This document shows positions 1 to 64,000 of a DNA stretch of 64,000 nt, in pieces. A model generated the notes under the pieces. The model had not been told where the DNA came from. It worked only from the letters and a program-made list of their open reading frames with translations, and searched no databases. Position numbers and translations under genes: made by a program. Source of the stretch: Saccharomonospora piscinae (lineage in GTDB: Bacteria > Actinomycetota > Actinomycetes > Mycobacteriales > Pseudonocardiaceae); assembly GCF_005862235.1 (NCBI RefSeq), contig NZ_VCEK01000004.1, positions 372,001 through 436,000 on the forward strand, read 5' to 3'. Numbering within the stretch: the first letter of the stretch is position 1; the number at the start of each line of letters is the position of its first letter.

Positions 1-600
1 TCCCGGTACATCCTCCCCTCGTACGTGGAGCGCACCAGCTACGGGATCAAGGAGTCGAACCCGTACAACAAGCTCTACGAGGAGCGGCAGATCATGCTGG
101 GCGTCCAGGTGGACGACGCCTCGGCCAACGACGTGATGGCCCAGCTGCTGCACCTGGAGCACGAGGACCCGGACCGCGACATCATCCTGTACATCAACTC
201 GCCGGGCGGGTCCTTCACGGCGCTGATGGCGATCTACGACACCATGCAGTACGTCCGTCCCGACATCCAGACGGTGTGTCTCGGGCAGGCCGCCTCGGCG
301 GCGGCCGTGCTGCTGGCGGCCGGGACGAAGGGCAAGCGGCTCGCGCTGCCGAACTCGCGGGTCCTGATCCACCAGCCCGCCACCGAGGGTGCCTACGGGC
401 AGGTGTCGGACCTGGAGATCCAGGCGGCCGAGATCCAGCGGGTCCGCAGGCTGATGGAGACCACGCTGGCCAAGCACACGAACAAGTCGCCGGAAGAGGT
501 GCGCACCGACATCGAGCGTGACAAGATCCTGACTCCGGAGGAAGCCAAGGAGTACGGGATCATCGACCAGGTGCTGGAGTACCGCAAGGCGCACGGCTGA
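1..600 (+). CDS. clpP2: ATP-dependent Clp protease proteolytic subunit ClpP2, 5'-truncated by the window edge
   Basis: Serine peptidase subunit that assembles into the ClpP1P2 barrel and degrades unfolded substrates fed by ClpX or ClpC in the cytosol. The frame is open from the first base, so the gene starts outside the window; the first visible residues ([15 protein letters not shown]) match the N-terminal region of mycobacterial ClpP2, so the GTG at 25 is not the true start. The catalytic Ser codon lies at 295-297 (GQAASAAA context) and the His codon at 370-372 (VLIHQP). The C-terminus [13 protein letters not shown] is typical of ClpP2. clpX follows after a 185-bp gap holding a hairpin and its own -10 box. 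ClpP1 is expected just upstream but cannot be seen. Confidence 0.96.
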
Positions 601-616
601 CGGTTCCGCTCGTGGG

Positions 617-652
617 GGCGGGCGGCGTGTCGACACGGGGCCGTCGCCCGCC
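617..652 (+). terminator. Hairpin after clpP2
   Basis: GGCGGGCGGCG (617-627) pairs with CGTCGCCCGCC (642-652), giving an 11-bp stem with one G-U pair. No T-run follows, as is common for actinobacterial terminators. It separates clpP2 from clpX. Confidence 0.5.
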
Positions 653-660
653 TTCCACAG

Positions 661-666
661 TAGGCT
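661..666 (+). promoter_or_regulatory. Putative -10 box for clpX
   Basis: TAGGCT, the -10 form repeated before many genes here, lies 119 nt before the clpX ATG and just after the hairpin that closes clpP2. This suggests separate clpX transcription with a leader of about 110 nt. No clear -35 is seen. Confidence 0.35.
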
Positions 667-785
667 TGGGGTTTCGGGCGCTCGATCGCTGGTAGATCTC
701 CCGTCGGGCGCGCGGGGCGGGTACCGTCAGTGGCAACGCAGGACACAGGTGTCATCGGCACCGGGAGGGGACGAGGTCAGCGGTC

Positions 786-2075
786 ATGGCACGGATCGGC
801 GACGGTGGGGACCTGTTGAAGTGCTCGTTCTGCGGGAAGAGCCAGAAGCAGGTGAAGAAGCTCATCGCCGGGCCCGGCGTCTACATCTGTGACGAGTGCA
901 TCGAGCTCTGCAACGAGATCATCGAGGAGGAGCTCGCCGAGACCAGCGACGTCAAGCTGGACGAGCTGCCCAAACCCGCCGACATTCACGAGTTCCTTGA
1001 GCAGTACATCATCGGCCAGGGCGAGGCCAAGCGGACGCTCGCGGTGGCCGTGTACAACCACTACAAGCGCATCCAGTCCGAGTCGAAGCCCGCGAAGGAC
1101 TCGAAGGACGAGCCGGTGGAGCTCGCCAAGTCCAACATCCTGATGCTGGGGCCGACCGGGTGTGGCAAGACCTATCTGGCGCAGACCCTGGCCAAGCTGC
1201 TCAACGTTCCCTTCGCCATCGCCGACGCCACCGCGCTGACCGAGGCCGGTTACGTCGGTGAGGACGTCGAGAACATCCTGCTCAAGCTGATTCAGGCCGC
1301 CGACTACGACGTGAAGCGGGCCGAGACGGGCATCATCTACATCGACGAGGTCGACAAGATCGCCCGCAAGTCCGAGAACCCGTCGATCACGCGGGACGTC
1401 TCCGGTGAGGGCGTGCAGCAGGCGTTGCTCAAGATCCTGGAAGGCACCACCGCGTCGGTGCCGCCGCAGGGCGGACGTAAGCATCCGCACCAGGAGTTCA
1501 TCCAGATCGACACGACGAACGTCCTGTTCATCGTCGCGGGCGCGTTCGCGGGCCTCGAACAGATCATCAACGACCGGGTCGGCAAGCGCGGCCTCGGTTT
1601 CGGCGCCGAGATCCGCACCAAGCGTGAGATCGAGGACAGCGACGTCTTCACCGACACCATGCCCGAGGACCTGATCAAGTTCGGGCTCATCCCCGAGTTC
1701 ATCGGCAGGCTCCCGGTGGTCGCCAGCGTGACGAACCTGGACAAGGAGTCCCTGGTCCGCATCCTTACCGAGCCGCGCAACGCGTTGACCAAGCAGTACA
1801 CCAAGCTGTTCGAGATGGACAACGTGGAGCTGGAGTTCACCAAGACGGCGCTGGAGGCCATTGCCGACCAGGCGCTGCTGCGGGGAACCGGCGCCCGCGG
1901 GCTGCGCGCCATCATGGAAGAGGTACTGCAACCGGTCATGTACGACATTCCGAGCCGCGACGACGTGGCGAAGGTCGTCATCACCGAGCAGACCGTGCGC
2001 GAGAACGTGAATCCCACGATCGTGTCGCGTCAGCCGACGCGACGGCAGCGGGAGCGTGGCGAGAAGTCGGCCTGA
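786..2075 (+). CDS. clpX: ATP-dependent Clp protease ATP-binding subunit ClpX
   Basis: AAA+ unfoldase that recognises substrates and threads them into ClpP in the cytosol. The 429-aa length is normal. Seen in order: an N-terminal C4 zinc-binding domain (Cys13, Cys16, Cys35, Cys38), Walker A GPTGCGKT at 122-129, the GYVGED pore-loop region at 155-160, Walker B IIYIDEVD at 183-190, and the C-terminal ClpB_D2-small domain. The ATG at 786 sits behind a purine-rich stretch (gggaggggacgagg) and gives the family-typical start just before the zinc finger. It lies downstream of clpP2 as in other actinobacteria. Confidence 0.98.
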
Positions 2076-2087
2076 GAGGCTGACCGC

Positions 2088-2093
2088 TACTCT
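2088..2093 (+). promoter_or_regulatory. Putative -10 box, leaderless start of the 117-aa gene
   Basis: TACTCT ends 8 nt before the ATG at 2102, fitting the leaderless pattern seen across the window. Confidence 0.3.
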
Positions 2094-2101
2094 CGCTTCC
2101 C

Positions 2102-2455
2102 ATGACAGCCACGCCGCCGACGACCCCGCCCGTTCCGCACGGTGACCAGGACGTCGACTTCGACGAACTCGCGCGCAAGATCGTTGCGGTAGCCGGGCTC
2201 CGGCGGCCCCGCGTGCACCGCGCGGTGGTGGTGACTCTCGGTGTGCTCACCGCGCTCTGTCTGCTCGCGACGGCGACCCGCCTCTCGCCCGCCCCACTGA
2301 TCCCGCTTCCGGGGCTCGGAGTGGCCGCCTACGGGGCCTGGCGCTGGCGCAGCGCCGGAGACGACCGCCGCCGCGTCGCCGCGATGACGGTGGTGGCCGT
2401 CGCCGTGGCGGTGTCGTTGTGGGCGATGTCATTCGTAGCACGTAATCTGCTGTGA
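2102..2455 (+). CDS. Small membrane protein of unknown function
   Basis: 117 aa, family not recognised. Residues 1-38 are polar and proline-rich with an acidic patch. Two to three hydrophobic segments follow (about 40-58, 63-76 and 95-112) with an arginine-rich cytoplasmic-like loop (RWRSAGDDRRRR type) between. It begins 26 bp after clpX on the same strand, so it may be partly co-transcribed, although a -10-like TACTCT box precedes its ATG. Codon use is like its neighbours. No function is inferred. Confidence 0.7.
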   Translation: MTATPPTTPPVPHGDQDVDFDELARKIVAVAGLRRPRVHRAVVVTLGVLTALCLLATATRLSPAPLIPLPGLGVAAYGAWRWRSAGDDRRRVAAMTVVAVAVAVSLWAMSFVARNLL

Positions 2456-2458
2456 CAC

Positions 2459-2483
2459 GTTTACGTCGTCGGACCTCGGGATA
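2459..2483 (+). promoter_or_regulatory. Putative SigB/SigF-type promoter of the anti-sigma kinase
   Basis: GTTT (2459-2462), a 15-nt spacer and GGGATA (2478-2483) resemble the actinobacterial SigB/SigF consensus (GTTT or GNNT, 14-16 nt, GGGTA). It lies 35 nt before the GTG start of the anti-sigma-type gene. Confidence 0.45.
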
Positions 2484-2518
2484 ACTCTTTCGGGTTAACG
2501 ACGAGTACGAGGGACGCG

Positions 2519-3454
2519 GTGGTGGTGGAACAAGGTCGCGGTACCGGGGAGTTCTTCTCCCATCAGGCGCTGTTCTACCGGGACGACGCCAGCTACCTGG
2601 CGGGAACGGTGCCGTTCATCCTCGACGGCCTCGCCCGGCGGGAGCCCGTGGCGGTCGCGGTGCCTCCGGTCCGGCTGCGGCAGATCGACGACGCGCTGGG
2701 ATCGGCCAGGGACCGGGTCCGGCTGCTCGACATGGTCGAGATCGGGCGGAACCCGGGGCGCCTCATCCCGGCGGTGCTGCACGCCTTCGCGGACGAGCAC
2801 GACGGGCGAGTGCGGGTGATCGGGGAGCCGGTGTGGCCAGGGCGCTCCGAGGAGGAGTACGCGGCTTGCGTGCAGCACGAGGCGATGGTCAACCTCTCGT
2901 TCGAAGGGCGGGACGCGACGTTTCTGTGCCCCTACGACGTCGCGACGCTGAGCGACTCGGTGGTGGCGGACGCGGAGGCGACCCATTCCGGGCTCGTGGA
3001 CACGGCCGGTGCGCGGCCGAGCCCCGCCTATGCCCCGGAAGCCGCGTACGAACGCTACAACCTGCCGCTGTCGGCGCCCGACGACGCGTTCTCGGTGCCG
3101 TTCGACCTCGAAACCCTCTCGAAGGCCCGCCACGTCGCCACCGAGTTCGCGCAGCGCGCGGGCTTCGAGGGCGACCGGCTGCACGATGTGGCCCTCGCCG
3201 TGGGCGAGGTGTGTGCCAACAGCGTCGAGCACGGTGGCGGTGCCGGAGTTCTCGCCGTGTGGCCGCAGCGCGACGGGATCGTCTGCGAGGTGACCGACCG
3301 GGGACAGCCCACCGACCGGCTCGCGGGCCGCAAACCCGCGACCGCGTACCAGACGGGCGGGCGTGGCTTGCTGCTCGTGAACCAGGTGGCCGATCTGGTC
3401 AGAACCCACGTCGGGCCCGAGGGTCTCACGACCCAGATCTACCTGCGGCCCTGA
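2519..3454 (+). CDS. MEDS-domain sensor with C-terminal anti-sigma-factor HATPase domain
   Basis: 311 aa. Residues about 12-175 match the MEDS sensory domain (ALFYRDDASYLAGTVPFILDGLARREPV opening; this domain can bind small ligands or metals). Residues about 195-310 form a GHKL ATPase of the RsbW/SpoIIAB type: N-box GEVCANSVEHG near 228-238, then EVTDRGQP and GGRGLLLVNQ. Such proteins usually bind and hold a SigB/SigF-like sigma factor, or control an anti-anti-sigma protein, in stress responses. No sigma factor or STAS gene is adjacent. The GTG at 2519 is chosen because it precedes a family-typical N-terminus; a second GTG lies at 2522. Confidence 0.85.
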   Translation: MVVEQGRGTGEFFSHQALFYRDDASYLAGTVPFILDGLARREPVAVAVPPVRLRQIDDALGSARDRVRLLDMVEIGRNPGRLIPAVLHAFADEHDGRVRVIGEPVWPGRSEEEYAACVQHEAMVNLSFEGRDATFLCPYDVATLSDSVVADAEATHSGLVDTAGARPSPAYAPEAAYERYNLPLSAPDDAFSVPFDLETLSKARHVATEFAQRAGFEGDRLHDVALAVGEVCANSVEHGGGAGVLAVWPQRDGIVCEVTDRGQPTDRLAGRKPATAYQTGGRGLLLVNQVADLVRTHVGPEGLTTQIYLRP

Positions 3455-3469
3455 GCGACCGCTCGCCCC

Positions 3470-4354
3470 TCACGAGCGCTGCCATACCTGCTCGGGACAG
3501 TGGCGGGCGAGAAACGCCAGCAGTCCGGGCACGGTGGAGCTGAAGAACTCGCCGGTATGCCCGCCGGGTGCGAGGTGAGCGACCTCGGGATCCGCACGCC
3601 GGATGTAGGAGCGCGCCCCGTCGATGAACGGGTCCTCGGTGCCGCACCAGATGCCGGTCGGTGTACCGCGCAGCGTGTGGACGTGCCGCAGCGGGTCCAT
3701 CGACGCCCAGTCGGCGCGGCTGTGCCAGGCCCGGCGCCGGCGCATCTCACGCCAGGGCATCAGTGCGGGAGCGAGTGCGGCGACGGCGCGGACGGGGGTC
3801 TGCCGCTCGGCCCGTCGCCGGGCGTAGAGCAGCGCGCCGAACCCACCCATCGAGGTGCCCGCGGCGGCGAACGGGGTGCCGTCGTCGCCACCGAGGTCGT
3901 GGCTGCGGAGCCATTCGGGCACCTCCTCCAGCAGCATCCCCATCGGATCGTCGCCGTGGTGGTGTTCGTGCCAGTACGTGTTGCCGCCGTCCACGGCGAC
4001 GAACCCGAACGGGGGGACTCTGCCCCCGTCGACGGCGCGGGCCAGCGCCGGAACCAGCCCGCCGGGAGCGGCGAGCCGGGCGCGGGAGTGGCGGCCGTGC
4101 AACAGCACCACCATCGGCATCCCCCTCGGCGGCGTGCGTCGAGGCAGGAGATAGACGAGTTCCACGTTCCGGCCGCGAAGCCGGGACTTGCGTTGCTCGA
4201 CGACGAGTGAGCCGCCCGCCTCGACGGAGCGTGCCGCGGGCGAGGCGGTACTGAACGTGACGGTACCGATCGTCGCCAGGCACAGCGTCGCGGAGAGTGT
4301 CAGGCGCCTGCTGATCCGGTGACGACCACGATCCGGTGTTTCCGGCACAGGCAC
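3470..4354 (-). CDS. Secreted alpha/beta-hydrolase (esterase D-like)
   Basis: About 294 aa, probably exported. A basic start followed by a hydrophobic stretch (RRLTLSATLCLATIG, then AxA-like STASPAA) forms a signal peptide. Hydrolase features are the oxyanion region VVLLHGRHS, the nucleophile elbow GTSMGGFG, an acid in the GTEDPF region and His in PGGHTGEFF. Substrate is unknown; the fold fits the putative esterase/acyltransferase family. It lies 29 bp downstream of fdhD on the same strand. Two in-frame GTG codons (4354 and 4348) are possible starts; both follow GGGG and neither has a strong ribosome-binding site. Confidence 0.75.
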   Translation of the reverse strand: MPVPETPDRGRHRISRRLTLSATLCLATIGTVTFSTASPAARSVEAGGSLVVEQRKSRLRGRNVELVYLLPRRTPPRGMPMVVLLHGRHSRARLAAPGGLVPALARAVDGGRVPPFGFVAVDGGNTYWHEHHHGDDPMGMLLEEVPEWLRSHDLGGDDGTPFAAAGTSMGGFGALLYARRRAERQTPVRAVAALAPALMPWREMRRRRAWHSRADWASMDPLRHVHTLRGTPTGIWCGTEDPFIDGARSYIRRADPEVAHLAPGGHTGEFFSSTVPGLLAFLARHCPEQVWQRS

Positions 4355-4383
4355 CCCCAGCTCGGTCCTGGACGAATCCGCGG

Positions 4384-5202
4384 TTACTCGATCCCGTCTC
4401 CGGTGTAGACGTTCATGCTCGCTCCCCGCAGGAAGCCCACCAGCGTCATGCCGTTGTCCTCGGCCAGTTCGGCGGCGAGCGACGACGGCGCCGAGACAGC
4501 GGCGACGAGGGAGATACCCGCCATCGTGGCCTTCTGAACCAGCTCGAACGACGCGCGCCCGGACAGCAGCAGTCCCGCGTCGCGGGCCGGGACACGGGAC
4601 TGCTGCACGGCCCAGCCGAGCAGCTTGTCCACGGCGTTGTGCCGCCCGACGTCCTCGCGGACGGCGAGCAACGTGCCGTCTGCGGTGAACAGCCCGGCCC
4701 CATGGAGGCCGCCGGTGGTGGCGAAGACACGCTGCCGCTCGCGCAGCGCGTCGGGCAGCGCCGCGAGCACCGTCCGGTCGACGGTGAGCGCCGGGCCGTC
4801 CTGCGAAAAGCGGCTGCGCACGCGGACGGCGTCCAGTGCCGCCTTGCCGCACACCCCGCACGACGAGGTGGTGTAGAAGTTGCGCTGCACTCCGGGATCG
4901 GGCGGTGGCACGCCGTCGCGCAACGTCACGTCGAGCACGTTGTAGGTGTTGCGGCCGGTGGCGTCGGCGCCGTCGCAGTAGCGGGCCACCGCGACGTCCT
5001 CTCTCGCGCCGATGACGCCCTCGGACAGCAGGAAGCCGTGTGCGAGCTCGACGTCGTGGCCGGGGGTGCGCATGGTGACGGCCAGCGGCGTGCCCTGGAC
5101 GCGGATCTCCAGCGGTTCCTCGGCCGCCAGCGCGTCCGGCCTGCGCCGGTCGCCGTCGGGGGTGAGCCGCCGTACCGGGCGGCGCACAGTGACGCGGCCC
5201 AT
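4384..5202 (-). CDS. fdhD: Formate dehydrogenase accessory sulfurtransferase FdhD
   Basis: FdhD moves sulfur from a cysteine desulfurase to the bis-MGD molybdenum cofactor, which formate dehydrogenases need for activity. The 272-aa protein has the conserved Cys pair in SSCGVCGKA (Cys115, Cys118) and the C-terminal [10 protein letters not shown] and [10 protein letters not shown] motifs. The start at 5202 is preferred over an in-frame ATG at 5235 because AAGGAGG stands about 8 nt upstream. No formate dehydrogenase gene is visible nearby, so its partner must lie elsewhere. Confidence 0.93.
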
Positions 5203-5293
5203 CGGCACCACCTCCTTCCCGTGGTCTCCTTCCATGATGGCCTCTGCCGCGCGGATTGCCAGTGAAAGATCAGCGGCGGGCGGAACGGCCCCG

Positions 5294-5299
5294 TAGGCT
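5294..5299 (+). promoter_or_regulatory. -10 box, leaderless start of GPP34 gene
   Basis: TAGGCT ends 7 nt before the ATG at 5307, placing transcription start at or next to the start codon. No Shine-Dalgarno sequence is present. Confidence 0.5.
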
Positions 5300-5306
5300 C
5301 GCGGGC

Positions 5307-5984
5307 ATGTTGATCGCCGAGGACCTGCTGCTACTGGTGTACGACGACGAGGCGGGCAAGCCGGCGGGGATGATCTCCAACCTGGAGTACTCGCTGTCCG
5401 GGGCGCTGCTCGTGGAGCTGGCGCTACGGGAACGGGTCGATGTCACCACCGAGGCCGACGAGGGCGAACCCGGCAGGATGGTGGTTCGCGATGGCGCTCC
5501 CACCGGCTCGGCGCCACTGGACGACGCGCTGGAACGGCTGGCCGGGCTCGAAGGCTGCAAGCCCAAGGACGTGCTGGGGCCGCTGGCCAAGGGCGATCTC
5601 ACGACCCGGCTGCTCGACGGGCTGGCCGAGCGCGGCATCCTCCGCAAGGAGCAGGGCAGGGTGCTGGGCCTGTTCCCCACGACCCGCTGGCCCGCCGAGG
5701 ACTCGCGGCACGAGGACGAGGTGCGGGCCCAGCTGCGGCGGGTCCTGCACGAGGGTGTGGAGCCGGACGAGCGCACGGCCGCGCTGATCGCCCTGCTCGC
5801 CAACACCACGGCGCTGAAGCACGTGCTCGACAGCGGCGACAAGGACGCGGCCCGGACCGCGCAGCGCAGAGCCAAGGAGATCGCCGAGGGCAACTGGGCG
5901 GGCGACGCCCTCCGCAAGGCCGTCGAGGAGATCGTGACCGCGACCCTGCTGGTTCCCACGGTGCTGGCGGCGGGTAACCCCTGA
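5307..5984 (+). CDS. GPP34/GOLPH3 family phosphoprotein
   Basis: 225 aa with the GPP34 (Golgi phosphoprotein 3-like) signature: N-terminal [16 protein letters not shown], then the all-helical core with [13 protein letters not shown]. Eukaryotic members bind phosphatidylinositol 4-phosphate; the role of the many actinobacterial paralogues is not established. The ATG at 5307 is chosen over upstream in-frame codons because it follows a -10 box and begins exactly at the family's N-terminus. It is divergent from fdhD and is followed by valS after 68 bp. Confidence 0.88.
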
Positions 5985-6038
5985 GTGTGACGCCGCCCGG
6001 GCGGGGTGAGCCGGTGACGGCCGAGGTGAGCGACTTCG

Positions 6039-6044
6039 TAGACT
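6039..6044 (+). promoter_or_regulatory. -10 box, leaderless start of valS
   Basis: TAGACT ends 8 nt before the GTG at 6053. A weak -35-like GTGACG lies at 6014-6019. No ribosome-binding site precedes valS and no T-box is visible. Confidence 0.45.
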
Positions 6045-6052
6045 GACTTACC

Positions 6053-8692
6053 GTGACGGAAAGCGCAGCCCGAACCGACGCTCTGCCCAACGCCTGGAAC
6101 CCGGCCGACGAGGAGGCCGCGATCTACCAGCGGTGGGTATCCGCAGGCTACTTCGAGGCGGACGCGGACTCGCAGCGCCCGCCTTTCTCCATCGTGCTCC
6201 CGCCGCCCAACGTCACCGGCAGCCTGCACATGGGGCACGCCCTGAACCACACCCTGATGGACGCCATGAGCAGGCGCAGGCGGATGCAGGGCTACGAGGT
6301 GCTGTGGCTGCCGGGCATGGACCACGCGGGAATCGCGACGCAGAACGTGGTGGAGCGGGAGCTCGCAGGTGAGGGTCTGTCGCGGCACGACCTGGGCCGC
6401 GAGCGGTTCGTCGAGCGCGTCTGGGAGTGGAAGGCCGAGTACGGGGGCAAGATCCTCGACCAGATGAAGCGCCTCGGGGACGGGGTGGACTGGTCGCGGG
6501 AACGCTTCACGATGGACGAGGGCCTCTCGCGCGCCGTCCACACCATGTTCAAGCGGCTCTACGACGACGGCCTCGTCTACCGTGCCGAGCGGATCATCAA
6601 CTGGTGTCCGCGCTGCATGACGGCGTTGTCCGACATCGAGGTCGACCACTCCGACGACGACGGCGAGCTGGTGTCGCTGCGCTACGGCGACGGCGATGAC
6701 GCGATCGTGGTGGCGACGACGCGGGCGGAGACGATGCTGGGGGACACGGCCGTGGCCGTGCATCCCGACGACGAGCGCTACGCCCACCTGGTCGGCAGGG
6801 AGGTCGAGCTGCCGCTCACGGGCCGCCGCATCCCGGTCGTGGCGGACTCGCACGTGGACCCCGAGTTCGGCACGGGCGCGGTCAAGGTGACACCGGCGCA
6901 CGACCCGAACGACTTCGAGATCGGCAGGCGCCACGACCTGCCCATGCCGTCGATCATGGACGAGCGTGGCGTCATCACCGCGCACGGTCCGTTCGAGGGA
7001 ATGGGCCGGTTCGAGGCCCGCCCCGCCATCGTGGCGGCGCTGCGCGAACAGGGCCGGATCGTGGCGGAGAAGCGGCCCTACGTGCACGCGGTGGGGCACT
7101 GCTCACGCTGCGACACGGTGGTGGAGCCGCGCCTGTCGTTGCAGTGGTGGGTCCGGGTGGAGCCGCTGGCCAAGGCCGCGGGTGACGCCGTGCGCGACGG
7201 CCGCGTCCAGGTGCATCCGCCGGAGCTGGCGAAGCGCTACTTCGACTGGGTCGACGACATGCACGACTGGACCATCTCGCGGCAGCTGTGGTGGGGTCAC
7301 CGCATCCCGGTCTGGTACGGCCCGAACGGCGAGACGGTGTGCCTCGGCCCGGACGAGCAGCCGCCGAGCGGTGAGGGCTGGACGCAGGACCCGGACGTCC
7401 TCGACACGTGGTTCTCGTCGGGGCTGTGGCCGATGTCGACGATGGGCTGGCCCGAACCGACCGCCGACCTGGCGAAGTTCTACCCGACCAGCGTGCTGTC
7501 CACCGGCTACGACATCCTGTTCTTCTGGGTCGCCCGGATGATGATGTTCGGCCTGTACGGCATGCGGGACAACGGTCCGCAGCGGGCGATCCCGTTCGAC
7601 CACATCTACCTGCACGGGCTCATCCGGGACGCGCAGGGCAAGAAGATGTCGAAGTCGCGGGGTAACGTCATCGACCCCCTCGACTGGATGGACCGCTACG
7701 GCGCGGACGCCACGCGCTTCACCCTTGCACGTGGCGCCAACCCGGGCGCGGACATGGCGCTGGCGGAGGAGTGGGCTGCCGGGTCGCGCAACTTCTGCAC
7801 GAAGCTGTGGAACGCCAGCCGGTTCGCGATGTCGAACGGTGCCACCGTGGCGACGCCGGTGCCGGACGCGAGCGAGCTGACCGAGGCCGACCGCTGGATC
7901 CTCGGCAGGCTGTCCACCGTCGTGTCCGATGTGGACGAGCTGATGGAGAGGTTCCAGTTCGCCAAGGCCACCAACGTGCTCTACCACTTCACGTGGGACG
8001 AGTACTGCGACTGGTACCTGGAGCTCGCGAAGGTCCAGCTCGCCGGTGAGCACGCCGACGGCACCCGCGCGGTGCTGGGCCACGTGCTCGACGTCGTGCT
8101 CCGGCTGCTGCACCCGTTCGTCCCGTTCGTGACCGAGCGGCTCTGGACGACCCTCACGGGCGGCGAGTCGCTGGTCGTGGCGGACTGGCCGGTCGGGTCG
8201 CGGTGGGGCTTCGCGGCCGACGCCGTCGCCGAGGCACACATCGCCGACGTGCAGAAGCTCGTCACCGAGGTGCGCCGGTTCCGTTCGGACCAGGGCCTCA
8301 AGCCGGGGCAGCGCGTGGCGACGCGGCTGTCCGGCGCCGGGTTCGACGCGATCGCGGGGCACGAGGAGTCGGTGCGGGCGCTGTCCCGGCTCAGCGAGCC
8401 GGGGGACGACTTCGCGGCGACCGCGTCGCTGGAGGTGGCGCTGGCGGAAGGCGCGGTGGTGGTCGAGGTCGACACCTCGGGCACGATCGACGTGGCCGCC
8501 GAGCGCAAGCGCCTGGCCAAGGACCTCGCCGCGGCCGAGAAGGAGCTGAAGCAGACCGACGGCAAGCTCGGCAACGCCTCCTTTGTGGACAAGGCTCCGG
8601 CCGACGTGGTGGAGAAGGTGAGGGCGCGGCGCGACGCCGCCGTCGCCGACATCGAGCGCATCAGGGCGCGGCTGGACTCCCTGCCGTCGTGA
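6053..8692 (+). CDS. valS: Valyl-tRNA synthetase
   Basis: Class I aminoacyl-tRNA synthetase charging tRNA-Val in the cytosol. The 879-aa length is normal. The HIGH motif is HMGH at 59-62 and the KMSKS motif lies at 531-535. The CP1 editing domain is between them ([19 protein letters not shown]), the anticodon-binding domain follows, and a C-terminal coiled-coil arm covers about 810-875 ([19 protein letters not shown]). It starts at GTG with a leaderless-type promoter. In mycobacteria valS is the immediate neighbour of folC; here the sugar-ABC/ThuA island lies between them. Confidence 0.98.
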
Positions 8693-8702
8693 GGTCGTCG
8701 CG

Positions 8703-8738
8703 GGTGGCGGCTCGGCTCGCGGCGGTGCCGCCGTCACC
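8703..8738. terminator. Putative shared hairpin between convergent valS and lipase genes
   Basis: GGTGGCGGC (8703-8711) pairs with GCCGTCACC (8730-8738) through nine positions including one G-U pair. It overlaps the stop codon of the minus-strand lipase. No T-run is present. Confidence 0.35.
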
Positions 8739-9621
8739 ACCCGCGTGCGGCCAGTTCGTCCTCGATGACGCCGGCCACGCCCGCCATGCCCCGGCGGTTC
8801 GGGTGGTAGGAGGCCGCGCCCAGCAGGTTGTGGTGCTGTCCCTGGATCCACGGGCGGTCGGCGCACGCGTCGTGGCCCAGCGAGGCGGGGTAGGTGTCGA
8901 CGAACGTCGCCGTGCCGTTGGTGGCCGCCGCCGTGGCCAGCGCGGCGTTGAGGGTCTCCTCGATGTCGTTCAGCCAGGCGTAGTCGCCGTCGGCGAACGG
9001 CAGGATGCCGGGGCAGGTTCCGGTGGGCGGCGCGATCCGGGGATAGCCGATCAACAGCACGGTCGCCTCGGGTGACCGGTTCCGGACATCAGCGAGCACG
9101 TCCTCGACGTCGAGGCGGGTCTGCGCGATGGCCGTCTTGAGCGTGTCGACCCCGTCGACGGTGAAGTGGTCCTGGCACGGGTTGCCGGTGGGATCGGAGT
9201 CGCGAAGTTCGGGGCAGGTACTGATGACGCTGCCGAACACGCCGTGGTCGTTGCCCCCGATCCCGATCGTCACGAGGTCGGTTCCGGGCTCCAGCGCGTC
9301 GAACTGAGGGGCGTTGAAGCCGAGCGGAATCTCCTGCCGTTCGGTCATGTCGGTGGTGTCGGCTCCGGCGCAGCTCACGTCGTTGAGCAGCGTGTTTTCG
9401 AGCTCACGGGCGAGCGCGGCCGGATAGTTGTTCGTGGACCGCAGGCAGCCGAGGGGGTCGAGACGCTGGAACGGAATGAGTGGTCCGGACGTGTAGGAGT
9501 CGCCGAGCGCGACGTAGTGCCGGACGTCGTCGCGGGACGCGGCACCCGCCGTGGCGGGTTGCAGGAGGGCGAGGAACAGCACGGACACGAGGACGGCGAG
9601 CAGACTCCGACGGCTGCGCAT
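8734..9621 (-). CDS. Secreted SGNH/GDSL-type lipase or esterase
   Basis: 295 aa. The signal peptide covers about 1-28 (RRSLLAVLVSVLFLALL, cleavage near TAGAAS). SGNH blocks: GDSYTSG at 40-46 with nucleophile Ser42, an Asn-containing block near CAGADTTDM, GIGGNDHG (block III), and SYHPNRRG with His273 (block V). Even numbers of Cys in the mature part suggest disulfides. It resembles secreted Streptomyces SGNH lipases. The usual Asp of DxxH is replaced (ASYH), as in SGNH enzymes working with a Ser-His dyad. It converges on valS and diverges from the sugar ABC operon. Confidence 0.88.
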   Translation of the reverse strand: MRSRRSLLAVLVSVLFLALLQPATAGAASRDDVRHYVALGDSYTSGPLIPFQRLDPLGCLRSTNNYPAALARELENTLLNDVSCAGADTTDMTERQEIPLGFNAPQFDALEPGTDLVTIGIGGNDHGVFGSVISTCPELRDSDPTGNPCQDHFTVDGVDTLKTAIAQTRLDVEDVLADVRNRSPEATVLLIGYPRIAPPTGTCPGILPFADGDYAWLNDIEETLNAALATAAATNGTATFVDTYPASLGHDACADRPWIQGQHHNLLGAASYHPNRRGMAGVAGVIEDELAARGW

Positions 9622-9739
9622 GAGGTAGTTCTACTGGCTCACGACCGGCGGGGGAGCGGCCGATCGGGTGAGTTTCGGCGAACGTGGCCCGCATCTGGTT
9701 GGGTGCGCGATAGACGCCGTTAAGTGCCATTGGTCTTTA

Positions 9740-9774
9740 CTTTTGTTTGACATACACAAAAGATCGACTAGTGT
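9740..9774 (+). promoter_or_regulatory. Promoter and overlapping palindromic operator of the sugar-ABC/ThuA island
   Basis: TTGACA (9747-9752), a 16-nt spacer and TAGTGT (9769-9774) form the best sigma-70-type promoter in the window. CTTTTGT (9740-9746) and ACAAAAG (9756-9762) are a perfect 7+7 inverted repeat with a 9-nt centre that covers the -35 box, the classic position for a repressor. The stretch is markedly AT-rich for this genome. The start codon at 9783 lies 8 nt after the -10 box. Confidence 0.7.
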
Positions 9775-9782
9775 GCGCAGGC

Positions 9783-11312
9783 ATGACTGTGACTGGCCTC
9801 ACCGACGAGGCGCCGGTTGTCCGGATGAGGGGGATCACCAAGCAGTTCCTCGGCAACGAGGTGCTGCGTGGTGTGGACCTCGATCTGCGTGCCGGAGAGG
9901 TCCACGCCCTCGTCGGCGAGAACGGCGCGGGCAAGTCGACGCTGATGAAGATCCTCGCGGGCGTGCACACCGCGGACGGCGGGACCGTCGAACTCGACGG
10001 CACTCCGGTGGCCTTCACGTCGCCCCGGCAGGCCCAGGCCAAGGGGATCTCGATCGTCCATCAGGAACTGAATCTGCTGGACGACCGCTCCGTGGCCGAG
10101 AACGTCTACCTCGGCTCCGAACCGGTGCGACGTGGCATGGTCGACCACCGGCGGATGGCCGCCGACACGGCCGCGTTGCTCGACGACCTCGGCGCGGCCG
10201 GCATCTCGCCGCGCGACCCGGTACGGCTGCTCTCGGTCGCCCAGCGCCAGGTGGTCGAGATCGTCAAGGCGCTGTCGGCGGACGTGCGCGTGCTGGCGAT
10301 GGACGAGCCCACCGCCGCACTCGCCGACAACGAGGTGGAGCTGCTCTACGGCCTGGTACGCAGGTTGTGCGACCGGGGTATCGCCATTTTGTACGTGTCG
10401 CACCGGCTGGTGGAGGTATTCGATCTCAGCCACCGCATCACGGTGCTCAAGGACGGTGCGCTGGCGACCTCGCGCGAACGCGACGAGCTGACGAGCGACC
10501 AGCTGGTGCGCCACATGGTCGGCCGCTCACTGGACGCGCTGTTTCCCGACCGTGCCACCGAGGACGAGATCGGCGGTCCCCGGCTGCGACTGGCGGGCTG
10601 CGGCAACGAACGCTTGCACGGCATCGACCTCGAAGTCCGGGCGGGCGAGATCGTGGGGCTGGCGGGTCTCCAGGGTGCGGGACGCTCGGCGGTGGCCAGG
10701 GCGGTGTGCGGGGCCGAGCCGTTCACCACCGGAACGATGCACGTCGACGGGCAGCGGGCACGGGTGGCCTCACCCCGGGCCGCCGTGCGCCTCGGGATCG
10801 CGCACGTCACCGAGGACCGCAAGGGTGAGGGTCTGGCTCTGCGCCAGTCGGTGCGCGACAACGCACTGCTCGTCCGGCGTGCCGCGTTCGGCAGACGGCC
10901 GCGCGGCGGCCCGGTGCGGATGACGGAGCTGCTGGAGTCGGTGACCGTTCTCGCCCGCTCACCGGAGCAGGAGGTGCGGTTCCTGTCCGGCGGCAACCAG
11001 CAGAAGGTCGTGCTCGCGAAGTGGCTGGCGGTGCGGCCGGGAGTGCTCATCGTCGACGAACCGACCCGGGGCATCGACGTGGGAGCCAAGCAGGCGGTGT
11101 ACGAGCTGTTGCGCGGGCTGGCGCGGGACGGCGTCGCGATTCTGATGATCTCGTCGGAACTGCCCGAGCTGATCGGGATGAGCGATCGGGTGCTGGTGCT
11201 GCACGACGGCCGGGTGGCGGGCGAGTTGCCCCCCGGCCCGACGGAGGAGGCCGTGATGAGGCTGGCGACGGGCCATGCGGTGGAACCGAGCAGGACACAG
11301 GAGGCCGTGTGA
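9783..11312 (+). CDS. Sugar ABC transporter ATP-binding protein (RbsA/MglA/XylG type)
   Basis: 509 aa with two fused ABC domains, as in CUT2 monosaccharide importers. Domain 1: Walker A GENGAGKST at 45-53, signature-like LLSVAQRQ, Walker B VLAMDEPTAAL. Domain 2: degenerate Walker A (GLQGAGRSA), signature LSGGNQQKV, Walker B VLIVDEPTRGIDVG. The second site is expected to be poorly catalytic, as usual for this family. The ATG at 9783 follows a leaderless-type promoter. The gene heads an operon with two permeases, a binding protein, a sugar epimerase and probably the ThuA protein. The sugar is not deducible from sequence; xylose, ribose or a related keto-sugar are candidates. Confidence 0.93.
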   Translation: MTVTGLTDEAPVVRMRGITKQFLGNEVLRGVDLDLRAGEVHALVGENGAGKSTLMKILAGVHTADGGTVELDGTPVAFTSPRQAQAKGISIVHQELNLLDDRSVAENVYLGSEPVRRGMVDHRRMAADTAALLDDLGAAGISPRDPVRLLSVAQRQVVEIVKALSADVRVLAMDEPTAALADNEVELLYGLVRRLCDRGIAILYVSHRLVEVFDLSHRITVLKDGALATSRERDELTSDQLVRHMVGRSLDALFPDRATEDEIGGPRLRLAGCGNERLHGIDLEVRAGEIVGLAGLQGAGRSAVARAVCGAEPFTTGTMHVDGQRARVASPRAAVRLGIAHVTEDRKGEGLALRQSVRDNALLVRRAAFGRRPRGGPVRMTELLESVTVLARSPEQEVRFLSGGNQQKVVLAKWLAVRPGVLIVDEPTRGIDVGAKQAVYELLRGLARDGVAILMISSELPELIGMSDRVLVLHDGRVAGELPPGPTEEAVMRLATGHAVEPSRTQEAV

Positions 11313-11420
11313 GCGAGAATCGTGCGCTCGGTAAGGCCGACCGGGTTGGGCCCCCGCTGCGGCACACTGTGCTGCCGCAGCAGGGGAGGGTGTCCCGCAG
11401 GACACAGGAGGCCGTGTGAG
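11291..11420 (+). repeat. 23-bp direct duplication bracketing a short insert
   Basis: The 23 bp at 11291-11313 (starting CAGGACACAGGAGGCCG) recur exactly at 11398-11420. The first copy is the 3' end of the ATPase gene, the second holds the ribosome-binding site and GTG of the permease. The 84 bp between them contain two hairpins (CTGCGGCA/TGCCGCAG around 11356-11380 and GTGTCC/GGACAC around 11390-11405). Confidence 0.85.
11309..11419 (+). CDS. 36-codon ORF created by the duplication, doubtful as a functional gene
   Basis: A GTG at 11309 overlaps the ATPase stop (GTGA) and the frame ends at 11419, overlapping the permease GTG at 11416. It ends with the same TQEAV residues as the ATPase because the 23-bp duplication supplies both ends. 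The product is basic and matches no family I recognise. Its most likely role is only to keep translation coupled from ATPase to permease. Confidence 0.35.
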   Translation: MSENRALGKADRVGPPLRHTVLPQQGRVSRRTQEAV

Positions 11421-12414
11421 TACGGCGGTCGCGGCGCCCGCCGCCCCACGGCGTCCACAGTGGACGCGCAGGCTCGCGAACCCGGTGGTGGGCGTCTACG
11501 CCGCACTCGTGCTGCTGCTGATCGTGGGCAGCGTGCTCGTGGCCGCGCAGGGCGGTGTGCTGCTCGACCAGGGCGGGATCGTCAACATCCTGACGCGCAG
11601 CACGGCGCTCGGGCTGGTGGCGATCGGGCAGACGATGGTGATCCTCACCGGCAAGCTCGACCTCTCGGTGGCCTACCTCGTGGGGCTGTGCTCGCTGGTG
11701 GCGGCGGAGACGATGGCCGGAAACCCGAACATGATCGTGCCGGCGGTACTGATCACGCTGGCGGTCGCGGCGGGTGTCGGACTGATCAACGGGCTGGTCG
11801 TCACGAAGCTCAAGGTCAACGCGTTCATCGCGACCCTCGGCACCGCGCTGGTGATCCGCGGCTATCTGGAGCACTCCTACACCGGCCCCGCCGGCGACGT
11901 GCCGACGGTGTTCCAGCGCCTCGGCTACGACCGGATCGGTCCGGTGCCGGTGGCCGCACTGCTGATGGTGGGACTCGCGGTGCTGGCGTGGTGGTTCTTG
12001 GGCCGAACGCGGGCCGGTTACCACATCTACGCCGTGGGCGGCGACGAGGAAGTGGCGCGGTTCTCCGGTATCCGCACCGACCGCACCGTGGTGCTGGTCC
12101 ACGTGCTGTGTGCGGTGGCCGCGGGGCTCGCGGGCCTGTTCCTCGCGAGCCGGCTCGGCTCCGGCGCACCGTGGGTCGGAGCCGACGGCGGATACGACCT
12201 GGAGTCGATCGCGGCCGTGGTGCTCGGGGGCACGATTCTGGCGGGTGGCCGTGGCGGCGTCGCCGGGACCCTCGGCGGTGTTCTCATCCTCGCCACGCTG
12301 GACACGATCTTCGACGACCTCGGCATGAACTCGTTCTTCAAGGACGTCGTCCGGGGCGCGGTGCTGATCGTGGCCGTGGCGCTGTACGCCCGGCGCAGGA
12401 GGTCGCACCGATGA
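11416..12414 (+). CDS. Sugar ABC transporter permease (RbsC/XylH type), first copy
   Basis: 332 aa, BPD_transp_2 family, with about 8-10 membrane spans. Family motifs: LGLVAIGQTMVILTGKLDLSV, then NGLVVTKLKVNAFIATLGT, and C-terminal VVLGGTILAGGRGGVAGTLGG. Residues 1-25 are a polar Ala/Pro/Arg-rich cytoplasmic tail. The GTG at 11416 has GGAGG about 8 nt upstream. Its end overlaps the second permease by four bases (ATGA), indicating translational coupling. Confidence 0.92.
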   Translation: MSTAVAAPAAPRRPQWTRRLANPVVGVYAALVLLLIVGSVLVAAQGGVLLDQGGIVNILTRSTALGLVAIGQTMVILTGKLDLSVAYLVGLCSLVAAETMAGNPNMIVPAVLITLAVAAGVGLINGLVVTKLKVNAFIATLGTALVIRGYLEHSYTGPAGDVPTVFQRLGYDRIGPVPVAALLMVGLAVLAWWFLGRTRAGYHIYAVGGDEEVARFSGIRTDRTVVLVHVLCAVAAGLAGLFLASRLGSGAPWVGADGGYDLESIAAVVLGGTILAGGRGGVAGTLGGVLILATLDTIFDDLGMNSFFKDVVRGAVLIVAVALYARRRRSHR

Positions 12415-13415
12415 CCGAGACCGTGACCCCGACACGCGCCTCGCGCGGACCGCGGCGACCCAAGCTGGGCGAGGGCACCGGGCCGGTGCTGGCCGTGCTC
12501 GCGATCGTGCTGGTGGCGCTGGCCTTCGCCGGTGGTGCCTACAACGACCCCGCCGGATATCTCGCGCTGCTCAAGCGGGCCGCGCCCTTGATGATCCTGG
12601 CGATCGGGCAGTACTTCGTCATCGTCAGCGGTGGTTTCGACCTGTCCGTGGGTTCACTGGTCACCGCCGAAGTGGTGATCGCGGCACGGCTGATCGACGG
12701 CGACGAGTCGGCGACGGTGTGGGTGATCGCGCTGCTGCTGGTGGTCGGTGCGCTGGTGGGCCTGGTGAACGGCCTGATCACCACGCGCCTGCTGGTGCCG
12801 TCGTTCATCGTCACGCTCGGCATGTTGCTCGTGCTCGACGGCGCCGTGTTCCTGTGGACCGGCGGAGCGCCGCAGGGCTCGCTGTCCGAGGCGTTCCGCA
12901 CGGTGGGGCGCGAGGGCTTCGAGGTTCCGCTGCTGGGGCAGGTGCCCTGGTCGGTGCTGCTATTGGCGGCCGTGGTGGTCGCCGCGGTGCTGTTCATGCG
13001 GGGCGGCACGGGCCGCACCCTGGTCGCGGTGGGCGACAACGAGAACGCGGTGCGGCTCGGCGGCGGCAGCGTCGAGGGCATGCGCACGCTCGCGTTCGTG
13101 CTCTCGGGCCTCTCGGCGGCGGTCGCCGCGGTGCTGCTCGGCGGGTTCGCCGGGGTGTCGGCCCAGGTCGGCGAGGGGCTCGAGTTCCAGGTCATCACGG
13201 CCGTCGTGCTCGGTGGCGTGGTGCTCGGCGGGGGCAGGGGTTCCGTGGTCGCCGCGATGGCGGGCGCACTCACGCTGGAAGCCCTGTTCTCACTGCTCAA
13301 CCTGCTCGGTGTCTCCGGTGGACTGGAGTCGGCCGTGCAAGGCGTGATCATCATCGCCGCCGTGGCCTACGCGGCACTGGGGCGGTCGAAGTTCCGGACA
13401 AGGAGAACCAGATGA
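12411..13415 (+). CDS. Sugar ABC transporter permease (RbsC type), second copy
   Basis: 334 aa, same family as the previous gene but clearly diverged: PLMILAIGQYFVIVSGGFDLSVGSL, NGLITTRLLVPSFIVTLGML and VVLGGVVLGGGRGSVVAAMAG. Two different permeases suggest a heterodimeric channel. It starts with ATG at 12411 inside the stop of the preceding permease and ends in another ATGA overlap with the binding-protein gene, so all parts of the importer should be made together. Confidence 0.92.
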   Translation: MTETVTPTRASRGPRRPKLGEGTGPVLAVLAIVLVALAFAGGAYNDPAGYLALLKRAAPLMILAIGQYFVIVSGGFDLSVGSLVTAEVVIAARLIDGDESATVWVIALLLVVGALVGLVNGLITTRLLVPSFIVTLGMLLVLDGAVFLWTGGAPQGSLSEAFRTVGREGFEVPLLGQVPWSVLLLAAVVVAAVLFMRGGTGRTLVAVGDNENAVRLGGGSVEGMRTLAFVLSGLSAAVAAVLLGGFAGVSAQVGEGLEFQVITAVVLGGVVLGGGRGSVVAAMAGALTLEALFSLLNLLGVSGGLESAVQGVIIIAAVAYAALGRSKFRTRRTR

Positions 13416-14590
13416 GAAGGACCTGGCTGACCGTCGTCGCCGCCGTGGGCGCGTTGACGATGGCGAGCTGCACGAGCGACCTCCCGGCCGACGGGACGGG
13501 ACCGGAGTCGTCGGGCCAGCAGGAGTCGTCGAGCGCGGACGAGTTCTTCGACCAGGCGGAGTACGAGCGCCAGCTCGCGCTGCGCGACGCCACTCCCGAG
13601 GGCCCTGAGGACCGGCCCTGGGAGCAGGCGCTGGAACCCGAGATGGTCGACACGTCCGAGTACGCCGCCGAGGGGCCGTACCACCTGTGCTTCTCCAACG
13701 CCTCGGTGGACAACCCGTGGCGCCAGGTCGGCTGGAAGACCATGCAGGCCGAGGTGGAGCTGCACGAGCAGATCGAGGAGTTCACGGTCCTCGACGCCGA
13801 GGCCAAGGACGACAAGCAGATCAGCGACATCGCCTCGCTGACCTCGCAGGGTTGCGACGCGCTCATCGTGTCGCCCAACACGACCTCCACGCTGACACCG
13901 GCCGTGGAACAGGCGTGCGGCAGCGGCATCCCGGTGATCGTGTTCGACCGCGGGGTGAACACCGACTGCCCGGTGACGTTCATCCACCCGATCGGTGGCT
14001 ACGCCTTCGGCGCGACGGCGGCGGACTTCCTCTCCGACGAGGTCGGTGAGGGCGGATCGGTGCTGGCGCTGCGGGTGCTGCCGGGCGTGGACGTGCTCGA
14101 ACACCGCTGGGCCGCCGCCGAGCGAATCTTCGAGGAGCGCGGCGTCGAGGTCGTGGGCACGGAGTTCACCGAGAACGACACGGCCGGCGCGAAGAACATC
14201 GTGAGCGACTACCTGCAGCGCGAGGGCCAGATCGACGGCATCTGGATGGACGACGGCACGGCCGCCGTCGCCGTGCTTGAGGCGTTCGAGGACCAGGGCA
14301 TGGAGCTGCCCGCCATCTCCGGTGAGGACCAGCAGCAGTTCCTGGAGAAGTGGAGCAGCGACGGGCTGACCGCGCAGGCGCCGACCTATCCGACGTACCA
14401 GTGGCGCACCCCCGTGATCGCGGCCCTGAACGTGCTGGAGGGCGAGGAGGTTCCGAGCGAGTGGATCCTGCCGCAGCCCGTGGTCACCGACGACAACCTC
14501 GACCGGTACCTCACGGCGGACATGCCCCCGCTGCACTACGCCCTGTGCGGGTGCCAGGACATGCCCGGATTCCCGCAGCGCTGGCAGTGA
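13412..14590 (+). CDS. Sugar ABC transporter substrate-binding lipoprotein
   Basis: 392 aa. A lipobox LTMASC puts the lipidated residue at Cys20, so the protein is anchored outside the membrane. A Ser/Glu/Asp-rich linker (about 21-90) is followed by a Peripla_BP_4 fold: YHLCFSNASVDNPWRQVGWKTMQ, QISDIASLTSQGCDALIVSPN, GIPVIVFDRGV and IDGIWMDDGTAAVAVLEAF. It captures the sugar for the two permeases and ATPase upstream. The end of the protein carries a CGCQ motif of unknown meaning. Confidence 0.92.
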   Translation: MRRTWLTVVAAVGALTMASCTSDLPADGTGPESSGQQESSSADEFFDQAEYERQLALRDATPEGPEDRPWEQALEPEMVDTSEYAAEGPYHLCFSNASVDNPWRQVGWKTMQAEVELHEQIEEFTVLDAEAKDDKQISDIASLTSQGCDALIVSPNTTSTLTPAVEQACGSGIPVIVFDRGVNTDCPVTFIHPIGGYAFGATAADFLSDEVGEGGSVLALRVLPGVDVLEHRWAAAERIFEERGVEVVGTEFTENDTAGAKNIVSDYLQREGQIDGIWMDDGTAAVAVLEAFEDQGMELPAISGEDQQQFLEKWSSDGLTAQAPTYPTYQWRTPVIAALNVLEGEEVPSEWILPQPVVTDDNLDRYLTADMPPLHYALCGCQDMPGFPQRWQ

Positions 14591-14613
14591 CGAGACGACA
14601 GGGAGGTCCCGGA

Positions 14614-15489
14614 GTGTCGACAGTGCATCCCGTCGGAGTGAACACGTGGGTCTGGACGTCACCGCTGGACGACGCGGGACTCCGGGAGCGGATTCCGGCG
14701 ATCGCCGGGCAGGGGTTCGACGTCGTCGAGCTGCCCGTGGAGAACCTCGGCGACTGGGACCCCGCTGAGGCGAAACGCCTGCTGGGCGAGCACGGCCTCG
14801 GGGCCTCCCTGGTCCTCGTCATGCCACCGGGCCGGGAACTGGTGCGGGCGGAGCGGGCCACGGTCGCCGCCACCCAGGACTACCTGCGCCGCTGCCTGGA
14901 CATCGCGGCCCAGCTCGGTGCCCCGGCGCTGAGCGGTCCCGCCTACGCCTCGGTGGGGCGAACCTGGCGGATGACCGAGGGCGAGCGGGCCGCGTGCGTG
15001 CGGGAGTGGCGCGAGGCCGTGACCCCCGTCGTCGAGCACGCCCGCGACGTCGGTGTCGTGCTCGGCGTCGAACCGCTGAACCGCTACGAGACCAGTCTGT
15101 TCAACACCGTGGACCAGACCGTGCGGGCCGTGGCCGGGCTGCCGTCCTGCGGCGTCGCGCTCGACATCTACCACCAGAACATCGAGGAACGTGACGTGGC
15201 CGCGGCGATCCGGTCGGCCCACGGCCACATCGCGCACGTGCAGGTGTGTGCCAACGACCGTGGCACGCCCGGCCGGGACCACTTCGACTGGCCGGAGCTG
15301 CTGGCCGCGCTCGCCGACGCGGGCTACACCGGGCCGTTGTGCATCGAGTCGTTCACGGCGCACAACAACAGCATCGCCACCGCCGCCTCCATCTGGCGGC
15401 CACTCGCCACGAGCCAGGACGCGCTCGCGGTCGACGGCCTGTGCTTTCTGAGGGAGGTGATGGCTCAGCAGCGGGCTCCACGGAACTGA
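14614..15489 (+). CDS. Sugar epimerase/isomerase, D-tagatose 3-epimerase-like TIM barrel
   Basis: 291 aa of the xylose-isomerase-like TIM-barrel family (AP_endonuc_2), closest in motif layout to D-psicose/D-tagatose 3-epimerases. Expected metal and catalytic residues lie in VVELPVENLG, GVEPLNRYETS, ALDIYHQN, AHVQVCANDRG and CIESFTAHN. A GTG at 14614 is preceded by GGGAGG with 7-nt spacing. It probably converts the imported sugar, or a 3-keto derivative made by the neighbouring oxidase, in the cytosol. The exact substrate cannot be read from the sequence. Confidence 0.85.
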   Translation: MSTVHPVGVNTWVWTSPLDDAGLRERIPAIAGQGFDVVELPVENLGDWDPAEAKRLLGEHGLGASLVLVMPPGRELVRAERATVAATQDYLRRCLDIAAQLGAPALSGPAYASVGRTWRMTEGERAACVREWREAVTPVVEHARDVGVVLGVEPLNRYETSLFNTVDQTVRAVAGLPSCGVALDIYHQNIEERDVAAAIRSAHGHIAHVQVCANDRGTPGRDHFDWPELLAALADAGYTGPLCIESFTAHNNSIATAASIWRPLATSQDALAVDGLCFLREVMAQQRAPRN

Positions 15490-15548
15490 CTCCATGCGGC
15501 GCCGGCACGCCGTGATCGCTCATCGCACTCTTCACACGTGAGGATTCC

Positions 15549-18500
15549 ATGGGTAGACGCAAGACAGTGCTGTCTCGCCTCGGCGCCACCGCTCTGGGCG
15601 GGATGCTGGCCGTCGCGGCGCTTCCGGCGACCGGGCAGGCGCAGGAAGCCGAATTCCACGCACTGCTGTTCACCAAGACCGAAGGCTACCGGCACGCCTC
15701 CATCCCGGCCGGGATCTCGATGTTCGAGGACCTGGCCGCCGACAACAACTTCACCTTCGACCACACCGAGGACTCGGCCGTCTTCAACGACGACGACCTC
15801 GCGGACTACGACGTCGTCATCATGTTCCAGACCTCGGGCATGGTGTGGGAGAACGACGCCCAGCGTGCGGCCATGCAGAGCTACGTGGAGAACGGCGGGG
15901 GCATCGCCGCGATCCACAACGCCACCGACATGGGCATCGAGAACGACTTCCCGTACTGGGACGACCTGGTGAACGCGGGCGCGCACATGCCATCGCACTC
16001 GCCCGGAGTCCTGGACGGCACGGCGAAGGTCACCGACCACCACCACCCCTCCACCGAGGATCTTCCAGCGCGGTGGGAACGCGCCGAGGAGTGGTACAAC
16101 TTCGACAAGGACATGCGCGGCGACGTCCACGTGCTCGTGTCGGCCGACGAGTCCACCTACGACCCCGGACCCGACGCGATGGGGGCCGACCACCCGATCT
16201 CGTGGTGCCGCGACGTGGGCCTGTCCCGGGTGTGGGCCACCGCGATGGGCCACGACACCGCCGCCTACAGCGAGGAACTGTTCATCGAGCACATCCTCGG
16301 CGGGGTGCGCACCGCGGCCCGGACCGTCGACGCCGACTGCTCCGCCACGGTGGACAGCGCGTTCGAGAAGGTCGGGCTCGACACCAACACCGAGGCACCG
16401 ACTTCGCTCGACATCGCGCCGGACGGCCGCGTGTTCTACACCGAGATCCTCGGCAGGGTCATGATGTACGACCCGGAGACCGAGAGCACTTCCACCGCGC
16501 TGGACATTCCCGTGTACTCCGGTGGCGAGGACGGCCTGGTCGGGATCTCGCTCGACCCCGGCTTCGCCGAGAACAACTGGGTCTACCTCTACTACTCGCC
16601 GCCCGGCGACGAGGAGATCAACCGGGTGTCGCGGTTCACCGTGGAGGGTGACTCGATCTCGCTCGACAGCGAGGTGGAGGTCATCGACATCCCCGCCTCG
16701 CGCAGGTCCGAGCCGGGACACACGGGCGGGCACCTGACGTTCGGCCCCGACGGCGACCTCTACATCGGCGTCGGAGACGACACCAACCCGTTCGAGTCGG
16801 GCGGTTACACACCGATCGACGAGCGGGACGGCCGCGACCTCTTCGACGCGCAGAAGACCTCGGCCAACACCAACGATCTGCGCGGCAAGATCCTGCGCAT
16901 CACCCCGCAGGACGAGGGCGGCTACACGATCCCCGACGGCAACATGTTCGAGCCGGGGACCGAGAGCACGCTGCCCGAGATCTACGCGATGGGCTTCCGC
17001 AACCCGTTCCGGTTCACCGTCGACACCGACGGCACGATCTACATGGCCGACTACGGCCCCGACTCCAGCACGGCCGACCCCGAGCGCGGGCCGGACGGCA
17101 AGGTGGAGTGGAACATCGTGAAGGAGCCGGGCAACTACGGCTGGCCCTACTGCATCGGTGACAACATCGCGTACAACGACTACGACTTCGCCACCGGGAC
17201 CTCGGGGGAGAAGTTCGACTGCGCCAACCCGGTCAACGACTCCCCGAACAACACCGGGCTGACCGAGTTGCCGCCCTCGCAGTCCGCCGACGTCTGGTAC
17301 GGCTACGGCGAGTCGGCGGAGTTCCCGATCCTGGAGACGGGTGGGGCGGCTCCGATGGGCGGGCCGGTGTACCGCTACGACCCCGACCTCGAATCCGAGG
17401 TCAAGTTCCCCGAGTACTACGACGGGAAGCCGTTCTTCTACGAGTGGGCGCGCAACTCGCTCTACACGGTCACGCTCGACGAGCAGGGCGAGTACCTGAA
17501 CCTCGACCCGTGGCTGACCAGCGAGGAGACGCTGGCGCCGATGGACATGCGGTTCGGTCCCGACGGTGCCATGTACCTGCTGGAGTGGGGCGGCGGCTAC
17601 GGCAGGGACAACCCCGACTCGGGGCTCTACCGCATCGAGTACAACCAGGGCAATCGCAGGCCGGTCGTCGAGGTGGGTGCCACGCCGACCTCGGGTACCG
17701 CCCCGCTGGAGGTGTCGTTCCGCAGCGAGGGAACGCACGATCCCGAGGGCACGGACGTGACCTACTCCTGGGACTTCGGTGACGGCGACACCTCCACGGA
17801 GCCCGAGCCGACCCACACGTTCACCGAGAACGGTGAGTACGACGTCCAGCTCACGGTGACCGACGCCACGGGCAAGACGGGCGTCAACAACGTGACCGTC
17901 GTCGTCGGCAACACCGAACCGTCGGTGTCGGTGACCGCACCTGCCGACGGTGGGTTCTTCGAGTTCGGTGACCGGGTGCCGTTCGCCGTGGACGTCACCG
18001 ACCCCGAGGACGGGGAGATCGACTGCGGTGAGGTCGTCGTCCAGCCCGCGCTGGGCCACGACTCGCACGCCCACCCGATCGACCCGATCAACGCCTGCGA
18101 GGGCACGATCGAGACGATCGTGGACGACGGCCACGCCGGCGCGAACATCTTCTACTCGATCGATGCCAGCTACACCGACCACGGCGGCGAGGGGGCGCCC
18201 GAGCTGACCGGTCGCGACACGGTGCTGCTCCAGCCGAAGCACAAGCAGGCCGAGTACTTCACCTCGTCGTCCGGTATCCGTGTGGTCAGCCAGGAGGGAG
18301 CGGAGAACGGCGAGCGGATCGGCGACATCGACGACGGCGACTGGATCGCCTTCACCCCGGTGAACTTCACCGGCATCGACGAGGTCTCGCTGCGCGCGTC
18401 GGCCCCCGACGGAGCCGGTGGGACCGTGGAACTGCGGGCCGGTGCGCCCGACGGTCCGCTGGTGGCCACCGTGGACGTGCCCAGCACCGGTGGCTGGGAC

Positions 18501-19148
18501 AACTACGAGGACCTGGCTCCGGTCGAGGTCACCGATCCGGGCGGCACCACGGAGCTGTTCGCGGTCTTCGGCGGCGGCACGAGCCCGTTCGATCTCGACT
18601 CGCTCACCTTCATCGGTGACGGGGCTGCCGAGGTCGACGGCGAGGCGCCGTCCGTCACGGTGTCCGGTGTGGAGGACGGCGGGTCCTACGGCGACTCCGG
18701 TGACCTCACCCTGGGCTGGGAGGCCACCGACGAGGGCTCGGGCGTCGAGTCGGTGGAGGCCACCCTCGACGGCGAGGCCGTGGAGAACGGCGCCGAACTG
18801 CCGCTGCACACTCTCGACCTCGGAGAGCACCAGCTGGTGGTCACGGCCACCGACGCCGCGGGCAACGCCACCGAGCACACGGTGACGTTCACGGTGACGA
18901 CCTCGCTCGGCGACATCCGTGCCCTGGTGGAGCGGTTCGCCGACGAGGACCGCGTCGACGCACGGGACGCCCGGCGGCTGACACTGCGGCTCGACCTGGC
19001 CTCGGGCCTCAACCGGTTCAGCTCGCATGCCGCGAGCTGGGTGCTGACGTCGTTCGTCCACGACGTCGAGCGGTCGGTCTCCGACGAGGAGGTGAAATCC
19101 GTACTGGTCCGCGACGCCGACGCTGTGATCGAACAGTGGCGCGCGTGA
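15549..19148 (+). CDS. Secreted multidomain ThuA / PQQ-type sugar dehydrogenase / PKD / CBM protein
   Basis: 1199 aa, exported. Signal peptide about 1-31 (LGATALGGMLAVAALPATGQAQ). ThuA domain about 36-255 (FTKTEGYRHASI; HNATDMG; HPISWCRDVG). Glucose/sorbosone-dehydrogenase beta-propeller about 275-690 (PGHTGGHLTFGPDG, MGFRNPFRF, WPYCIGDN, MDMRFGPDGAMYLLEWG). PKD domain about 700-785 (YSWDFGDGDTSTEPEPTHTF). CBM6-like module about 895-1005 (DIDDGDWIAF). An Ig-like module follows about 1020-1110 and a helical C-terminus about 1115-1199. It likely binds a polysaccharide and oxidises released sugars outside the cell. It starts 60 bp after the epimerase with no terminator between them, so it is probably in the same transcript. 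Confidence 0.9.
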   Translation: MGRRKTVLSRLGATALGGMLAVAALPATGQAQEAEFHALLFTKTEGYRHASIPAGISMFEDLAADNNFTFDHTEDSAVFNDDDLADYDVVIMFQTSGMVWENDAQRAAMQSYVENGGGIAAIHNATDMGIENDFPYWDDLVNAGAHMPSHSPGVLDGTAKVTDHHHPSTEDLPARWERAEEWYNFDKDMRGDVHVLVSADESTYDPGPDAMGADHPISWCRDVGLSRVWATAMGHDTAAYSEELFIEHILGGVRTAARTVDADCSATVDSAFEKVGLDTNTEAPTSLDIAPDGRVFYTEILGRVMMYDPETESTSTALDIPVYSGGEDGLVGISLDPGFAENNWVYLYYSPPGDEEINRVSRFTVEGDSISLDSEVEVIDIPASRRSEPGHTGGHLTFGPDGDLYIGVGDDTNPFESGGYTPIDERDGRDLFDAQKTSANTNDLRGKILRITPQDEGGYTIPDGNMFEPGTESTLPEIYAMGFRNPFRFTVDTDGTIYMADYGPDSSTADPERGPDGKVEWNIVKEPGNYGWPYCIGDNIAYNDYDFATGTSGEKFDCANPVNDSPNNTGLTELPPSQSADVWYGYGESAEFPILETGGAAPMGGPVYRYDPDLESEVKFPEYYDGKPFFYEWARNSLYTVTLDEQGEYLNLDPWLTSEETLAPMDMRFGPDGAMYLLEWGGGYGRDNPDSGLYRIEYNQGNRRPVVEVGATPTSGTAPLEVSFRSEGTHDPEGTDVTYSWDFGDGDTSTEPEPTHTFTENGEYDVQLTVTDATGKTGVNNVTVVVGNTEPSVSVTAPADGGFFEFGDRVPFAVDVTDPEDGEIDCGEVVVQPALGHDSHAHPIDPINACEGTIETIVDDGHAGANIFYSIDASYTDHGGEGAPELTGRDTVLLQPKHKQAEYFTSSSGIRVVSQEGAENGERIGDIDDGDWIAFTPVNFTGIDEVSLRASAPDGAGGTVELRAGAPDGPLVATVDVPSTGGWDNYEDLAPVEVTDPGGTTELFAVFGGGTSPFDLDSLTFIGDGAAEVDGEAPSVTVSGVEDGGSYGDSGDLTLGWEATDEGSGVESVEATLDGEAVENGAELPLHTLDLGEHQLVVTATDAAGNATEHTVTFTVTTSLGDIRALVERFADEDRVDARDARRLTLRLDLASGLNRFSSHAASWVLTSFVHDVERSVSDEEVKSVLVRDADAVIEQWRA

Positions 19149-19164
19149 CGGACCGGTGAGAGAC

Positions 19165-19192
19165 GCGGGGGCGGATGCCGGGCCGCCCCCGC
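19165..19192 (+). terminator. Terminator hairpin 1 after the ThuA gene
   Basis: GCGGGGGCGG (19165-19174) and CCGCCCCCGC (19183-19192) form a perfect 10-bp stem with an 8-nt loop, 16 bp after the stop codon. Confidence 0.75.
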
Positions 19193-19196
19193 ACGC

Positions 19197-19233
19197 CCGG
19201 CGCCGGGTGGCACGCCATGCCGCCCGGCGCCGG
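19197..19233 (+). terminator. Terminator hairpin 2 after the ThuA gene
   Basis: CCGGCGCCGGGTGGC (19197-19211) pairs with GCCGCCCGGCGCCGG (19219-19233) over 15 positions with one G-U pair and a 7-nt loop. It lies 5 nt after hairpin 1; the tandem pair insulates folC from the sugar operon. Confidence 0.75.
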
Positions 19234-19321
19234 TGCCGTTTCTGGGCCGCGAAGGGCAGCAGGTCACCCACTTGGCCGGGCCGTAGACTCGACGGCGTCA
19301 CCGCAAGAGTGAGGAGTGTGC

Positions 19322-20800
19322 GTGCCGTCCGACGACCAGGAGTTTCCCCCCGAGCTCTCGGAGGGGGACAACTTCATCGCGGGCCCGTTGCCGGACGACG
19401 AGTCCGAGGCCGAACCGGTCGACGAGGCCGCGATCGACGCGCGGGCCCGGCGCGAGCTGCTGGCCGTGGAGGCCGAGCTCGACCGCCGGTGGCCCGAGAC
19501 GAGGATCGAACCGTCGTTGACGCGGATCACGACGCTCACCAACCTGCTCGGCGACCCGCAGCGGGCCTACCCGGTAATCCACGTGGCCGGGACCAACGGC
19601 AAGAGCTCGACGGCCCGCATGATCGAGGCGCTGCTCACCGGGCTCGGACTGCGCGTCGGGCGGTACACGAGCCCGCACCTGCAACTGGTCACCGAGCGCA
19701 TCAGCATCGACGGCGCCCCGATTCCCGCCGAGACCTACGTCAACACCTTCGCCGACGTGGCGCCGTTCGTGTCGATGGTGGACAGCGGTTCCGGCGAGGA
19801 CGAGCCCAAGCTGAGCAAGTTCGAGGTGCTGACGGCGATGGCCTTCGCCGCGTTCGCCGACGCCCCCGTCGAGGTCGCGGTTCTGGAGACGGGCCTGGGT
19901 GGCCGGTGGGACGCCACCAACGTCGCCGACGCCCAGATCTCCGTGATCACACCCGTCGGCTTCGACCACACCGACTACCTCGGCGACGATCTCCGGTCGA
20001 TCGCGGGGGAGAAGGCCGGGATCATCAAGTCCGGCGGGGTGGCCGTGCTGGCGGAGCAGCAGCCCGACGCGGAGCGGGTGCTGCTGGAACGGACCGTCGA
20101 GGTCGACGCCATGGTGGCGCGGGCGGGCAGCGAGTTCGGTGTGCTGGGTCGCGACATCGCCGTGGGCGGGCAGCTGCTGAAGCTGCAGGGGCTCGGCGGT
20201 GTCTACGACGAGATCTTCCTCCCGCTGCACGGTGCCCACCAGGCAGCCAACGCGGCGCTCGCGCTGGCCGCGGTGGAGGCGTTCTTCGGCGCGGGCAAGG
20301 ATCGCAAGCTGGTGGAGGACGTGGTGCGCGAGGCGTTCGCCACGGTCGCCACCCCGGGCAGGCTCGAGCACGTGAAGGCCGCGCCGACCGTGCTGCTCGA
20401 CGCCGCCCACAATCCGCACGGGGCGGCCGCGCTCGCGAGCACGGTGGACGAGGAGTTCGCCTTCCGCAGGCTCGCGGCCGTCGTCGGGATCATGGCCGAC
20501 AAGGACGCCGAGGGCATCCTGACGGCGCTCGAACCCGTGGTCTCGGACGTCGTCGTCACCAGCAACTCGTCGCCGAGGGCGATGCCGGTCGACGAGCTGG
20601 CCGCGCTGGCGGTGCGCGTGTTCGGCGAGGAACGGGTCACCGTGGAGCCCCGCCTCGACGCGGCCGTCGAGAACGCGATCGCGCTCGTGGAGCAGACCGA
20701 CGACCCCGAGGAACCCATCTCCGGGGGCGGTGTCCTCGTCACCGGTTCGGTCGTCACCGCGGGCGAGGCTCGCACGTTGTTCGGCAAGGAGCCCGCATGA
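19322..20800 (+). CDS. folC: Dihydrofolate synthase / folylpolyglutamate synthase
   Basis: ATP-dependent ligase adding glutamate to dihydropteroate and to folates in the cytosol. 492 aa with an acidic N-terminal extension of about 45 residues. The P-loop is GTNGKSS at 90-96; the Mur-ligase central domain follows (ETGLGGRWDATN, GEKAGIIKSGG) and a C-terminal glutamate-ligase domain (LLDAAHNPHGAAAL). The GTG at 19322 follows GTGAGGAG with suitable spacing; an in-frame GTG at 19316 would overlap that ribosome-binding site. Its stop overlaps the next ATG. Confidence 0.96.
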   Translation: MPSDDQEFPPELSEGDNFIAGPLPDDESEAEPVDEAAIDARARRELLAVEAELDRRWPETRIEPSLTRITTLTNLLGDPQRAYPVIHVAGTNGKSSTARMIEALLTGLGLRVGRYTSPHLQLVTERISIDGAPIPAETYVNTFADVAPFVSMVDSGSGEDEPKLSKFEVLTAMAFAAFADAPVEVAVLETGLGGRWDATNVADAQISVITPVGFDHTDYLGDDLRSIAGEKAGIIKSGGVAVLAEQQPDAERVLLERTVEVDAMVARAGSEFGVLGRDIAVGGQLLKLQGLGGVYDEIFLPLHGAHQAANAALALAAVEAFFGAGKDRKLVEDVVREAFATVATPGRLEHVKAAPTVLLDAAHNPHGAAALASTVDEEFAFRRLAAVVGIMADKDAEGILTALEPVVSDVVVTSNSSPRAMPVDELAALAVRVFGEERVTVEPRLDAAVENAIALVEQTDDPEEPISGGGVLVTGSVVTAGEARTLFGKEPA

Positions 20801-21174
20801 GCCAGCCGAAGGACCCGATGAAGGGTTTTCGCGGGGTGCAGGCCGGCACGCTGGTCCTCGAGGCGATCGTGGTCGGGCTCGCGCTTCCGGTCGTGGCACA
20901 GCTCGGCGACGGGTTGAGCAGCGTGCAGGGCTGGACGGTCGGTGGCATCGCCGTCGGCCTGCTGGTGTGCTGTGGTCTGCTGCGGTTCCCGTGGTCGATC
21001 TGGGTGATCCTGGCGCTCAACGCGGCCATGCTCGCGTTCGTGGTCAGCCTGCCGTGGGTGACCGTGATCGGCGTCGTGTTCCTCGCCGTGTGGGGCTGGC
21101 TGATGTGGCTGCGCCGCGACGTCGCGCGGCGCATGGCGGAAGGCCGTCTCCCCAGCCAGCAACAACCCGGGTAG
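20797..21174 (+). CDS. DUF4233 membrane protein
   Basis: 125 aa with four predicted membrane helices (about 14-33, 43-58, 62-80, 84-100) and a basic C-terminal tail. Matches DUF4233, found next to folC throughout actinobacteria; function unknown. ATGA overlap with folC shows translational coupling. Its TAG stop (21172-21174) lies inside the first unit of a 21-bp repeat array. Confidence 0.9.
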   Translation: MSQPKDPMKGFRGVQAGTLVLEAIVVGLALPVVAQLGDGLSSVQGWTVGGIAVGLLVCCGLLRFPWSIWVILALNAAMLAFVVSLPWVTVIGVVFLAVWGWLMWLRRDVARRMAEGRLPSQQQPG

Positions 21175-21254
21175 CCGTGTCCGCAGTCTGTGTAGCCGTG
21201 TCCGCAGTCTGTGTGGTCGTGTCCGCAGACTGTGTAGCCGTGTCCGCACCCGGT
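21171..21254 (+). repeat. 21-bp tandem repeat array A (4 units)
   Basis: Four head-to-tail 21-bp units (21171, 21192, 21213, 21234). Units 1 and 2 are identical, unit 3 differs at three positions, unit 4 at its end. The core is GTAGCCGTGTCCGCAG with five variable bases. The stop codon of the preceding gene is the TAG of unit 1. The same unit occurs near 31.8 kb and 51.1 kb. Confidence 0.95.
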
Positions 21255-21281
21255 GCATGCCCGTCTCGCGGGACAGGTCGT

Positions 21282-21287
21282 TAGGCT
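21282..21287 (+). promoter_or_regulatory. Putative -10 box of ndk
   Basis: TAGGCT, just after repeat array A, would give a leader of about 80 nt before the ndk GTG, which has its own ribosome-binding site. Confidence 0.4.
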
Positions 21288-21375
21288 GCCTGCACCGGCT
21301 CCGTTCGCCGACCACCACTCGCGCGTCGAGCGCGGACCGGTTCCTGAACACGTCATCAGCGAAGGAGTAACGAAC

Positions 21376-21786
21376 GTGAGTGAGCGCACGCTGGTCCTGG
21401 TCAAGCCCGACGGCGTCGAGCGCGGTCTCGTCGGCGAGGTCATCGCCCGCATCGAGCGCAAGGGCCTGACGCTGGCCGCCATGGACCTGCGCACCGTCGA
21501 GCGTTCGGTGGCCGAGGAGCACTACGCCGAGCACAAGGAGAAGCCGTTCTACGGCGACCTGCTGGACTTCATCACCTCGGGCAAGGTCGTGGCCATCGCG
21601 GTGGAGGGCCCTCGCGCCATCGCCGCGTTCCGGCAGCTCGCGGGCGGCACCGATCCGGTCGAGAAGGCCACGCCCGGCACGCTGCGCGGTGACTTCGCGC
21701 TGGAGACCCAGTACAACCTCGTGCACGGTTCCGACTCGCCGGAGTCGGCCGAGCGCGAGCTGAAGCTGTGGTTCCCCGACCTGTGA
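21376..21786 (+). CDS. ndk: Nucleoside diphosphate kinase
   Basis: Cytosolic enzyme transferring the gamma phosphate of ATP to nucleoside diphosphates through a phospho-histidine. 136 aa, normal length. The catalytic His is His117 in YNLVHGSDS; the N-terminal [17 protein letters not shown] and [10 protein letters not shown] segments are typical. The GTG at 21376 has AAGGAG about 8 nt upstream. In M. tuberculosis ndk also lies between folC and rne. Confidence 0.98.
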
Positions 21787-21794
21787 CTCCCACC

Positions 21795-21840
21795 GGCCAC
21801 CGCTGACCGGGCCGAGCCGCGGCCCCGGCCGGCGGTGGCC
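21795..21840 (+). terminator. Hairpin after ndk
   Basis: GGCCACCGC (21795-21803) pairs perfectly with GCGGTGGCC (21832-21840); the GC-rich loop can fold further. No T-run. Confidence 0.5.
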
Positions 21841-21888
21841 GCACAATTCGGTTTATTCCTGTCAGGGGGCTCTGGCAGGGTCTGTCTC

Positions 21889-22821
21889 GTGGCTGACGAC
21901 GAGATGCTGGTTCGGGCGCAGGGGCTGCTCAAGCGCTTCGGCGAGTTCGAGGCGGTACGGGGGATCGATCTCCGGGTCCGCAGGGGAGAGGCGTTCGGCC
22001 TGTTGGGGCCGAACGGGGCGGGCAAGTCCTCCACCATGCGCATGATCGCCTCGACGTCGCCTCGTTCGGGCGGGGAACTCTCGGTGCTCGGCATGGACCC
22101 GGAGCGGGACGGGCCGCGCATCAGGGCGAGGCTCGGTGTGGTGCCACAGCAGGATCTGCTCGATCTCGAACTCACCGTGCGGCAGAACCTCCAGGTCTAC
22201 GGGCGGTACTTCGGGCTGTCCCGGCCCACCGTGCGCGCGAAGGCCACCGAGCTGCTCGACTTCGCGCAGTTGACCGACCGCGCCGACGCCGAGGTGGAGT
22301 CGCTGTCCGGCGGTATGAAGCGCAGACTGGTCATCGCGCGCTCACTCGTGAACGACCCGGAGTTGCTGCTGCTCGACGAGCCCACAACGGGGCTCGATCC
22401 GCAGGCGCGGCATCTGTTGTGGGACAAGCTCTTCCGGCTCAAGTCCGAGGGCGTCACGCTGCTGCTCACGACTCACTACATGGACGAGGCCGAGCAGTTG
22501 TGCGACCGGCTCGTGGTGATCGACAGCGGGCGGATCGTCGCGGAGGGATCGCCCGCCGACCTCATCGCACGCCACTCGACCCGCGAGGTACTGGAGCTTC
22601 GGCTGCCTCCGGGGGAGCAGGAGGCAGCGGCCGTCACGGTCGCCGACCTCGGTGAACGTACCGAGGTCCTGCCCGACCGGGTGCTCGTCTACGCCGACTC
22701 CGGTGAGTCGGCGCTGGAGCAGGCGCACGCACGCGGCGTCCGCCCGGTGTCCAGTCTCGTGCGGCGCAGCACCCTCGAGGACGTGTTCCTCAGGCTGACC
22801 GGCAGGAGCCTGGTCGAATGA
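21889..22821 (+). CDS. ABC transporter ATPase, DrrA/NodI-like drug or lipid exporter
   Basis: 310 aa, one ABC domain plus the C-terminal extension of the daunorubicin-resistance family. Walker A GPNGAGKS at 40-47, signature LSGGMKRR, Walker B LLLLDEPTTGLD, H-loop LLTTHYMDEAEQ. The GTG at 21889 gives the family-typical N-terminus; no clear Shine-Dalgarno is present. It overlaps the following permease (ATGA). With two ABC-2 permeases it forms an export system whose cargo is unknown. Confidence 0.92.
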   Translation: MADDEMLVRAQGLLKRFGEFEAVRGIDLRVRRGEAFGLLGPNGAGKSSTMRMIASTSPRSGGELSVLGMDPERDGPRIRARLGVVPQQDLLDLELTVRQNLQVYGRYFGLSRPTVRAKATELLDFAQLTDRADAEVESLSGGMKRRLVIARSLVNDPELLLLDEPTTGLDPQARHLLWDKLFRLKSEGVTLLLTTHYMDEAEQLCDRLVVIDSGRIVAEGSPADLIARHSTREVLELRLPPGEQEAAAVTVADLGERTEVLPDRVLVYADSGESALEQAHARGVRPVSSLVRRSTLEDVFLRLTGRSLVE

Positions 22822-23651
22822 CGACCACACGAACGCCCGAGCGGGCACGGCACCCGGTGCGCGACGAGGCCCACGCGGTCGGGGCGTGGCGAGGTGCCTG
22901 GCTGCGGGTGGAGGGCCTGTGGACGTGGTACCGCCGGTACTGGACCTCCAATCTGTACTCGTCCGGCCTGCAGCCGCTGCTGTACCTGCTGGCGATGGGG
23001 GTCGGCTTCGGTTCCCAGGTGCAGCGGGCGGCGCTGCCCTACGACGTGACCTACGTGCAGTACGTGGCACCCGCACTGCTGGTGGCCGGTGCTGTGCAGT
23101 TCGGGGTGGGTGAGTCGACCTACCCGGTGCTGTCCGGGTTCAAGTGGGAGAAGAGCTACCTCGCGATCACCGCGACGCCCGTGACGGCGGGCCAGGTCGT
23201 CGGCGGCCACCTGATCTGGGTGGGACTGCGGGTGACGCTGGCGGCGGTGGTGTACGCGGTGGTCGCCGCGTTCTTCGGAGCGTGGACGGGCGCCGGGGTG
23301 CTGGCCGCGGCCGTCGTCGGGATCGGAACCGGCCTGGCGTGCGCGGCTCCGATCACGGCGTTCACCGCCACCACGGACGACGACCAGCGGCTGGCGGCGC
23401 TGTTCCGCTTCGGTGTCATTCCCATGGTGCTGTTCGCCGGGACCTTCTTTCCCGTCGAGCAGATTCCGGTCGCGCTGCGGTGGCTCGCGTGGATCTCCCC
23501 GCTGTGGCACGGCAACGAACTCGCGCGCGGCGTGACGCTCGGTGGGCTCGACCTGCTGCCCGCACTCGGGCATGCGGCGGTGCTGGTGGCGTTGTTCGTC
23601 GTGGGCGGTGTGCTGGCCCGGCACTTCTTCTACCGACGGCTGGTGAGGTAG
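22818..23651 (+). CDS. ABC-2 type exporter permease (DrrB/NodJ-like), first copy
   Basis: 277 aa, six predicted membrane helices, ABC-2 family. Family-typical end segment: FPVEQIPVALRWLAWISPLWHGNELARG. The cytoplasmic N-terminus of about 35 residues precedes WYRRYWTSNLYSSGLQPLLYLLAMG. Coupled to the ATPase by an ATGA overlap and followed after 3 bp by a second permease, so the transporter probably uses a permease heterodimer. Confidence 0.9.
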   Translation: MTTTRTPERARHPVRDEAHAVGAWRGAWLRVEGLWTWYRRYWTSNLYSSGLQPLLYLLAMGVGFGSQVQRAALPYDVTYVQYVAPALLVAGAVQFGVGESTYPVLSGFKWEKSYLAITATPVTAGQVVGGHLIWVGLRVTLAAVVYAVVAAFFGAWTGAGVLAAAVVGIGTGLACAAPITAFTATTDDDQRLAALFRFGVIPMVLFAGTFFPVEQIPVALRWLAWISPLWHGNELARGVTLGGLDLLPALGHAAVLVALFVVGGVLARHFFYRRLVR

Positions 23652-23654
23652 GCG

Positions 23655-24509
23655 ATGGCGATCACCGACAGTGCGACACACCGGCAGAGCACCGTCCCGG
23701 CCCGGCGCCGGAGCGGGGTGTTGCTGCGGGTGCTGCCTCCGTCGCTCTATGCGGGACGGGCCAGTGCCCTCGTCGAACGCTCCGCCCTGGTCTACTCGCG
23801 CGCGTGGCTGGTGTTCGTCTCCGGCGTGTTCGAGCCGCTGTTCTACCTGCTGGCGTTCCGCGTGGGGTTCGGGCAGCTCGTTCCCGAGGTGACGGGACCC
23901 GGTGGCCAGACCCTGAGCTATGTGGCGTTCGTCGCACCGGCGCTGCTGGCGGCCTCGGCGATGAACGGCGCGGTCTTCGACGCCACCTTCGGTGTCTTCT
24001 TCAAGTTCCGCTACGACAAGACTTACGAGACCGCGCTCAGCACACCGTTGGGCCCGCTCGACATCGCTTTGGGCGAGATCGGCTGGGCCGTGCTGCGGGG
24101 CGGCATGTACGCGGTGTCGTTCTTCGGCGTGATGTGGGTGATGGGACTGGTCACCACACCGTGGGCCGTGCTCATCGTCCCGGTCGCGATTCTGGTGGCG
24201 TTCGCGTTCGCCGCGGTGGGCATGGTGTGCGCGACCCTGCTACGCACGCCGTCGCAGTTCGACTACGTGCAGCTCGCGGTGATGCCGCTGTTCTTCTTCT
24301 CGACGACCTTCTACCCACTGTCGGTGTATCCGGAGCCACTGCAGGTCGCCGTCCAGTGCCTGCCGCTCTACCACGGGGTCGAGCTGGCCCGCGGCTTCTC
24401 CGTCGGGGTGCTGGACTGGTCGATGGTCGGCCATGTGGCGTACCTGGTGGTGATGGCCTCGCTCGGCGTGTACGGGGTGGCACGGCGCATCGCCGGGCTG
24501 GTGCGGTGA
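23655..24509 (+). CDS. ABC-2 type exporter permease (DrrB/NodJ-like), second copy
   Basis: 284 aa, six predicted membrane helices. Parallel to the previous permease (VYSRAWLVFVSGVFEPLFYLLAFRVGFG; FYPLSVYPEPLQVAVQCLPLYHGVELARG). The ATG at 23655 lies 3 bp after the first permease. The two permeases and the ATPase together look like lipooligosaccharide or drug exporters; no resistance or biosynthesis genes are next to them. Confidence 0.9.
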   Translation: MAITDSATHRQSTVPARRRSGVLLRVLPPSLYAGRASALVERSALVYSRAWLVFVSGVFEPLFYLLAFRVGFGQLVPEVTGPGGQTLSYVAFVAPALLAASAMNGAVFDATFGVFFKFRYDKTYETALSTPLGPLDIALGEIGWAVLRGGMYAVSFFGVMWVMGLVTTPWAVLIVPVAILVAFAFAAVGMVCATLLRTPSQFDYVQLAVMPLFFFSTTFYPLSVYPEPLQVAVQCLPLYHGVELARGFSVGVLDWSMVGHVAYLVVMASLGVYGVARRIAGLVR

Positions 24510-24536
24510 CACCGTCCGGGCCGCGGACATGATCCC

Positions 24537-24542
24537 TATACT
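24537..24542 (+). promoter_or_regulatory. -10 box, leaderless start of the zinc-ribbon membrane protein
   Basis: TATACT, close to the ideal -10 sequence, ends 6 nt before the ATG at 24549. Confidence 0.5.
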
Positions 24543-24548
24543 GCGTCG

Positions 24549-24803
24549 ATGCTGGCCTCGATCATCGCCGTGTCCGTTCTCGTCGTCCTCGTCGTCGGCG
24601 GCATCGTCCTGGTGGTGAAACTCGACTCGTGGCGGCCCTCCCGTGCCTTCAAGGCCCGCCATCCGCGGCTCTACCCCAAGGACGGTTGTCCCCAGTGCGG
24701 GCGGCGGCGGGTGACCACCGTGGTCTCGGACAACCGCCTCAACGGCATGAACGAGTGCCGGGCCTGCCGGTTCGTGTGGGATCCCGAGCGGTCCCTCCCG
24801 TAG
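24549..24803 (+). CDS. Small membrane-anchored zinc-ribbon protein of unknown function
   Basis: 84 aa. One N-terminal membrane helix (about 3-26, IIAVSVLVVLVVGGIVLVV) is followed by a basic linker and a four-cysteine zinc-ribbon: CPQC and CRAC separated by about 22 residues. The leaderless-type promoter, good codon use and conserved Cys spacing argue for a real gene. The function is not known; it could be a membrane adaptor binding nucleic acid or protein. Confidence 0.75.
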   Translation: MLASIIAVSVLVVLVVGGIVLVVKLDSWRPSRAFKARHPRLYPKDGCPQCGRRRVTTVVSDNRLNGMNECRACRFVWDPERSLP

Positions 24804-25317
24804 CGGGGGTGTCGTAGGTCTCACCGGGCCGGCCGCCGTGCCCGTGCGCGTGTCGCGTGATCGCAGCGCCGCGGCACCGGGTACGAGCAGGTCAGCGACG
24901 GTTTGCCGGATGGCGGGCGGCCCCCGGGGCGGGTTCGTTGCCGAAGGCGAACGAGGACCTGACGCCGGTGTGGGATACTGGGTGTCGGTCGCCGGGCAGG
25001 CGTGGTCACCGACGTGGTGGCGAGGCTGCTCCGGGCGATCCGGCGATGTGCTGGGAGAACCCGCACGCTCGTCGCCGCCGCGCACACCCGGTGTCGGGCG
25101 GCTCGACGACGTGGCGACGCTTTGCAGGGCGTCGGGACTCGATCGGCGTGTCGTCGCGGGACCCGCCACCGACGGCGTGCCGGACACCGGCGCTGTGTCG
25201 CTGCGGTGGCATGACAGGCAAGGATTCCCGTCCCGGTGAGCACCACCGGGGCGGACACAACAGAGAACGGTCCCTGCGCGGCCGCGTGCCGAACGCGCCC
25301 GGGGGCGGAGGAGATGT
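24804..25317 (+). other. Long GC-rich leader region of rne, no gene seen
   Basis: 514 bp without a convincing gene; the open frames here lack ribosome-binding sites and any family resemblance. A -10-like GATACT is at 24974-24979, which would give a leader of about 330 nt. Several GC-rich self-complementary stretches are present. RNase E genes in other bacteria are autoregulated through a long structured leader, so a similar role is possible but not shown. Confidence 0.4.
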
Positions 25318-28300
25318 ATGTCGAACGCGGAGACACCCGCCGAGAACGCTGGCGGGACTACCGCCACACCCGCAGCTCGTGCCCTGGCCGATCTGCCGGA
25401 CAAGACCAGAGTCCACCAGCTCGCCAAGGTGCTCGGCACCAGCAGCAGGGAGGTCCTGGCCACGCTGGCCCAGCTCGGTCACACGGCCCGCAGCCCGCAG
25501 TCGGGTGTGGCGAGGGAGGTGGCACTCCGGGTGGCGGAAACCCTGGGTGCGACGGGCGCCGAGCAGGGCGGGCAACCGCAGGATCCCACGCCTGAGCCCG
25601 CCACCGGCGCGGAGCCCGAGTCACAGCCGGAGCCCGAGAAGTCGGAGCAACCGCCGGGTCAGAAGAAGCGGGCGCGCACCCGCGCGGAGCGGCCCGCCCG
25701 GCCTGCCGACCGCCAGCCTGAGCCGACGCAGGAGGCCGGGTCCGCCGAGCCGGCCGAGTCGCCCGGCGCGGCGCCGGTGTTCGCGGCGCCGTCCCCCCTC
25801 TTCCTGCCGCCGGATCCGGTGACAAAGCCGACCGCGCGCCCCGCCGCCGCGAAGGACGAGGACGGCGCGGGCGCACCCGACCAGGAGGTCGGCACCACCA
25901 CCACCACTAACACCGCCGACGGCGACGCCGGGCAGGACCGGAGCGGCGAGGACGATGACGGGTCCGACGGCGGGCGCCGCCGTCGTCGCCGGGGGCGTCG
26001 TGGCCGCGGCCGGGGCAAGGGCGGGGACGACACCGCCACCGACGAGCAGCAGGGCAAGCAGGCCGAGGCGACCCAGAGCGCGACCCAGAGCGACGAGAAG
26101 GCCGCGCCGGGTGAGGACGACTCGGGCGGGCAGCAGGAGGGTCAGGCCGCGAAGGACACGTCCGAGCAGGGCGGCTCCGGTGACAGCGATTCGGCCAGCA
26201 AGCGCCGCCGTCGCCGCCGTCGCCGCAAGAACGGTGACGAGGACGGGGCCGACAGCACGTCGTCGTCGGACGACCCGCCCAACACCGTGGTGCACGTACG
26301 GGACGGCAAGCAGGCGGACGAGAAGGCAGGCGAGAAGGCAGGCAAGGCCGAGGACGGCGTGCGCAGCGTGCGTGGGTCGACCCGGCTGGAGGCCAAGCGG
26401 CAGCGCCGTCGGGACGGCAGGGAGGCGGGCCGCCGCCGTGCGCCGATCCTGTCCGAGTCCGAGTTCCTGGCGCGCCGCGAGTCGGTCGATCGCACGATGG
26501 TGGTCGCGGAGCGCGGCGATTCCACCCAGATCGGCGTGCTGGAGGACGGCGTGCTGGTCGAGCACTTCGTCACGTCGGCGGGCAGCGGCTCGATCGTCGG
26601 CAACGTCTACCTCGGCCGGGTGCAGAACGTGCTGCCCTCGATGGAGGCCGCGTTCATCGACATCGGCCGTGGTCGCAACGCCGTGCTCTACGCCGGTGAG
26701 GTGGACTGGGACGCCGCCGGGCTGGAGGGCAAGGCGCGCAAGATCGAGCAGGCGCTGTCCACCGGTGACCACGTCCTGGTCCAGGCGACCAAGGACCCGG
26801 TCGGTCACAAGGGCGCGCGGTTGACCACGCAGATCTCGCTGCCCGGTCGATTTCTCGTGTACGTGCCCTCGGGCGGCGCGACCGGCATCTCCCGGAAGCT
26901 GCCCGAGAACGAGCGGCGCAGGCTCAAGGACATCCTCAAGCGCATCGTCCCCTCCGACGCGGGTGTGATCATCCGCACGGCCTCCGAGGGCGTCAGCGAG
27001 GACGAGCTCGACCGGGACGTGCGCAGGCTGAAGGCCCAGTGGGACGTCATCAAGGAGAAGGCCGACTCGGTCGGCAGCAAGAAGTCGGGCGCTCCCGCCC
27101 TGCTGTACGAGGAGCCGGACCTGCTGGTGAAGGTCGTGCGCGACCTGTTCACCGAGGACTTCGGCAAGCTGGAGATCCAGGGCGCCACCGCCTGGGAGAC
27201 GATCCACTCCTACGTCGAGCACGTCGCGCCCGACCTGGTGGATCGCGTGAAGCGCTACGTCGGTCAGGGTGACGTCTTCGCCGACCACCGCATCGACGAG
27301 CAGATGACGAAGGCACTCGATCGCAAGGTGTGGCTGCCCTCGGGCGGGTACCTCGTGATCGACCGCACCGAGGCCATGACGGTCATCGATGTCAACACCG
27401 GCAAGTTCACCGGATCGGGCGGCAATCTGGAGGAGACGGTCACCAGGAACAACCTGGAGTCCGCCGAGGAGATCGTGCGCCAGCTGCGCCTGCGTGACAT
27501 CGGCGGCATCATCGTGATCGACTTCATCGACATGGTGCTGGAGTCGAACCGCGAGCTGGTGCTGCGCAGGCTCACCGAGTGCCTCGGCCGCGACCGGACC
27601 CGCCACCAGGTCGCGGAGGTGACGTCACTGGGGCTGGTGCAGATGACCCGTAAGCGGGTCGGCACGGGGCTGCTGGAGGCGTTCTCCACCACCTGCGAAC
27701 ACTGCAAGGGCCGGGGCGTGCTCGTGTCGAGCGAGCCGCAGCGCGGTCACGGCCAGAACGGCCACGGTGGCCACAATGGCCACGGCGGCGGCGGTCAGGG
27801 CGGTGGCCAAGGCGGCCAGGGCGGCTCCCGGCGTGCGCGGAACAAGGCGAAGGCGGCGGAGCAGGAGGCGGCCAAGGCCGCCGAGGCGCCCGCGCCGACG
27901 CCCGAGCAGCGTGAGTCGGCGGTGTCGGCCGTGCAGGCCGTGGCCAACGCGTCCAAGGTGACGAACAAGGCCACCGACGCGGAGCCGGAGGCTGATCGGC
28001 CGAGCGAGGACACGCCTACCCGGTCGAGGGGACGGCAGCGCGTCACCCGCGAGACGTCCCCACCCGCCAAGCAGCGCAAGCGGGCCGACGCCGCGCCCAC
28101 CGAGAAGCGGGAGGACGCTCCCGCTCCGCCCGCTCCTGCGGCGGAGCCCGCTCCGGCGGAGTCCACTCCTGCCGCTCCGGTTGCCCCCGCCGCTCCGGCC
28201 GAGCCGGCCGCTCCGGCTGCGTCGGCGGTGTCGGCCGAGCCGGCCGAGTCGGCTGCCCCGGTGCCCGCGACGCGGACCGCGACCCGGCGGCCCCGGCGGG

Positions 28301-28362
28301 CCGCCAGCAGGCCGGCGGGTCCGCCCGTGTCGGCACAGGACAACGGCGTGGCGGGCCACTGA
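25318..28362 (+). CDS. rne: Ribonuclease E/G family endoribonuclease
   Basis: 1014 aa; RNA-processing and decay endonuclease. Residues about 20-75 look like an IF2_N-type helical module (RVHQLAKVLGTSSREVLATL). A charged disordered region runs to about 370 with Arg-rich patches. The catalytic core follows: S1 domain (GNVYLGRVQNVLPSMEAAFIDIG), metal-binding Asp in VIDVNTGKF (about 691) and VIDFIDM (about 734), and the Zn-link CEHC (about 792). The C-terminal 210 residues are Gly/His-rich then Ala/Pro-rich and disordered. This core-in-the-middle layout is normal for actinobacterial RNase E. ATG 25318 follows GGAGGAG. Confidence 0.95.
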   Translation: MSNAETPAENAGGTTATPAARALADLPDKTRVHQLAKVLGTSSREVLATLAQLGHTARSPQSGVAREVALRVAETLGATGAEQGGQPQDPTPEPATGAEPESQPEPEKSEQPPGQKKRARTRAERPARPADRQPEPTQEAGSAEPAESPGAAPVFAAPSPLFLPPDPVTKPTARPAAAKDEDGAGAPDQEVGTTTTTNTADGDAGQDRSGEDDDGSDGGRRRRRRGRRGRGRGKGGDDTATDEQQGKQAEATQSATQSDEKAAPGEDDSGGQQEGQAAKDTSEQGGSGDSDSASKRRRRRRRRKNGDEDGADSTSSSDDPPNTVVHVRDGKQADEKAGEKAGKAEDGVRSVRGSTRLEAKRQRRRDGREAGRRRAPILSESEFLARRESVDRTMVVAERGDSTQIGVLEDGVLVEHFVTSAGSGSIVGNVYLGRVQNVLPSMEAAFIDIGRGRNAVLYAGEVDWDAAGLEGKARKIEQALSTGDHVLVQATKDPVGHKGARLTTQISLPGRFLVYVPSGGATGISRKLPENERRRLKDILKRIVPSDAGVIIRTASEGVSEDELDRDVRRLKAQWDVIKEKADSVGSKKSGAPALLYEEPDLLVKVVRDLFTEDFGKLEIQGATAWETIHSYVEHVAPDLVDRVKRYVGQGDVFADHRIDEQMTKALDRKVWLPSGGYLVIDRTEAMTVIDVNTGKFTGSGGNLEETVTRNNLESAEEIVRQLRLRDIGGIIVIDFIDMVLESNRELVLRRLTECLGRDRTRHQVAEVTSLGLVQMTRKRVGTGLLEAFSTTCEHCKGRGVLVSSEPQRGHGQNGHGGHNGHGGGGQGGGQGGQGGSRRARNKAKAAEQEAAKAAEAPAPTPEQRESAVSAVQAVANASKVTNKATDAEPEADRPSEDTPTRSRGRQRVTRETSPPAKQRKRADAAPTEKREDAPAPPAPAAEPAPAESTPAAPVAPAAPAEPAAPAASAVSAEPAESAAPVPATRTATRRPRRAASRPAGPPVSAQDNGVAGH

Positions 28363-28503
28363 GCGGACCGGCGCGGAACCCGGTGGTGGGAACGACCCCG
28401 GTGCGCCGCGCCGGGAACCGACTCAGTACCCTGTAAGGCGGCCCGCGCCCACGGCGGGTCGTCGCAGCCCCAAACCAAGTAGTCGAGTAATCAGGAGACT
28501 TCC

Positions 28504-28818
28504 GTGTCGGCGTATGCAGTCGTCAAGACCGGCGGCAAGCAGTACAAGGTCGCCGTCGGCGATGTCGTCGAGGTCGAGAAGCTCGACGGCGAGCCGGGCA
28601 CCGAGCACACCCTTCCCGCCGTGATGGTGGTCGACGACGGCAAGGTCACGACGGGCGCCGACGCGCTGGCGAAGGTCTCGGTCACGGGCAAGGTCGTCGA
28701 GCAGACCAAGGGCCCGAAGATCCGCATCCACAAGTTCAAGAACAAGACCGGCTACCACAAGCGGCAGGGTCACCGGCAGCAGCTGACCCGCCTTGAGGTC
28801 ACCGGCATCAACAAGTAA
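28504..28818 (+). CDS. rplU: 50S ribosomal protein L21
   Basis: 104 aa, normal length; binds 23S rRNA in the large subunit. Typical N-terminus [17 protein letters not shown] and C-terminal RRQGHRQ-type motif ([10 protein letters not shown]). The GTG at 28504 has AGGAG about 7 nt upstream. It is followed by rpmA after 15 bp and both share a strong terminator. Confidence 0.98.
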
Positions 28819-28833
28819 GGAACCTGACCAGCC

Positions 28834-29091
28834 ATGGCACACAAGAAGGGCGCGTCCAGCTCTCGGAACGGCCGTGACTCCAACCCGAAGTACCTCGGCG
28901 TCAAGCGGTTTGGCGGTCAGGTCGTCAAGTCGGGCGAGATCCTCGTTCGGCAGCGCGGCACGAAGTTCCACCCCGGCGTGAACGTCGGCCGTGGCGGCGA
29001 CGACACCTTGTTCGCGCTGGCGGCGGGCTCGGTGGAGTTCGGCACGAAGCGTGGCCGCAAGACGGTCAACATCGTGTCGGCCGAGGCCTGA
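28834..29091 (+). CDS. rpmA: 50S ribosomal protein L27
   Basis: 85 aa, normal length; its N-terminus reaches the peptidyl-transferase centre. Sequence [19 protein letters not shown] shows no N-terminal extension of the kind cleaved in Firmicutes. Co-transcribed with rplU. Confidence 0.98.
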
Positions 29092-29119
29092 CCGGCCCGG
29101 ACGGCACACGCTACTCACA

Positions 29120-29168
29120 ACGAGGGACGGGCCCGGAACACATCCGGCCCCGTCCCTCGTTTTGTTGT
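29120..29168 (+). terminator. Strong intrinsic terminator after rplU-rpmA
   Basis: ACGAGGGACGGG (29120-29131) pairs with CCCGTCCCTCGT (around 29149-29160), an inner CCGG/CCGG extends the stem, and TTTTGTTGT follows. It is the only clear stem plus T-run terminator in the window and separates the ribosomal genes from obgE. Confidence 0.9.
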
Positions 29169-29205
29169 GACAGGTGGACCCGGTGGTCCTGAGGAAGGCG
29201 GCACG

Positions 29206-30690
29206 ATGGCATCCCGGTTCGTGGATCGCGCGGTGATTCATGTCGCCGCGGGCGACGGGGGCAACGGTTGCGCGTCGGTGCACCGCGAGAAGTTCAAGCC
29301 CCTCGGCGGCCCCGACGGCGGCAACGGCGGGCACGGCGGTGACGTGGTGCTGGTCGTGGATCCCGGGGTCCACACACTGCTGGACTTTCACTTCCGGCCG
29401 CACGCGCGTGGCGGCAGCGGTAAGCAGGGCCAGGGTGGGCACCGCAGCGGCGCGGCAGGGGACACGCTGGAGATGCGCGTTCCCGACGGGACCGTGGTGC
29501 TCACCGAGGACGGCGAGGTGCTGGCCGACCTGATGGGCGCGGGGACGCGGTTCGTGGCCGCACAGGGCGGCCGGGGCGGGCTCGGTAACGCCGCGCTGGC
29601 CTCGCGAGCGCGCAAGGCCCCCGGTTTCGCGTTGCTGGGCGAGCCCGGCGAGGAACGTGACCTGGTACTGGAGCTGCGCTCCGTCGCCGATGTCGGCCTG
29701 CTCGGATTCCCCTCGGCAGGCAAGTCGTCGCTGATCTCGGTGTTGTCGGCGGCCAAACCCAAGATCGCCGACTACCCCTTCACGACGCTGGTGCCCAATC
29801 TGGGTGTGGTCAGCGCGGGCGACCTCGTGTTCACCATGGCCGACGTTCCCGGCCTGATCCCCGGCGCGAGCGAGGGCAAGGGGTTGGGGCTGGACTTCCT
29901 GCGGCACATCGAGCGCTGTGCCGTGCTCGTGCACGTGGTGGACTGTGCGACCTACGAGCCGGGCCGCGATCCCGTGTCGGACATCGACGCGCTGGAGGAC
30001 GAACTGGCCCGGTATACGCCCGCGCTCGGAGGCGAGCTGGCCTCGCGGCCCAGGGTCGTGGTGCTCAACAAGCTGGACGTGCCCGACGCCGCCGAGCTGG
30101 CGGAACTCGTGCGGCCGGACCTCGAAGCGCGAGGCTGGCGGGTGTTCGAGGTGTCCACGGTGGCGCACCGAGGACTGCGGGAGCTGACCTACGCGCTGGG
30201 TGAGATCGTCGAGGCCCACCGTGCCGCCCAGCCGCCGCCCACGCCGGCCAAGGTCGTGGTGACGCCGAAGGCGGTGGACGACGGCGGGTTCACGGTGGAG
30301 GCCGATCCCGACGAGGACGGCGCCTTCGTGGTGCGCGGGCCCAAGCCGGAACGCTGGGTGCGGCAGACGAACTTCGCCAACGACGAGGCCGTCGGTTACC
30401 TCGCCGACCGCCTGCACCGGCTGGGTGTCGAGGAGAAGCTGGCGAAGGCGGGCGCGACGCCGGGGTGCCCGGTCACCATCGGTGGCGTCACCTTCGACTG
30501 GGAGCCCTCCACCCCCGGCGTGGTCGGCACCCTCGCGGGCCGGGGCAGCGATCCCCGGCTGGCGGAGCAGGGCCGGGTGACCGCGGCCGAACGCAAGGAG
30601 GCGCGGCGGCTGCGCCGGGAGGGCACCGGAGACGTCGACGTGTCGGGGGAGCCCGGTGATCCCGGTACGTCCGGGAACGCCGATGAGTGA
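29206..30690 (+). CDS. obgE: GTPase Obg/CgtA
   Basis: 494 aa. The Gly-rich Obg fold (about 1-160), G domain with [11 protein letters not shown] (G1), DVPGLIPGA (G3) and NKLD (G4), and a C-terminal OCT domain (about 340-425) are all visible. It assists 50S assembly and stress signalling. The ATG at 29206 follows AGGAAGG; an upstream in-frame codon at 29167 lies inside the terminator tail. The stop overlaps the proB start. Confidence 0.97.
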
Positions 30691-31792
30691 GGTCCGGCGT
30701 CGCCTCGCCGGGGCGGAGCGGCTCGTCGTCAAGGTGGGATCGTCGGCGCTGACCACGGCGGGAAGCGGACTCGACGTCGAGCGTCTCGACTCGCTGGTGG
30801 ACGCGGTCGTCGGCCGGGTGAGGCGGGGTACGCAGATTGTGCTCGTGTCTTCGGGTGCCATCGGCGCGGGACTTGCCCCGCTGTCGATCAGCGCCCGGCC
30901 CAGGGACCTCGCGACCCAGCAGGCCGCCGCGAGTGTCGGTCAGCTCGCGCTGGCGCACGCGTACGCCGAGTCGTTCGGCCGCTATGCCCTGACGGTGGGA
31001 CAGGTGCTGCTGACCTCCGACGACGTGGTGCGCCGCGCGCACTACCGCAACGCGCAGCGCACGTTCTCGCGGTTGCTGACGCTGGGCGCGGTGCCCGTGG
31101 TGAACGAGAACGACACCGTGGCCACCGAGGAGATCCGGTTCGGCGACAACGATCGGCTCGCGTCGCTGGTGGCCCATCTGATCGGCGCGGAGGGGCTCAT
31201 TCTGCTGTCCGATGTGGACGCGCTGTACGACGGTGATCCCCGCGCGGGCGGGACCCGGCGGATCGCGGAGGTCCGTTCCGAGTCGGACCTGGCGGGCCTG
31301 GCCGTCGGCAGGTCCAGCTCGGGGCTCGGCACGGGCGGGATGATGTCCAAGGTGGCCGCCGCGCGGACCGCGGCGGCGGCGGGCATTCCCGCGCTCATCG
31401 CGTCGGCGGGCGAGGCGCCGTGCGCGCTCGGCGACGCGGCGGTCGGTACCGCGTTCACTCACGCGGCCACCCGGATGTCGGCCCGCCGGTTCTGGCTCGG
31501 GTACGCGGCGGGCTCGCACGGTCGCCTGCATCTGGACGACGGCGCGGTGGCGGCCGTGGTGGGGCGGCGGCGTTCCCTGCTCGCCGCCGGGGTCACCGGC
31601 GTCGACGGCGACTTCCAGGCCGGTGATGTGGTGGACCTGGTCGACCCGTCGCAAGCCGTGGTCGCGCGCGGGGTGGTGGCCTACGACGTCACCGAACTGC
31701 CCGACCTCATCGGCCGCTCGACCCGGGACCTTCCACCCGACCAGCGGCGCGAGGTGGTCCATGCGGACGACCTGGCGCCCCTGCCTCACTGA
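30683..31792 (+). CDS. proB: Glutamate 5-kinase
   Basis: 369 aa. First step of proline synthesis (glutamate plus ATP to glutamyl phosphate). The amino-acid-kinase domain shows [24 protein letters not shown] and [10 protein letters not shown]; a C-terminal PUA domain covers about 275-365. The ATG at 30683 overlaps the end of obgE by 8 bp. The gene for the next enzyme (proA) is not in the window. The stop codon touches repeat array B. Confidence 0.96.
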
Positions 31793-31853
31793 CACCGTGT
31801 CCGCAGCCTGCGTAGCCGTGTCCGCAGGTTCTGTAGCCGTGTCCGCACTTCTC
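31791..31853 (+). repeat. 21-bp tandem repeat array B (3 units)
   Basis: Units at 31791, 31812 and 31833, each containing CCGTGTCCGCA; units 2 and 3 begin with GTAG and a further GTAG follows. The first unit begins within the proB stop codon (31790-31792). Same family as arrays A and C. Confidence 0.93.
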
Positions 31854-31869
31854 GTAGGCCGAAATCAGG

Positions 31870-31898
31870 TGGAGCCGTCCCGCCGCGTGGGCTAGGCT
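31870..31898 (+). promoter_or_regulatory. Promoter of the exporter leader peptide
   Basis: TAGGCT (31893-31898) with a weak -35-like TGGAGC 17 nt upstream. Transcription would begin at about the GTG of the leader peptide at 31905. Confidence 0.5.
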
Positions 31899-31904
31899 GC
31901 CCGT

Positions 31905-31934
31905 GTGTCCAGCCCTGAGGCGTCCAGACCCTGA
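31905..31934 (+). CDS. Nine-residue leader peptide of the chloramphenicol-type exporter
   Basis: GTG followed by codons for SSPEASRP and TGA; leaderless start 7 nt after the -10 box. Its stop codon touches the 5' arm of the following hairpin. This layout matches ribosome-stalling attenuators known before Cmx/Cmr/CmlR-type exporters, where a drug-stalled ribosome on the leader opens the hairpin. Confidence 0.65.
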   Translation: MSSPEASRP

Positions 31935-31955
31935 CCACCGGTCGTCATCGGTGGT
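31934..31955 (+). promoter_or_regulatory. Attenuator hairpin
   Basis: ACCACCG (31934-31940) and CGGTGGT (31949-31955) form a perfect 7-bp stem with an 8-nt loop, followed by GCTTTGTCCC. Because the 5' arm begins at the leader stop codon, a ribosome stalled near the end of the leader would prevent folding. Confidence 0.6.
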
Positions 31956-32113
31956 GCTTTGTCCCGGTAGGTGAGTGCGCGTGTTGTCGTCCGCGCACGC
32001 CGCCCGCCGTGGCTCCCCGCGGCGACCGTGTCCGGTCGTTGTCCTTTTCCCGGTGATCGCCGCGCCGTCGCGCCGGTGATCATCGCGTTTTCCGACGCCG
32101 CGTGGAGTGTGTC

Positions 32114-33328
32114 GTGCCTGTTGTGCTGTACCTGCTCGGGTTGGCCGTGTTCGCCCAGGGAACGTCCGAGTTCATGTTGTCCGGCCTCGTCGTGGCCATC
32201 GCCGACGACCTCGCCGTCTCCGTGCCCACCGCGGGCCTGCTGACCTCGGCTTTCGCCGTCGGGATGGTCGTCGGGGCGCCGTCGATGGCGGTGTTGAGCT
32301 CGCGGTGGTCCCGCCGCCGTGCCCTGCTGTTCTTCCTGGGAACCTTCACCGCCGTCCACGTGCTCGGGGCGATGAGTGCTCACTTCGCGGTGCTGCTGGC
32401 CACGAGGGTGGTCGGCGCGCTGGCGAACGCCGGGTTCCTCGCGGTCGCCCTGGCCGCCACGGCGACTCTGGTGCCGCAGCGGTCTCGGGCGCGCGCGACG
32501 GCGGTCCTGCTCGCCGGGGTGACGCTCGCGTGCGTGGTGGGAGTGCCCGCGGGTGCGGTCCTGGGCCAGCTCTGGGGCTGGCGCGCGGCGTTCTGGGCCG
32601 TGGCGGCTCTCGCCCTCCCTGCTCTCGTGGCGATCGCGTGGGCCGTCCCGCACCAGGACCCCGGTGCGTCCCGGCCGAACGTCCGCGCCGAGTGGGCCGC
32701 GTCCCGGAACCCGGACCTGGTGCTCACGCTGCTGGCCGGTGCGTTCGTCAACGCCGCCACCTTCGCGACGTTCACGTATCTCGGCCCGGTGGCGACCTCC
32801 GCGACCGGGTTGCCCGCCGCGTCGGTGCCCGCCGTACTCGCGCTGTTCGGTGCGGGCTCGTTCGTGGGCGTCACGGTCGCGGGCCGGATCGCCGACGCAC
32901 GACCCGCCGTCGTATTGCTGGGCGGCGGGCCGCTCCTGATCGTGGGATGGGCTGTGTTCGCGATGGTGGCGTCCCAGCCGGCGATCACACTGGCACTGGT
33001 GTTCGTCCAGGGCGCGCTCTCGTTCGCGGTCGGCTCGACGCTGATCGCCAGGGCACTGTCGGTGGCACCAGGAGCGCCGACGCTGGGCGGAGGGCTGGCC
33101 ACGGCCGCGCTCAACGTCGGTGCGGCGGCGGGACCGTGGCTCGGTGGGGTCGCGCTCGCGGGTGGTGGCGACGCCCGGTCACCGTTGTGGGCGAGCGCGG
33201 CGCTGGCGGCACTCGGCGTCCTGTTCACCGCGACCGCACTGTGGCGCGGTGCCGCCCGCAGCGGTGTCCCGCACGCTGCGCTCACGCGGGCACGCGGCTC
33301 GTGGAGTGAGCGGTCCCGTCGGCGGTGA
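32114..33328 (+). CDS. MFS drug exporter, Cmx/CmrA/CmlR chloramphenicol-resistance type
   Basis: 404 aa, 12 predicted membrane helices. Strongly like the actinobacterial chloramphenicol exporters: VFAQGTSEFMLSGL, SVPTAGLLTSAFAVGMVVGAP, RVVGALANAGFLAVAL, VVGVPAGAVLGQLWGWRAAFW, ALSFAVGSTLI. A GTG at 32114 gives the family N-terminus MPVVLYLLGLAVFAQ and has GGAG 6 nt upstream; an in-frame GTG at 32102 is less likely. About 160 nt separate it from the attenuator hairpin. Expression is probably induced by ribosome-targeting drugs. Confidence 0.9.
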   Translation: MPVVLYLLGLAVFAQGTSEFMLSGLVVAIADDLAVSVPTAGLLTSAFAVGMVVGAPSMAVLSSRWSRRRALLFFLGTFTAVHVLGAMSAHFAVLLATRVVGALANAGFLAVALAATATLVPQRSRARATAVLLAGVTLACVVGVPAGAVLGQLWGWRAAFWAVAALALPALVAIAWAVPHQDPGASRPNVRAEWAASRNPDLVLTLLAGAFVNAATFATFTYLGPVATSATGLPAASVPAVLALFGAGSFVGVTVAGRIADARPAVVLLGGGPLLIVGWAVFAMVASQPAITLALVFVQGALSFAVGSTLIARALSVAPGAPTLGGGLATAALNVGAAAGPWLGGVALAGGGDARSPLWASAALAALGVLFTATALWRGAARSGVPHAALTRARGSWSERSRRR

Positions 33329-33425
33329 ACTGCACCACAACCGAGGTGGGGCGGGAAAGGTCTCGACCACTGCGGGGGTTGGACTCGGACAGGTCGCCGG
33401 GACGCCGGTGCCGCCGTGCAGCGTT

Positions 33426-33431
33426 TAAGGT
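33426..33431 (+). promoter_or_regulatory. -10 box, leaderless start of nadD
   Basis: TAAGGT ends 8 nt before the ATG at 33440. Confidence 0.4.
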
Positions 33432-33439
33432 GGGTTGTC

Positions 33440-34036
33440 ATGTCTCCACGCCGTCTCGGGGTGATGGGCGGAACCTTCGATCCCGTCCATCACGGACACC
33501 TCGTCGCCGCCAGCGAGGTGCAGCATCGCTTCGGGCTGGACGAGGTCATCTTCGTGCCCACGGGGCAGCCGTGGCAGAAGGTCGGGCGGGACGTCTCGCA
33601 GGCCGAGGACCGCTACCTCATGACCGTGATCGCGACGGCGTCCAATCCGGTGTTCTCCGTCAGCAGGGTCGACATCGACCGGGGCGGGCAGACGTACACC
33701 GTGGACACGCTGCGCGACCTGCGGACGCAGTATCCCGACGACGAGCTGTTCTTCATCACGGGTGCCGACGCGCTGGAACAGATCCTCACCTGGCGTGATG
33801 CCGACGAATTGTTCACCCTCGCGCACTTCATCGGTGTCACCAGACCGGGTTACCGGTTGGACGGCCACCATCTTCCCGAGGGCAAGGTGAGCCTGGTGGA
33901 GGTCACCGCGATGGCGATCTCGTCCACCGGATGCCGCGACCGGGTCCGGGAGGGCGCACCCGTCTGGTACCTGGTTCCGGACGGCGTGGTGCGCTACATC
34001 AGCAAGCGGGGACTGTACCTGCGTGATTCGGGCTGA
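33440..34036 (+). CDS. nadD: Nicotinate-nucleotide adenylyltransferase
   Basis: 198 aa. Joins nicotinate mononucleotide and ATP to deamido-NAD. Motifs: [11 protein letters not shown] (HHGH at 17-20) and C-terminal ISSTGCR. The ATG at 33440 is used because it starts at the family N-terminus ([12 protein letters not shown]). nadD, rsfS and gpgP are in the same order as in M. tuberculosis (Rv2421c-Rv2419c). Confidence 0.97.
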
Positions 34037-34108
34037 CCTGCGGCGTCACCTCGTTTCGGCGCTCCGGGTACGCTTTTTCGGCATACGTTCCACCGAGTAA
34101 GGAGTACC

Positions 34109-34513
34109 GTGGCAGCGACGGCCGAAGCCCGAGACCTCGCGACCGCGGCCGCGCACGCGGCGGCGGACAAGAAGGCGACCAACGTGGTGCTGCTGGACGT
34201 CTCGGACCGTCTGGTGATCACCGACGTGTTCGTGATCGCGTCGGCACCCAACGAGCGCCAGGTCGGCGCCATCGTCGACAACATCGAGGAGAAGCTGCGC
34301 GGCGCCGGGCACAAGCCGGTGCGCAGGGAGGGCACGCGCGAGGGCCGCTGGGTGCTGATCGACTACGTCGACGTCGTCGTGCATGTCCAGCACGAGGAGG
34401 AGCGCTCCTTCTACGGTCTCGAACGGCTGTGGAAGGACTGTCCCCGCATCGAGGTGGACGGCCTGGAGCCCGGTGCGGACACCGGGGCCGACCGGGAAAC
34501 GGACACGCCGTGA
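34109..34513 (+). CDS. rsfS: Ribosomal silencing factor RsfS
   Basis: 134 aa, DUF143/Iojap family. Binds L14 and blocks joining of ribosomal subunits under nutrient limitation. Typical core: DVSDRLVITDVFVIASAPNERQVGAIVDNIEE and GRWVLIDYVDVVVHVQHEEERSFYGLERLW. The GTG at 34109 has AAGGAG 8 nt upstream; TACGCT at about 34068 may be its -10 box. Its stop overlaps the gpgP start (GTGA). Confidence 0.97.
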   Translation: MAATAEARDLATAAAHAAADKKATNVVLLDVSDRLVITDVFVIASAPNERQVGAIVDNIEEKLRGAGHKPVRREGTREGRWVLIDYVDVVVHVQHEEERSFYGLERLWKDCPRIEVDGLEPGADTGADRETDTP

Positions 34514-35121
34514 CACTGAGACGGCTCGTGCTGTGGCGGCACGGGGAGACCGACTACAACGCCGCGGGCCGGATGCAGGGCCAGCTCGACTCGGCGTTGA
34601 CCGAGGTCGGCTGGAAGCAGGCACGGTTCGCCGCTCCCGCGCTGGCGCGCTTCGAACCGGATCTCGTCATCGCCTCCGACCTGCGCAGGGCCACCGACAC
34701 CGCCACGGTGCTGACGACGGCGTTCGACCTGCCGTTGCGGTTGGACAAGCGCCTTCGGGAGACGCATCTGGGTGAGTGGCAGGGGTTGACCGGCGCTGCC
34801 ATCGACGAGCGCGCCCCCGGGGAGCGCGAACACTGGCGGTTCGACGTCACGTGGGCGCCCCCGGGTGGTGAGTCGCGGCTGGAAGTGGCGGAACGCGCCC
34901 AGGAGGTCGTGGCCGACCTTCTCCACGGCGACGAACGGGTCGACACGGCGCTGTTCGCCGCGCACGGCGGCCTCATCCTCGCGTTGACGGCACGCCTGCT
35001 GCGGCTTCCGGTCGAGCTGTGGCCGTCACTCGGCGGCATCGGCAACTGTCACTGGGTGGATCTGGTGCTGCACGACGACGCCTGGCGGCTGAGGGCCTAC
35101 AACGCGGGAATCACCGGGTGA
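34510..35121 (+). CDS. gpgP: Histidine phosphatase, probable glucosyl-3-phosphoglycerate phosphatase GpgP
   Basis: 203 aa with the phosphoglycerate-mutase fold: catalytic RHGE (Arg10, His11) and second His in AAHGG. By position after nadD-rsfS it corresponds to mycobacterial Rv2419c, which dephosphorylates glucosyl-3-phosphoglycerate in methylglucose lipopolysaccharide synthesis. Members of this fold are hard to tell apart by sequence, so the specificity rests on gene order. The GTG at 34510 overlaps rsfS, and the stop overlaps the next start. Confidence 0.85.
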   Translation: MTLRRLVLWRHGETDYNAAGRMQGQLDSALTEVGWKQARFAAPALARFEPDLVIASDLRRATDTATVLTTAFDLPLRLDKRLRETHLGEWQGLTGAAIDERAPGEREHWRFDVTWAPPGGESRLEVAERAQEVVADLLHGDERVDTALFAAHGGLILALTARLLRLPVELWPSLGGIGNCHWVDLVLHDDAWRLRAYNAGITG

Positions 35122-35891
35122 GTGGACCCGGCTCGCCCCGGCTGCTGGTGTTCGGCGACTCGCTGAGCTTCCACGGCCCGGAGGGCGGCCATCCCGCCGA
35201 CGACCCGAGGCTGTGGCCGAACGTCACCGCGCGGGAGCTGGGCGGGCACGCCGAACTCGTCGCGGGCACCGGGTGGACCGCCCGGGACGCCTGGTGGTCG
35301 ATGACCGGTGATCCGAGGGTGTGGGCCGAGCTGCACCGCGCCGACGTGGTGGTGCTGGCGGTGGGCAGCATGGACACGCTGCCGTCGCCGCTACCGACCT
35401 ATCTGCGTACGGGCCTGCGGTACCTGCGGCCCGACCGGGTGCGCCGGGTGGCTCGGCTGGCATACCTCTCCGTGCAACCCGCGCTGTCGGTGGTCCTGCG
35501 CGGACGTCCCCCCGCGCTTCCGGCACGGTTGACGGTGCGTTACCTCGACACGGCCGTGTCCGCACTGCGCGTGCTGCGGCCGACGCTTCCCGTGGTGGGA
35601 TGGCTACCGTCGGTCCATCGTGCCGCGTCGTACGGATACGTGCAGGCGAACCGGCCACGGGCTGCCGCCGCCGTCAGCCGCTGGGCGGCGGGCGCCGGGG
35701 TTCCGCTGCTGGACGTGCCCGCCGTGGTGGGACGGCACATCGACCACGGGCGCGGCAATCCCGACGGAATGCACTGGGGGTGGGAGGGCCACGCCCTGGT
35801 CGGGCAGGCCATGGCCACTCTGATCGGGCCGCTGGTGACCCGCCCGCGGCACGACATGACCGGCTCCGAGGCGGTCGGGCACGTAGGCTGA
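35118..35891 (+). CDS. octT: SGNH hydrolase-fold acyltransferase, probable diglucosylglycerate octanoyltransferase OctT
   Basis: 257 aa, SGNH fold with GDSLSFHG (Ser15) near the N-terminus and a late His in GMHWGWEGHALVG. It sits where M. tuberculosis has Rv2418c (OctT), which octanoylates diglucosylglycerate in methylglucose lipopolysaccharide synthesis, right after gpgP. No signal peptide, in keeping with a cytosolic role. The GTG at 35118 overlaps the gpgP stop (GTGA), so the two are coupled. Confidence 0.85.
   Translation: MSGPGSPRLLVFGDSLSFHGPEGGHPADDPRLWPNVTARELGGHAELVAGTGWTARDAWWSMTGDPRVWAELHRADVVVLAVGSMDTLPSPLPTYLRTGLRYLRPDRVRRVARLAYLSVQPALSVVLRGRPPALPARLTVRYLDTAVSALRVLRPTLPVVGWLPSVHRAASYGYVQANRPRAAAAVSRWAAGAGVPLLDVPAVVGRHIDHGRGNPDGMHWGWEGHALVGQAMATLIGPLVTRPRHDMTGSEAVGHVG
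35884..35889 (+). promoter_or_regulatory. -10 box, leaderless start of degV
   Basis: TAGGCT lies across the end of octT and ends 6 nt before the GTG at 35896. Confidence 0.45.
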
Positions 35892-35895
35892 CCGC

Positions 35896-36741
35896 GTGCC
35901 GGTCGCGGTTGTCACGGATTCCACAGCTCATCTGCCCGAAGGGTTCGCCGAGAGGCACGGTGTCCGGGTCGTTCCCCTGCACGTGCTGGTCGACGGTGTG
36001 GCCTCACCCGACGGCGTCGAGATGGGGCCCGAGGCGCTCGCAGAGGCGCTCGGACAACACCGGATCGTCACCACGTCCCGGCCCACGCCGGGGGAGCTCG
36101 CGGCCGCCTTCCGCAACGCGCTCGCCGACGGGGCGGACTCGGTCGTGTCGGTGCATCTGTCGAAGAAGCTGTCCGGCACGTGGGAGGCGGCGGTGGTGGC
36201 CGCGCAGGAGGTCGGCCCCGACCGGGTCAGGGTCGTCGACTCCCGCAGCACCGCCATGGGGCTGGGATTCGCCGCGTTACGTGCGGCCGAGGAAGCCCAC
36301 CGGGGCGGTTCGGCGCAGGACGTGGAGCGTGTCGCCGTGGCCACCGCGGGCCGCGCGGAGACGTTCTTCGCGGTCGAGACCCTCGACTACCTCCGCCGGG
36401 GTGGGCGCATCGGCCCCGCTGCCGCACTGCTGGGCACCGCGCTCGCCGTGAAACCCGTGCTGCACATCGCGGACGGGGAGATCCGTCCGTGGGAGAAGGT
36501 GCGCACCATGCAACGGGCGACCAACCGGCTGGTCGAGCTGGCCGCCGACGCGGCGGCGGGCGGTCCGGTCGATCTCGCCGTGCATCATCTCGCGTCACCG
36601 GAGCGGGCCGCCGAGCTGGCCACGCGACTGGAGGAGCGGTTGCACCGGTCCGCGGGATGTGTGGTGTCCGAACTCGGTGCCGTTGTCGGCGCGCACACGG
36701 GGCCCGGCGTGCTCGGCGTCGTGGTGCAGCGCGTGGAGTGA
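35896..36741 (+). CDS. DegV family fatty-acid-binding protein
   Basis: 281 aa. DegV domains bind fatty acids and in Firmicutes (FakB) present them to a kinase. Motifs: VVTDSTAHLPEG, TSRPTPGEL, SKKLSGTWEAA, DSRSTAMGLG and ETLDYLRRGGRIG. Located after octT as in mycobacteria (Rv2417c). The link to the octanoyltransferase next door is suggestive, since both handle acyl groups. Confidence 0.93.
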   Translation: MPVAVVTDSTAHLPEGFAERHGVRVVPLHVLVDGVASPDGVEMGPEALAEALGQHRIVTTSRPTPGELAAAFRNALADGADSVVSVHLSKKLSGTWEAAVVAAQEVGPDRVRVVDSRSTAMGLGFAALRAAEEAHRGGSAQDVERVAVATAGRAETFFAVETLDYLRRGGRIGPAAALLGTALAVKPVLHIADGEIRPWEKVRTMQRATNRLVELAADAAAGGPVDLAVHHLASPERAAELATRLEERLHRSAGCVVSELGAVVGAHTGPGVLGVVVQRVE

Positions 36742-36763
36742 GCGGTACCGGTCGGTGACCGGG

Positions 36764-36790
36764 TTATCCACAGCCCTGGAGTTGTCCACA
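36764..36790 (+). promoter_or_regulatory. Pair of DnaA boxes upstream of comEA
   Basis: TTATCCACA (36764-36772) and TTGTCCACA (36782-36790), same orientation, 18 bp apart start to start. The first is the classic DnaA box, the second the common actinobacterial form. They lie about 42 bp upstream of the putative -10 box of comEA. Confidence 0.7.
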
Positions 36791-36831
36791 GGCTCGACAA
36801 GACGCCCTCGCCACGAGGCGACGGCGGGCCC

Positions 36832-36837
36832 TAGCGT
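36832..36837 (+). promoter_or_regulatory. -10 box, leaderless start of comEA
   Basis: TAGCGT ends 7 nt before the GTG at 36845. Confidence 0.4.
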
Positions 36838-36844
36838 CGAATGC

Positions 36845-37834
36845 GTGTTCGAGACAGGACGTGCGAGGCGAAACCCGAATCCGCGACGTGACGAGATCGA
36901 CCGAGACGACGGCAGGGGCCCTGACCTCACTCGCGAGTCGCCAGTGGACGGTGGCGGCGAGGGCGGTGAGCGCGGGGAGCGCGGTGATGGTGACGCCGAC
37001 CGGATTCGCGCCGGGCCGAGGGTCCGGCTGGCACAACTCGCCGCCCAGGCAGCACGACGACCGGCTCGGTCCCCGCGCCACGCGGCGACCGAGCCGGGTG
37101 ACGACCACAGCTCCGTGCGGGGTGCGGGCAGTCTCGTCGAACGCTGGCTTCCCCGCGGTGACCGCGCCACCAACCCCCGGCGACGTCTCGCGATCGGAGC
37201 CGTCGCGGCCGGGGTGGTCACGGTGGTCGCCGTGGCGGCGACCGTGCTGGGAACCCGACCGGAGCCCGAACGTGCTCCGGATCTGCCCACGGTGCGGGAG
37301 GTCACGGAGGTGGGCGCGGCTTCACACTCGGTCGCCTCGGCCGCGGCGTCCCCGACGACGTCCGAGCGGGCGACTCCCACCTCACTCGTCGTCAGTGTCG
37401 TGGGTACCGTCGCGGAGCCTGGCCTGATCACCGTACGGTCCGGTGCACGCGTCGCGGACGCGATCGAGCGAGCGGGAGGCGCCGCCGACGACAGCGATCT
37501 GCTGGCGGTGAACCTGGCGCGCCGGGTGTCGGACGGGGAACAGATCTACGTCGGGGTGACGCCACCTCCGGGGGTGCCCGCCGAGCCACCGGAATCCGGC
37601 GCGTCCGGTCCGGTCACGACGAGCACGGCGGGCACGGCGGGCACCGTGGATCTCAACACGGCCGACGAGGGGCTGCTCGACACGCTTCCCGGCATCGGGG
37701 AGGTCATGGCCTCGCGCATCCTCGACTGGCGCGAGCGGCACGGTCGCTTCACCTCCGTGGACCAACTTCGCGAGGTGGACGGGATCGGTGACAAGCGTTT
37801 CGCTCGCCTGTCCGGTCTGGTGTCCGTCGGATGA
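36845..37834 (+). CDS. comEA: ComEA-family DNA-binding competence protein
   Basis: 329 aa. A charged, disordered cytoplasmic part of about 115 residues precedes one membrane helix (RRLAIGAVAAGVVTVVAVAATVLG), an SLBB domain (VVGTVAEPGLITVRSGARVADAIERAGG) and a C-terminal helix-hairpin-helix (DLNTADEGLLDTLPGIGEVMASRI). It should bind double-stranded DNA outside the membrane for transfer to ComEC. The GTG at 36845 is chosen from its -10 spacing; the N-terminus is rich in acidic and basic residues without family support. comEC follows after 12 bp. Confidence 0.9.
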   Translation: MFETGRARRNPNPRRDEIDRDDGRGPDLTRESPVDGGGEGGERGERGDGDADRIRAGPRVRLAQLAAQAARRPARSPRHAATEPGDDHSSVRGAGSLVERWLPRGDRATNPRRRLAIGAVAAGVVTVVAVAATVLGTRPEPERAPDLPTVREVTEVGAASHSVASAAASPTTSERATPTSLVVSVVGTVAEPGLITVRSGARVADAIERAGGAADDSDLLAVNLARRVSDGEQIYVGVTPPPGVPAEPPESGASGPVTTSTAGTAGTVDLNTADEGLLDTLPGIGEVMASRILDWRERHGRFTSVDQLREVDGIGDKRFARLSGLVSVG

Positions 37835-37846
37835 GCGCGGTCGGAC

Positions 37847-40348
37847 ATGGTGATCAGAGCCTCCGCCGGGGTGGGCGAGGGGACCGCGCGAACGCACGAC
37901 TGGCGGTTGGTTCCCGCCGCGATGACGGTGTGGACGGGCGCTCTGCTCGGACTGTTGTGGGGGTGGTGGGCATGTCTGGTGGCCGGTCTGCTGGGCTGCG
38001 GCGCCGCTGTGGCGCTGGCGCGAACCGTGTCCCGGGACGGTCGGCCCGGCACGCGCCGATGGCGGCCCGCGGCGGTGGTTCTGCTGTTCTGCGGGCTGCT
38101 GCTGGCGTGGCCGACCGCCGACCGGCTCGCGGAGGCGGAGCGGGACCCGCTGCGCGCGCTCGCGCGGTCGGGCGCCGAGACGACCCTGTCGGTCGTGGTG
38201 ACCGAGCGCCCTCGCGCGTTGCGCTCGGCAGGCTACGCGGGCTCGCCGGGCGGCGCTCGATCGGTGCTCGTGGCGGCGGATGTCGTCTCGGCATCCACGA
38301 ACGGCGAGACCGTGAGATCACGGGGCCGGGTGGTCCTGATCGGACCGTCGCCACCGTGGACCGGTGTGGTGCCGGGCCAGCGTGTCGAGGTGAGGGCCGA
38401 ACTGGCTCCCCCACGGCCGCACGAGCTGACCGTCGCCGTCGGCTTCGTCCGCGAGGGGATCGAACGCGAGAATCCGGCGCCGTGGTGGCAGCAACAGGCG
38501 GATTCCCTCCGGACGGCGCTGCGGGCCGTGTGCGGTGTGCTGGCGGAGGAGGAGGCGGGCCTGCTTCCGGGGCTCGTGGTCGGCGACACGGGCGGGTTGC
38601 CGGAGCGCGTCGAGCAGGAGTTCCTCGACGCGGGAATGTCGCACCTCACGGCCGTGTCGGGCTCCAACGTGGCCATCCTGTGCGGCGCGGTGCTGTTGCT
38701 GGCCCGGGGTGTGCGGTGCGGGCCCCGGCTGGCCGCTCTCCTGGCCGGGGCGGCGTTGCTCGGGTTCGTCGTGCTCGTGGGCTACGAGCCCAGTGTGCTC
38801 CGGGCCGGTGTGATGGGCGCGGTGGGTCTGGGCGCGCTCGTGCTGGGGCGGCGTGGCTCAGCCCTGCCCGCCCTGGCCGTCGCGGTGGGGGCGCTGGTGC
38901 TGTACGACCCCGCGATGGCCGTCAGCATGGGTTTCACGCTGTCGGTCGTCGCGACGGCGGGGCTGGTACTCGTCGCTCCGGTCTGGTCACGAGCGCTGGG
39001 GCGCCGGGGAGTGCCCGCCGGCGCGTCCCAGGCGCTCGCTGTGCCCATCGTGGCCTTCCTCGCGACCGCTCCCGTCATCGCGGGAATGGTCGGCGAGGTG
39101 AGCCTCGTGTCGATCGTGGCCAACCTCGTGGCGGCGCCTGTCGTCGCCCCGGTCACTGTCGTGGGTGTGTCGGCGGCGGCACTCGCGCCGATGTGGCCCG
39201 GCGCGGCCGAGTTGCTGGTGCTGGTTGCCTCGCCCGGTGTGAGCTGGTTGATCGTGGTGGCACGCCAGGCCGCTGCCGTGCCGGGCGCGGTGCTGCCGTG
39301 GCCGTCCGGCTGGTGGGGAGGGCTCCTGGCCGCGCTCGTGGTGGCGGCGCTGGGACTCGCGGTGTGGCACCGGCGGGCGCGGCTGGTGGTGGCGCTGCTG
39401 CTGGCCGGGTCACTGCTGGTCCTGGTTCCCGTGCGGGTGGTGGCGCCGGCGTGGCCACCGGAGCGCTGGGCGCTCGTCGCCTGCGATGTGGGCCAGGGCG
39501 ACGGCCTGGTGCTCGCTACCGGGGAGCCCGACCGTGCTGTTGTCGTCGACACCGGTCCCGACCCGGCGCTGCTCGGCCGTTGTCTGGACCGGCTCGACAT
39601 CACGCGGGTGCCGCTGGTGGTGCTCACCCACCTGCACGCCGATCACGTCGGTGGCCTGGCCGCGGTGTTCGAGGGGCGCACCGTCGGCGGGGTGGCCGTG
39701 GGATCGGGCCGTACGCCGCGGTGGGCCTGGCGCGAGGTCGCCGGCACCGCGGCCGAGCACGGTGTCCCGCTCGTCCGGCTTGCCGAGGGAGACCGGTTCG
39801 GGTGGGACGAACTCCGCGTCGACGTGCTCGCGCCGCCGGGGCGGACGTCAGGTGCCGCCGTCGACAACACGGACGGCACCGAGGTCAACAACACCTCGGT
39901 CGTGCTGCGGGCCACCACCGCGGCGGGGCGCGTGCTGCTCACCGGCGATGTGGAACTGGCCGCACAGGCGCGGCTGCTGACCGGGGAAGCCGATCTGCGT
40001 GCGGACGTGCTCAAGGTGCCGCACCACGGCAGCCGCTACACCCTGGCGGCCTTCCTTGCGGCGGTGTCGCCGCGCATCGCCGTCACCAGCGTGGGCGCGG
40101 ACAACACCTACGGCCACCCCAGCCCGGTGACACTGCGGGTGCTGCGCGGGCTGGGCGCACTGATCGCCAGGACCGACACCGGAGGTGACACCGCAGTGGT
40201 CAACCAGGACGGTGAGCCCGCAGTGGTCCGAAGAGGACCGTCGCGGCGGGGCAGGGTCAGTCGTCGAGCGCGGACTGCACGGCCTCCACCGACGGTGGCA
40301 CGGTCGCCTTGGGGCCCACCCGGTCACCGAGCGCGTCGAGGGTCTTGA
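37847..40348 (+). CDS. comEC: ComEC/Rec2-family competence protein
   Basis: 833 aa. N-terminal membrane segments and DUF4131-like region (1-190), the ten-helix Competence domain (about 230-500) and a C-terminal metallo-beta-lactamase domain (from about 540; HLHADHVGG at about 595-603, VPHHGSRY). It forms the DNA-uptake channel and may degrade one strand. The last 30 residues are Arg/Pro-rich, unlike the family, and are encoded by the region overlapping the convergent thrC gene by 92 bp. The start at 37847 lacks a good ribosome-binding site; it probably depends on coupling to comEA. Confidence 0.92.
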   Translation: MVIRASAGVGEGTARTHDWRLVPAAMTVWTGALLGLLWGWWACLVAGLLGCGAAVALARTVSRDGRPGTRRWRPAAVVLLFCGLLLAWPTADRLAEAERDPLRALARSGAETTLSVVVTERPRALRSAGYAGSPGGARSVLVAADVVSASTNGETVRSRGRVVLIGPSPPWTGVVPGQRVEVRAELAPPRPHELTVAVGFVREGIERENPAPWWQQQADSLRTALRAVCGVLAEEEAGLLPGLVVGDTGGLPERVEQEFLDAGMSHLTAVSGSNVAILCGAVLLLARGVRCGPRLAALLAGAALLGFVVLVGYEPSVLRAGVMGAVGLGALVLGRRGSALPALAVAVGALVLYDPAMAVSMGFTLSVVATAGLVLVAPVWSRALGRRGVPAGASQALAVPIVAFLATAPVIAGMVGEVSLVSIVANLVAAPVVAPVTVVGVSAAALAPMWPGAAELLVLVASPGVSWLIVVARQAAAVPGAVLPWPSGWWGGLLAALVVAALGLAVWHRRARLVVALLLAGSLLVLVPVRVVAPAWPPERWALVACDVGQGDGLVLATGEPDRAVVVDTGPDPALLGRCLDRLDITRVPLVVLTHLHADHVGGLAAVFEGRTVGGVAVGSGRTPRWAWREVAGTAAEHGVPLVRLAEGDRFGWDELRVDVLAPPGRTSGAAVDNTDGTEVNNTSVVLRATTAAGRVLLTGDVELAAQARLLTGEADLRADVLKVPHHGSRYTLAAFLAAVSPRIAVTSVGADNTYGHPSPVTLRVLRGLGALIARTDTGGDTAVVNQDGEPAVVRRGPSRRGRVSRRARTARPPPTVARSPWGPPGHRARRGS

Positions 40349-41519
40349 GTCCGTCACCGGTGATGAGCAGCACCGTCTCGGCGTCGGGGTCGATCGACCC
40401 GGACTCGATGAGCTTCTTCGCCGTCGCGACGGTGACGCCGCCCGCGGTCTCGGTGAAGATACCTTCGGTACGTGCCAGCAACCGGATGCCCTCCACCACC
40501 TCGTCGTCCGTGACGTCCTGGATGGCGCCACCGGTGCGGCGCACGGTGTCGAGCACGTAGGGACCGTCGGCGGGATTGCCGATCGCCAGGGACCGCGCGA
40601 TGGTGTCCGGGCGTACCGGCTGCACCACGTCGTGGCCGTCGCGGTAGGCCGAGGAGACCGGTGAACACCCCGTGGCCTGGGCGCCGAACACCCGGTACGG
40701 GCTCGCCTCCACGAGCCCCAGCTCGCCCAGCTCCCGGAATCCCTTGTCCACCTTGGTCAGCTGCGAGCCGGAGGCGATGGGAACGACGATCTGCTCGGGG
40801 AGCCGCCAGCCGAGTTGCTCGGCGACCTCGAAGGCGAGCGTCTTCGAGCCCTCGGAGTAGTACGGACGCACGTTGACGTTGACGAAGGCCCACGACTCGT
40901 GCTCGGCCGCCAGTTGGGTGGCCAGCCGGTTCACGTCGTCGTAGTTGCCGTCGACCGCGAGCAGCGCGCCGTCGTACACCGCCGTCGTGAGCACCTTGGC
41001 GCGTTCCAGCGACGACGGGATCAGCACCACCGAACGCCAGCCCGCCCGTGCCGCAGCGGCGGCGACGGCGTTCGCGAGGTTGCCGGTCGACGGGCAGGCC
41101 AGCGTGTCGAAGCCGAACTCCCGTGCGGCCGCCAGCGCGACGGCGACGACGCGGTCCTTGAAGGAGTGGGTCGGATTGCCCGTGTCGTCCTTGACCCAGA
41201 GCCGCCGCACTCCCAGCGCCTTCGCGAGCCGGTCGGCGCGCACCAGCCGGGTACAGCCGGGCTCGGTGTTCGGCGTCTGCTCGACGGTGGTGGGCACGGG
41301 CAGCAGCTTCTTGTAGCGCCAGATGTTGCGCGGCCCGGATTCGATGTCCTCACGGCGTACCCGGCCGAAGTCGTAGGCGACCTCGAGCGGCGAGAAGTCG
41401 TGGGGTGAGACGAACTCGGGGGCCAGGGGCTGGCGGTGGCCCTCTTCCTTGGAGATCAACTCCGCGGCGGGGCCGAGGTTCACGGCGCGGGGGGAGGGCG
41501 TGGGCGCAACTGCGGTCAT
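40257..41519 (-). CDS. thrC: Threonine synthase (long form)
   Basis: 420 aa PLP enzyme converting O-phosphohomoserine to threonine. PLP Lys is Lys121 in NPTHSFKDR; PSTGNLANA and VPIASGSQLTK follow. At about 420 aa with an N-terminal extension it differs from the roughly 360-aa mycobacterial ThrC, so the organism may have a second copy elsewhere. The ATG at 41519 follows GGAAGG. A SAM-I riboswitch precedes the start, and its closing stem abuts that ribosome-binding site. The 3' end overlaps comEC. Confidence 0.92.
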   Translation of the reverse strand: MTAVAPTPSPRAVNLGPAAELISKEEGHRQPLAPEFVSPHDFSPLEVAYDFGRVRREDIESGPRNIWRYKKLLPVPTTVEQTPNTEPGCTRLVRADRLAKALGVRRLWVKDDTGNPTHSFKDRVVAVALAAAREFGFDTLACPSTGNLANAVAAAAARAGWRSVVLIPSSLERAKVLTTAVYDGALLAVDGNYDDVNRLATQLAAEHESWAFVNVNVRPYYSEGSKTLAFEVAEQLGWRLPEQIVVPIASGSQLTKVDKGFRELGELGLVEASPYRVFGAQATGCSPVSSAYRDGHDVVQPVRPDTIARSLAIGNPADGPYVLDTVRRTGGAIQDVTDDEVVEGIRLLARTEGIFTETAGGVTVATAKKLIESGSIDPDAETVLLITGDGLKTLDALGDRVGPKATVPPSVEAVQSALDD

Positions 41520-41532
41520 CGCGAGGTCCTTC

Positions 41533-41663
41533 CTCATCTGTCCCACTGACTGCGGGTCGGAATTGGCACCGATGCCGTCAGCTACCTCGCGGGATCCGAG
41601 ATGACAGGCTGACGCCGGTTGCCGGGGCTTCAACGGGCCGTTCCCTCTGCCCCTCTGGATGAG
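41533..41663 (-). promoter_or_regulatory. SAM-I (S-box) riboswitch controlling thrC
   Basis: Read on the minus strand, the region has the S-box core in order: P1 5' arm CTCATC, CAGAGGGGCAGAGGGAACGG, CCCGTTGAAGCCCCGGCAACC, then GGTGCCAATTCCGACC, and P1 3' arm GATGAG. P1 pairs 41658-41663 with 41533-41538. The 3' arm is followed at once by GGAAGGACC, the thrC ribosome-binding site, so SAM binding should hide it and switch translation off. Confidence 0.92.
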
Positions 41664-41766
41664 CTGTTCAGTTGTGGCCGCCGCAGGCTCGTGCCCCGGC
41701 GTCGATCCGAAGCCTACGACACTCGATCGCCCGCACGCCATGCCCGTGCGGGACAGCTCACCGTGG

Positions 41767-41772
41767 CAGGAT
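41767..41772 (+). promoter_or_regulatory. -10-like box, leaderless start of holA
   Basis: CAGGAT ends 6 nt before the GTG at 41779. Confidence 0.3.
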
Positions 41773-41778
41773 CGGGGG

Positions 41779-42759
41779 GTGACCCGCCCCTCGACCACAC
41801 CGCCACCGCTGAACCTGGTGCTCGGTGACGAAGAACTGCTCGTCGAACGGGCCGTACGGCAGGCGCTCGACACCGCCCGGCTCTCCGATCCCACGGCCGA
41901 CGCCACCCGGGTGCGGGTGAGCGAACTCACGCCGTCGCAGCTCGCGGAGCTGGTGAGCCCGTCGCTGTTCAGCGAGGGCCGCGTCGTCGTGCTCGACGGT
42001 GCGCAGGACATGTCGCAGGAGAACGCCGACGCCCTGCTGGCGTACGTCGCCGAACCCGCCGACGGTGTCGTCCTCGTGGTGGTGCACAACGGCGGGGGCC
42101 GCAGCAAGGCGGGCAAGGCGCTGCCCGCCGCGCTGCGCAAGGCGGGTGCGGTCGTCACGGACTGCCCGAAGATCACGAAGCCAGCAGACCGGGAGTCCTT
42201 CGTGCGCGCGGAGGTCCGCAGGGCCGGCGGCCGGATCGACGCACCGGGGCTGCTGGCCCTCATCGACGCGGTCGGCACCGACCTGCGTGAGCTGGCGTCG
42301 GCGGCGGCACAGCTGGTGGCCGACTCGGGCGGCTCGGTGGACGAGGAGGCCGTGCGGCGTTACCACCGGGGCCGGGCGGACGTGACCGGTTTCCAGGTCG
42401 CGGAGAAGGCTGTGGCGGGCGACCGGGCGGCAGCGCTGGAGTCCCTGCGCTGGGCTCAGCAGATCGGTGTCGCCCATGTCCTGCTCGCGGACGCGCTGGC
42501 GGACGCGGTGCGTACCATCGCCAAGGTCTCGGCGGCCGGACGGGGTAACCCGAACCAGCTGGCCGGGGAACTCGGCATGCCACCGTGGAAGATCCGCAAG
42601 GCGCAGGGCCAGTCCCGTGGCTGGAGCGCGCCGGGCCTCGCCGTCGCCATGCGGGTCGCCGCGCGGGTGAACGCCGAGGTCAAGGGAGCGGCGGCCGATC
42701 CGGGGTACGCGATCGAGCGCGCGGTCCTCGACATCGTGGCCGCACGGCAGCGGCGGTGA
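41779..42759 (+). CDS. holA: DNA polymerase III delta subunit
   Basis: 326 aa. Clamp-loader subunit that opens the sliding clamp. Typical start LNLVLGDEELLVERAVRQAL, domain II (SQENADALLAYVAEPADGVVLVVVHNG) and helical C-terminal part (GELGMPPWKIRKAQGQSRGW). The GTG at 41779 gives the normal N-terminus; longer in-frame extensions would run into the thrC riboswitch region. rpsT converges from the other side, as in mycobacteria. Confidence 0.95.
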   Translation: MTRPSTTPPPLNLVLGDEELLVERAVRQALDTARLSDPTADATRVRVSELTPSQLAELVSPSLFSEGRVVVLDGAQDMSQENADALLAYVAEPADGVVLVVVHNGGGRSKAGKALPAALRKAGAVVTDCPKITKPADRESFVRAEVRRAGGRIDAPGLLALIDAVGTDLRELASAAAQLVADSGGSVDEEAVRRYHRGRADVTGFQVAEKAVAGDRAAALESLRWAQQIGVAHVLLADALADAVRTIAKVSAAGRGNPNQLAGELGMPPWKIRKAQGQSRGWSAPGLAVAMRVAARVNAEVKGAAADPGYAIERAVLDIVAARQRR

Positions 42760-42778
42760 CCGGATCCGGTGCCGGAGA

Positions 42779-42819
42779 CGACGAATCCCCGGGCGCCGGA
42801 GCGCACCGGGGATTCGTCG
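42779..42819. terminator. Bidirectional terminator between holA and rpsT
   Basis: CGACGAATCCCCGG (42779-42792) pairs perfectly with CCGGGGATTCGTCG (42806-42819), a 14-bp stem with a 13-nt loop centred between the convergent genes. No T-run on either side. Confidence 0.8.
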
Positions 42820-42831
42820 AGAACGGCTGCC

Positions 42832-43092
42832 TCAGAGGCTGTTCACGCGCCGGGCCATTGCGGACTTCTTGTTCGCGGCCTGGTTCTTGTGGATGACGCC
42901 CTTGCTCGCGGCCTTGTCGAGCTTGCGACCGGCCTCGCGCTGCATCTCGGCGGCCTTGGTCTTGTCGCCCGAGGCGGCGGCGTCGCGGAACTTGCGGATC
43001 GCCGTCTTCACCGCCGACTTCTCCGACTGGTTGCGCAGGCGACGCTTCTCGTTGGTCTTGATGCGCTTCATCTGCGACTTGATGTTGGCCAC
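42832..43092 (-). CDS. rpsT: 30S ribosomal protein S20
   Basis: 86 aa, normal length, Lys/Arg-rich three-helix bundle ([21 protein letters not shown]). Binds 16S rRNA early in 30S assembly. The GTG at 43092 has AAGGAG about 8 nt upstream. Single-gene transcript on the minus strand. Confidence 0.98.
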
Positions 43093-43267
43093 GGGGGCGC
43101 TCCTTCATCCTTCGGCGGTGTTGGTCCTGCGCCGCGTTCGATCGGCCCCGGACCGGGAAGGCCCGGGTTTCCTCCCTTGCGGAATGCCACACGGCGACAG
43201 CTGACCAGCCTAGCAACGCGGCGGGTGCGGCGAGAACCACACCCCGTCGTCGCGGGTACGTGAGACG

Positions 43268-43657
43268 GTGGTGCCCATGGACGTGTTGAGCAGCCGTTTT
43301 CTGTTGAAGCCCGCGGACCCGGCCGTGACCACGGCGTTCTACCGCGATGTGCTGGGCTTGGCGGTGTACCGCGAGTTTCCCGTCGGGACCGTGTTCTTCC
43401 TCGGTGGGGGACTGCTGGAGATCGTGGGGAGCGGTGAGCAGGGCCGCACGGCGGACGTGGCGTTGTGGCTTCAGGTGAGGGACCTCGACACGGAGGTGGC
43501 GACGCTGCGCGAGCGCGGTGTCGTGTTCGACCGGGAGCCGCGACGGGAGCCGTGGGGCCTGGACGAGGCGTGGCTGAGCGACCCCGACGGCACCCGGATC
43601 GTGCTGGTGCAGATCCCCGCCGACCACCCCCTCAGGGTCGACGTCCGTACGCCCTGA
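43268..43657 (+). CDS. VOC-family (glyoxalase/bleomycin-resistance-like) protein
   Basis: 129 aa with paired beta-alpha-beta-beta-beta modules: LKPADPAVTTAFYRDVLGLAVYREFPVGTVFFLGGGLLEIVG, then VRDLDTEVATLRERGVVFDREP and LSDPDGTRIVLVQ. Typical metal ligands of the fold cannot all be assigned and the substrate is unknown. Starts GTG 43268, GTG 43271 and ATG 43277 are all possible; none has a strong ribosome-binding site. Confidence 0.85.
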   Translation: MVPMDVLSSRFLLKPADPAVTTAFYRDVLGLAVYREFPVGTVFFLGGGLLEIVGSGEQGRTADVALWLQVRDLDTEVATLRERGVVFDREPRREPWGLDEAWLSDPDGTRIVLVQIPADHPLRVDVRTP

Positions 43658-43669
43658 GGGGTGCCTCAG
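43654..43669. terminator. Small hairpin between convergent VOC and methyltransferase genes
   Basis: CTGAGG (43654-43659) and CCTCAG (43664-43669), a perfect 6-bp stem with a 4-nt loop spanning both stop codons. Confidence 0.4.
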
Positions 43670-44262
43670 CGTGGCCGGTAGGTGCGCAGTTGTGCGGCGC
43701 GGCTCGCGATCGGCCCCGGTGGGTCCCAGACCCAGGTCTGCGTGTCGGTGAAACCGGCGGCGGCGACCTCTCTGGCCAGGTCGTGGCGGGCGACGGGTAG
43801 CCACCGTTCGTGTGCGGAGAGCACCAGCCGCCCGCCCGGCCGCAGCACCCGGTGCAGCTCGGCGAGTGCGGCGGGCCGGTCCTCCCACAGCTGCAGTGTG
43901 TTGACGCTGAGCACCACGCTGACGCAGGCGTCGGGGAGACCGGTGTCGGTGGCCGTGCCCTCCCGCAGCGCCACGGTGCCCGCCTCGACGGACTCGGCGC
44001 ACCGGCGCGCGCATGCCGCCAGCATGTCCGGCGACGGGTCGAGTCCGATCACGCTCGCGGCCCGGTCGGCCGCGGCGGCGAGCCCGACGCCGGGTCCCGG
44101 GCCGACGACCAGCACGGTCTCGTCGGCGTCGGGCTTGGCGACGGCGACGACGTGGCGTTCGGTGGCGGCGTTGCCGCGGGCCATCACCGCGCCGCCGAGC
44201 CTGCCCAGGCGGCCCCGCGGACGGCCGAAGGTGCGGTCGAGCACGTGTCCGAGAGAACTCAT
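43666..44262 (-). CDS. SAM-dependent methyltransferase, class I
   Basis: 198 aa of the Methyltransf_11 type. Motif [15 protein letters not shown], acidic residue at the end of strand 2 in [10 protein letters not shown], motif post-I region [12 protein letters not shown], then [14 protein letters not shown]. The substrate is not known. Divergent from lepA (114 bp apart) and convergent with the VOC gene. Confidence 0.88.
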
Positions 44263-44375
44263 ACTTCGAGGTCAGCACGAAAGCCCTTGACGCGCATCGG
44301 GGATCACCCCGGGATCGCCCGGGGCGAGCATGGGAACATGGAGGGCACCAGCCGCGAGTGACCCGAGGTAGGCGA

Positions 44376-46247
<1,872 letters not shown>

Positions 46248-46306
46248 GTCGCCGGGTGATGTGGTCCACACCTGTGGGCGCGTCATACCCCGGCCGAGGC
46301 GCTTCG

Positions 46307-46312
46307 TAGGCT
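46307..46312 (+). promoter_or_regulatory. -10 box, leaderless start of nitronate monooxygenase gene
   Basis: TAGGCT ends 6 nt before the ATG at 46319. Confidence 0.5.
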
Positions 46313-46318
46313 GGTGCC

Positions 46319-47371
46319 ATGTTCGAGAGCTTGCGCGTGCCCGTGATCGCCGCGCCCATGGCCGGTGGACCCACCACGCCCGAGCTCGTCGCCGCAGCGG
46401 GCCGGGCGGGAGCCTTCGGTTACCTCGCGGGCGGGTACCTCACCGCCGCGAGCCTGGCCGGGCAGATCGCCGCCGTCCGGGGCCTGTCGAACTCCGCGTT
46501 CGGCGTCAACCTCTTCGTCCCCGGCATCCGTTCCACTGTGGATCTGCGCGGGTACGTCGAGCGCGTGGGCCGGGAGGCCGCGCGCTACGGCACCGAGCCC
46601 GGCGAGCCCCGCTGGGACGACGACGGCTACTCGGCGAAGCTGGACCTGCTGGTCGAGTCCAGGGTTCCCGTCGTCTCGTTCACCTTCGGCCTGCCCGGGG
46701 AGTCCGACGTCGAGCGGCTGCACGAGGTGGGCACGACCGTCGTCGTGACCGTGACCACGCCGGAGGAGGCGCGGGAAGCGGCCGAGGTCGGCGCGGACGC
46801 GCTGTGCGTGCAGGGGTTCGAGGCCGGGGGACACCGCAGTGTGTTCCACGACGATCCCGCGGACCCGTGCGGGGGCGCGAGCTACGGCCTGCTGGCCGCG
46901 CTACGGCTGGTCTCAGCCGTCACCGATCTGCCGCTGGTGGCCGCCGGAGGGCTCGTGGCCGGTGCCGACATCGCGGCCGTGTTGACCGCGGGCGCGGTGG
47001 CCGCCCAGCTCGGGACGGCGTTCCTGCGCGCCGACGAGGCGGGCACCAACGCCACGCAACGGCAGGTACTCGCGGCGGGGGACCGGCCCACCGCCGTCAC
47101 CCGCGCGTTCAGCGGCAGGCCAGCGCGCGGGCTGGTCAACCGGTTCCTGCGCGAGCACTCCGAGCACGCCCCGGCCGCCTACCCGCAGCTGCACCGGCTC
47201 ACCAGGCCGGTGCGGTCGGCGTCGGGTCAGGCCGGAGACCCCGAGGCCATGTCGCTCTGGGCGGGGCAGACCTATCCACTGGCCGGTGCGCTGCCCGCCG
47301 ACGAGATCATCGGCAGGCTGTGGCGCGACGCCCGGGAGGCCGCGCACCGGACGGCACGTCGGTTCGGATGA
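46319..47371 (+). CDS. Nitronate monooxygenase family FMN protein
   Basis: 350 aa TIM barrel of the 2-nitropropane dioxygenase family: VPVIAAPMAGGPTTPELVAAAGRAGAFGYLAGGY, CVQGFEAGGHRS (likely catalytic His), VAAGGLVAGADIAAVLTAGAVAAQLGTAFL. Oxidises toxic nitronates such as propionate 3-nitronate using FMN. Its last 65 bp overlap the 3' end of the convergent hydrolase gene. Confidence 0.9.
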   Translation: MFESLRVPVIAAPMAGGPTTPELVAAAGRAGAFGYLAGGYLTAASLAGQIAAVRGLSNSAFGVNLFVPGIRSTVDLRGYVERVGREAARYGTEPGEPRWDDDGYSAKLDLLVESRVPVVSFTFGLPGESDVERLHEVGTTVVVTVTTPEEAREAAEVGADALCVQGFEAGGHRSVFHDDPADPCGGASYGLLAALRLVSAVTDLPLVAAGGLVAGADIAAVLTAGAVAAQLGTAFLRADEAGTNATQRQVLAAGDRPTAVTRAFSGRPARGLVNRFLREHSEHAPAAYPQLHRLTRPVRSASGQAGDPEAMSLWAGQTYPLAGALPADEIIGRLWRDAREAAHRTARRFG

Positions 47372-48269
47372 GCACGGTGTCCTCGGCGAAGTCGGCGACG
47401 AGCCGCGCGACCGACGCCGGGTCGTCGAGTTGCGGGCAGTGACCCCATTCGGGGCGGTGCAACAGCCTGCTGCCCGGGAGCAGTGCCGACAACCGTGCCC
47501 CTGAGCCGGTTGTCACCAGCCGGTCGCGGCCACACGCCACGACCAGGGCGGGCGTCGTGCAGGCGGGCACGTCGGTGTAGGCGTCGGTGAGTTCGGCGAC
47601 GAGGGAACACGCCGCCAACCACGCGCGCGCCGTGGAATGGTGGTCGGTGAACAGCGCGGTGAAGCGCTCGACGTGGCCGGGCTGGGCGCGCGCCGCGTCC
47701 GCGTACAGCAGGCGGGGCACCAGCGCCGCCGCCACCGCGCGTACCACCGGAGAGGGAACTGGCAGCGGCCACGCCGACCACAGCCGTGCGGGCAGTGCCA
47801 CCCCCGTCGCGGCCCGCACGAGCCACGAGTCGGCGAGCCCGGGGGCCGCGACCGACACCACACCCGCGATCCGGTCGCGGTGCGTGCCGCGCGCCGCCGC
47901 GCGCAGGCTGAGTGTGCCGCCGAGCGAGTTGCCCACCAGCAGCGTGGCGTGCGGTGAGCTCTCCCTGAGGAGTACGGCGTCGAGGAAGTTGTCCAGCTCG
48001 GGCAGTGCCGGTCCTTCGCCGAGAGCCGGAAGATCGACGGCGACGGCGGGTACTCCCGCGCGTGCCAGCTCGCCGAGTACGTCGAACCAGGTGTCGGCGT
48101 TGTCGCAGAAGCCGTGGAGCAGCACGACGCGGGGACCGGCCGGGTCCGCGTCAGGCGGGAGGACCTCGAGGACCCGGGTCGCGACCGTCGTGTAGCGGCG
48201 GTAGGACACCCGGACCTCGGGCACGGCGCGGCGAGCCGGTACCTGTGCCGTTCGCCGCGCCGCGATCAT
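47307..48269 (-). CDS. Alpha/beta-fold hydrolase
   Basis: 320 aa. HG box VVLLHGFCDNADTW, nucleophile elbow VGNSLGGTLSL, Asp in CGRDRLV and His in PEWGHCPQLDDP. Substrate unknown. The ATG at 48269 follows the -10-like TAACCT by 6 nt, a leaderless arrangement. The C-terminal 20 residues overlap the coding end of the convergent nitronate monooxygenase gene and are Arg/Pro-rich. Confidence 0.88.
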   Translation of the reverse strand: MIAARRTAQVPARRAVPEVRVSYRRYTTVATRVLEVLPPDADPAGPRVVLLHGFCDNADTWFDVLGELARAGVPAVAVDLPALGEGPALPELDNFLDAVLLRESSPHATLLVGNSLGGTLSLRAAARGTHRDRIAGVVSVAAPGLADSWLVRAATGVALPARLWSAWPLPVPSPVVRAVAAALVPRLLYADAARAQPGHVERFTALFTDHHSTARAWLAACSLVAELTDAYTDVPACTTPALVVACGRDRLVTTGSGARLSALLPGSRLLHRPEWGHCPQLDDPASVARLVADFAEDTVLIRTDVPSGARPPGRRATACR

Positions 48270-48275
48270 CCGTTC

Positions 48276-48281
48276 AGGTTA
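48276..48281 (-). promoter_or_regulatory. -10 box, leaderless start of the hydrolase gene
   Basis: TAACCT on the minus strand ends 6 nt before the ATG at 48269. Confidence 0.4.
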
Positions 48282-48317
48282 TCCCAGATCGGGTGAATTT
48301 CGAGGCGGTCAGACCGG

Positions 48318-49283
48318 TCACCGGGTGAAGACGATCTTGCCGGCGGTGCGCCCGTCCAGCATGTCGGTGAATCCTCGCGCAGCCTCGGAAAACGGAAGTT
48401 CGGTGCCGACCTGCGGTCGCAGGCCCTTCAGGTCGACGTACGACAACAGGTCGGCCAGCTCGTCGCGGGTGCCCATCGTCGAGCCCGCCACGCGGAGCTG
48501 CAGGAAGAACACGCGCTGGAGATCGGCGCTCGGGTCAGGGCCACTCGTGGAGCCCGAGACCACCACGATCCCGCCCGGTTTCAGCGATTTCAGGGAGTGG
48601 GCCCAGGTCGCCTTCCCCACGGTCTCGAACACGGCGTCGACCCGTTCGGGCAGCCGCGTGCCCGGCTCGAAGGTGGCGTGCGCGCCGAGCCGCTCGGCCA
48701 GCGCGCGCTTCTCCTCGGAGCGGCCCGTCACCCACACCCGGAACCCGGCGGCGCGCCCGAGCTGGACCAGCGCCGTGGAAACGCCCCCGGACGCTCCCTG
48801 CACGAGCATCGTCTGCCCCGGGCGCAGACCGGACTTGACGAACAGCATGCGGTAGGCCGTGAGCCACGCGGTTCCCATCGTGGCCGCCTCCGCGAAGGAC
48901 AGCCCGGGCGGCTTCGGCAGCACGTTGTGAGCGGGCACGACCACGCTGTCCGCGAAGGTGCCCTGCAACTTCTCGGTGAGCAGCGTGCGCTTCGGGTCCA
49001 GGGTGTCGTCCCCTCGCCACGCGGGGTCGTTGATCACCGAGTGCAGCACCACCTCGGAGCCGTCGTCCGTCACCCCGGCCCCGTCACATCCGAGGATCAT
49101 CGGGAACTGGTCGGGCTTGATCCCGACCCCGCGCAGGGTCCAGAGATCGTGCATGTTCAGGCTGGCCGCGCGCACCGAAACCCGCACCCAGCCGTCGGGC
49201 ACCTCGGGATCGGGACGCTCGCCCACGACGAGGGAGGCCAGCGGATCGTCGGCGTTCGGTTCTTTGGCGTAGACGGCGAACAT
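48318..49283 (-). CDS. Zinc-type MDR oxidoreductase (quinone-oxidoreductase-like)
   Basis: 321 aa medium-chain dehydrogenase/reductase. GroES-like part: VRVSVRAASLNMHDLWTLRGV, ILGCDGAGV; Rossmann part: LRPGQTMLVQGASGGVSTALVQLGRAAGF. The structural zinc Cys cluster is absent, as in quinone-reductase-type members. It likely reduces quinones or enals with NADPH. The start at 49283 is 6 nt after the minus-strand -10-like TAGGTT. Confidence 0.9.
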   Translation of the reverse strand: MFAVYAKEPNADDPLASLVVGERPDPEVPDGWVRVSVRAASLNMHDLWTLRGVGIKPDQFPMILGCDGAGVTDDGSEVVLHSVINDPAWRGDDTLDPKRTLLTEKLQGTFADSVVVPAHNVLPKPPGLSFAEAATMGTAWLTAYRMLFVKSGLRPGQTMLVQGASGGVSTALVQLGRAAGFRVWVTGRSEEKRALAERLGAHATFEPGTRLPERVDAVFETVGKATWAHSLKSLKPGGIVVVSGSTSGPDPSADLQRVFFLQLRVAGSTMGTRDELADLLSYVDLKGLRPQVGTELPFSEAARGFTDMLDGRTAGKIVFTR

Positions 49284-49289
49284 GGCGTC

Positions 49290-49308
49290 AACCTACCTGG
49301 CGTACGCT
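49290..49308. promoter_or_regulatory. Divergent leaderless promoters in a 32-bp gap
   Basis: TAGGTT on the minus strand (49290-49295) and TACGCT on the plus strand (49303-49308) lie 6 and 7 nt before the start codons at 49283 (minus) and 49316 (plus). The two -10 boxes are 7 bp apart, so the polymerases must exclude each other. Confidence 0.5.
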
Positions 49309-49315
49309 CGGTCGC

Positions 49316-49546
49316 GTGTTCGACGGAGTGGCCCGCTGGTGGGACGGCGCTGAGCTGTGGCTCGCGCAGCAGTGGTTTCCCGTCCAGTTCGTGCTGGTGA
49401 TCGCCGTGCTCCTGCCGTTGTGCGCCGGGCTGGCCTGGGTGATCCATCGCGGCGTGGACGGTGTGGCCGACCTGCTCGGCCGGTCGCGTCGCGGCGACCG
49501 GACGGCCGCCGGTGGCGAGGGAGGCGATCCCGGTGCTCGCTCGTAG
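49316..49546 (+). CDS. Small single-helix membrane protein
   Basis: 76 aa, family not recognised. An amphipathic Trp-rich start (VARWWDGAELWLAQQWF) leads into a membrane helix (about 22-43, PVQFVLVIAVLLPLCAGLAWVI) and an Arg/Gly-rich tail. It overlaps the next gene by 14 bp and lies just before the secreted-protein/barstar pair, so it may be part of that unit. Confidence 0.65.
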   Translation: MFDGVARWWDGAELWLAQQWFPVQFVLVIAVLLPLCAGLAWVIHRGVDGVADLLGRSRRGDRTAAGGEGGDPGARS

Positions 49547-49817
49547 GCGCATTCGGGTCGCGCTCGTCGTTCTGCTCGTGCTCGCGCTCGTCGGGTGGTT
49601 CGTGCAACAGGCCTTCGGGGTTGGAAATCCGGGCCCCCACAGCGGTAGCCTGCCGGGCGCGGAACGGGAAACCGGGCCGGTGCCGGTGTGCGCCGCCCCG
49701 GGACCCGGCCCGTGGCAGGACGGCTGGACCTTCGGCACGAGGGAGATGGAGTTGCCTCACTCGGCATCCCCCTGCGGGCAGCACATCCCGCAGCACGTCA
49801 CGGCGGTTCTGCCGTGA
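49533..49817 (+). CDS. Small exported protein preceding barstar; possible degenerate ribonuclease
   Basis: 94 aa. N-terminal signal or anchor (RRRIRVALVVLLVLALVGWFV), then a short mature part with two Cys. The stretch DGWTFGTREMELP resembles the DGxxFxNRExxLP segment, with catalytic Glu, of RNase Sa/T1-type ribonucleases. Most of the preceding helix and all the downstream catalytic Arg/His region are missing. A secreted guanyl-specific RNase is the usual partner of barstar, so this could be a decayed toxin; alternatively it is an unrelated small protein. The GTG at 49533 follows GAGGGAGG. Confidence 0.5.
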   Translation: MLARRRIRVALVVLLVLALVGWFVQQAFGVGNPGPHSGSLPGAERETGPVPVCAAPGPGPWQDGWTFGTREMELPHSASPCGQHIPQHVTAVLP

Positions 49818-50188
49818 CCACGGTCAACCCCCGCCTCGACTCGGCGACCGCCGCCGACCAGGCACGGGCGCGGGGCGCCTACCCGCACGTCGTCGACGCG
49901 GCCTCGTGCCCGGATCGGTGCGGCACACTGGACGCGATCGCGTCGGCGCTGTCGCTGCCCGATCACTTCGGTCACAATCTCGACACGCTGTACGACGGGC
50001 TCACCGACCTGTCGTGGCTGCCGCCGGGCGAGCACGTGCTGATCTGGCGGGCCGCCGACGTGCTCAGGCGCAGCGACCCCCGCTCCTACCTCGCCGTACA
50101 CGGGGTGCTCTCCGACGCCCAGCGCGCGCTCACCCCTCGGCGGGGCACCCGGGACGGGCGCAGGTTGACCGTGGTGCTCGCGGACTGA
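49814..50188 (+). CDS. Barstar-family ribonuclease inhibitor
   Basis: 124 aa. Barstar core: AIASALSLPDHFGHNLDTLYDGLTDLSWLPPGEHVLIW, the helix and loop that plug the active site of barnase-like RNases. It protects the cell from a cognate secreted ribonuclease. The GTG at 49814 overlaps the preceding stop (GTGA). No complete ribonuclease gene is adjacent. Confidence 0.88.
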   Translation: MTTVNPRLDSATAADQARARGAYPHVVDAASCPDRCGTLDAIASALSLPDHFGHNLDTLYDGLTDLSWLPPGEHVLIWRAADVLRRSDPRSYLAVHGVLSDAQRALTPRRGTRDGRRLTVVLAD

Positions 50189-50211
50189 CCCACGCCCGGC
50201 AGGCGTTCGGC

Positions 50212-50985
50212 TCAGTCCTTCGGTACCCAGTTCGGCCTGCGTTTCTCGGCGAACGCCGCGATGCCCTCCTGGCCTTCCTCCCCCGCGAAGAACTGCGCCG
50301 ACAGTGACTGCATCGCCTCGAAGGTCTCCGGCATCGTGCGTGCCACCTCGCCCTGGAGCAGTTCCTTCGTGGCCGCGAGCGCGGTCGGGGCCCCGAGGGC
50401 CAGCGCCGTGGTGTAGCGCCGCACGGTGGCGTCCAGCTCCCCGGCGGGAACGGCGGCGTTGAGCAGGCCGATCGCGGCGGCCCTTCGCGCGTCGAACGTC
50501 TCGCCGGTCAGGAACAGTTCGTGCGCCGCCCGCGCGTCCAGCCGGGGCAGTACGGTCACCGAGATCACCGCGGGGACCACGCCGATCCGGACCTCGGTGA
50601 AGGCGAACGTGGCGTCCTCGACGGCCACCGCGATGTCGGTGGCGGCCACCAGCCCGACGCCCCCGGCTCGCGCGGGGCCCGCCAGCTTCGCGACGACGGG
50701 TTTCGGGCTCGTCCAGAGGCGGTGCAGCAGCGCGGGGAAGTCGTTCACGCCCTGCTGCCCGGCTCCGGCGCCCCTGGCTTCCTTGAGGTCCATTCCCGCG
50801 CAGAACACGGGCCCGGTGTGGTCGAGGACGACCACGCGCACGGTGTCGTCGCCGAGGGCCTGGTCCAGCCGCGCGCCGAGTTCCGAGCGCAGCTGGGCCG
50901 ACAGCGCGTTGCGGTTGTGGGGGGAGTCGAGCGTGATGGTCGCGACTCCTGCCGCCGTGGTGTAGTGCACCAGTTCGTCAGCCAT
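50212..50985 (-). CDS. Enoyl-CoA hydratase/isomerase family protein
   Basis: 257 aa crotonase. Oxyanion-hole motifs HNRNALSAQL and FCAGMDLKEARG, then KLAGPARAGGVGLVAATDIAVA and FTEVRIGVVPAVIS. The second catalytic acid position is occupied in the usual region, but the exact reaction (hydratase, isomerase or other) is not readable. C-terminal RRPNWVPKD is typical. The ATG at 50985 is directly followed upstream by an AAGGTT -10-like box and then by repeat array C. Confidence 0.92.
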   Translation of the reverse strand: MADELVHYTTAAGVATITLDSPHNRNALSAQLRSELGARLDQALGDDTVRVVVLDHTGPVFCAGMDLKEARGAGAGQQGVNDFPALLHRLWTSPKPVVAKLAGPARAGGVGLVAATDIAVAVEDATFAFTEVRIGVVPAVISVTVLPRLDARAAHELFLTGETFDARRAAAIGLLNAAVPAGELDATVRRYTTALALGAPTALAATKELLQGEVARTMPETFEAMQSLSAQFFAGEEGQEGIAAFAEKRRPNWVPKD

Positions 50986-50999
50986 GCCCCAACCTTGGC

Positions 51000-51083
51000 A
51001 CAACCGTGTCCGCAGCCCCCGTAGCCGTGTCCGCATCCGGCGTAGCCGTGTCCGCAGGTCACGTAGTGGTGTTCGCAGTTCGG
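51000..51083 (+). repeat. 21-bp tandem repeat array C, forward half (4 units)
   Basis: Units at 51000, 51021, 51042 and 51063. Three carry CCGTGTCCGCA and the fourth is degenerate (TGGTGTTCGCAG). It lies upstream of the enoyl-CoA hydratase gene in the opposite orientation and faces the reverse half of the array across 57 bp. Confidence 0.92.
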
Positions 51084-51140
51084 GGAGATCACGGCCGGAC
51101 GTGTCGGCAGCGATCGACGCAGGCGCCGTGTTCTGACTAC

Positions 51141-51203
51141 GCAGCCTGCGGACACGGCTACGCAGCCTGCGGACACGGCTACCTAGGCTGCGGACACGGC
51201 GGC
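51141..51203 (-). repeat. 21-bp tandem repeat array C, reverse half (3 units)
   Basis: Three units on the minus strand (51203, 51182 and 51161 as their starts). The two inner units are identical; the first contains the TAG stop of the chelatase gene (51183-51185) and codes its last residues VSAA. Together with the forward half it makes an inverted repeat able to form long hairpins. Confidence 0.92.
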
Positions 51204-51917
51204 GGTGGCGTAGCGGTCGAGGACGACGTCGGCGACTCGGGCGTCGGCGCCCAGGGGCTCGGCGACGGGAGCGCGGGCCACGCTCGCGGCCTCGCGCACG
51301 CGGTCGGGCAACAGGCCGGGCGCGAGGAACCACGACGCCACCGCGAACCGCCGTGCGCCTCGGGTGCGCAACGCCGTCAGCGCCGCCGCGACGTCCGGCT
51401 GCGCGGCGCTGGCGAATGCGGGGGACACCAGGCACCCGTGGCGCGCCTCCCACTCGCGGGCCAGCCGTGCCACGGCCTCGTTGGCCGGCGCGTGGGAGGA
51501 CCCGACGGCCGACAGCACGACGCCCAGTCCGGGGTCGGCGAGGTCCACGCCGGTCGCGCGGAGCCGGTCGAGGGCGAGTTCCCGCAGCGCTGGGTCCGGC
51601 CCGAGCACCTCGGCCTGACTCACCCCGAGTCCCGGGTACTCGCCGGTGACGTCGGCGAGGATCGACGGCAGGTCCACGCGGGCGTGGTAGGCGCTGCCGA
51701 GCAGCAGCGGCACCAGTACCACGTGCCGGTGCCCTGCCGCGTGCAGGTCGGCGAGTACGGCCGGCACGGGCGGATCGGAGAGGTCGAGAAACGCCGTTCG
51801 TACCTCGGCGGCCCCTGCCCGGTCGCGCACCAGTGCGACGAGATGGCGCACGGTCGCCGCGGACCGGGGGTCGCGGCTGCCGTGCGCCACCACGACCAGT
51901 GGCGCGGCGTCCGTCAC
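51183..51917 (-). CDS. Sirohydrochlorin chelatase (CbiX-type)
   Basis: 244 aa with two CbiX-like halves. The metal-binding His are His12 (VVAHGSRDP) and His78 (LLLGSAYHARVDLP). It inserts iron into sirohydrochlorin to make siroheme, the cofactor of the sulfite reductase at the head of this operon; the same gene (Rv2393) follows cysH in M. tuberculosis. The GTG at 51917 overlaps the cysN stop (GTGA). Its C-terminus is encoded by repeat array C. Confidence 0.9.
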   Translation of the reverse strand: MTDAAPLVVVAHGSRDPRSAATVRHLVALVRDRAGAAEVRTAFLDLSDPPVPAVLADLHAAGHRHVVLVPLLLGSAYHARVDLPSILADVTGEYPGLGVSQAEVLGPDPALRELALDRLRATGVDLADPGLGVVLSAVGSSHAPANEAVARLAREWEARHGCLVSPAFASAAQPDVAAALTALRTRGARRFAVASWFLAPGLLPDRVREAASVARAPVAEPLGADARVADVVLDRYATAAVSAA

Positions 51918-53212
51918 CCGGCCGTTCCGAGCGCGGCGAAGCGCTCCCCGACGAGCCCGGCGGCCAGGGTGTCTCCCGCGGCCGGGTCGATCACGAGGAA
52001 CGCGCCCGTGCGCGGGCTGTCGGTGTAGTCGTCGACCGCGATCTGCTCGGCCAGCCGCAGTCGCACGTAACCGATCTCGTTGAGCTCCAGCGTGCCGGGC
52101 TCCGGGACGGTCGAGAGCGCCTGCTCGTCGAAGCGCGACTCGATGTCCTGCACGAGTGCCTGCACGGTGCGGGCGCCGTGCTTGACCAGCACTTTGGCGC
52201 CCGGCTTCAGCGACGTTCCCGAGAGCCAGCAGAGCGTGGCGCCGAACTCGTCCGTCACGGCGGGAGCCGCCGAGTCCGCCGAGCCCGCCGGAGCCGCCGC
52301 CAGGAGGTCTCCACGGGAGATGTCGAGGTCGTCCGCCAGCAGCACGGTGACGGACGCGCCCGCGCCGGCCTCGTCCCGGGGCCCGTCGGCGGTGTCGACG
52401 CGCTCCACCGTGCTGCGCAGCCCCTGCGGCAGCACGACGACCTCGTCGCCGGGCCGCACGGTTCCCGCCGCGATCTGCCCGGCGTAGCCCCGGTAGTCGG
52501 GATACTCGGCCGTGCGTGGCCGGATCACGTACTGCACCGGGAACCGGAACGCCGCCTCGTGCGGGTTCGGCGCGACGGGCACGGTCTCCAGGTGCTCCAG
52601 CAGCGTGGGGCCCTGGTACCACGGGGTGTGCTCCGACGGCGTGGCGACGTTGTCGCCGTGCAGCGCGGACACCGGGATCGACAGCACCGCGCCCTCGGCG
52701 TAGCCCAGCGAGGCGGCGTGCGCGGTGAACTCCTTGGCGATGACGCGGAAGGCTGCCTCGTCGAAGTCGATGAGGTCGATCTTGTTCACGGCCAGCACCA
52801 GGCGCGGCACGCCGAGCAGGGCGAGCACGGCCGCGTGGCGCTTGGTCTGCTCGACCACGCCCTTGCGCGCGTCCACGAGCAGCACGGCGAGCTGCGCGGT
52901 CGACGCGCCGGTGACGGTGTTGCGGGTGTACTGCACGTGGCCCGGCGTGTCCGCGAGCACGAAGCTGCGTCGTGGTGTGGCGAAGTAGCGGTACGCCACG
53001 TCGATGGTGATGCCCTGTTCCCGCTCCGAGCGCAGCCCGTCCACGAGCAGTGACAGGTCGGGGGTGGACAGCCCCTTGTCGACGCTGGCGCGCTGCACCG
53101 CGTCGAGCTGGTCGGCGAGTACCGACTTGGTGTCGTAGAGCAGGCGACCGACGAGCGTGGACTTGCCGTCGTCCACGCTTCCGGCGGTGGCCAGCCTCAG
53201 CAGGCTCGACAT
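51914..53212 (-). CDS. cysN: Sulfate adenylyltransferase GTPase subunit CysN
   Basis: 432 aa EF-Tu-like GTPase that drives APS formation with CysD. P-loop GSVDDGKST at 11-19, SEREQGITIDVAY (switch I), DTPGHVQYTRN (G3), NKIDLIDF (G4). It ends after the beta-barrel domains without the APS-kinase (CysC) extension found in mycobacterial CysNC, consistent with a CysH that uses APS directly. ATGA overlap with cysD. Confidence 0.97.
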   Translation of the reverse strand: MSSLLRLATAGSVDDGKSTLVGRLLYDTKSVLADQLDAVQRASVDKGLSTPDLSLLVDGLRSEREQGITIDVAYRYFATPRRSFVLADTPGHVQYTRNTVTGASTAQLAVLLVDARKGVVEQTKRHAAVLALLGVPRLVLAVNKIDLIDFDEAAFRVIAKEFTAHAASLGYAEGAVLSIPVSALHGDNVATPSEHTPWYQGPTLLEHLETVPVAPNPHEAAFRFPVQYVIRPRTAEYPDYRGYAGQIAAGTVRPGDEVVVLPQGLRSTVERVDTADGPRDEAGAGASVTVLLADDLDISRGDLLAAAPAGSADSAAPAVTDEFGATLCWLSGTSLKPGAKVLVKHGARTVQALVQDIESRFDEQALSTVPEPGTLELNEIGYVRLRLAEQIAVDDYTDSPRTGAFLVIDPAAGDTLAAGLVGERFAALGTAG

Positions 53213-54132
53213 CAGAAGTACCCCTCCCGCTTGCGGTCCTCCATGGCGGCTTCCGAGAGTCGGTCGTCCGCCCTGGTGGCGCCGCGTTCGGTGAGTCGGC
53301 TGGCCTGCACTTCGGCGATGACCTCCTCCACGGTGGTCGCGGTCGACTCGACGGCGCCGGTGCAGGAGCCGTCGCCCACGGTGCGGTAGCGCACCATCAG
53401 CTCGGTGACCTGCTCGTCGTCCCGGGGCCCGCCCCACGGCCCCTCGGTCAGCCACATCCCGTCGCGGCGGTACACCGCGCGCCGGTGGGCGTAGTAGATC
53501 GAGGGCAGGTCGACGTTCTCCCGTGCGATGTAGTTCCACACGTCGGTCTCGGTCCAGTTGGACAGGGGGAACACGCGGACGTGCTCGCCGGCCCGGTGCC
53601 TGCCGTTGTAGAGGTTCCACAGCTCGGGCCGCTGGCGGCGCGGGTCCCACTGGCCGAAGGCGTTGCGCAGGCTGAAGATGCGTTCCTTGGCCCTGGCCCG
53701 CTCCTCGTCGCGCCTGCCGCCGCCGAACACGGCGTCGAACCGGTGTTCGGTGATGGTGTCGAGGAGCGGTTGAGTCTGCAACGGGTTGCGGGTTCCGTCG
53801 GGGCGTTCCTGCAGGCGCCCGTCGTCGATCCAGTCCTGGACCTTCGCCACGACCAGGCGCAGCCCGTACTTCTCGACGACATGGTCGCGGAAGCGGATGA
53901 CCTCGTCGAAGTTGTGTCCCGTGTCCACGTGCAGCAGCGGGAACGGGACGGGGGCGGGCCAGAACGCCTTGATAGCGAGGTGCAGCAGCAGCGTGGAGTC
54001 CTTGCCGCCGGAGAACAGGATCACCGGCCGGTCGAACTCGCCTGCGACTTCCCGGAAGACGTGTACCGCCTCGGATTCGAGTGCGGCGAGGTTGTCCCGC
54101 GCCGCGTCGGTCGCGGTCTGCGCAGTGGTCAT
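53212..54132 (-). CDS. cysD: Sulfate adenylyltransferase subunit CysD
   Basis: 306 aa PP-loop ATP sulfurylase that forms adenosine phosphosulfate from sulfate and ATP. PP-loop SGGKDST at 41-47; LLHVDTGHNFDEVIRFRD and FPLSNWTETDVWNYI are family-typical, as is the C-terminal DRKREGYF. The ATG at 54132 follows GGAAGGG. Confidence 0.97.
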   Translation of the reverse strand: MTTAQTATDAARDNLAALESEAVHVFREVAGEFDRPVILFSGGKDSTLLLHLAIKAFWPAPVPFPLLHVDTGHNFDEVIRFRDHVVEKYGLRLVVAKVQDWIDDGRLQERPDGTRNPLQTQPLLDTITEHRFDAVFGGGRRDEERARAKERIFSLRNAFGQWDPRRQRPELWNLYNGRHRAGEHVRVFPLSNWTETDVWNYIARENVDLPSIYYAHRRAVYRRDGMWLTEGPWGGPRDDEQVTELMVRYRTVGDGSCTGAVESTATTVEEVIAEVQASRLTERGATRADDRLSEAAMEDRKREGYF

Positions 54133-54167
54133 GGGTTCCCTTCCTCGGCGCGCGTGGCGCGTCGTCG

Positions 54168-54872
54168 TCAGGCGTGCAGGCCGCACTCGGTCTTCGACGA
54201 GCCCGCCCAGCGGCCACTGCGCGGGTCGGCCCCGGGGGCGACCTTCGCGGTGCAGGGCGCGCAGCCGATGGACGGGTAACCCTCGCTCACCAGCGCGTTC
54301 TGCAACACGCCGTGCCGGTGGAGGTAGTCGTCGAACTCGTCGTCCGTCCAGGCCGCGATGGGGTTCACCTTCACCAGACCGTTGCGGTCGTCCCAGGTGA
54401 CGATGGGCGTGTCGGCCCTGGTGGGCGCGTCGGCCCTGCGCACGCCGGTGATCCAGCACTGGTAGTCGCCCAGCGTCCGGCGCAGTGGAATCACCTTCCG
54501 CAGGTGGCAGCACTGGTTCGGGTCGCGTTCGAACAGGTTGGCGCCGTACTCGGCGTCCTGTTCGGGCACGGTCTGCTCCGGGGTGGCGTTGACGATCCGG
54601 ATCTCCGGGTACACGGTGGCGACCGCGTCGCGGGTGCCGATCGTCTCGGCGAAGTGGTAGCCGGTGTCGAGGAACAGGACGTCCACGTCCGGCTTGACCT
54701 TGGTCACGAGATCGACGAGCACCGCGTCCTGCATGTTGGCGGCCACGATGAGGTGGTCGCCGAACTGCTCGACGGCCCACCGCAGCGCCTCGTCGGCGCC
54801 GGCGTCGGACAGCCGTACGGATGCCTCGTCCGCCAGGGCTTTGAGCTCGTCCCGCGAAGCCGCCGCGGTCAT
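54168..54872 (-). CDS. cysH: Assimilatory adenylyl-sulfate reductase CysH
   Basis: 234 aa. Reduces APS to sulfite using thioredoxin. The four [4Fe-4S] ligands are present (Cys121-Cys122 and Cys204-Cys207), which marks APS rather than PAPS reductase, and the catalytic Cys230 is in the C-terminal ECGLH motif. The ATG at 54872 follows GGAGG; the start overlaps the stop of the small zinc-ribbon gene. Confidence 0.97.
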   Translation of the reverse strand: MTAAASRDELKALADEASVRLSDAGADEALRWAVEQFGDHLIVAANMQDAVLVDLVTKVKPDVDVLFLDTGYHFAETIGTRDAVATVYPEIRIVNATPEQTVPEQDAEYGANLFERDPNQCCHLRKVIPLRRTLGDYQCWITGVRRADAPTRADTPIVTWDDRNGLVKVNPIAAWTDDEFDDYLHRHGVLQNALVSEGYPSIGCAPCTAKVAPGADPRSGRWAGSSKTECGLHA

Positions 54873-55030
54873 CGACTTACCTCCGGTATCCGCAAACCCT
54901 CGAACTGGACCGTGAAGACCCTCCGGCAGTCGGCGCACAGCCAGGCCGCGCCCTCCTCCGGTCGAAGATCCTCCTCGCCACAGTACGGACAGTGGAAGGG
55001 GGTGGCGCGAGTGGGACCTGGGTCGCTCAT
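54869..55030 (-). CDS. Small zinc-ribbon protein of the sulfate-reduction operon
   Basis: 53 aa with two CxxC pairs (HCPYCGEE and LCADCRR) forming a rubredoxin- or zinc-ribbon-like knuckle. Overlaps sir upstream and cysH downstream by four bases each, so it is translated with them. Function unknown; it could bind zinc or iron and assist the reductases. Confidence 0.8.
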   Translation of the reverse strand: MSDPGPTRATPFHCPYCGEEDLRPEEGAAWLCADCRRVFTVQFEGLRIPEVSR

Positions 55031-56703
55031 GTCAGCTCCGCCTCGTCGGCACGGGCGGCCCACTGGGCGAACCTCTCACCGTCGGCGCGCCCGGCGAGGT
55101 AGTTCCGTACGACTCGTTCCACATAGTCCGTCAGCTCGGTGGCGGTGACCTTGTGTTTGCGCAGTTTACGGCCGAAGCCCGCGTCGAGGCCCAGACCACC
55201 GCCCAGATGCACCTGGAAGCCCTCGACCTGGCGGCCGTCGGAGTCGGTGACGATCTGGCCCTTGAGGCCGATGTCGGCCACCTGGATGCGGGCGCACGAG
55301 TTGGGGCACCCGTTGAGGTGCACGCTCACGGGGTGCGGCAGCCCAGCCTGGATGCCGGCGAGCCGCTGTTCGAGTTCGTCGACGAGCTGCTTGGCCCTGG
55401 CCTTGGTCTCGACGATCGCGAGCTTGCAGAACTCGATGCCGGTGCACGCCATGACACTGCGCCGCCACGGTGACGGCCGGGGGTCCAGACCGGCGTCCAC
55501 GAGCGCGGTGCACAGCCCGTCCAGTTCCGCTTCGGCGACGTCGAGCACCACGAGCTTCTGCTGCGGGGTCAGCCGCACCCGGCCCGAACCCGCGCGCTCG
55601 GCGGCCTTCGCCGCCGCGATCAGCATCGATCCGGAGGCCCGCCCGGCGACCGGCGCGGCGCCGACGTAGTAGCGGCCGTCCCGCTGCCGGTGTACGCCGA
55701 CGTGGTCGAGCGGTACCTCGGGCACGGCGGGCGCGGGCCCGTCCAGCAGTTCCCTGCCGAGGTAGCGGGTCTGGAGCACGTCGCGGAACTTCTCCGCGCC
55801 CCAGTCCTTGACGAGGAACTTGAGCCGCGCGCGCGAGCGGAGCCTGCGATAGCCGTAGTCGCGGAAGACGCTCACCACGCCCTCCCAGACGTCGGGGACC
55901 TCCTCCAGCGGAACCCAGGCTCCGAGCCGCACTCCCAGCATCGGGTTGGTGGACAGACCGCCGCCCACCCAGACGTCGAAACCGGGGCCGTGCTCGGGAT
56001 GCTCGACGCCGACGAACGCGACGTCGTGGATCTCGTGGGCCACGTCGGCGAGCCCGGAGACGGCGGTCTTGAACTTGCGCGGCAGGTTGGCGAAGGCGGG
56101 ATCGCCCACGTAGCGGCGGCGGATCTCGTCGACAGCGGGAGTGCCGTCGATCACCTCGTCGGCGGCGATGCCCGCGACCGGCGAGTTCAGGATCACGCGC
56201 GGGCTGTCGCCGCACGCCTCCGTGGTGGACAGGCCTGCCGCCTCCAGCTTCGCCCAGATCGCGGGCACGTCCTCGATCCGGATCCAGTGGTACTGGACGT
56301 TCTGCCGGTCGGTGATGTCGGCGGTGTCCCTGGCGTAGGTCTCGGCCAGTTCGCCGAGCAGGGCGAGCTGCTCGGTGGTGAGCGCGCCGCCGTCGACGCG
56401 CACGCGCAGCATGAAGTAGCGGTCCTCGAGTTCCTCGGGTTCCAGCGTCGCGGTCCTGCCGCCGTCGACGCCGGCCTTGCGCTGGGTGTAGAGGCCGAAC
56501 CAGCGGAACCGTCCGCGCAGGTCACCCGGGTCGATCGAGTCGAATCCGCCGTGGGCGTAGACGTTCTCGATGCGGGCCCTGACGTTCAGCGGCGGGTCGT
56601 CTTTCTTGGCCCTTTCGTTCGGGTTGAGCGGTTCCCGGTACCCGAGTGCCCACTGGCCCTCGCCACGGGGTCGTCGGGTGCGGGCGGTTGTGTGGGGAGC
56701 CAT
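55027..56703 (-). CDS. sir: Ferredoxin-dependent sulfite reductase
   Basis: 558 aa siroheme/[4Fe-4S] reductase converting sulfite to sulfide with ferredoxin. Two NIR_SIR half-domains (GRFRWFGLYTQRK; RQNVQYHWIRIEDVP; later GRYYVGAAPVAGRASG); cluster Cys in ACTGIEFCKLA and NGCPNSCAR. The ATG at 56703 has GGAGGA about 9 nt upstream. It corresponds to M. tuberculosis Rv2391 in position before cysH, and sulfite reductase rather than nitrite reductase fits the sulfate operon. Confidence 0.94.
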   Translation of the reverse strand: MAPHTTARTRRPRGEGQWALGYREPLNPNERAKKDDPPLNVRARIENVYAHGGFDSIDPGDLRGRFRWFGLYTQRKAGVDGGRTATLEPEELEDRYFMLRVRVDGGALTTEQLALLGELAETYARDTADITDRQNVQYHWIRIEDVPAIWAKLEAAGLSTTEACGDSPRVILNSPVAGIAADEVIDGTPAVDEIRRRYVGDPAFANLPRKFKTAVSGLADVAHEIHDVAFVGVEHPEHGPGFDVWVGGGLSTNPMLGVRLGAWVPLEEVPDVWEGVVSVFRDYGYRRLRSRARLKFLVKDWGAEKFRDVLQTRYLGRELLDGPAPAVPEVPLDHVGVHRQRDGRYYVGAAPVAGRASGSMLIAAAKAAERAGSGRVRLTPQQKLVVLDVAEAELDGLCTALVDAGLDPRPSPWRRSVMACTGIEFCKLAIVETKARAKQLVDELEQRLAGIQAGLPHPVSVHLNGCPNSCARIQVADIGLKGQIVTDSDGRQVEGFQVHLGGGLGLDAGFGRKLRKHKVTATELTDYVERVVRNYLAGRADGERFAQWAARADEAELT

Positions 56704-56839
56704 GAGGCGGTGTCCTCCGAAAGCGGGTCGGCTGGGTGGGCGCCGTCGCGTGCCCGTGGCGGGCGGTCGGCCGGGAGCGGGCGCGTCGGCGCGCTCGGGC
56801 GCGGCGGGCGGTGGCGCGCGCCGTCGTCGGCGAGCGCGG

Positions 56840-56905
56840 TCAGCGTCGGCAGAGACTGCTGGACACGCGCAGGAAGTCGACGTGGCGTCGCACCACGAGG
56901 GACAC
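56840..56905 (-). CDS. Sulfur-metabolism leader peptide (LCRR-ending)
   Basis: 21 residues, GTG start at 56905, with VVRRHVDFLRV in the middle and SLCRR at the end. This matches the short 'putative leader peptide' family (RRHVDLLRV followed by an LCR ending) that precedes sulfate-assimilation and cysteine genes in actinobacteria. The Cys codon near the end would sense charged tRNA-Cys. The stop lies 136 nt before the sir start, in a GC-rich region able to form hairpins. Confidence 0.8.
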   Translation of the reverse strand: MSLVVRRHVDFLRVSSSLCRR

Positions 56906-56984
56906 ACCTGCCGAAGTCACCCGGTCACGATCGCACGCGCTCCCGAGGCCGTCCAGGCTGGTTCGCATGCTGGGAAAGCCCGCC

Positions 56985-57809
56985 TCACCTGCGGTTCTCG
57001 GCCACCCGGATGTGGTGCTTGCACTCCCGTTCCAGTGTCTTCTGCCGCCGCACGCGCTGCCACAGCCGCAGGGGTGCCAGCGCGCCACCCGGTTCGCCCT
57101 CGCGATGCGTCACGGCGAGGTCGCGGCCGGTGAGCGTGCCGGATGCCGACCACGTCTCCCACCGCTCCAGATCCGGCATCGTGTAGTCGTGGCCGAACAC
57201 GAGCGCGCGCCCGTCGCCGGGGCCGGAGTCGCGACCGTCCAGCGGTGCGACGCGCAGGTCCCGCGCGCCCGGACCGGCCGCGGCTACGTCCACCACGTCC
57301 ACCACGTCCACCACGTCGACCCGGGGTCCCTCGGAGCCGGAGCCCACGAGCAGGGCGTGCCGTTCCGGATTGGTGCGGGCCGGAAGGTCGCGAGCCGGTC
57401 CGGAAGCGCCTAGCCGCACGATGACGCGGGGTAGCCACCACCAGTTCTCCCGGCACAGCAGCGGGCTGTCGGCGAGGGCCCGGGACGGCGGGTACTTGAC
57501 GAGTTCCTGCCGGAGCAGTTCCACCGCGAAGTGATCGCCCTCGACGTCGTCGACGACTTCGGGGGTGCCGACTCGCACGGCGCCGGGCCGCTCGCGGCGC
57601 AGCGAACGCGAGTCCGTGACGGCGAAGGCGACCCGGCTCGCCGTGCGCAGACCCGCGGCCTCGGTGGCGCGGGAGTAAGGCAGAGCGATCGCGGCCACTC
57701 CCCGGTCGAGAAGTGGCGTGGCCGCGATCGCGGCGGGCCGCCCCTCGGTGTCCACCCAGCACACCTCGGCGGTGAGCGCACGCTGCCATAACGGAAGAAA
57801 CTCGGTCAT
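56985..57809 (-). CDS. Hypothetical protein, possibly flavin-binding split-barrel-like
   Basis: 274 aa, no confident family. The N-terminal half (AEVCWVDTEGRPAAIAATPLLDRGVAAIALPYSRATEAAGLRTASRVAFAVTD without the full run quoted) is arranged like pyridoxamine-phosphate-oxidase-type split barrels, but no clear FMN ligands can be assigned. Residues around 165-177 form a VDV repeat (V-D-V steps) encoded by a 9-bp tandem repeat at 57288-57314. It is divergent from cstA and lies upstream of the sulfur operon on the same strand. Confidence 0.6.
   Translation of the reverse strand: MTEFLPLWQRALTAEVCWVDTEGRPAAIAATPLLDRGVAAIALPYSRATEAAGLRTASRVAFAVTDSRSLRRERPGAVRVGTPEVVDDVEGDHFAVELLRQELVKYPPSRALADSPLLCRENWWWLPRVIVRLGASGPARDLPARTNPERHALLVGSGSEGPRVDVVDVVDVVDVAAAGPGARDLRVAPLDGRDSGPGDGRALVFGHDYTMPDLERWETWSASGTLTGRDLAVTHREGEPGGALAPLRLWQRVRRQKTLERECKHHIRVAENRR
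57288..57314 (+). repeat. 9-bp tandem repeat inside the hypothetical gene
   Basis: Three exact copies of GTCCACCAC in a row, continuing into GTCGAC. On the minus strand they encode repeated Val-Asp-Val steps, so unit changes keep the frame. Confidence 0.85.
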
Positions 57810-57898
57810 CGTCGTCGCTCTTACCAGATCGTCATTCGGCTGTTACCGTGCCTGCTCGTCACATCGAGGGTCAGCCCTGTTCGCAAGGAGTGTGCGGT

Positions 57899-59623
57899 AT
57901 GCCTGCCATTGTCGTGGTGCTTGCCGTGGCGGTGTTGTTCTACCTGGGGTATCGCTCCTACTCGGCGTACCTGGCCAAGAAGGTGTTCGCGCTGGACCCG
58001 GCGTTCGTCACGCCGGCGCACAGCATGCGAGACGGCATCGATTTCGTGCCGACCAACAAGCACGTCCTTTTCGGTCACCACTTCACCTCGGTCGCCGGTG
58101 CCGCGCCCATCGTGGGCCCCGCGATCGGCGTGTTCTGGGGCTGGGGTCCCGCGCTGGCCTGGGTCGTCCTCGGGACGATCTTCGCAGCGGGGGTCCACGA
58201 CTTCGGCGCGCTGGCGGTGTCGGTGCGGCATCGCGCCAAGAGTATCGGCACGCTGGCGAAGGAAGTGGTGAACAAGCGGGCGCGCACCCTCTTCCTTCTG
58301 ATCATCTTCTTCCTGCTGACCCTGGTCAACGCCGTCTTCGCGGTGGTGATCGCCAACCTGTTCGTCGCCAACCCCGAAGCGGTGCTGCCGATCCTGCTGC
58401 AGATCCCGATCGCGATCGGGATCGGCCAGTACGTGTACCGCACCCGCAGTGCGGCGCTGCTGCCCTCGATCGTCGGCGTGGTCGTGCTGTACGTCACGAT
58501 CGGGCTCGGGCAGCTGCTGCCGATCTCGCTGGAGGGCATCGCGGCCCAGGACGGCCTGTTCACCGAGCGCAACATCTGGGTGCTGCTGCTGTTCGCCTAC
58601 ACCTTCGTCGCGTCGCGGCTGCCGGTGTGGGTGCTGCTGCAACCGAGGGACTACATCAACTCGCACCAGCTGTTCATCGCGCTCGGCGTCATCGGCCTCG
58701 GCATCCTGGTGGGGATGGACACGATCAAGGCGCCGCTGGTCAACGATCCGCCGGAGGGATCGCCCAGCTGGTTCCCGTTGCTGTTCATCACCATCGCGTG
58801 CGGCGCCATCTCCGGCTTCCACAGCCTGGTGGCGTCGGGCACGACGGCGAAACAGCTCGACAAGGAGACTGACGCCCGCTACGTCGGCTACGTCGGGGCC
58901 GTCGGTGAGGGGTCGCTGGCGCTGGGCTCGATCCTCGCGTGTACGGCGGGGCTCGTGGCCACGACGGCGGACTGGGACGCGATCTACGCCGACTTCTCCT
59001 CGGCGTCGGGTGGTGCGACCTCCAACTTCGTGAACGGCGTCGCGAGCTTCGCGGGCAACCTCGGTGTCCCCGCCTCCATCGGCGTCATCTTCGCCGCGGT
59101 CGTGGTCATCAGCTTCGCCGCGACCACGATGGACACCGGGGTCCGGCTCCAGCGCTACATCGTCCAGGAGATCGCCGAGATCACGGGCGCGAGGAAGATC
59201 GCCCGCAACGCCACCCTCGCCACCGGCATCGCCGTGATCGTGCCGCTGGTGATGGCGCTGTTGCCCGGTGGCGGCGACAAGGGCTACACGTTCGGCGTGC
59301 TGTGGCAGCTGTTCGGCACCACCAACCAGCTCACGGCCGGTCTCGCGCTCGCCGTGATCGCGGTGTGGGTCACGAAGAGCCGCCGCAACCCGGCGGCTGT
59401 GCTGATCCCGCTCGTGTTCCTGCTGGTTATGACCTGCTGGGCGCTGGTGGAGAACCTCGCCACGTTCGTGGACGAAGGGCAGTGGGTGCTCGCGCCCCTC
59501 GACGCGATCATCTTCGTGCTGGCGCTCTGGTTGATCGTCGAGGCCGCGCTGGCGCTGCGGGGCGCGTGGGCGTCGCGCGACGCCGAGCCCGCGCCCGAGC
59601 CGGAGCCGGAACTCGACCGGTGA
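57899..59623 (+). CDS. cstA: Carbon-starvation / pyruvate transporter CstA
   Basis: 574 aa, many membrane helices. CstA proteins import pyruvate or peptides. Typical segments: DFVPTNKHVLFGHHFTSVAGAAPIVGPAIG, GVHDFGALAVSVRHRAKSIG and the ATTMDTGVRLQRY region. The ATG at 57899 has AAGGAG 8 nt upstream. Its stop overlaps the GTG of a small CC-tail protein gene, which is followed by an ArsA-like ATPase gene. Confidence 0.95.
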   Translation: MPAIVVVLAVAVLFYLGYRSYSAYLAKKVFALDPAFVTPAHSMRDGIDFVPTNKHVLFGHHFTSVAGAAPIVGPAIGVFWGWGPALAWVVLGTIFAAGVHDFGALAVSVRHRAKSIGTLAKEVVNKRARTLFLLIIFFLLTLVNAVFAVVIANLFVANPEAVLPILLQIPIAIGIGQYVYRTRSAALLPSIVGVVVLYVTIGLGQLLPISLEGIAAQDGLFTERNIWVLLLFAYTFVASRLPVWVLLQPRDYINSHQLFIALGVIGLGILVGMDTIKAPLVNDPPEGSPSWFPLLFITIACGAISGFHSLVASGTTAKQLDKETDARYVGYVGAVGEGSLALGSILACTAGLVATTADWDAIYADFSSASGGATSNFVNGVASFAGNLGVPASIGVIFAAVVVISFAATTMDTGVRLQRYIVQEIAEITGARKIARNATLATGIAVIVPLVMALLPGGGDKGYTFGVLWQLFGTTNQLTAGLALAVIAVWVTKSRRNPAAVLIPLVFLLVMTCWALVENLATFVDEGQWVLAPLDAIIFVLALWLIVEAALALRGAWASRDAEPAPEPEPELDR

Positions 59624-59892
59624 GCGTGGGCGCACGGCTCGCCGCCGCCTGGCGGAAGCTGGAACGCGGGCACGACCAGCTCTTCGTCGCCCGCTGGCGG
59701 CGTGGGCTGCACCAGCAGGCCCGCAGGGAGCAGGACACTCTGCGGGCGCTGGTGCTGCTGGAGTCGCTCGGGGTGGACAACCCGGTGGCGTACGAGACTC
59801 TGGACCTCGTGCCGTACCTCGTCGCCGACGTCCACGCCTGGCACCAGCGGCTGGGACGCGAGCGGTTCGGTGACCCCGGGGTGTGCTGTTGA
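59620..59892 (+). CDS. Small protein ending in Cys-Cys ('cory-CC-star'-type)
   Basis: 90 aa, helical, ending ...DPGVCC. A double Cys at the very C-terminus next to an ArsA-like ATPase gene is the hallmark of the small actinobacterial family called cory-CC-star; function unknown. The core is basic and rich in Arg/Leu (WRRGLHQQARREQDTLRALV) with a conserved-looking YETLDLVPYLVADVHAWHQRLG. GTGA overlap with cstA and a 10-bp overlap with the ATPase gene indicate tight coupling. Confidence 0.8.
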   Translation: MSVGARLAAAWRKLERGHDQLFVARWRRGLHQQARREQDTLRALVLLESLGVDNPVAYETLDLVPYLVADVHAWHQRLGRERFGDPGVCC

Positions 59893-60815
59893 TCCGGTTC
59901 TTCGGCGGCAAGGGTGGCGTGGGCAAGACCACGCTGGCCGCCGCGTTCGCGCTGTCCCGCGCGCGGAGCGGGCTGCGCACGCTCGTCGTGTCGACCGATC
60001 CAGCGCACTCGCTGGGTGACGTGCTCGACACGGCGCTGTCCGACGCCCCGGCCGAGGTGCTGCCGGGCCTGTGGGCCGCCGAGATCTCCGGGGAGCGCCA
60101 GGCCCGCCGCCGTGTCGCCGAGATCACCGAGGACGCGCGCCACGCCGTGCCCCGCGATGTGCTGCCCGCCGTCGAGCGCCACCTCGCCCGCGCGGTGGAC
60201 AGCCCGGGCACCGTGGAGTCGGCCCTGCTCGACCGGCTCACCGAACTCGTCGACCAGGTCGGTACCGAGTGGGACGAGCTGGTGGTCGACAGCGCACCCA
60301 CCGGCCACATGGTGCGGCTGCTGACGCTGCCCGCGCTGCTCACCCCCTGGATCGAGGGCCTGGCCCGCCAGCGCGCGAAGGCGTCGGACGCGGAGCGCAT
60401 GGTCGCGGGGATGATCGGCGACACGGCGGACGACGAACCGGACCCGTTGCTGCGGCGCCTGCACGCCCGGCGCGAGCGCATGGAGTGGATGCGGACGCAG
60501 CTGGTGACTCGTGCGCTGGTGCATCTGGTGGTGGTGCCGGAGCGGCTGCCGCTGGCCGAGACGGTGCGGGCCGCGGAGTCGTTGACCGACGCCGGGCTGC
60601 GCCTGGGAGCCGTGCTGGTCAACCGCGTGCTGCCCGACGACGATCCCGGACTGCTCGGCCGCCGGGTCGACCAGCAGGAGGAAGTGTTGCGGCGGTTGAC
60701 GGCGCGGTTCGCCGACCACGGGGTCGTCGCGGTGCCGTTGCTGGCCGACGCCCTGACCGGTGCCGGGGAGCTGGGCGTCCTGGCCGACCTGCTCGCCGCC
60801 GCCGACCTCGCCTGA
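59883..60815 (+). CDS. ArsA/Get3-like P-loop ATPase
   Basis: 310 aa SIMIBI-class ATPase. Deviant P-loop GGKGGVGKTT at 8-17, switch I VVSTDPAHSLGDVL, switch II DSAPTGH, late nucleotide-binding segment VNRVLP. Relatives are the arsenite pump ATPase ArsA and the tail-anchored-protein targeting factor Get3. No arsenic genes (arsB, arsR) are present, so an arsenic role is unlikely. The GTG at 59883 is inside the preceding gene. Confidence 0.9.
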   Translation: MLLIRFFGGKGGVGKTTLAAAFALSRARSGLRTLVVSTDPAHSLGDVLDTALSDAPAEVLPGLWAAEISGERQARRRVAEITEDARHAVPRDVLPAVERHLARAVDSPGTVESALLDRLTELVDQVGTEWDELVVDSAPTGHMVRLLTLPALLTPWIEGLARQRAKASDAERMVAGMIGDTADDEPDPLLRRLHARRERMEWMRTQLVTRALVHLVVVPERLPLAETVRAAESLTDAGLRLGAVLVNRVLPDDDPGLLGRRVDQQEEVLRRLTARFADHGVVAVPLLADALTGAGELGVLADLLAAADLA

Positions 60816-60836
60816 GGCGGCGCCCGCCCACGGTGC

Positions 60837-60842
60837 GACACT
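60837..60842 (+). promoter_or_regulatory. -10-like box, leaderless start of hemW
   Basis: GACACT ends 6 nt before the GTG at 60849. Confidence 0.3.
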
Positions 60843-60848
60843 GGCGGT

Positions 60849-62045
60849 GTGGGTGCTCCGGCCTCGTCGTTCGTCCTGCCCGAGTCCGCGTCGCGTGGAC
60901 TGGGGACCAGGCCCTTCGGCGTCTACGTTCATGTTCCGTTCTGCGCGACGCGCTGCGGGTACTGCGACTTCAACACCTACACGGCGGGTGAACTGGGCAG
61001 TGCCGCCTCACCGGCGTCCTGGCTGGACGGCCTGCGCGGGGAGCTGGAGCTCGCGGCCGCGACCCTCGGATCGCCCCCGCCCGCCGACACCGTGTTCGTC
61101 GGCGGCGGCACGCCGTCGCTGCTCGGCGCCGACGGGCTGGCACAGGTGCTCGACGCCGTGCGCCAGGCGTTCGGCCTCGCCGACGACGCCGAGGTGACCA
61201 CCGAGTCGAATCCCGAGTCCACCTCACCCGAGTTCTTCGCCGGGCTGCGGGCCGCCGGATACACGCGGGTGTCGCTCGGTATGCAGTCGGCCGCGCCGCA
61301 CGTGTTGCGCGTGCTCGACCGCACGCACACGCCCGGCCGTCCCGCACGGGCCGCCGCCGAGGCCCGCGACGCGGGGTTCGAGCACGTCAACCTCGACCTC
61401 ATCTACGGGACACCGGGTGAGCGCACCGAGGACCTGCGGGAGTCGGTGGAGACCGTGCTGGCGGCCGGCGCGGATCACGTGTCGGCGTACGCGCTGATCG
61501 TCGAGGAGGGCACGGCGCTGGCCCGCCGGGTGCGGCGGGGCGAGTTGCCCGCGCCGGACGACGACGTGCTGGCCGCCGACTACGAGTTGATCGACTCGCT
61601 GCTGCGGGGTGCGGGCCTGCACTGGTACGAGGTGTCGAACTGGGCGGCCTCGCCCGAGGCGCGCTGCCGCCACAACCTGGGCTACTGGCTCGGCGGCGAC
61701 TGGTGGGGAGCGGGGCCGGGCGCGCACAGCCACGTCGGCGGCGTGCGGTGGTGGAACGTGAAGCATCCCGCGCGCTACGCGGCCGCGGTGGCGGGTGGTG
61801 AACTGCCCGTGGCCGACCACGAGCGGTTGACCGGCAGCGACCGGCATCTGGAGCGGGTGATGCTGGAGTTGCGCCTGGCCGAGGGTCTGCCGCTCGATGT
61901 GCTGGCGCCCTCGGGCCGCGAGCAGGCCGGTGCGGCCGTCGGCGAGGGGCTGCTCGACCCCGGCGCCGCTGCCGAGGGCAGGGCGGTGCTGACCGGGCGT
62001 GGCCGGTTGCTGGCCGACGCCGTGGTGCGGCGCCTCGTCGACTGA
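60849..62045 (+). CDS. hemW: Radical SAM heme chaperone HemW
   Basis: 398 aa. Radical SAM cluster Cys32, Cys36 and Cys39 in FCATRCGYCDFNTY (the extra aromatic region is typical of HemW), GGGTPSLL, MQSAAPHVL, DLIYGTPGE and a C-terminal HemN_C domain. HemW carries heme to apo-proteins and is not a coproporphyrinogen oxidase, although it is often misnamed so. It converges on the following gene with a 6-bp gap. Confidence 0.94.
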   Translation: MGAPASSFVLPESASRGLGTRPFGVYVHVPFCATRCGYCDFNTYTAGELGSAASPASWLDGLRGELELAAATLGSPPPADTVFVGGGTPSLLGADGLAQVLDAVRQAFGLADDAEVTTESNPESTSPEFFAGLRAAGYTRVSLGMQSAAPHVLRVLDRTHTPGRPARAAAEARDAGFEHVNLDLIYGTPGERTEDLRESVETVLAAGADHVSAYALIVEEGTALARRVRRGELPAPDDDVLAADYELIDSLLRGAGLHWYEVSNWAASPEARCRHNLGYWLGGDWWGAGPGAHSHVGGVRWWNVKHPARYAAAVAGGELPVADHERLTGSDRHLERVMLELRLAEGLPLDVLAPSGREQAGAAVGEGLLDPGAAAEGRAVLTGRGRLLADAVVRRLVD

Positions 62046-62051
62046 GGTCGC

Positions 62052-63230
62052 CTACCGCGCCGGGCCCCGCCGCACCACCCGGATCGTCAGGCCCGCTGTC
62101 GACAGCCGGTGCAGCAGCGCGTCGCCCATCGCGGTGGCGGTGGTGACCTGGCCAGCCGTCGGGGGCAGGTCGTCAAAGGCCAGGCAGAGCGCCGACTCGG
62201 CCAGCATCTTCGCGGTCTCGTCGTAGCCGGGGTCGCCGCCCGCGAACTCGGTGACGACCCGCTCGCCGCCACCCTCGCCGACGAACCGCACGGAGAACCA
62301 CGACCGCAGCCTGCGGTGCTCGCTGGGCCCTTCGCCGGGCTTGCGGATACCGGCCAGCGCCCGGCGGGCGGGCGGAATCTGGGCCAGTATCCCGAGCACC
62401 GCCAGCCCGAGCCCGGCGGCGAGGATCGTGGGCAGGCGTTTCACCGACGCGTAGTGGCGGTAGGTGAAGTCCGGTCCGTAGCGCTCCAGCGCGGCGGCCG
62501 AGCGACCGACGATCTGCGGGTCGAGTGTCGGCAGTGGAACGAGCCAGCGACGGGTCTCGGGGTCGCGGCGTGGCGGCCCGCCCGGCAGGTGTACCCGGCG
62601 GTGCCGTGGCTCGACGCGGCGGCGTTGCCGTGCGACGCGGGCCATCTGACGTGGTCGCGACAGCGCGGTGAGCGCGGAGGCGTAGGTGCCCCCGGAGAAC
62701 TCCGCGCGGGCCCGCACCTGGCCCTGCACCCGCAGCGGCACATCCTGGGGCAGGTGCTGGACGGTGAAGTAGACGCCGAGGTCGTAGGGCACGGAGTCGA
62801 ATCCGCAGGCGTGGACCAGGCGGGCGCCGCTCTTCGCCGCCGTGTCATGATGCGCCAGATACATCCGGTCAACGAACTCCGGCTCCCCGGTGAGGTCCAC
62901 GTAGTCGGTGCCGGTCCGGGCGCACGCGGCCACCAGCGCTTCGCCGTAGTGCAGGTACGGCCCGACGGTCGTGATCACTACCCGGGTGGACTCGGCGAGC
63001 CGCGTCAGCGACCCGGGGTCACCGACGTCGGCGTGCAGCAGCGGCAGCTCGGCGCACGCGGGGTTGATCCGTGCCAGCCGCTCTCGTACCCGTTCGAGCT
63101 TGTCCCGGCTCCGCCCCGCGAGGGCCCAGCGGCAGTCGTCCGGGGCGTGGCGGGCCAGATAGTCCGCCGTGAGCCCTCCGGTGAAGCCGGTTCCACCGAA
63201 GACGACGACGTCGTACTCCCGATCGGCCAT
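62052..63230 (-). CDS. Saccharopine-dehydrogenase-like / trans-acting enoyl reductase family protein
   Basis: 392 aa. N-terminal Rossmann fold VVVFGGTGFTGGLTADYLARHAP, then DYVDLTGEPEFVDRMY and HACGFDSVPYDLG; one possible membrane-associated helix near 270-290 (TILAAGLGLAVLGILAQI). This layout matches the actinobacterial family that includes the trans-acting enoyl reductase Rv2953 of phenolic glycolipid synthesis. The substrate here is unknown; a lipid is likely. Confidence 0.88.
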   Translation of the reverse strand: MADREYDVVVFGGTGFTGGLTADYLARHAPDDCRWALAGRSRDKLERVRERLARINPACAELPLLHADVGDPGSLTRLAESTRVVITTVGPYLHYGEALVAACARTGTDYVDLTGEPEFVDRMYLAHHDTAAKSGARLVHACGFDSVPYDLGVYFTVQHLPQDVPLRVQGQVRARAEFSGGTYASALTALSRPRQMARVARQRRRVEPRHRRVHLPGGPPRRDPETRRWLVPLPTLDPQIVGRSAAALERYGPDFTYRHYASVKRLPTILAAGLGLAVLGILAQIPPARRALAGIRKPGEGPSEHRRLRSWFSVRFVGEGGGERVVTEFAGGDPGYDETAKMLAESALCLAFDDLPPTAGQVTTATAMGDALLHRLSTAGLTIRVVRRGPAR

Positions 63231-63356
63231 GGTGTCCCTCCGTGGTCGCCGTGTGTTCCATGCGTAACACGGAAAACCGTCGCGACGGGCCGGAGGTGAC
63301 GAGAGTCAACCCGTGCGGAGGTGCGACACGCCCGCACGACACGCGATCGTCCGCCG

Positions 63357-63382
63357 GATTGAAAGGCATGGCACCGGGGTAC
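63357..63382 (+). promoter_or_regulatory. Putative SigB-type promoter of the 66-aa acidic protein
   Basis: GATT (63357-63360), 16-nt spacer, GGGTAC (63377-63382), fitting the actinomycete SigB form GNNT-N14-16-GGGTAC. The ATG lies 10 nt after the -10 element. Confidence 0.45.
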
Positions 63383-63392
63383 CTGCTCGATC

Positions 63393-63593
63393 ATGACCGA
63401 TAACCACGAGCTGGCTCCCGAGGCCGATGTCACCGAGCAGCGCCTGTCCGCCAGTGACGGGGCCGACGCCGACACCGGCGGTGCCGACGCCCTGGAGCAG
63501 TCGCTGCCGATGGAGGCGAACCCCGCCGACGTGGCCGAGCAGGCGACGGTCGTCCCACTGGAAGACGACGACGAATTCCGGGCGGATAGCTGA
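63393..63593 (+). CDS. Small acidic protein with two ADVxEQ motifs
   Basis: 66 aa, strongly acidic and probably disordered. It contains EADVTEQ and, about 34 residues later, PADVAEQ, then an acidic end (EDDDEFR). Similar short proteins with these paired motifs occur in actinobacteria without known function. It lies 75 bp before the WhiB gene and may be a stress protein if the SigB-like promoter is real. Confidence 0.65.
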   Translation: MTDNHELAPEADVTEQRLSASDGADADTGGADALEQSLPMEANPADVAEQATVVPLEDDDEFRADS

Positions 63594-63668
63594 GGTGTGG
63601 ATTTCTCGCAACCGGGGTAAACGGCCCCCACTGACGCGGATCGCACGAGCACGGAGGTGACACCACAG

Positions 63669-63965
63669 ATGGCCGACACGTCTCGCCTGCCCACACCGGT
63701 CGCCGAGGTCTGGGAGTGGCAGCGGCACGGCAACTGCCGCAATCTCGACAGCGCGGTGTTCTTCCATCCTGACGGCGAACGCGGTTTCGCGCGCGCCGAC
63801 AGGGTGGCGCGGGCCAAGGAGATCTGCCGCACGTGCCCCGTCATCGTGCAGTGCCGTCACCACGCGCTCACGGTGCAGGAGCCCTTCGGGGTCTGGGGCG
63901 GTCTCGACGAGACCGAACGCCGCGAGGCCATCGCGCGGCGCAAGAAGCTGCAGCCCGCGGTCTGA
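63669..63965 (+). CDS. WhiB-family [4Fe-4S] transcription regulator, WhiB3/WhiD-like
   Basis: 98 aa. Cluster ligands Cys23, Cys53, Cys56 and Cys62, then GVWGG at 74-78 and a basic C-terminal tail (RREAIARRKK). The segment VFFHPDGERG with ICRTCPVIVQC is characteristic of the WhiB3/WhiD branch. Such proteins bind the principal sigma factor and respond to redox state or nitric oxide. The ATG at 63669 has GGAGG 11 nt upstream; an in-frame GTG at 63657 would destroy that site. Confidence 0.93.
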   Translation: MADTSRLPTPVAEVWEWQRHGNCRNLDSAVFFHPDGERGFARADRVARAKEICRTCPVIVQCRHHALTVQEPFGVWGGLDETERREAIARRKKLQPAV

Positions 63966-64000
63966 CTCGGGGGAGGTGCACCGCGTGCGGTTCGGGTACA

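Follow-up and report, generated by a model that had tools for sequence, protein, structure and literature searches.

Oriented 21-bp tandem repeats at gene ends in Saccharomonospora and their possible role as boundary sites

Arrays and genes in the window

The window, the whole stretch of 64,000 nucleotides analysed here, belongs to a 4.9-Mb Saccharomonospora genome (G000) and carries intergenic arrays of a 21-bp repeat (type 1) in three places, the third holding units on both strands. The arrays and the genes adjoining them, whose names were checked with Pfam, are as follows.

20797..21174, plus strand: DUF4233 gene (Pfam PF14017, 2.1e-28), with its stop codon within array A
21171..21254, plus strand: type-1 array A, four units of 21 bp (GTAGCCGTGTCCGCAG-N5), unit 1 containing the DUF4233 TAG stop
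30683..31792, plus strand: proB, called glutamate 5-kinase by its domain content (Pfam AA_kinase 5.1e-42, PUA 3.4e-17), ending at array B
31791..31853, plus strand: type-1 array B, three units, the first core beginning 2 nt past the proB TGA
50212..50985, minus strand: enoyl-CoA hydratase gene (Pfam ECH_1, 1.9e-52), its start facing array C-forward
51000..51083, plus strand: type-1 array C-forward, four units, on the upstream side of the enoyl-CoA hydratase gene (minus strand) and not at a stop codon
51141..51203, minus strand: type-1 array C-reverse, three units, the first containing the chelatase TAG stop
51183..51917, minus strand: CbiX-type chelatase gene (Pfam PF01903, 2.7e-39), ending within array C-reverse

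The three arrays lie where the preliminary description of this DNA had placed them, and Tandem Repeats Finder returns a period of 21 at each. With up to three mismatches, the 16-mer matches 14 sites in the window, where shuffled sequence gives 1.6 on average and 6 at most. That description also had an array starting at a stop codon in all three places. This holds for the DUF4233 gene, whose TAG (21172-21174) lies inside the first unit of array A, for proB, whose TGA (31790-31792) is followed 2 nt later by the core CCGTGTCC of array B, and for the chelatase gene, whose TAG (51183-51185) lies within the first reverse unit of array C-reverse, but not for array C-forward, whose first core (51004) is 18 nt away from the called start of the enoyl-CoA hydratase gene on the minus strand, on its upstream side. 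Similarly, the unit itself supplies the stop codon at the DUF4233 and chelatase genes, but this is no general feature of the family, as the TAG is not conserved in the genus.

Phasing, orientation and placement of the repeat family

The exact 15-base core occurs 276 times in G000 and the reversed core 0 times, and over 800 kb every one of the 38 neighbours on the same strand within 300 bp lies 21 bp (35) or 42 bp (3) away, which substantiates the earlier proposal of a repeat family and shows it to be genome-wide. When non-coding runs are scanned at lags of 10-39, lag 21 alone gives runs, four in the window and four in G003; a control scan of genome contigs at a 20-bp period found nothing. The five bases following each core had been called variable, yet positions 17 to 21 are base-biased rather than free: of 110 units, 82 have a pyrimidine at position 17, 98 at position 18 and 102 at position 19, while 91 have a purine at position 20, 77 a C at position 21 and all 110 a G at position 22. 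The fixed site within the units is GTGTCCGCR-N3-YRCG. In the window lineage it takes the form CYGTGTCCGCR-N3-YRCG joined to a linker of 5 nt whose sequence varies from species to species; arrays within one genome have linkers in common, most clearly in G000, and not every species pair can be told apart by them. The units are not palindromic, and a stem inside the unit was rejected, position 19 being C in 56 of the 110 units and so breaking the pair with A15. Where plus and minus units meet, the junction GTGTCCGCR-NCGYRCGN-YGCGGACAC is seen in G000 and at several loci of other genera (by eye, uncounted). A CRISPR array was also rejected, since unique regular spacers are absent and the units abut at 21 bp with five to six variable, biased bases.

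Arrays occupy 54 of 1704 intergenic regions, leaving most gene ends without one, and are distributed over 21 convergent, 24 tandem and 9 divergent regions, out of totals of 300, 1103 and 301, respectively. A residual tandem gap below 60 nt is found in 3 of the 24 array-bearing tandem regions versus 49% of the 1079 others. Placement was scored on 70 array blocks taken from six genomes of Saccharomonospora; 64 of these have two to four units and six have more, and G001 and G010 contain longer arrays with about 10 units. In 32 of the 70 blocks the 5′ edge falls between -5 and +10 nt of a stop codon on the same strand, versus 1.6-3.1% of random intergenic points, while the 3′ edge faces an opposite-strand stop in 5 of the 70. 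The link between array starts and gene stops is real and strand-specific, but partial, as 26 of the 70 blocks start outside -25 to +30 nt from a same-strand stop. Of the 89 first units located within -6 to 40 nt of a stop, 18 stand at exactly 2 nt, more than at any other distance. In some convergent pairs both genes are followed by arrays of their own, the two facing each other. Blocks that face away from a divergent gene start (20 of 70) fall below random expectation (null 46-56%), and the divergent class was rejected as a marker of upstream antisense transcription for being rarer than random. The stop codon itself shows no preference, TGA closing 37 of 44 array genes versus 1506 of 1793 genes overall. 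The possibility that arrays run into the coding end was likewise discarded: the position 21 nt upstream of the first unit matches 2.40 of 8 (n = 89), versus 2.41 at control stops (n = 453). In Amycolatopsis arida only 2 blocks out of 15 have their start within this -5 to +10 nt range of a stop.

Arrays in related genomes and an unrelated second core

Related arrays are found in a small number of other Pseudonocardiaceae genera, and their distribution across genera is patchy. At orthologous gene pairs, arrays are present in both genomes in 15 comparisons, in one only in 20 and in neither in 1236, the pairs not being independent; sharing at orthologous pairs exceeds expectation, and gain and loss between species are observed as well. 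The suggestion that the family is mobile or spreading is supported only in part, and the presence of the transposase family Y1_Tnp fails to follow that of the arrays. An array adjoins the orthologous enoyl-CoA hydratase gene in all six of the six genomes compared; in G001 and G005, arrays are absent at DUF4233 and proB.

Four sister Saccharomonospora genomes have no type-1 core. Each contains 109-217 unit pairs of an unrelated 21-bp core, CCGCGAGTYG, whose layout in this clade of four species is similar to that of the type-1 arrays. At DUF4233, type-1 and CCGCGAGTYG arrays occupy the same site in different genomes, a swap found at this one locus only that could be a chance coincidence. G007 has no array at the proB end or upstream of the hydratase gene, two of its array sites have orthologs in G000 without an array, and its non-coding runs are equally frequent at lags 18 and 21, with seven each.

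The 15-mer core is absent from the open-access literature searched, where no paper joining Saccharomonospora or Pseudonocardiaceae with intergenic tandem repeats was found either. Three shorter core strings gave, among the matches listed in that literature, none on such repeats, and the word "repeat" is absent from the Saccharothrix genome paper (PMC3469384).

Possible functions and comparison with known systems

We tentatively read the arrays as oriented, lineage-specific recognition sites, probably bound by protein, at the ends of transcription units. This reading builds on direct observations, which are the size of the family, its phasing and orientation, the position at stops, the dyad at the plus/minus junction, partial maintenance at orthologous loci and the unrelated second core. 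A binding platform, as judged from sequence, fits the orientation, the fixed GTGTCCGCR-N3-YRCG site and the geometry of the junction. Each array would be an oriented cluster, mostly of three to four copies, that repeats one site at 21-bp intervals along a single face of the DNA, and the clusters would mark transcription-unit ends, about half of the blocks having their 5′ edge at the stop of the upstream gene with the sites sense-directed. Most likely the arrays would work as boundary elements at the DNA level: a putative sequence-specific protein may bind the phased sites cooperatively, and the bound array may stop or insulate transcription in a direction-dependent manner after ribosomes leave, or fix supercoiling. 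The sites would co-evolve with this putative factor. A broader version, which we regard as rather doubtful, is a Pseudonocardiaceae gene-end boundary system whose dedicated factor switches its recognition sequence by lineage, such that sister clades use unrelated sequences for their gene ends, in at least one case for the same one, as a bacterial counterpart, with a switchable code, of oriented terminator-protein arrays.

It is unlikely, though worth weighing, that the arrays are a selfish or neutral satellite that spread, was homogenised by slippage, gene conversion or transposition, and survives mainly just past stops, where harm is small. Linkers shared within one genome, clearest in G000, would be expected of such a satellite, as would gain and loss between species, the patchy distribution across genera and the occasional array of about 10 units. 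However, neutral tolerance of intergenic DNA leaves the sense orientation and the peak 2 nt past the stop unexplained, long arrays are few (6 of 70 above four units), some sites are retained in several species, and two unrelated cores share a similar layout.

A role in RNA, as a 3′ UTR platform for a protein or sRNA, a Rho loading site or a 3′-end stabiliser, with convergent pairs forming very long hairpins, seems to us quite improbable. The sense orientation directly past the stop codon and the mainly pyrimidine bases 17-19 are consistent with it, and six plus/minus clusters fold into long hairpins at -57 to -141 kcal/mol. Single-strand blocks, however, hardly exceed shuffles in folding (mean sense z -0.69, -1.24, -1.25), and single units show no gain over shuffled sequence (mean z +0.79, +0.28, +0.10; eight published REPs have a mean z of -2.93). 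The search for intrinsic terminators, a GC-rich hairpin with a U-tract (T-run in the DNA), found no terminator-like site at the window arrays. The sense-strand excess of C over G is clear in G003 (0.398 versus 0.300) and G010 (0.388 versus 0.284) but small in G000 (0.355 versus 0.333), and arrays also lie in nine divergent regions. Rfam gives no family above threshold at the arrays, the sole such match in the window being a SAM riboswitch elsewhere; at the plus/minus array it gives six sub-threshold matches, to microRNA, VA RNA and sRNA models.

That the arrays are REP/REPIN elements spread by a RAYT transposase is extremely improbable; the lack of a palindrome, the tag and the transposase led to its rejection. 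For GTAG REP elements, placement at gene ends and supply of the stop codon are both on record (PMC3733652), and the gene-end location, TAG stops and inverted pairs seen here resemble them; in addition, 71 of 116 G000 units begin with GT(A/G)G, and array-rich G000 has Y1_Tnp (PF01797), the one transposase family tested against the array distribution. However, the tag is found in 0 of 36 units in G003, 0 of 40 in G010 and 5 of 16 in G005, and Y1_Tnp is present in G003, G004 and G007, the last without the type-1 core. Because the units are non-palindromic and this domain was not found in array-rich G005, G010 and G002 (a 91%-complete draft), the arrays are not REP elements.

If the boundary reading is true, a few per cent of gene ends in this group of actinomycetes would use an undescribed element, replacing hairpin terminators or beside them, and its cognate factor could be sought. 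The two unrelated cores in sister clades amount to a naturally occurring swap in which the replacement of a genome-wide binding code could be studied. Even if selfish, the repeat family has a strand-specific placement for which REP biology gives no account.

Among known systems, the TAACTGA repeats of Beggiatoaceae (PMC4679880) are dispersed intergenic groups of two to six short direct repeats and suspected regulator sites; they differ as 7-mers mostly just upstream of start codons, whereas the present units are 21-bp-phased and just downstream of stops. GTAG REP, REPIN and BIME elements, as portrayed in PMC3686654 and PMC3733652, are alike in their many short intergenic copies, which adjoin the 3′ ends of genes in convergent and tandem gene pairs, in their inverted pairs, in a repeat whose TAG is often the stop codon, and in that some REP families are species-specific. 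In contrast, the arrays described here have a non-palindromic unit in head-to-tail tandem at exactly 21 bp, a GT(A/G)G tag not kept in sister species, strand-specific placement at stops, no Y1_Tnp in three array-rich genomes, and two unrelated cores of similar layout. Eukaryotic rRNA genes have Sal boxes downstream that are bound by the terminator protein TTF-I. Sal box arrays serve one eukaryotic gene family through a known factor, whereas the present arrays are bacterial and genome-wide and their factor is putative; as a functional comparison only, both consist of short, oriented sites in tandem immediately 3′ of a transcription unit, with a lineage-specific sequence.

Unit anatomy and phasing

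The three 21-bp arrays were found again as the preliminary description gave them:
G000:C6:372001-436000, the window in Saccharomonospora piscinae (G000), with arrays at the DUF4233 end, the proB end and the hydratase/chelatase interval

In the whole 4.9-Mb genome the 15-mer core of these type-1 arrays, GTAGCCGTGTCCGCA, has 276 exact copies and the reversed string 0. When core matches with up to two mismatches are taken from 800 kb of contig C3, same-strand neighbours less than 300 bp apart lie only at 21 bp (n = 35) or 42 bp (n = 3), which bears out the 21-bp phasing claimed earlier. Plus-to-minus neighbours in the same 800 kb are spaced at 22 (n = 3), 43 (n = 2) and 149 (n = 1), and the single minus-to-plus pair at 72. 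The unit consensus from 110 units of C3 and the window is C-Y-GTGTCCGCA-N3-Y-R-C-G, and position 22 is G in every one of the 110. Where plus and minus arrays of G000 meet at 22 bp, the terminal sites overlap, by eye, at the central YR to give the dyad GTGTCCGCR-NCGYRCGN-YGCGGACAC, which was also recognized by eye in several loci of Amycolatopsis arida, Prauserella and Qaidamihabitans. In some arrays of the relative G003, GTGTCCGCG and GTGTCCGCA units alternate to produce a 42-bp higher-order period (G003:C1 about 4271245-4271325 and 4307570-4307670).

A scan of non-coding runs over lags 10-39 returned lag 21 alone in both the window and G003 (four runs in each), and likewise in genomes G014 (one run), G174 (two) and G211 (three). 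S. viridis (G005) adds single runs at lags 12, 24 and 36 to its two at lag 21, and 160 kb of Saccharomonospora genome G007 (L250-L257, N runs ignored) has seven at lag 21, seven at lag 18 and one to three at each of nine other lags. No run at lag 21 was obtained in G023, with runs at several other lags, or G103, with one at lag 19, and none at any lag in G024 and G121.

Position of array blocks at gene ends

Gene calls come from a simple finder based on codon usage, and their stops can be trusted more than their start codons, which are uncertain. Blocks, defined by core pairs at 21 or 42 bp, number 70 for type-1 in six Saccharomonospora genomes (864 kb of G000; 280 kb each of G003, G005, G009 and G010; 80 kb of G001); three G000 blocks overlap a called gene end by 17-21 nt, and one G001 block lies mostly within a called gene, apparently through a gene-call error. 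Read in the sense direction of the unit, the 5′ edge falls at -5 to +10 nt of a same-strand stop in 32 of the 70 blocks and at -25 to +30 in 44. At the 3′ edge, 5 blocks have the stop of a facing, opposite-strand gene in the -5 to +10 range; the figure for random intergenic points is 1.6-3.1%. The proposed start of arrays at stop codons of their own strand holds for about half of the blocks. Blocks facing away from a divergent gene start are fewer (20/70) than at random (46-56%).

Among 56 named loci of other genomes (two Bacteroidota loci excluded; null 2.4-3.5%), blocks at -5 to +10 of a stop make up 7 of 9 in Prauserella shujinwangii, 5 of 20 in Saccharomonospora sp. NB11 and 11 of 38 in MAG DX1.bin91, where 9 lack context. 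The proportion is 2 of 4 in Qaidamihabitans albus, with 2 lying mostly inside called genes, and falls to 2 of 15 in A. arida. Across the pooled named loci and Saccharomonospora regions, the modal distance from stop to first unit is exactly 2 nt (18 of 89, counting first units within -6 to 40 nt of a stop). In five genomes, arrays occupy 24 of 1103 intergenic regions between tandem genes, 21 of 300 between convergent genes and 9 of 301 between divergent genes. With array length removed, 3 of the 24 array-bearing tandem gaps are shorter than 60 nt, compared with 49% of the 1079 array-free ones, and arrays therefore tend to avoid operon-internal gaps.

Turnover, a second core and spread across genera

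Orthologous sequence of about 80 kb from five relatives was compared with the window. The hydratase-adjoining array is present in all six genomes; the DUF4233-end array is present in G000, G003, G009 and G010, the proB-end array in G000, G003 and G010, and both are absent in G001 and G005 (no proB ortholog was found in the G009 stretch compared). Over these regions and a second region, where gene order is only partly conserved and most G000 arrays lack a counterpart, arrays at conserved gene neighbours were shared in 15 pair comparisons, confined to one species in 20 and found in neither in 1236, the comparisons not being independent. The linker is GTAG in G000 and G[TC]AG in S. viridis; the other species mostly have G[CT]AC. 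Linker identity is 0.66 between different G000 arrays and 0.25, 0.37 and 0.38 between G000 and orthologous arrays; comparisons among the other species show less of this contrast or none (0.49-0.55 within species, 0.27-0.60 between orthologs). Array positions are thus in part retained and in part turned over between species, with homogenisation of the unit sequence plainest in G000.

A Na_Ca_ex-family gene (Pfam 7.5e-17, assigned from the G005 gene) lies between the forward and reverse arrays in G005, G009 and G010 (window interval 50986-51182; L093 2381-3373 in G005) and is missing in G000, G003 and G001, where both arrays are kept.

Four Saccharomonospora genomes (G006, G007, G008 and G011) gave no profile match. 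Each has another 21-bp array at the DUF4233 end with the unrelated type-2 core CCCGCGAGTYG, placed by lag alone in G006; in the other three DUF4233 reads, by eye, in frame into a TGA within the first unit. The four form a single group in the unrooted FolC tree (support 100/100) and contain 117, 217, 109 and 216 two-unit patterns, respectively; of eight type-1 genomes seven have 0 and NB11 has two. Across the family the pattern occurs in 33 of 390 genomes and 8 of 46 genera (133 in G174, 141 in G806), and the reversed control in 3 genomes with 6 matches in total. Thirty loci, each from a different genome and some nearly identical, hold 41 type-2 arrays (3 mostly in called genes); they yield 24 distances to a same-strand stop, of which 9 are -1 to 10 nt. 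The eight arrays in the 160 kb of G007 include stop distances of -12, 1, 13 and 203, and in one facing pair of G174 each array begins at the stop of its own convergent gene. Locus L284 (G801) carries a run of 20 type-2 units, far above the usual 2-4. DUF4233 is the only window site with an array in G007: neither the 140 nt around the proB end nor the 285 nt preceding the hydratase gene holds one, no chelatase gene was found there, with runs of N in that interval, and the G000 orthologs of two G007 type-2 sites (gene 92, genes 102/103) have no type-1 array. As a single site, the sharing of DUF4233 by both types could be coincidence.

The exact type-1 two-unit pattern was found in 6 of 150 genomes, all Saccharomonospora. 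Among 180 Pseudonocardiaceae genomes a sequence-only profile matched 16, from 8 of 46 genera (a single match in each of three of them), and a second profile 14 of 220 (6 of 46 genera) and G000 alone among 396 genomes of the phylum set; stricter filters were applied to the large sets, so weak variants were missed. Fuller scoring gave 85 matches in A. arida, 35 in P. shujinwangii, 31 in Q. albus, 5 in G228 and 2 in G211. The GTGTCCTGCRTTCCCGACGYC array of G014 (L259 about 977-1117), detected by lag scan alone, keeps the offset of GTGTCC and TTCCCG with GCA replaced; G014 also carries 11 type-2 pairs. Two Bacteroidota-labelled contigs of about 47% GC, L197 (Tannerella MAG) and L214 (Prevotellaceae MAG), hold 21-bp tandem units with GTGTCCGCR; whole-genome search found only 2 unit pairs in each, at one place per genome, which may reflect convergence or chance.

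Proposed working and relation to REP elements

The arrays are oriented relative to stop codons, tend to avoid short operon gaps, face each other at some convergent gene pairs, mostly keep to a narrow copy number and repeat on the same face of the DNA, as a protein-bound, oriented boundary element would require, and they most likely work as such an element with a putative bound protein. Linkers that vary among species and an unrelated second core of similar layout suggest a cognate factor whose recognition sequence would shift between lineages. A selfish or an RNA-level reading is less likely. G000 has two Y1_Tnp matches, one full-length and one partial (L051 on C4, L052 on C7), and Y1_Tnp presence shows no link with array number across the genus. 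The window arrays gave no intrinsic terminator and nothing at threshold in Rfam. Elsewhere in the window lies a SAM riboswitch (41531-41665, minus strand, RF00162, 76.3 bits, E 3.9e-16).

Among described kinds, REP elements are the nearest to the arrays. They are defined in PMC3686654 by a GT[A/G]G tag and a palindrome recognised by a RAYT enzyme, and tag, palindrome and transposase all disagree with the arrays, for which we reject a REP identity. GTAG REPs, as PMC3733652 describes them, sit near the 3′ ends of genes and in many cases provide the TAG stop; the arrays share this location, and gene-end position alone is therefore already known from GTAG REPs and not new in itself.
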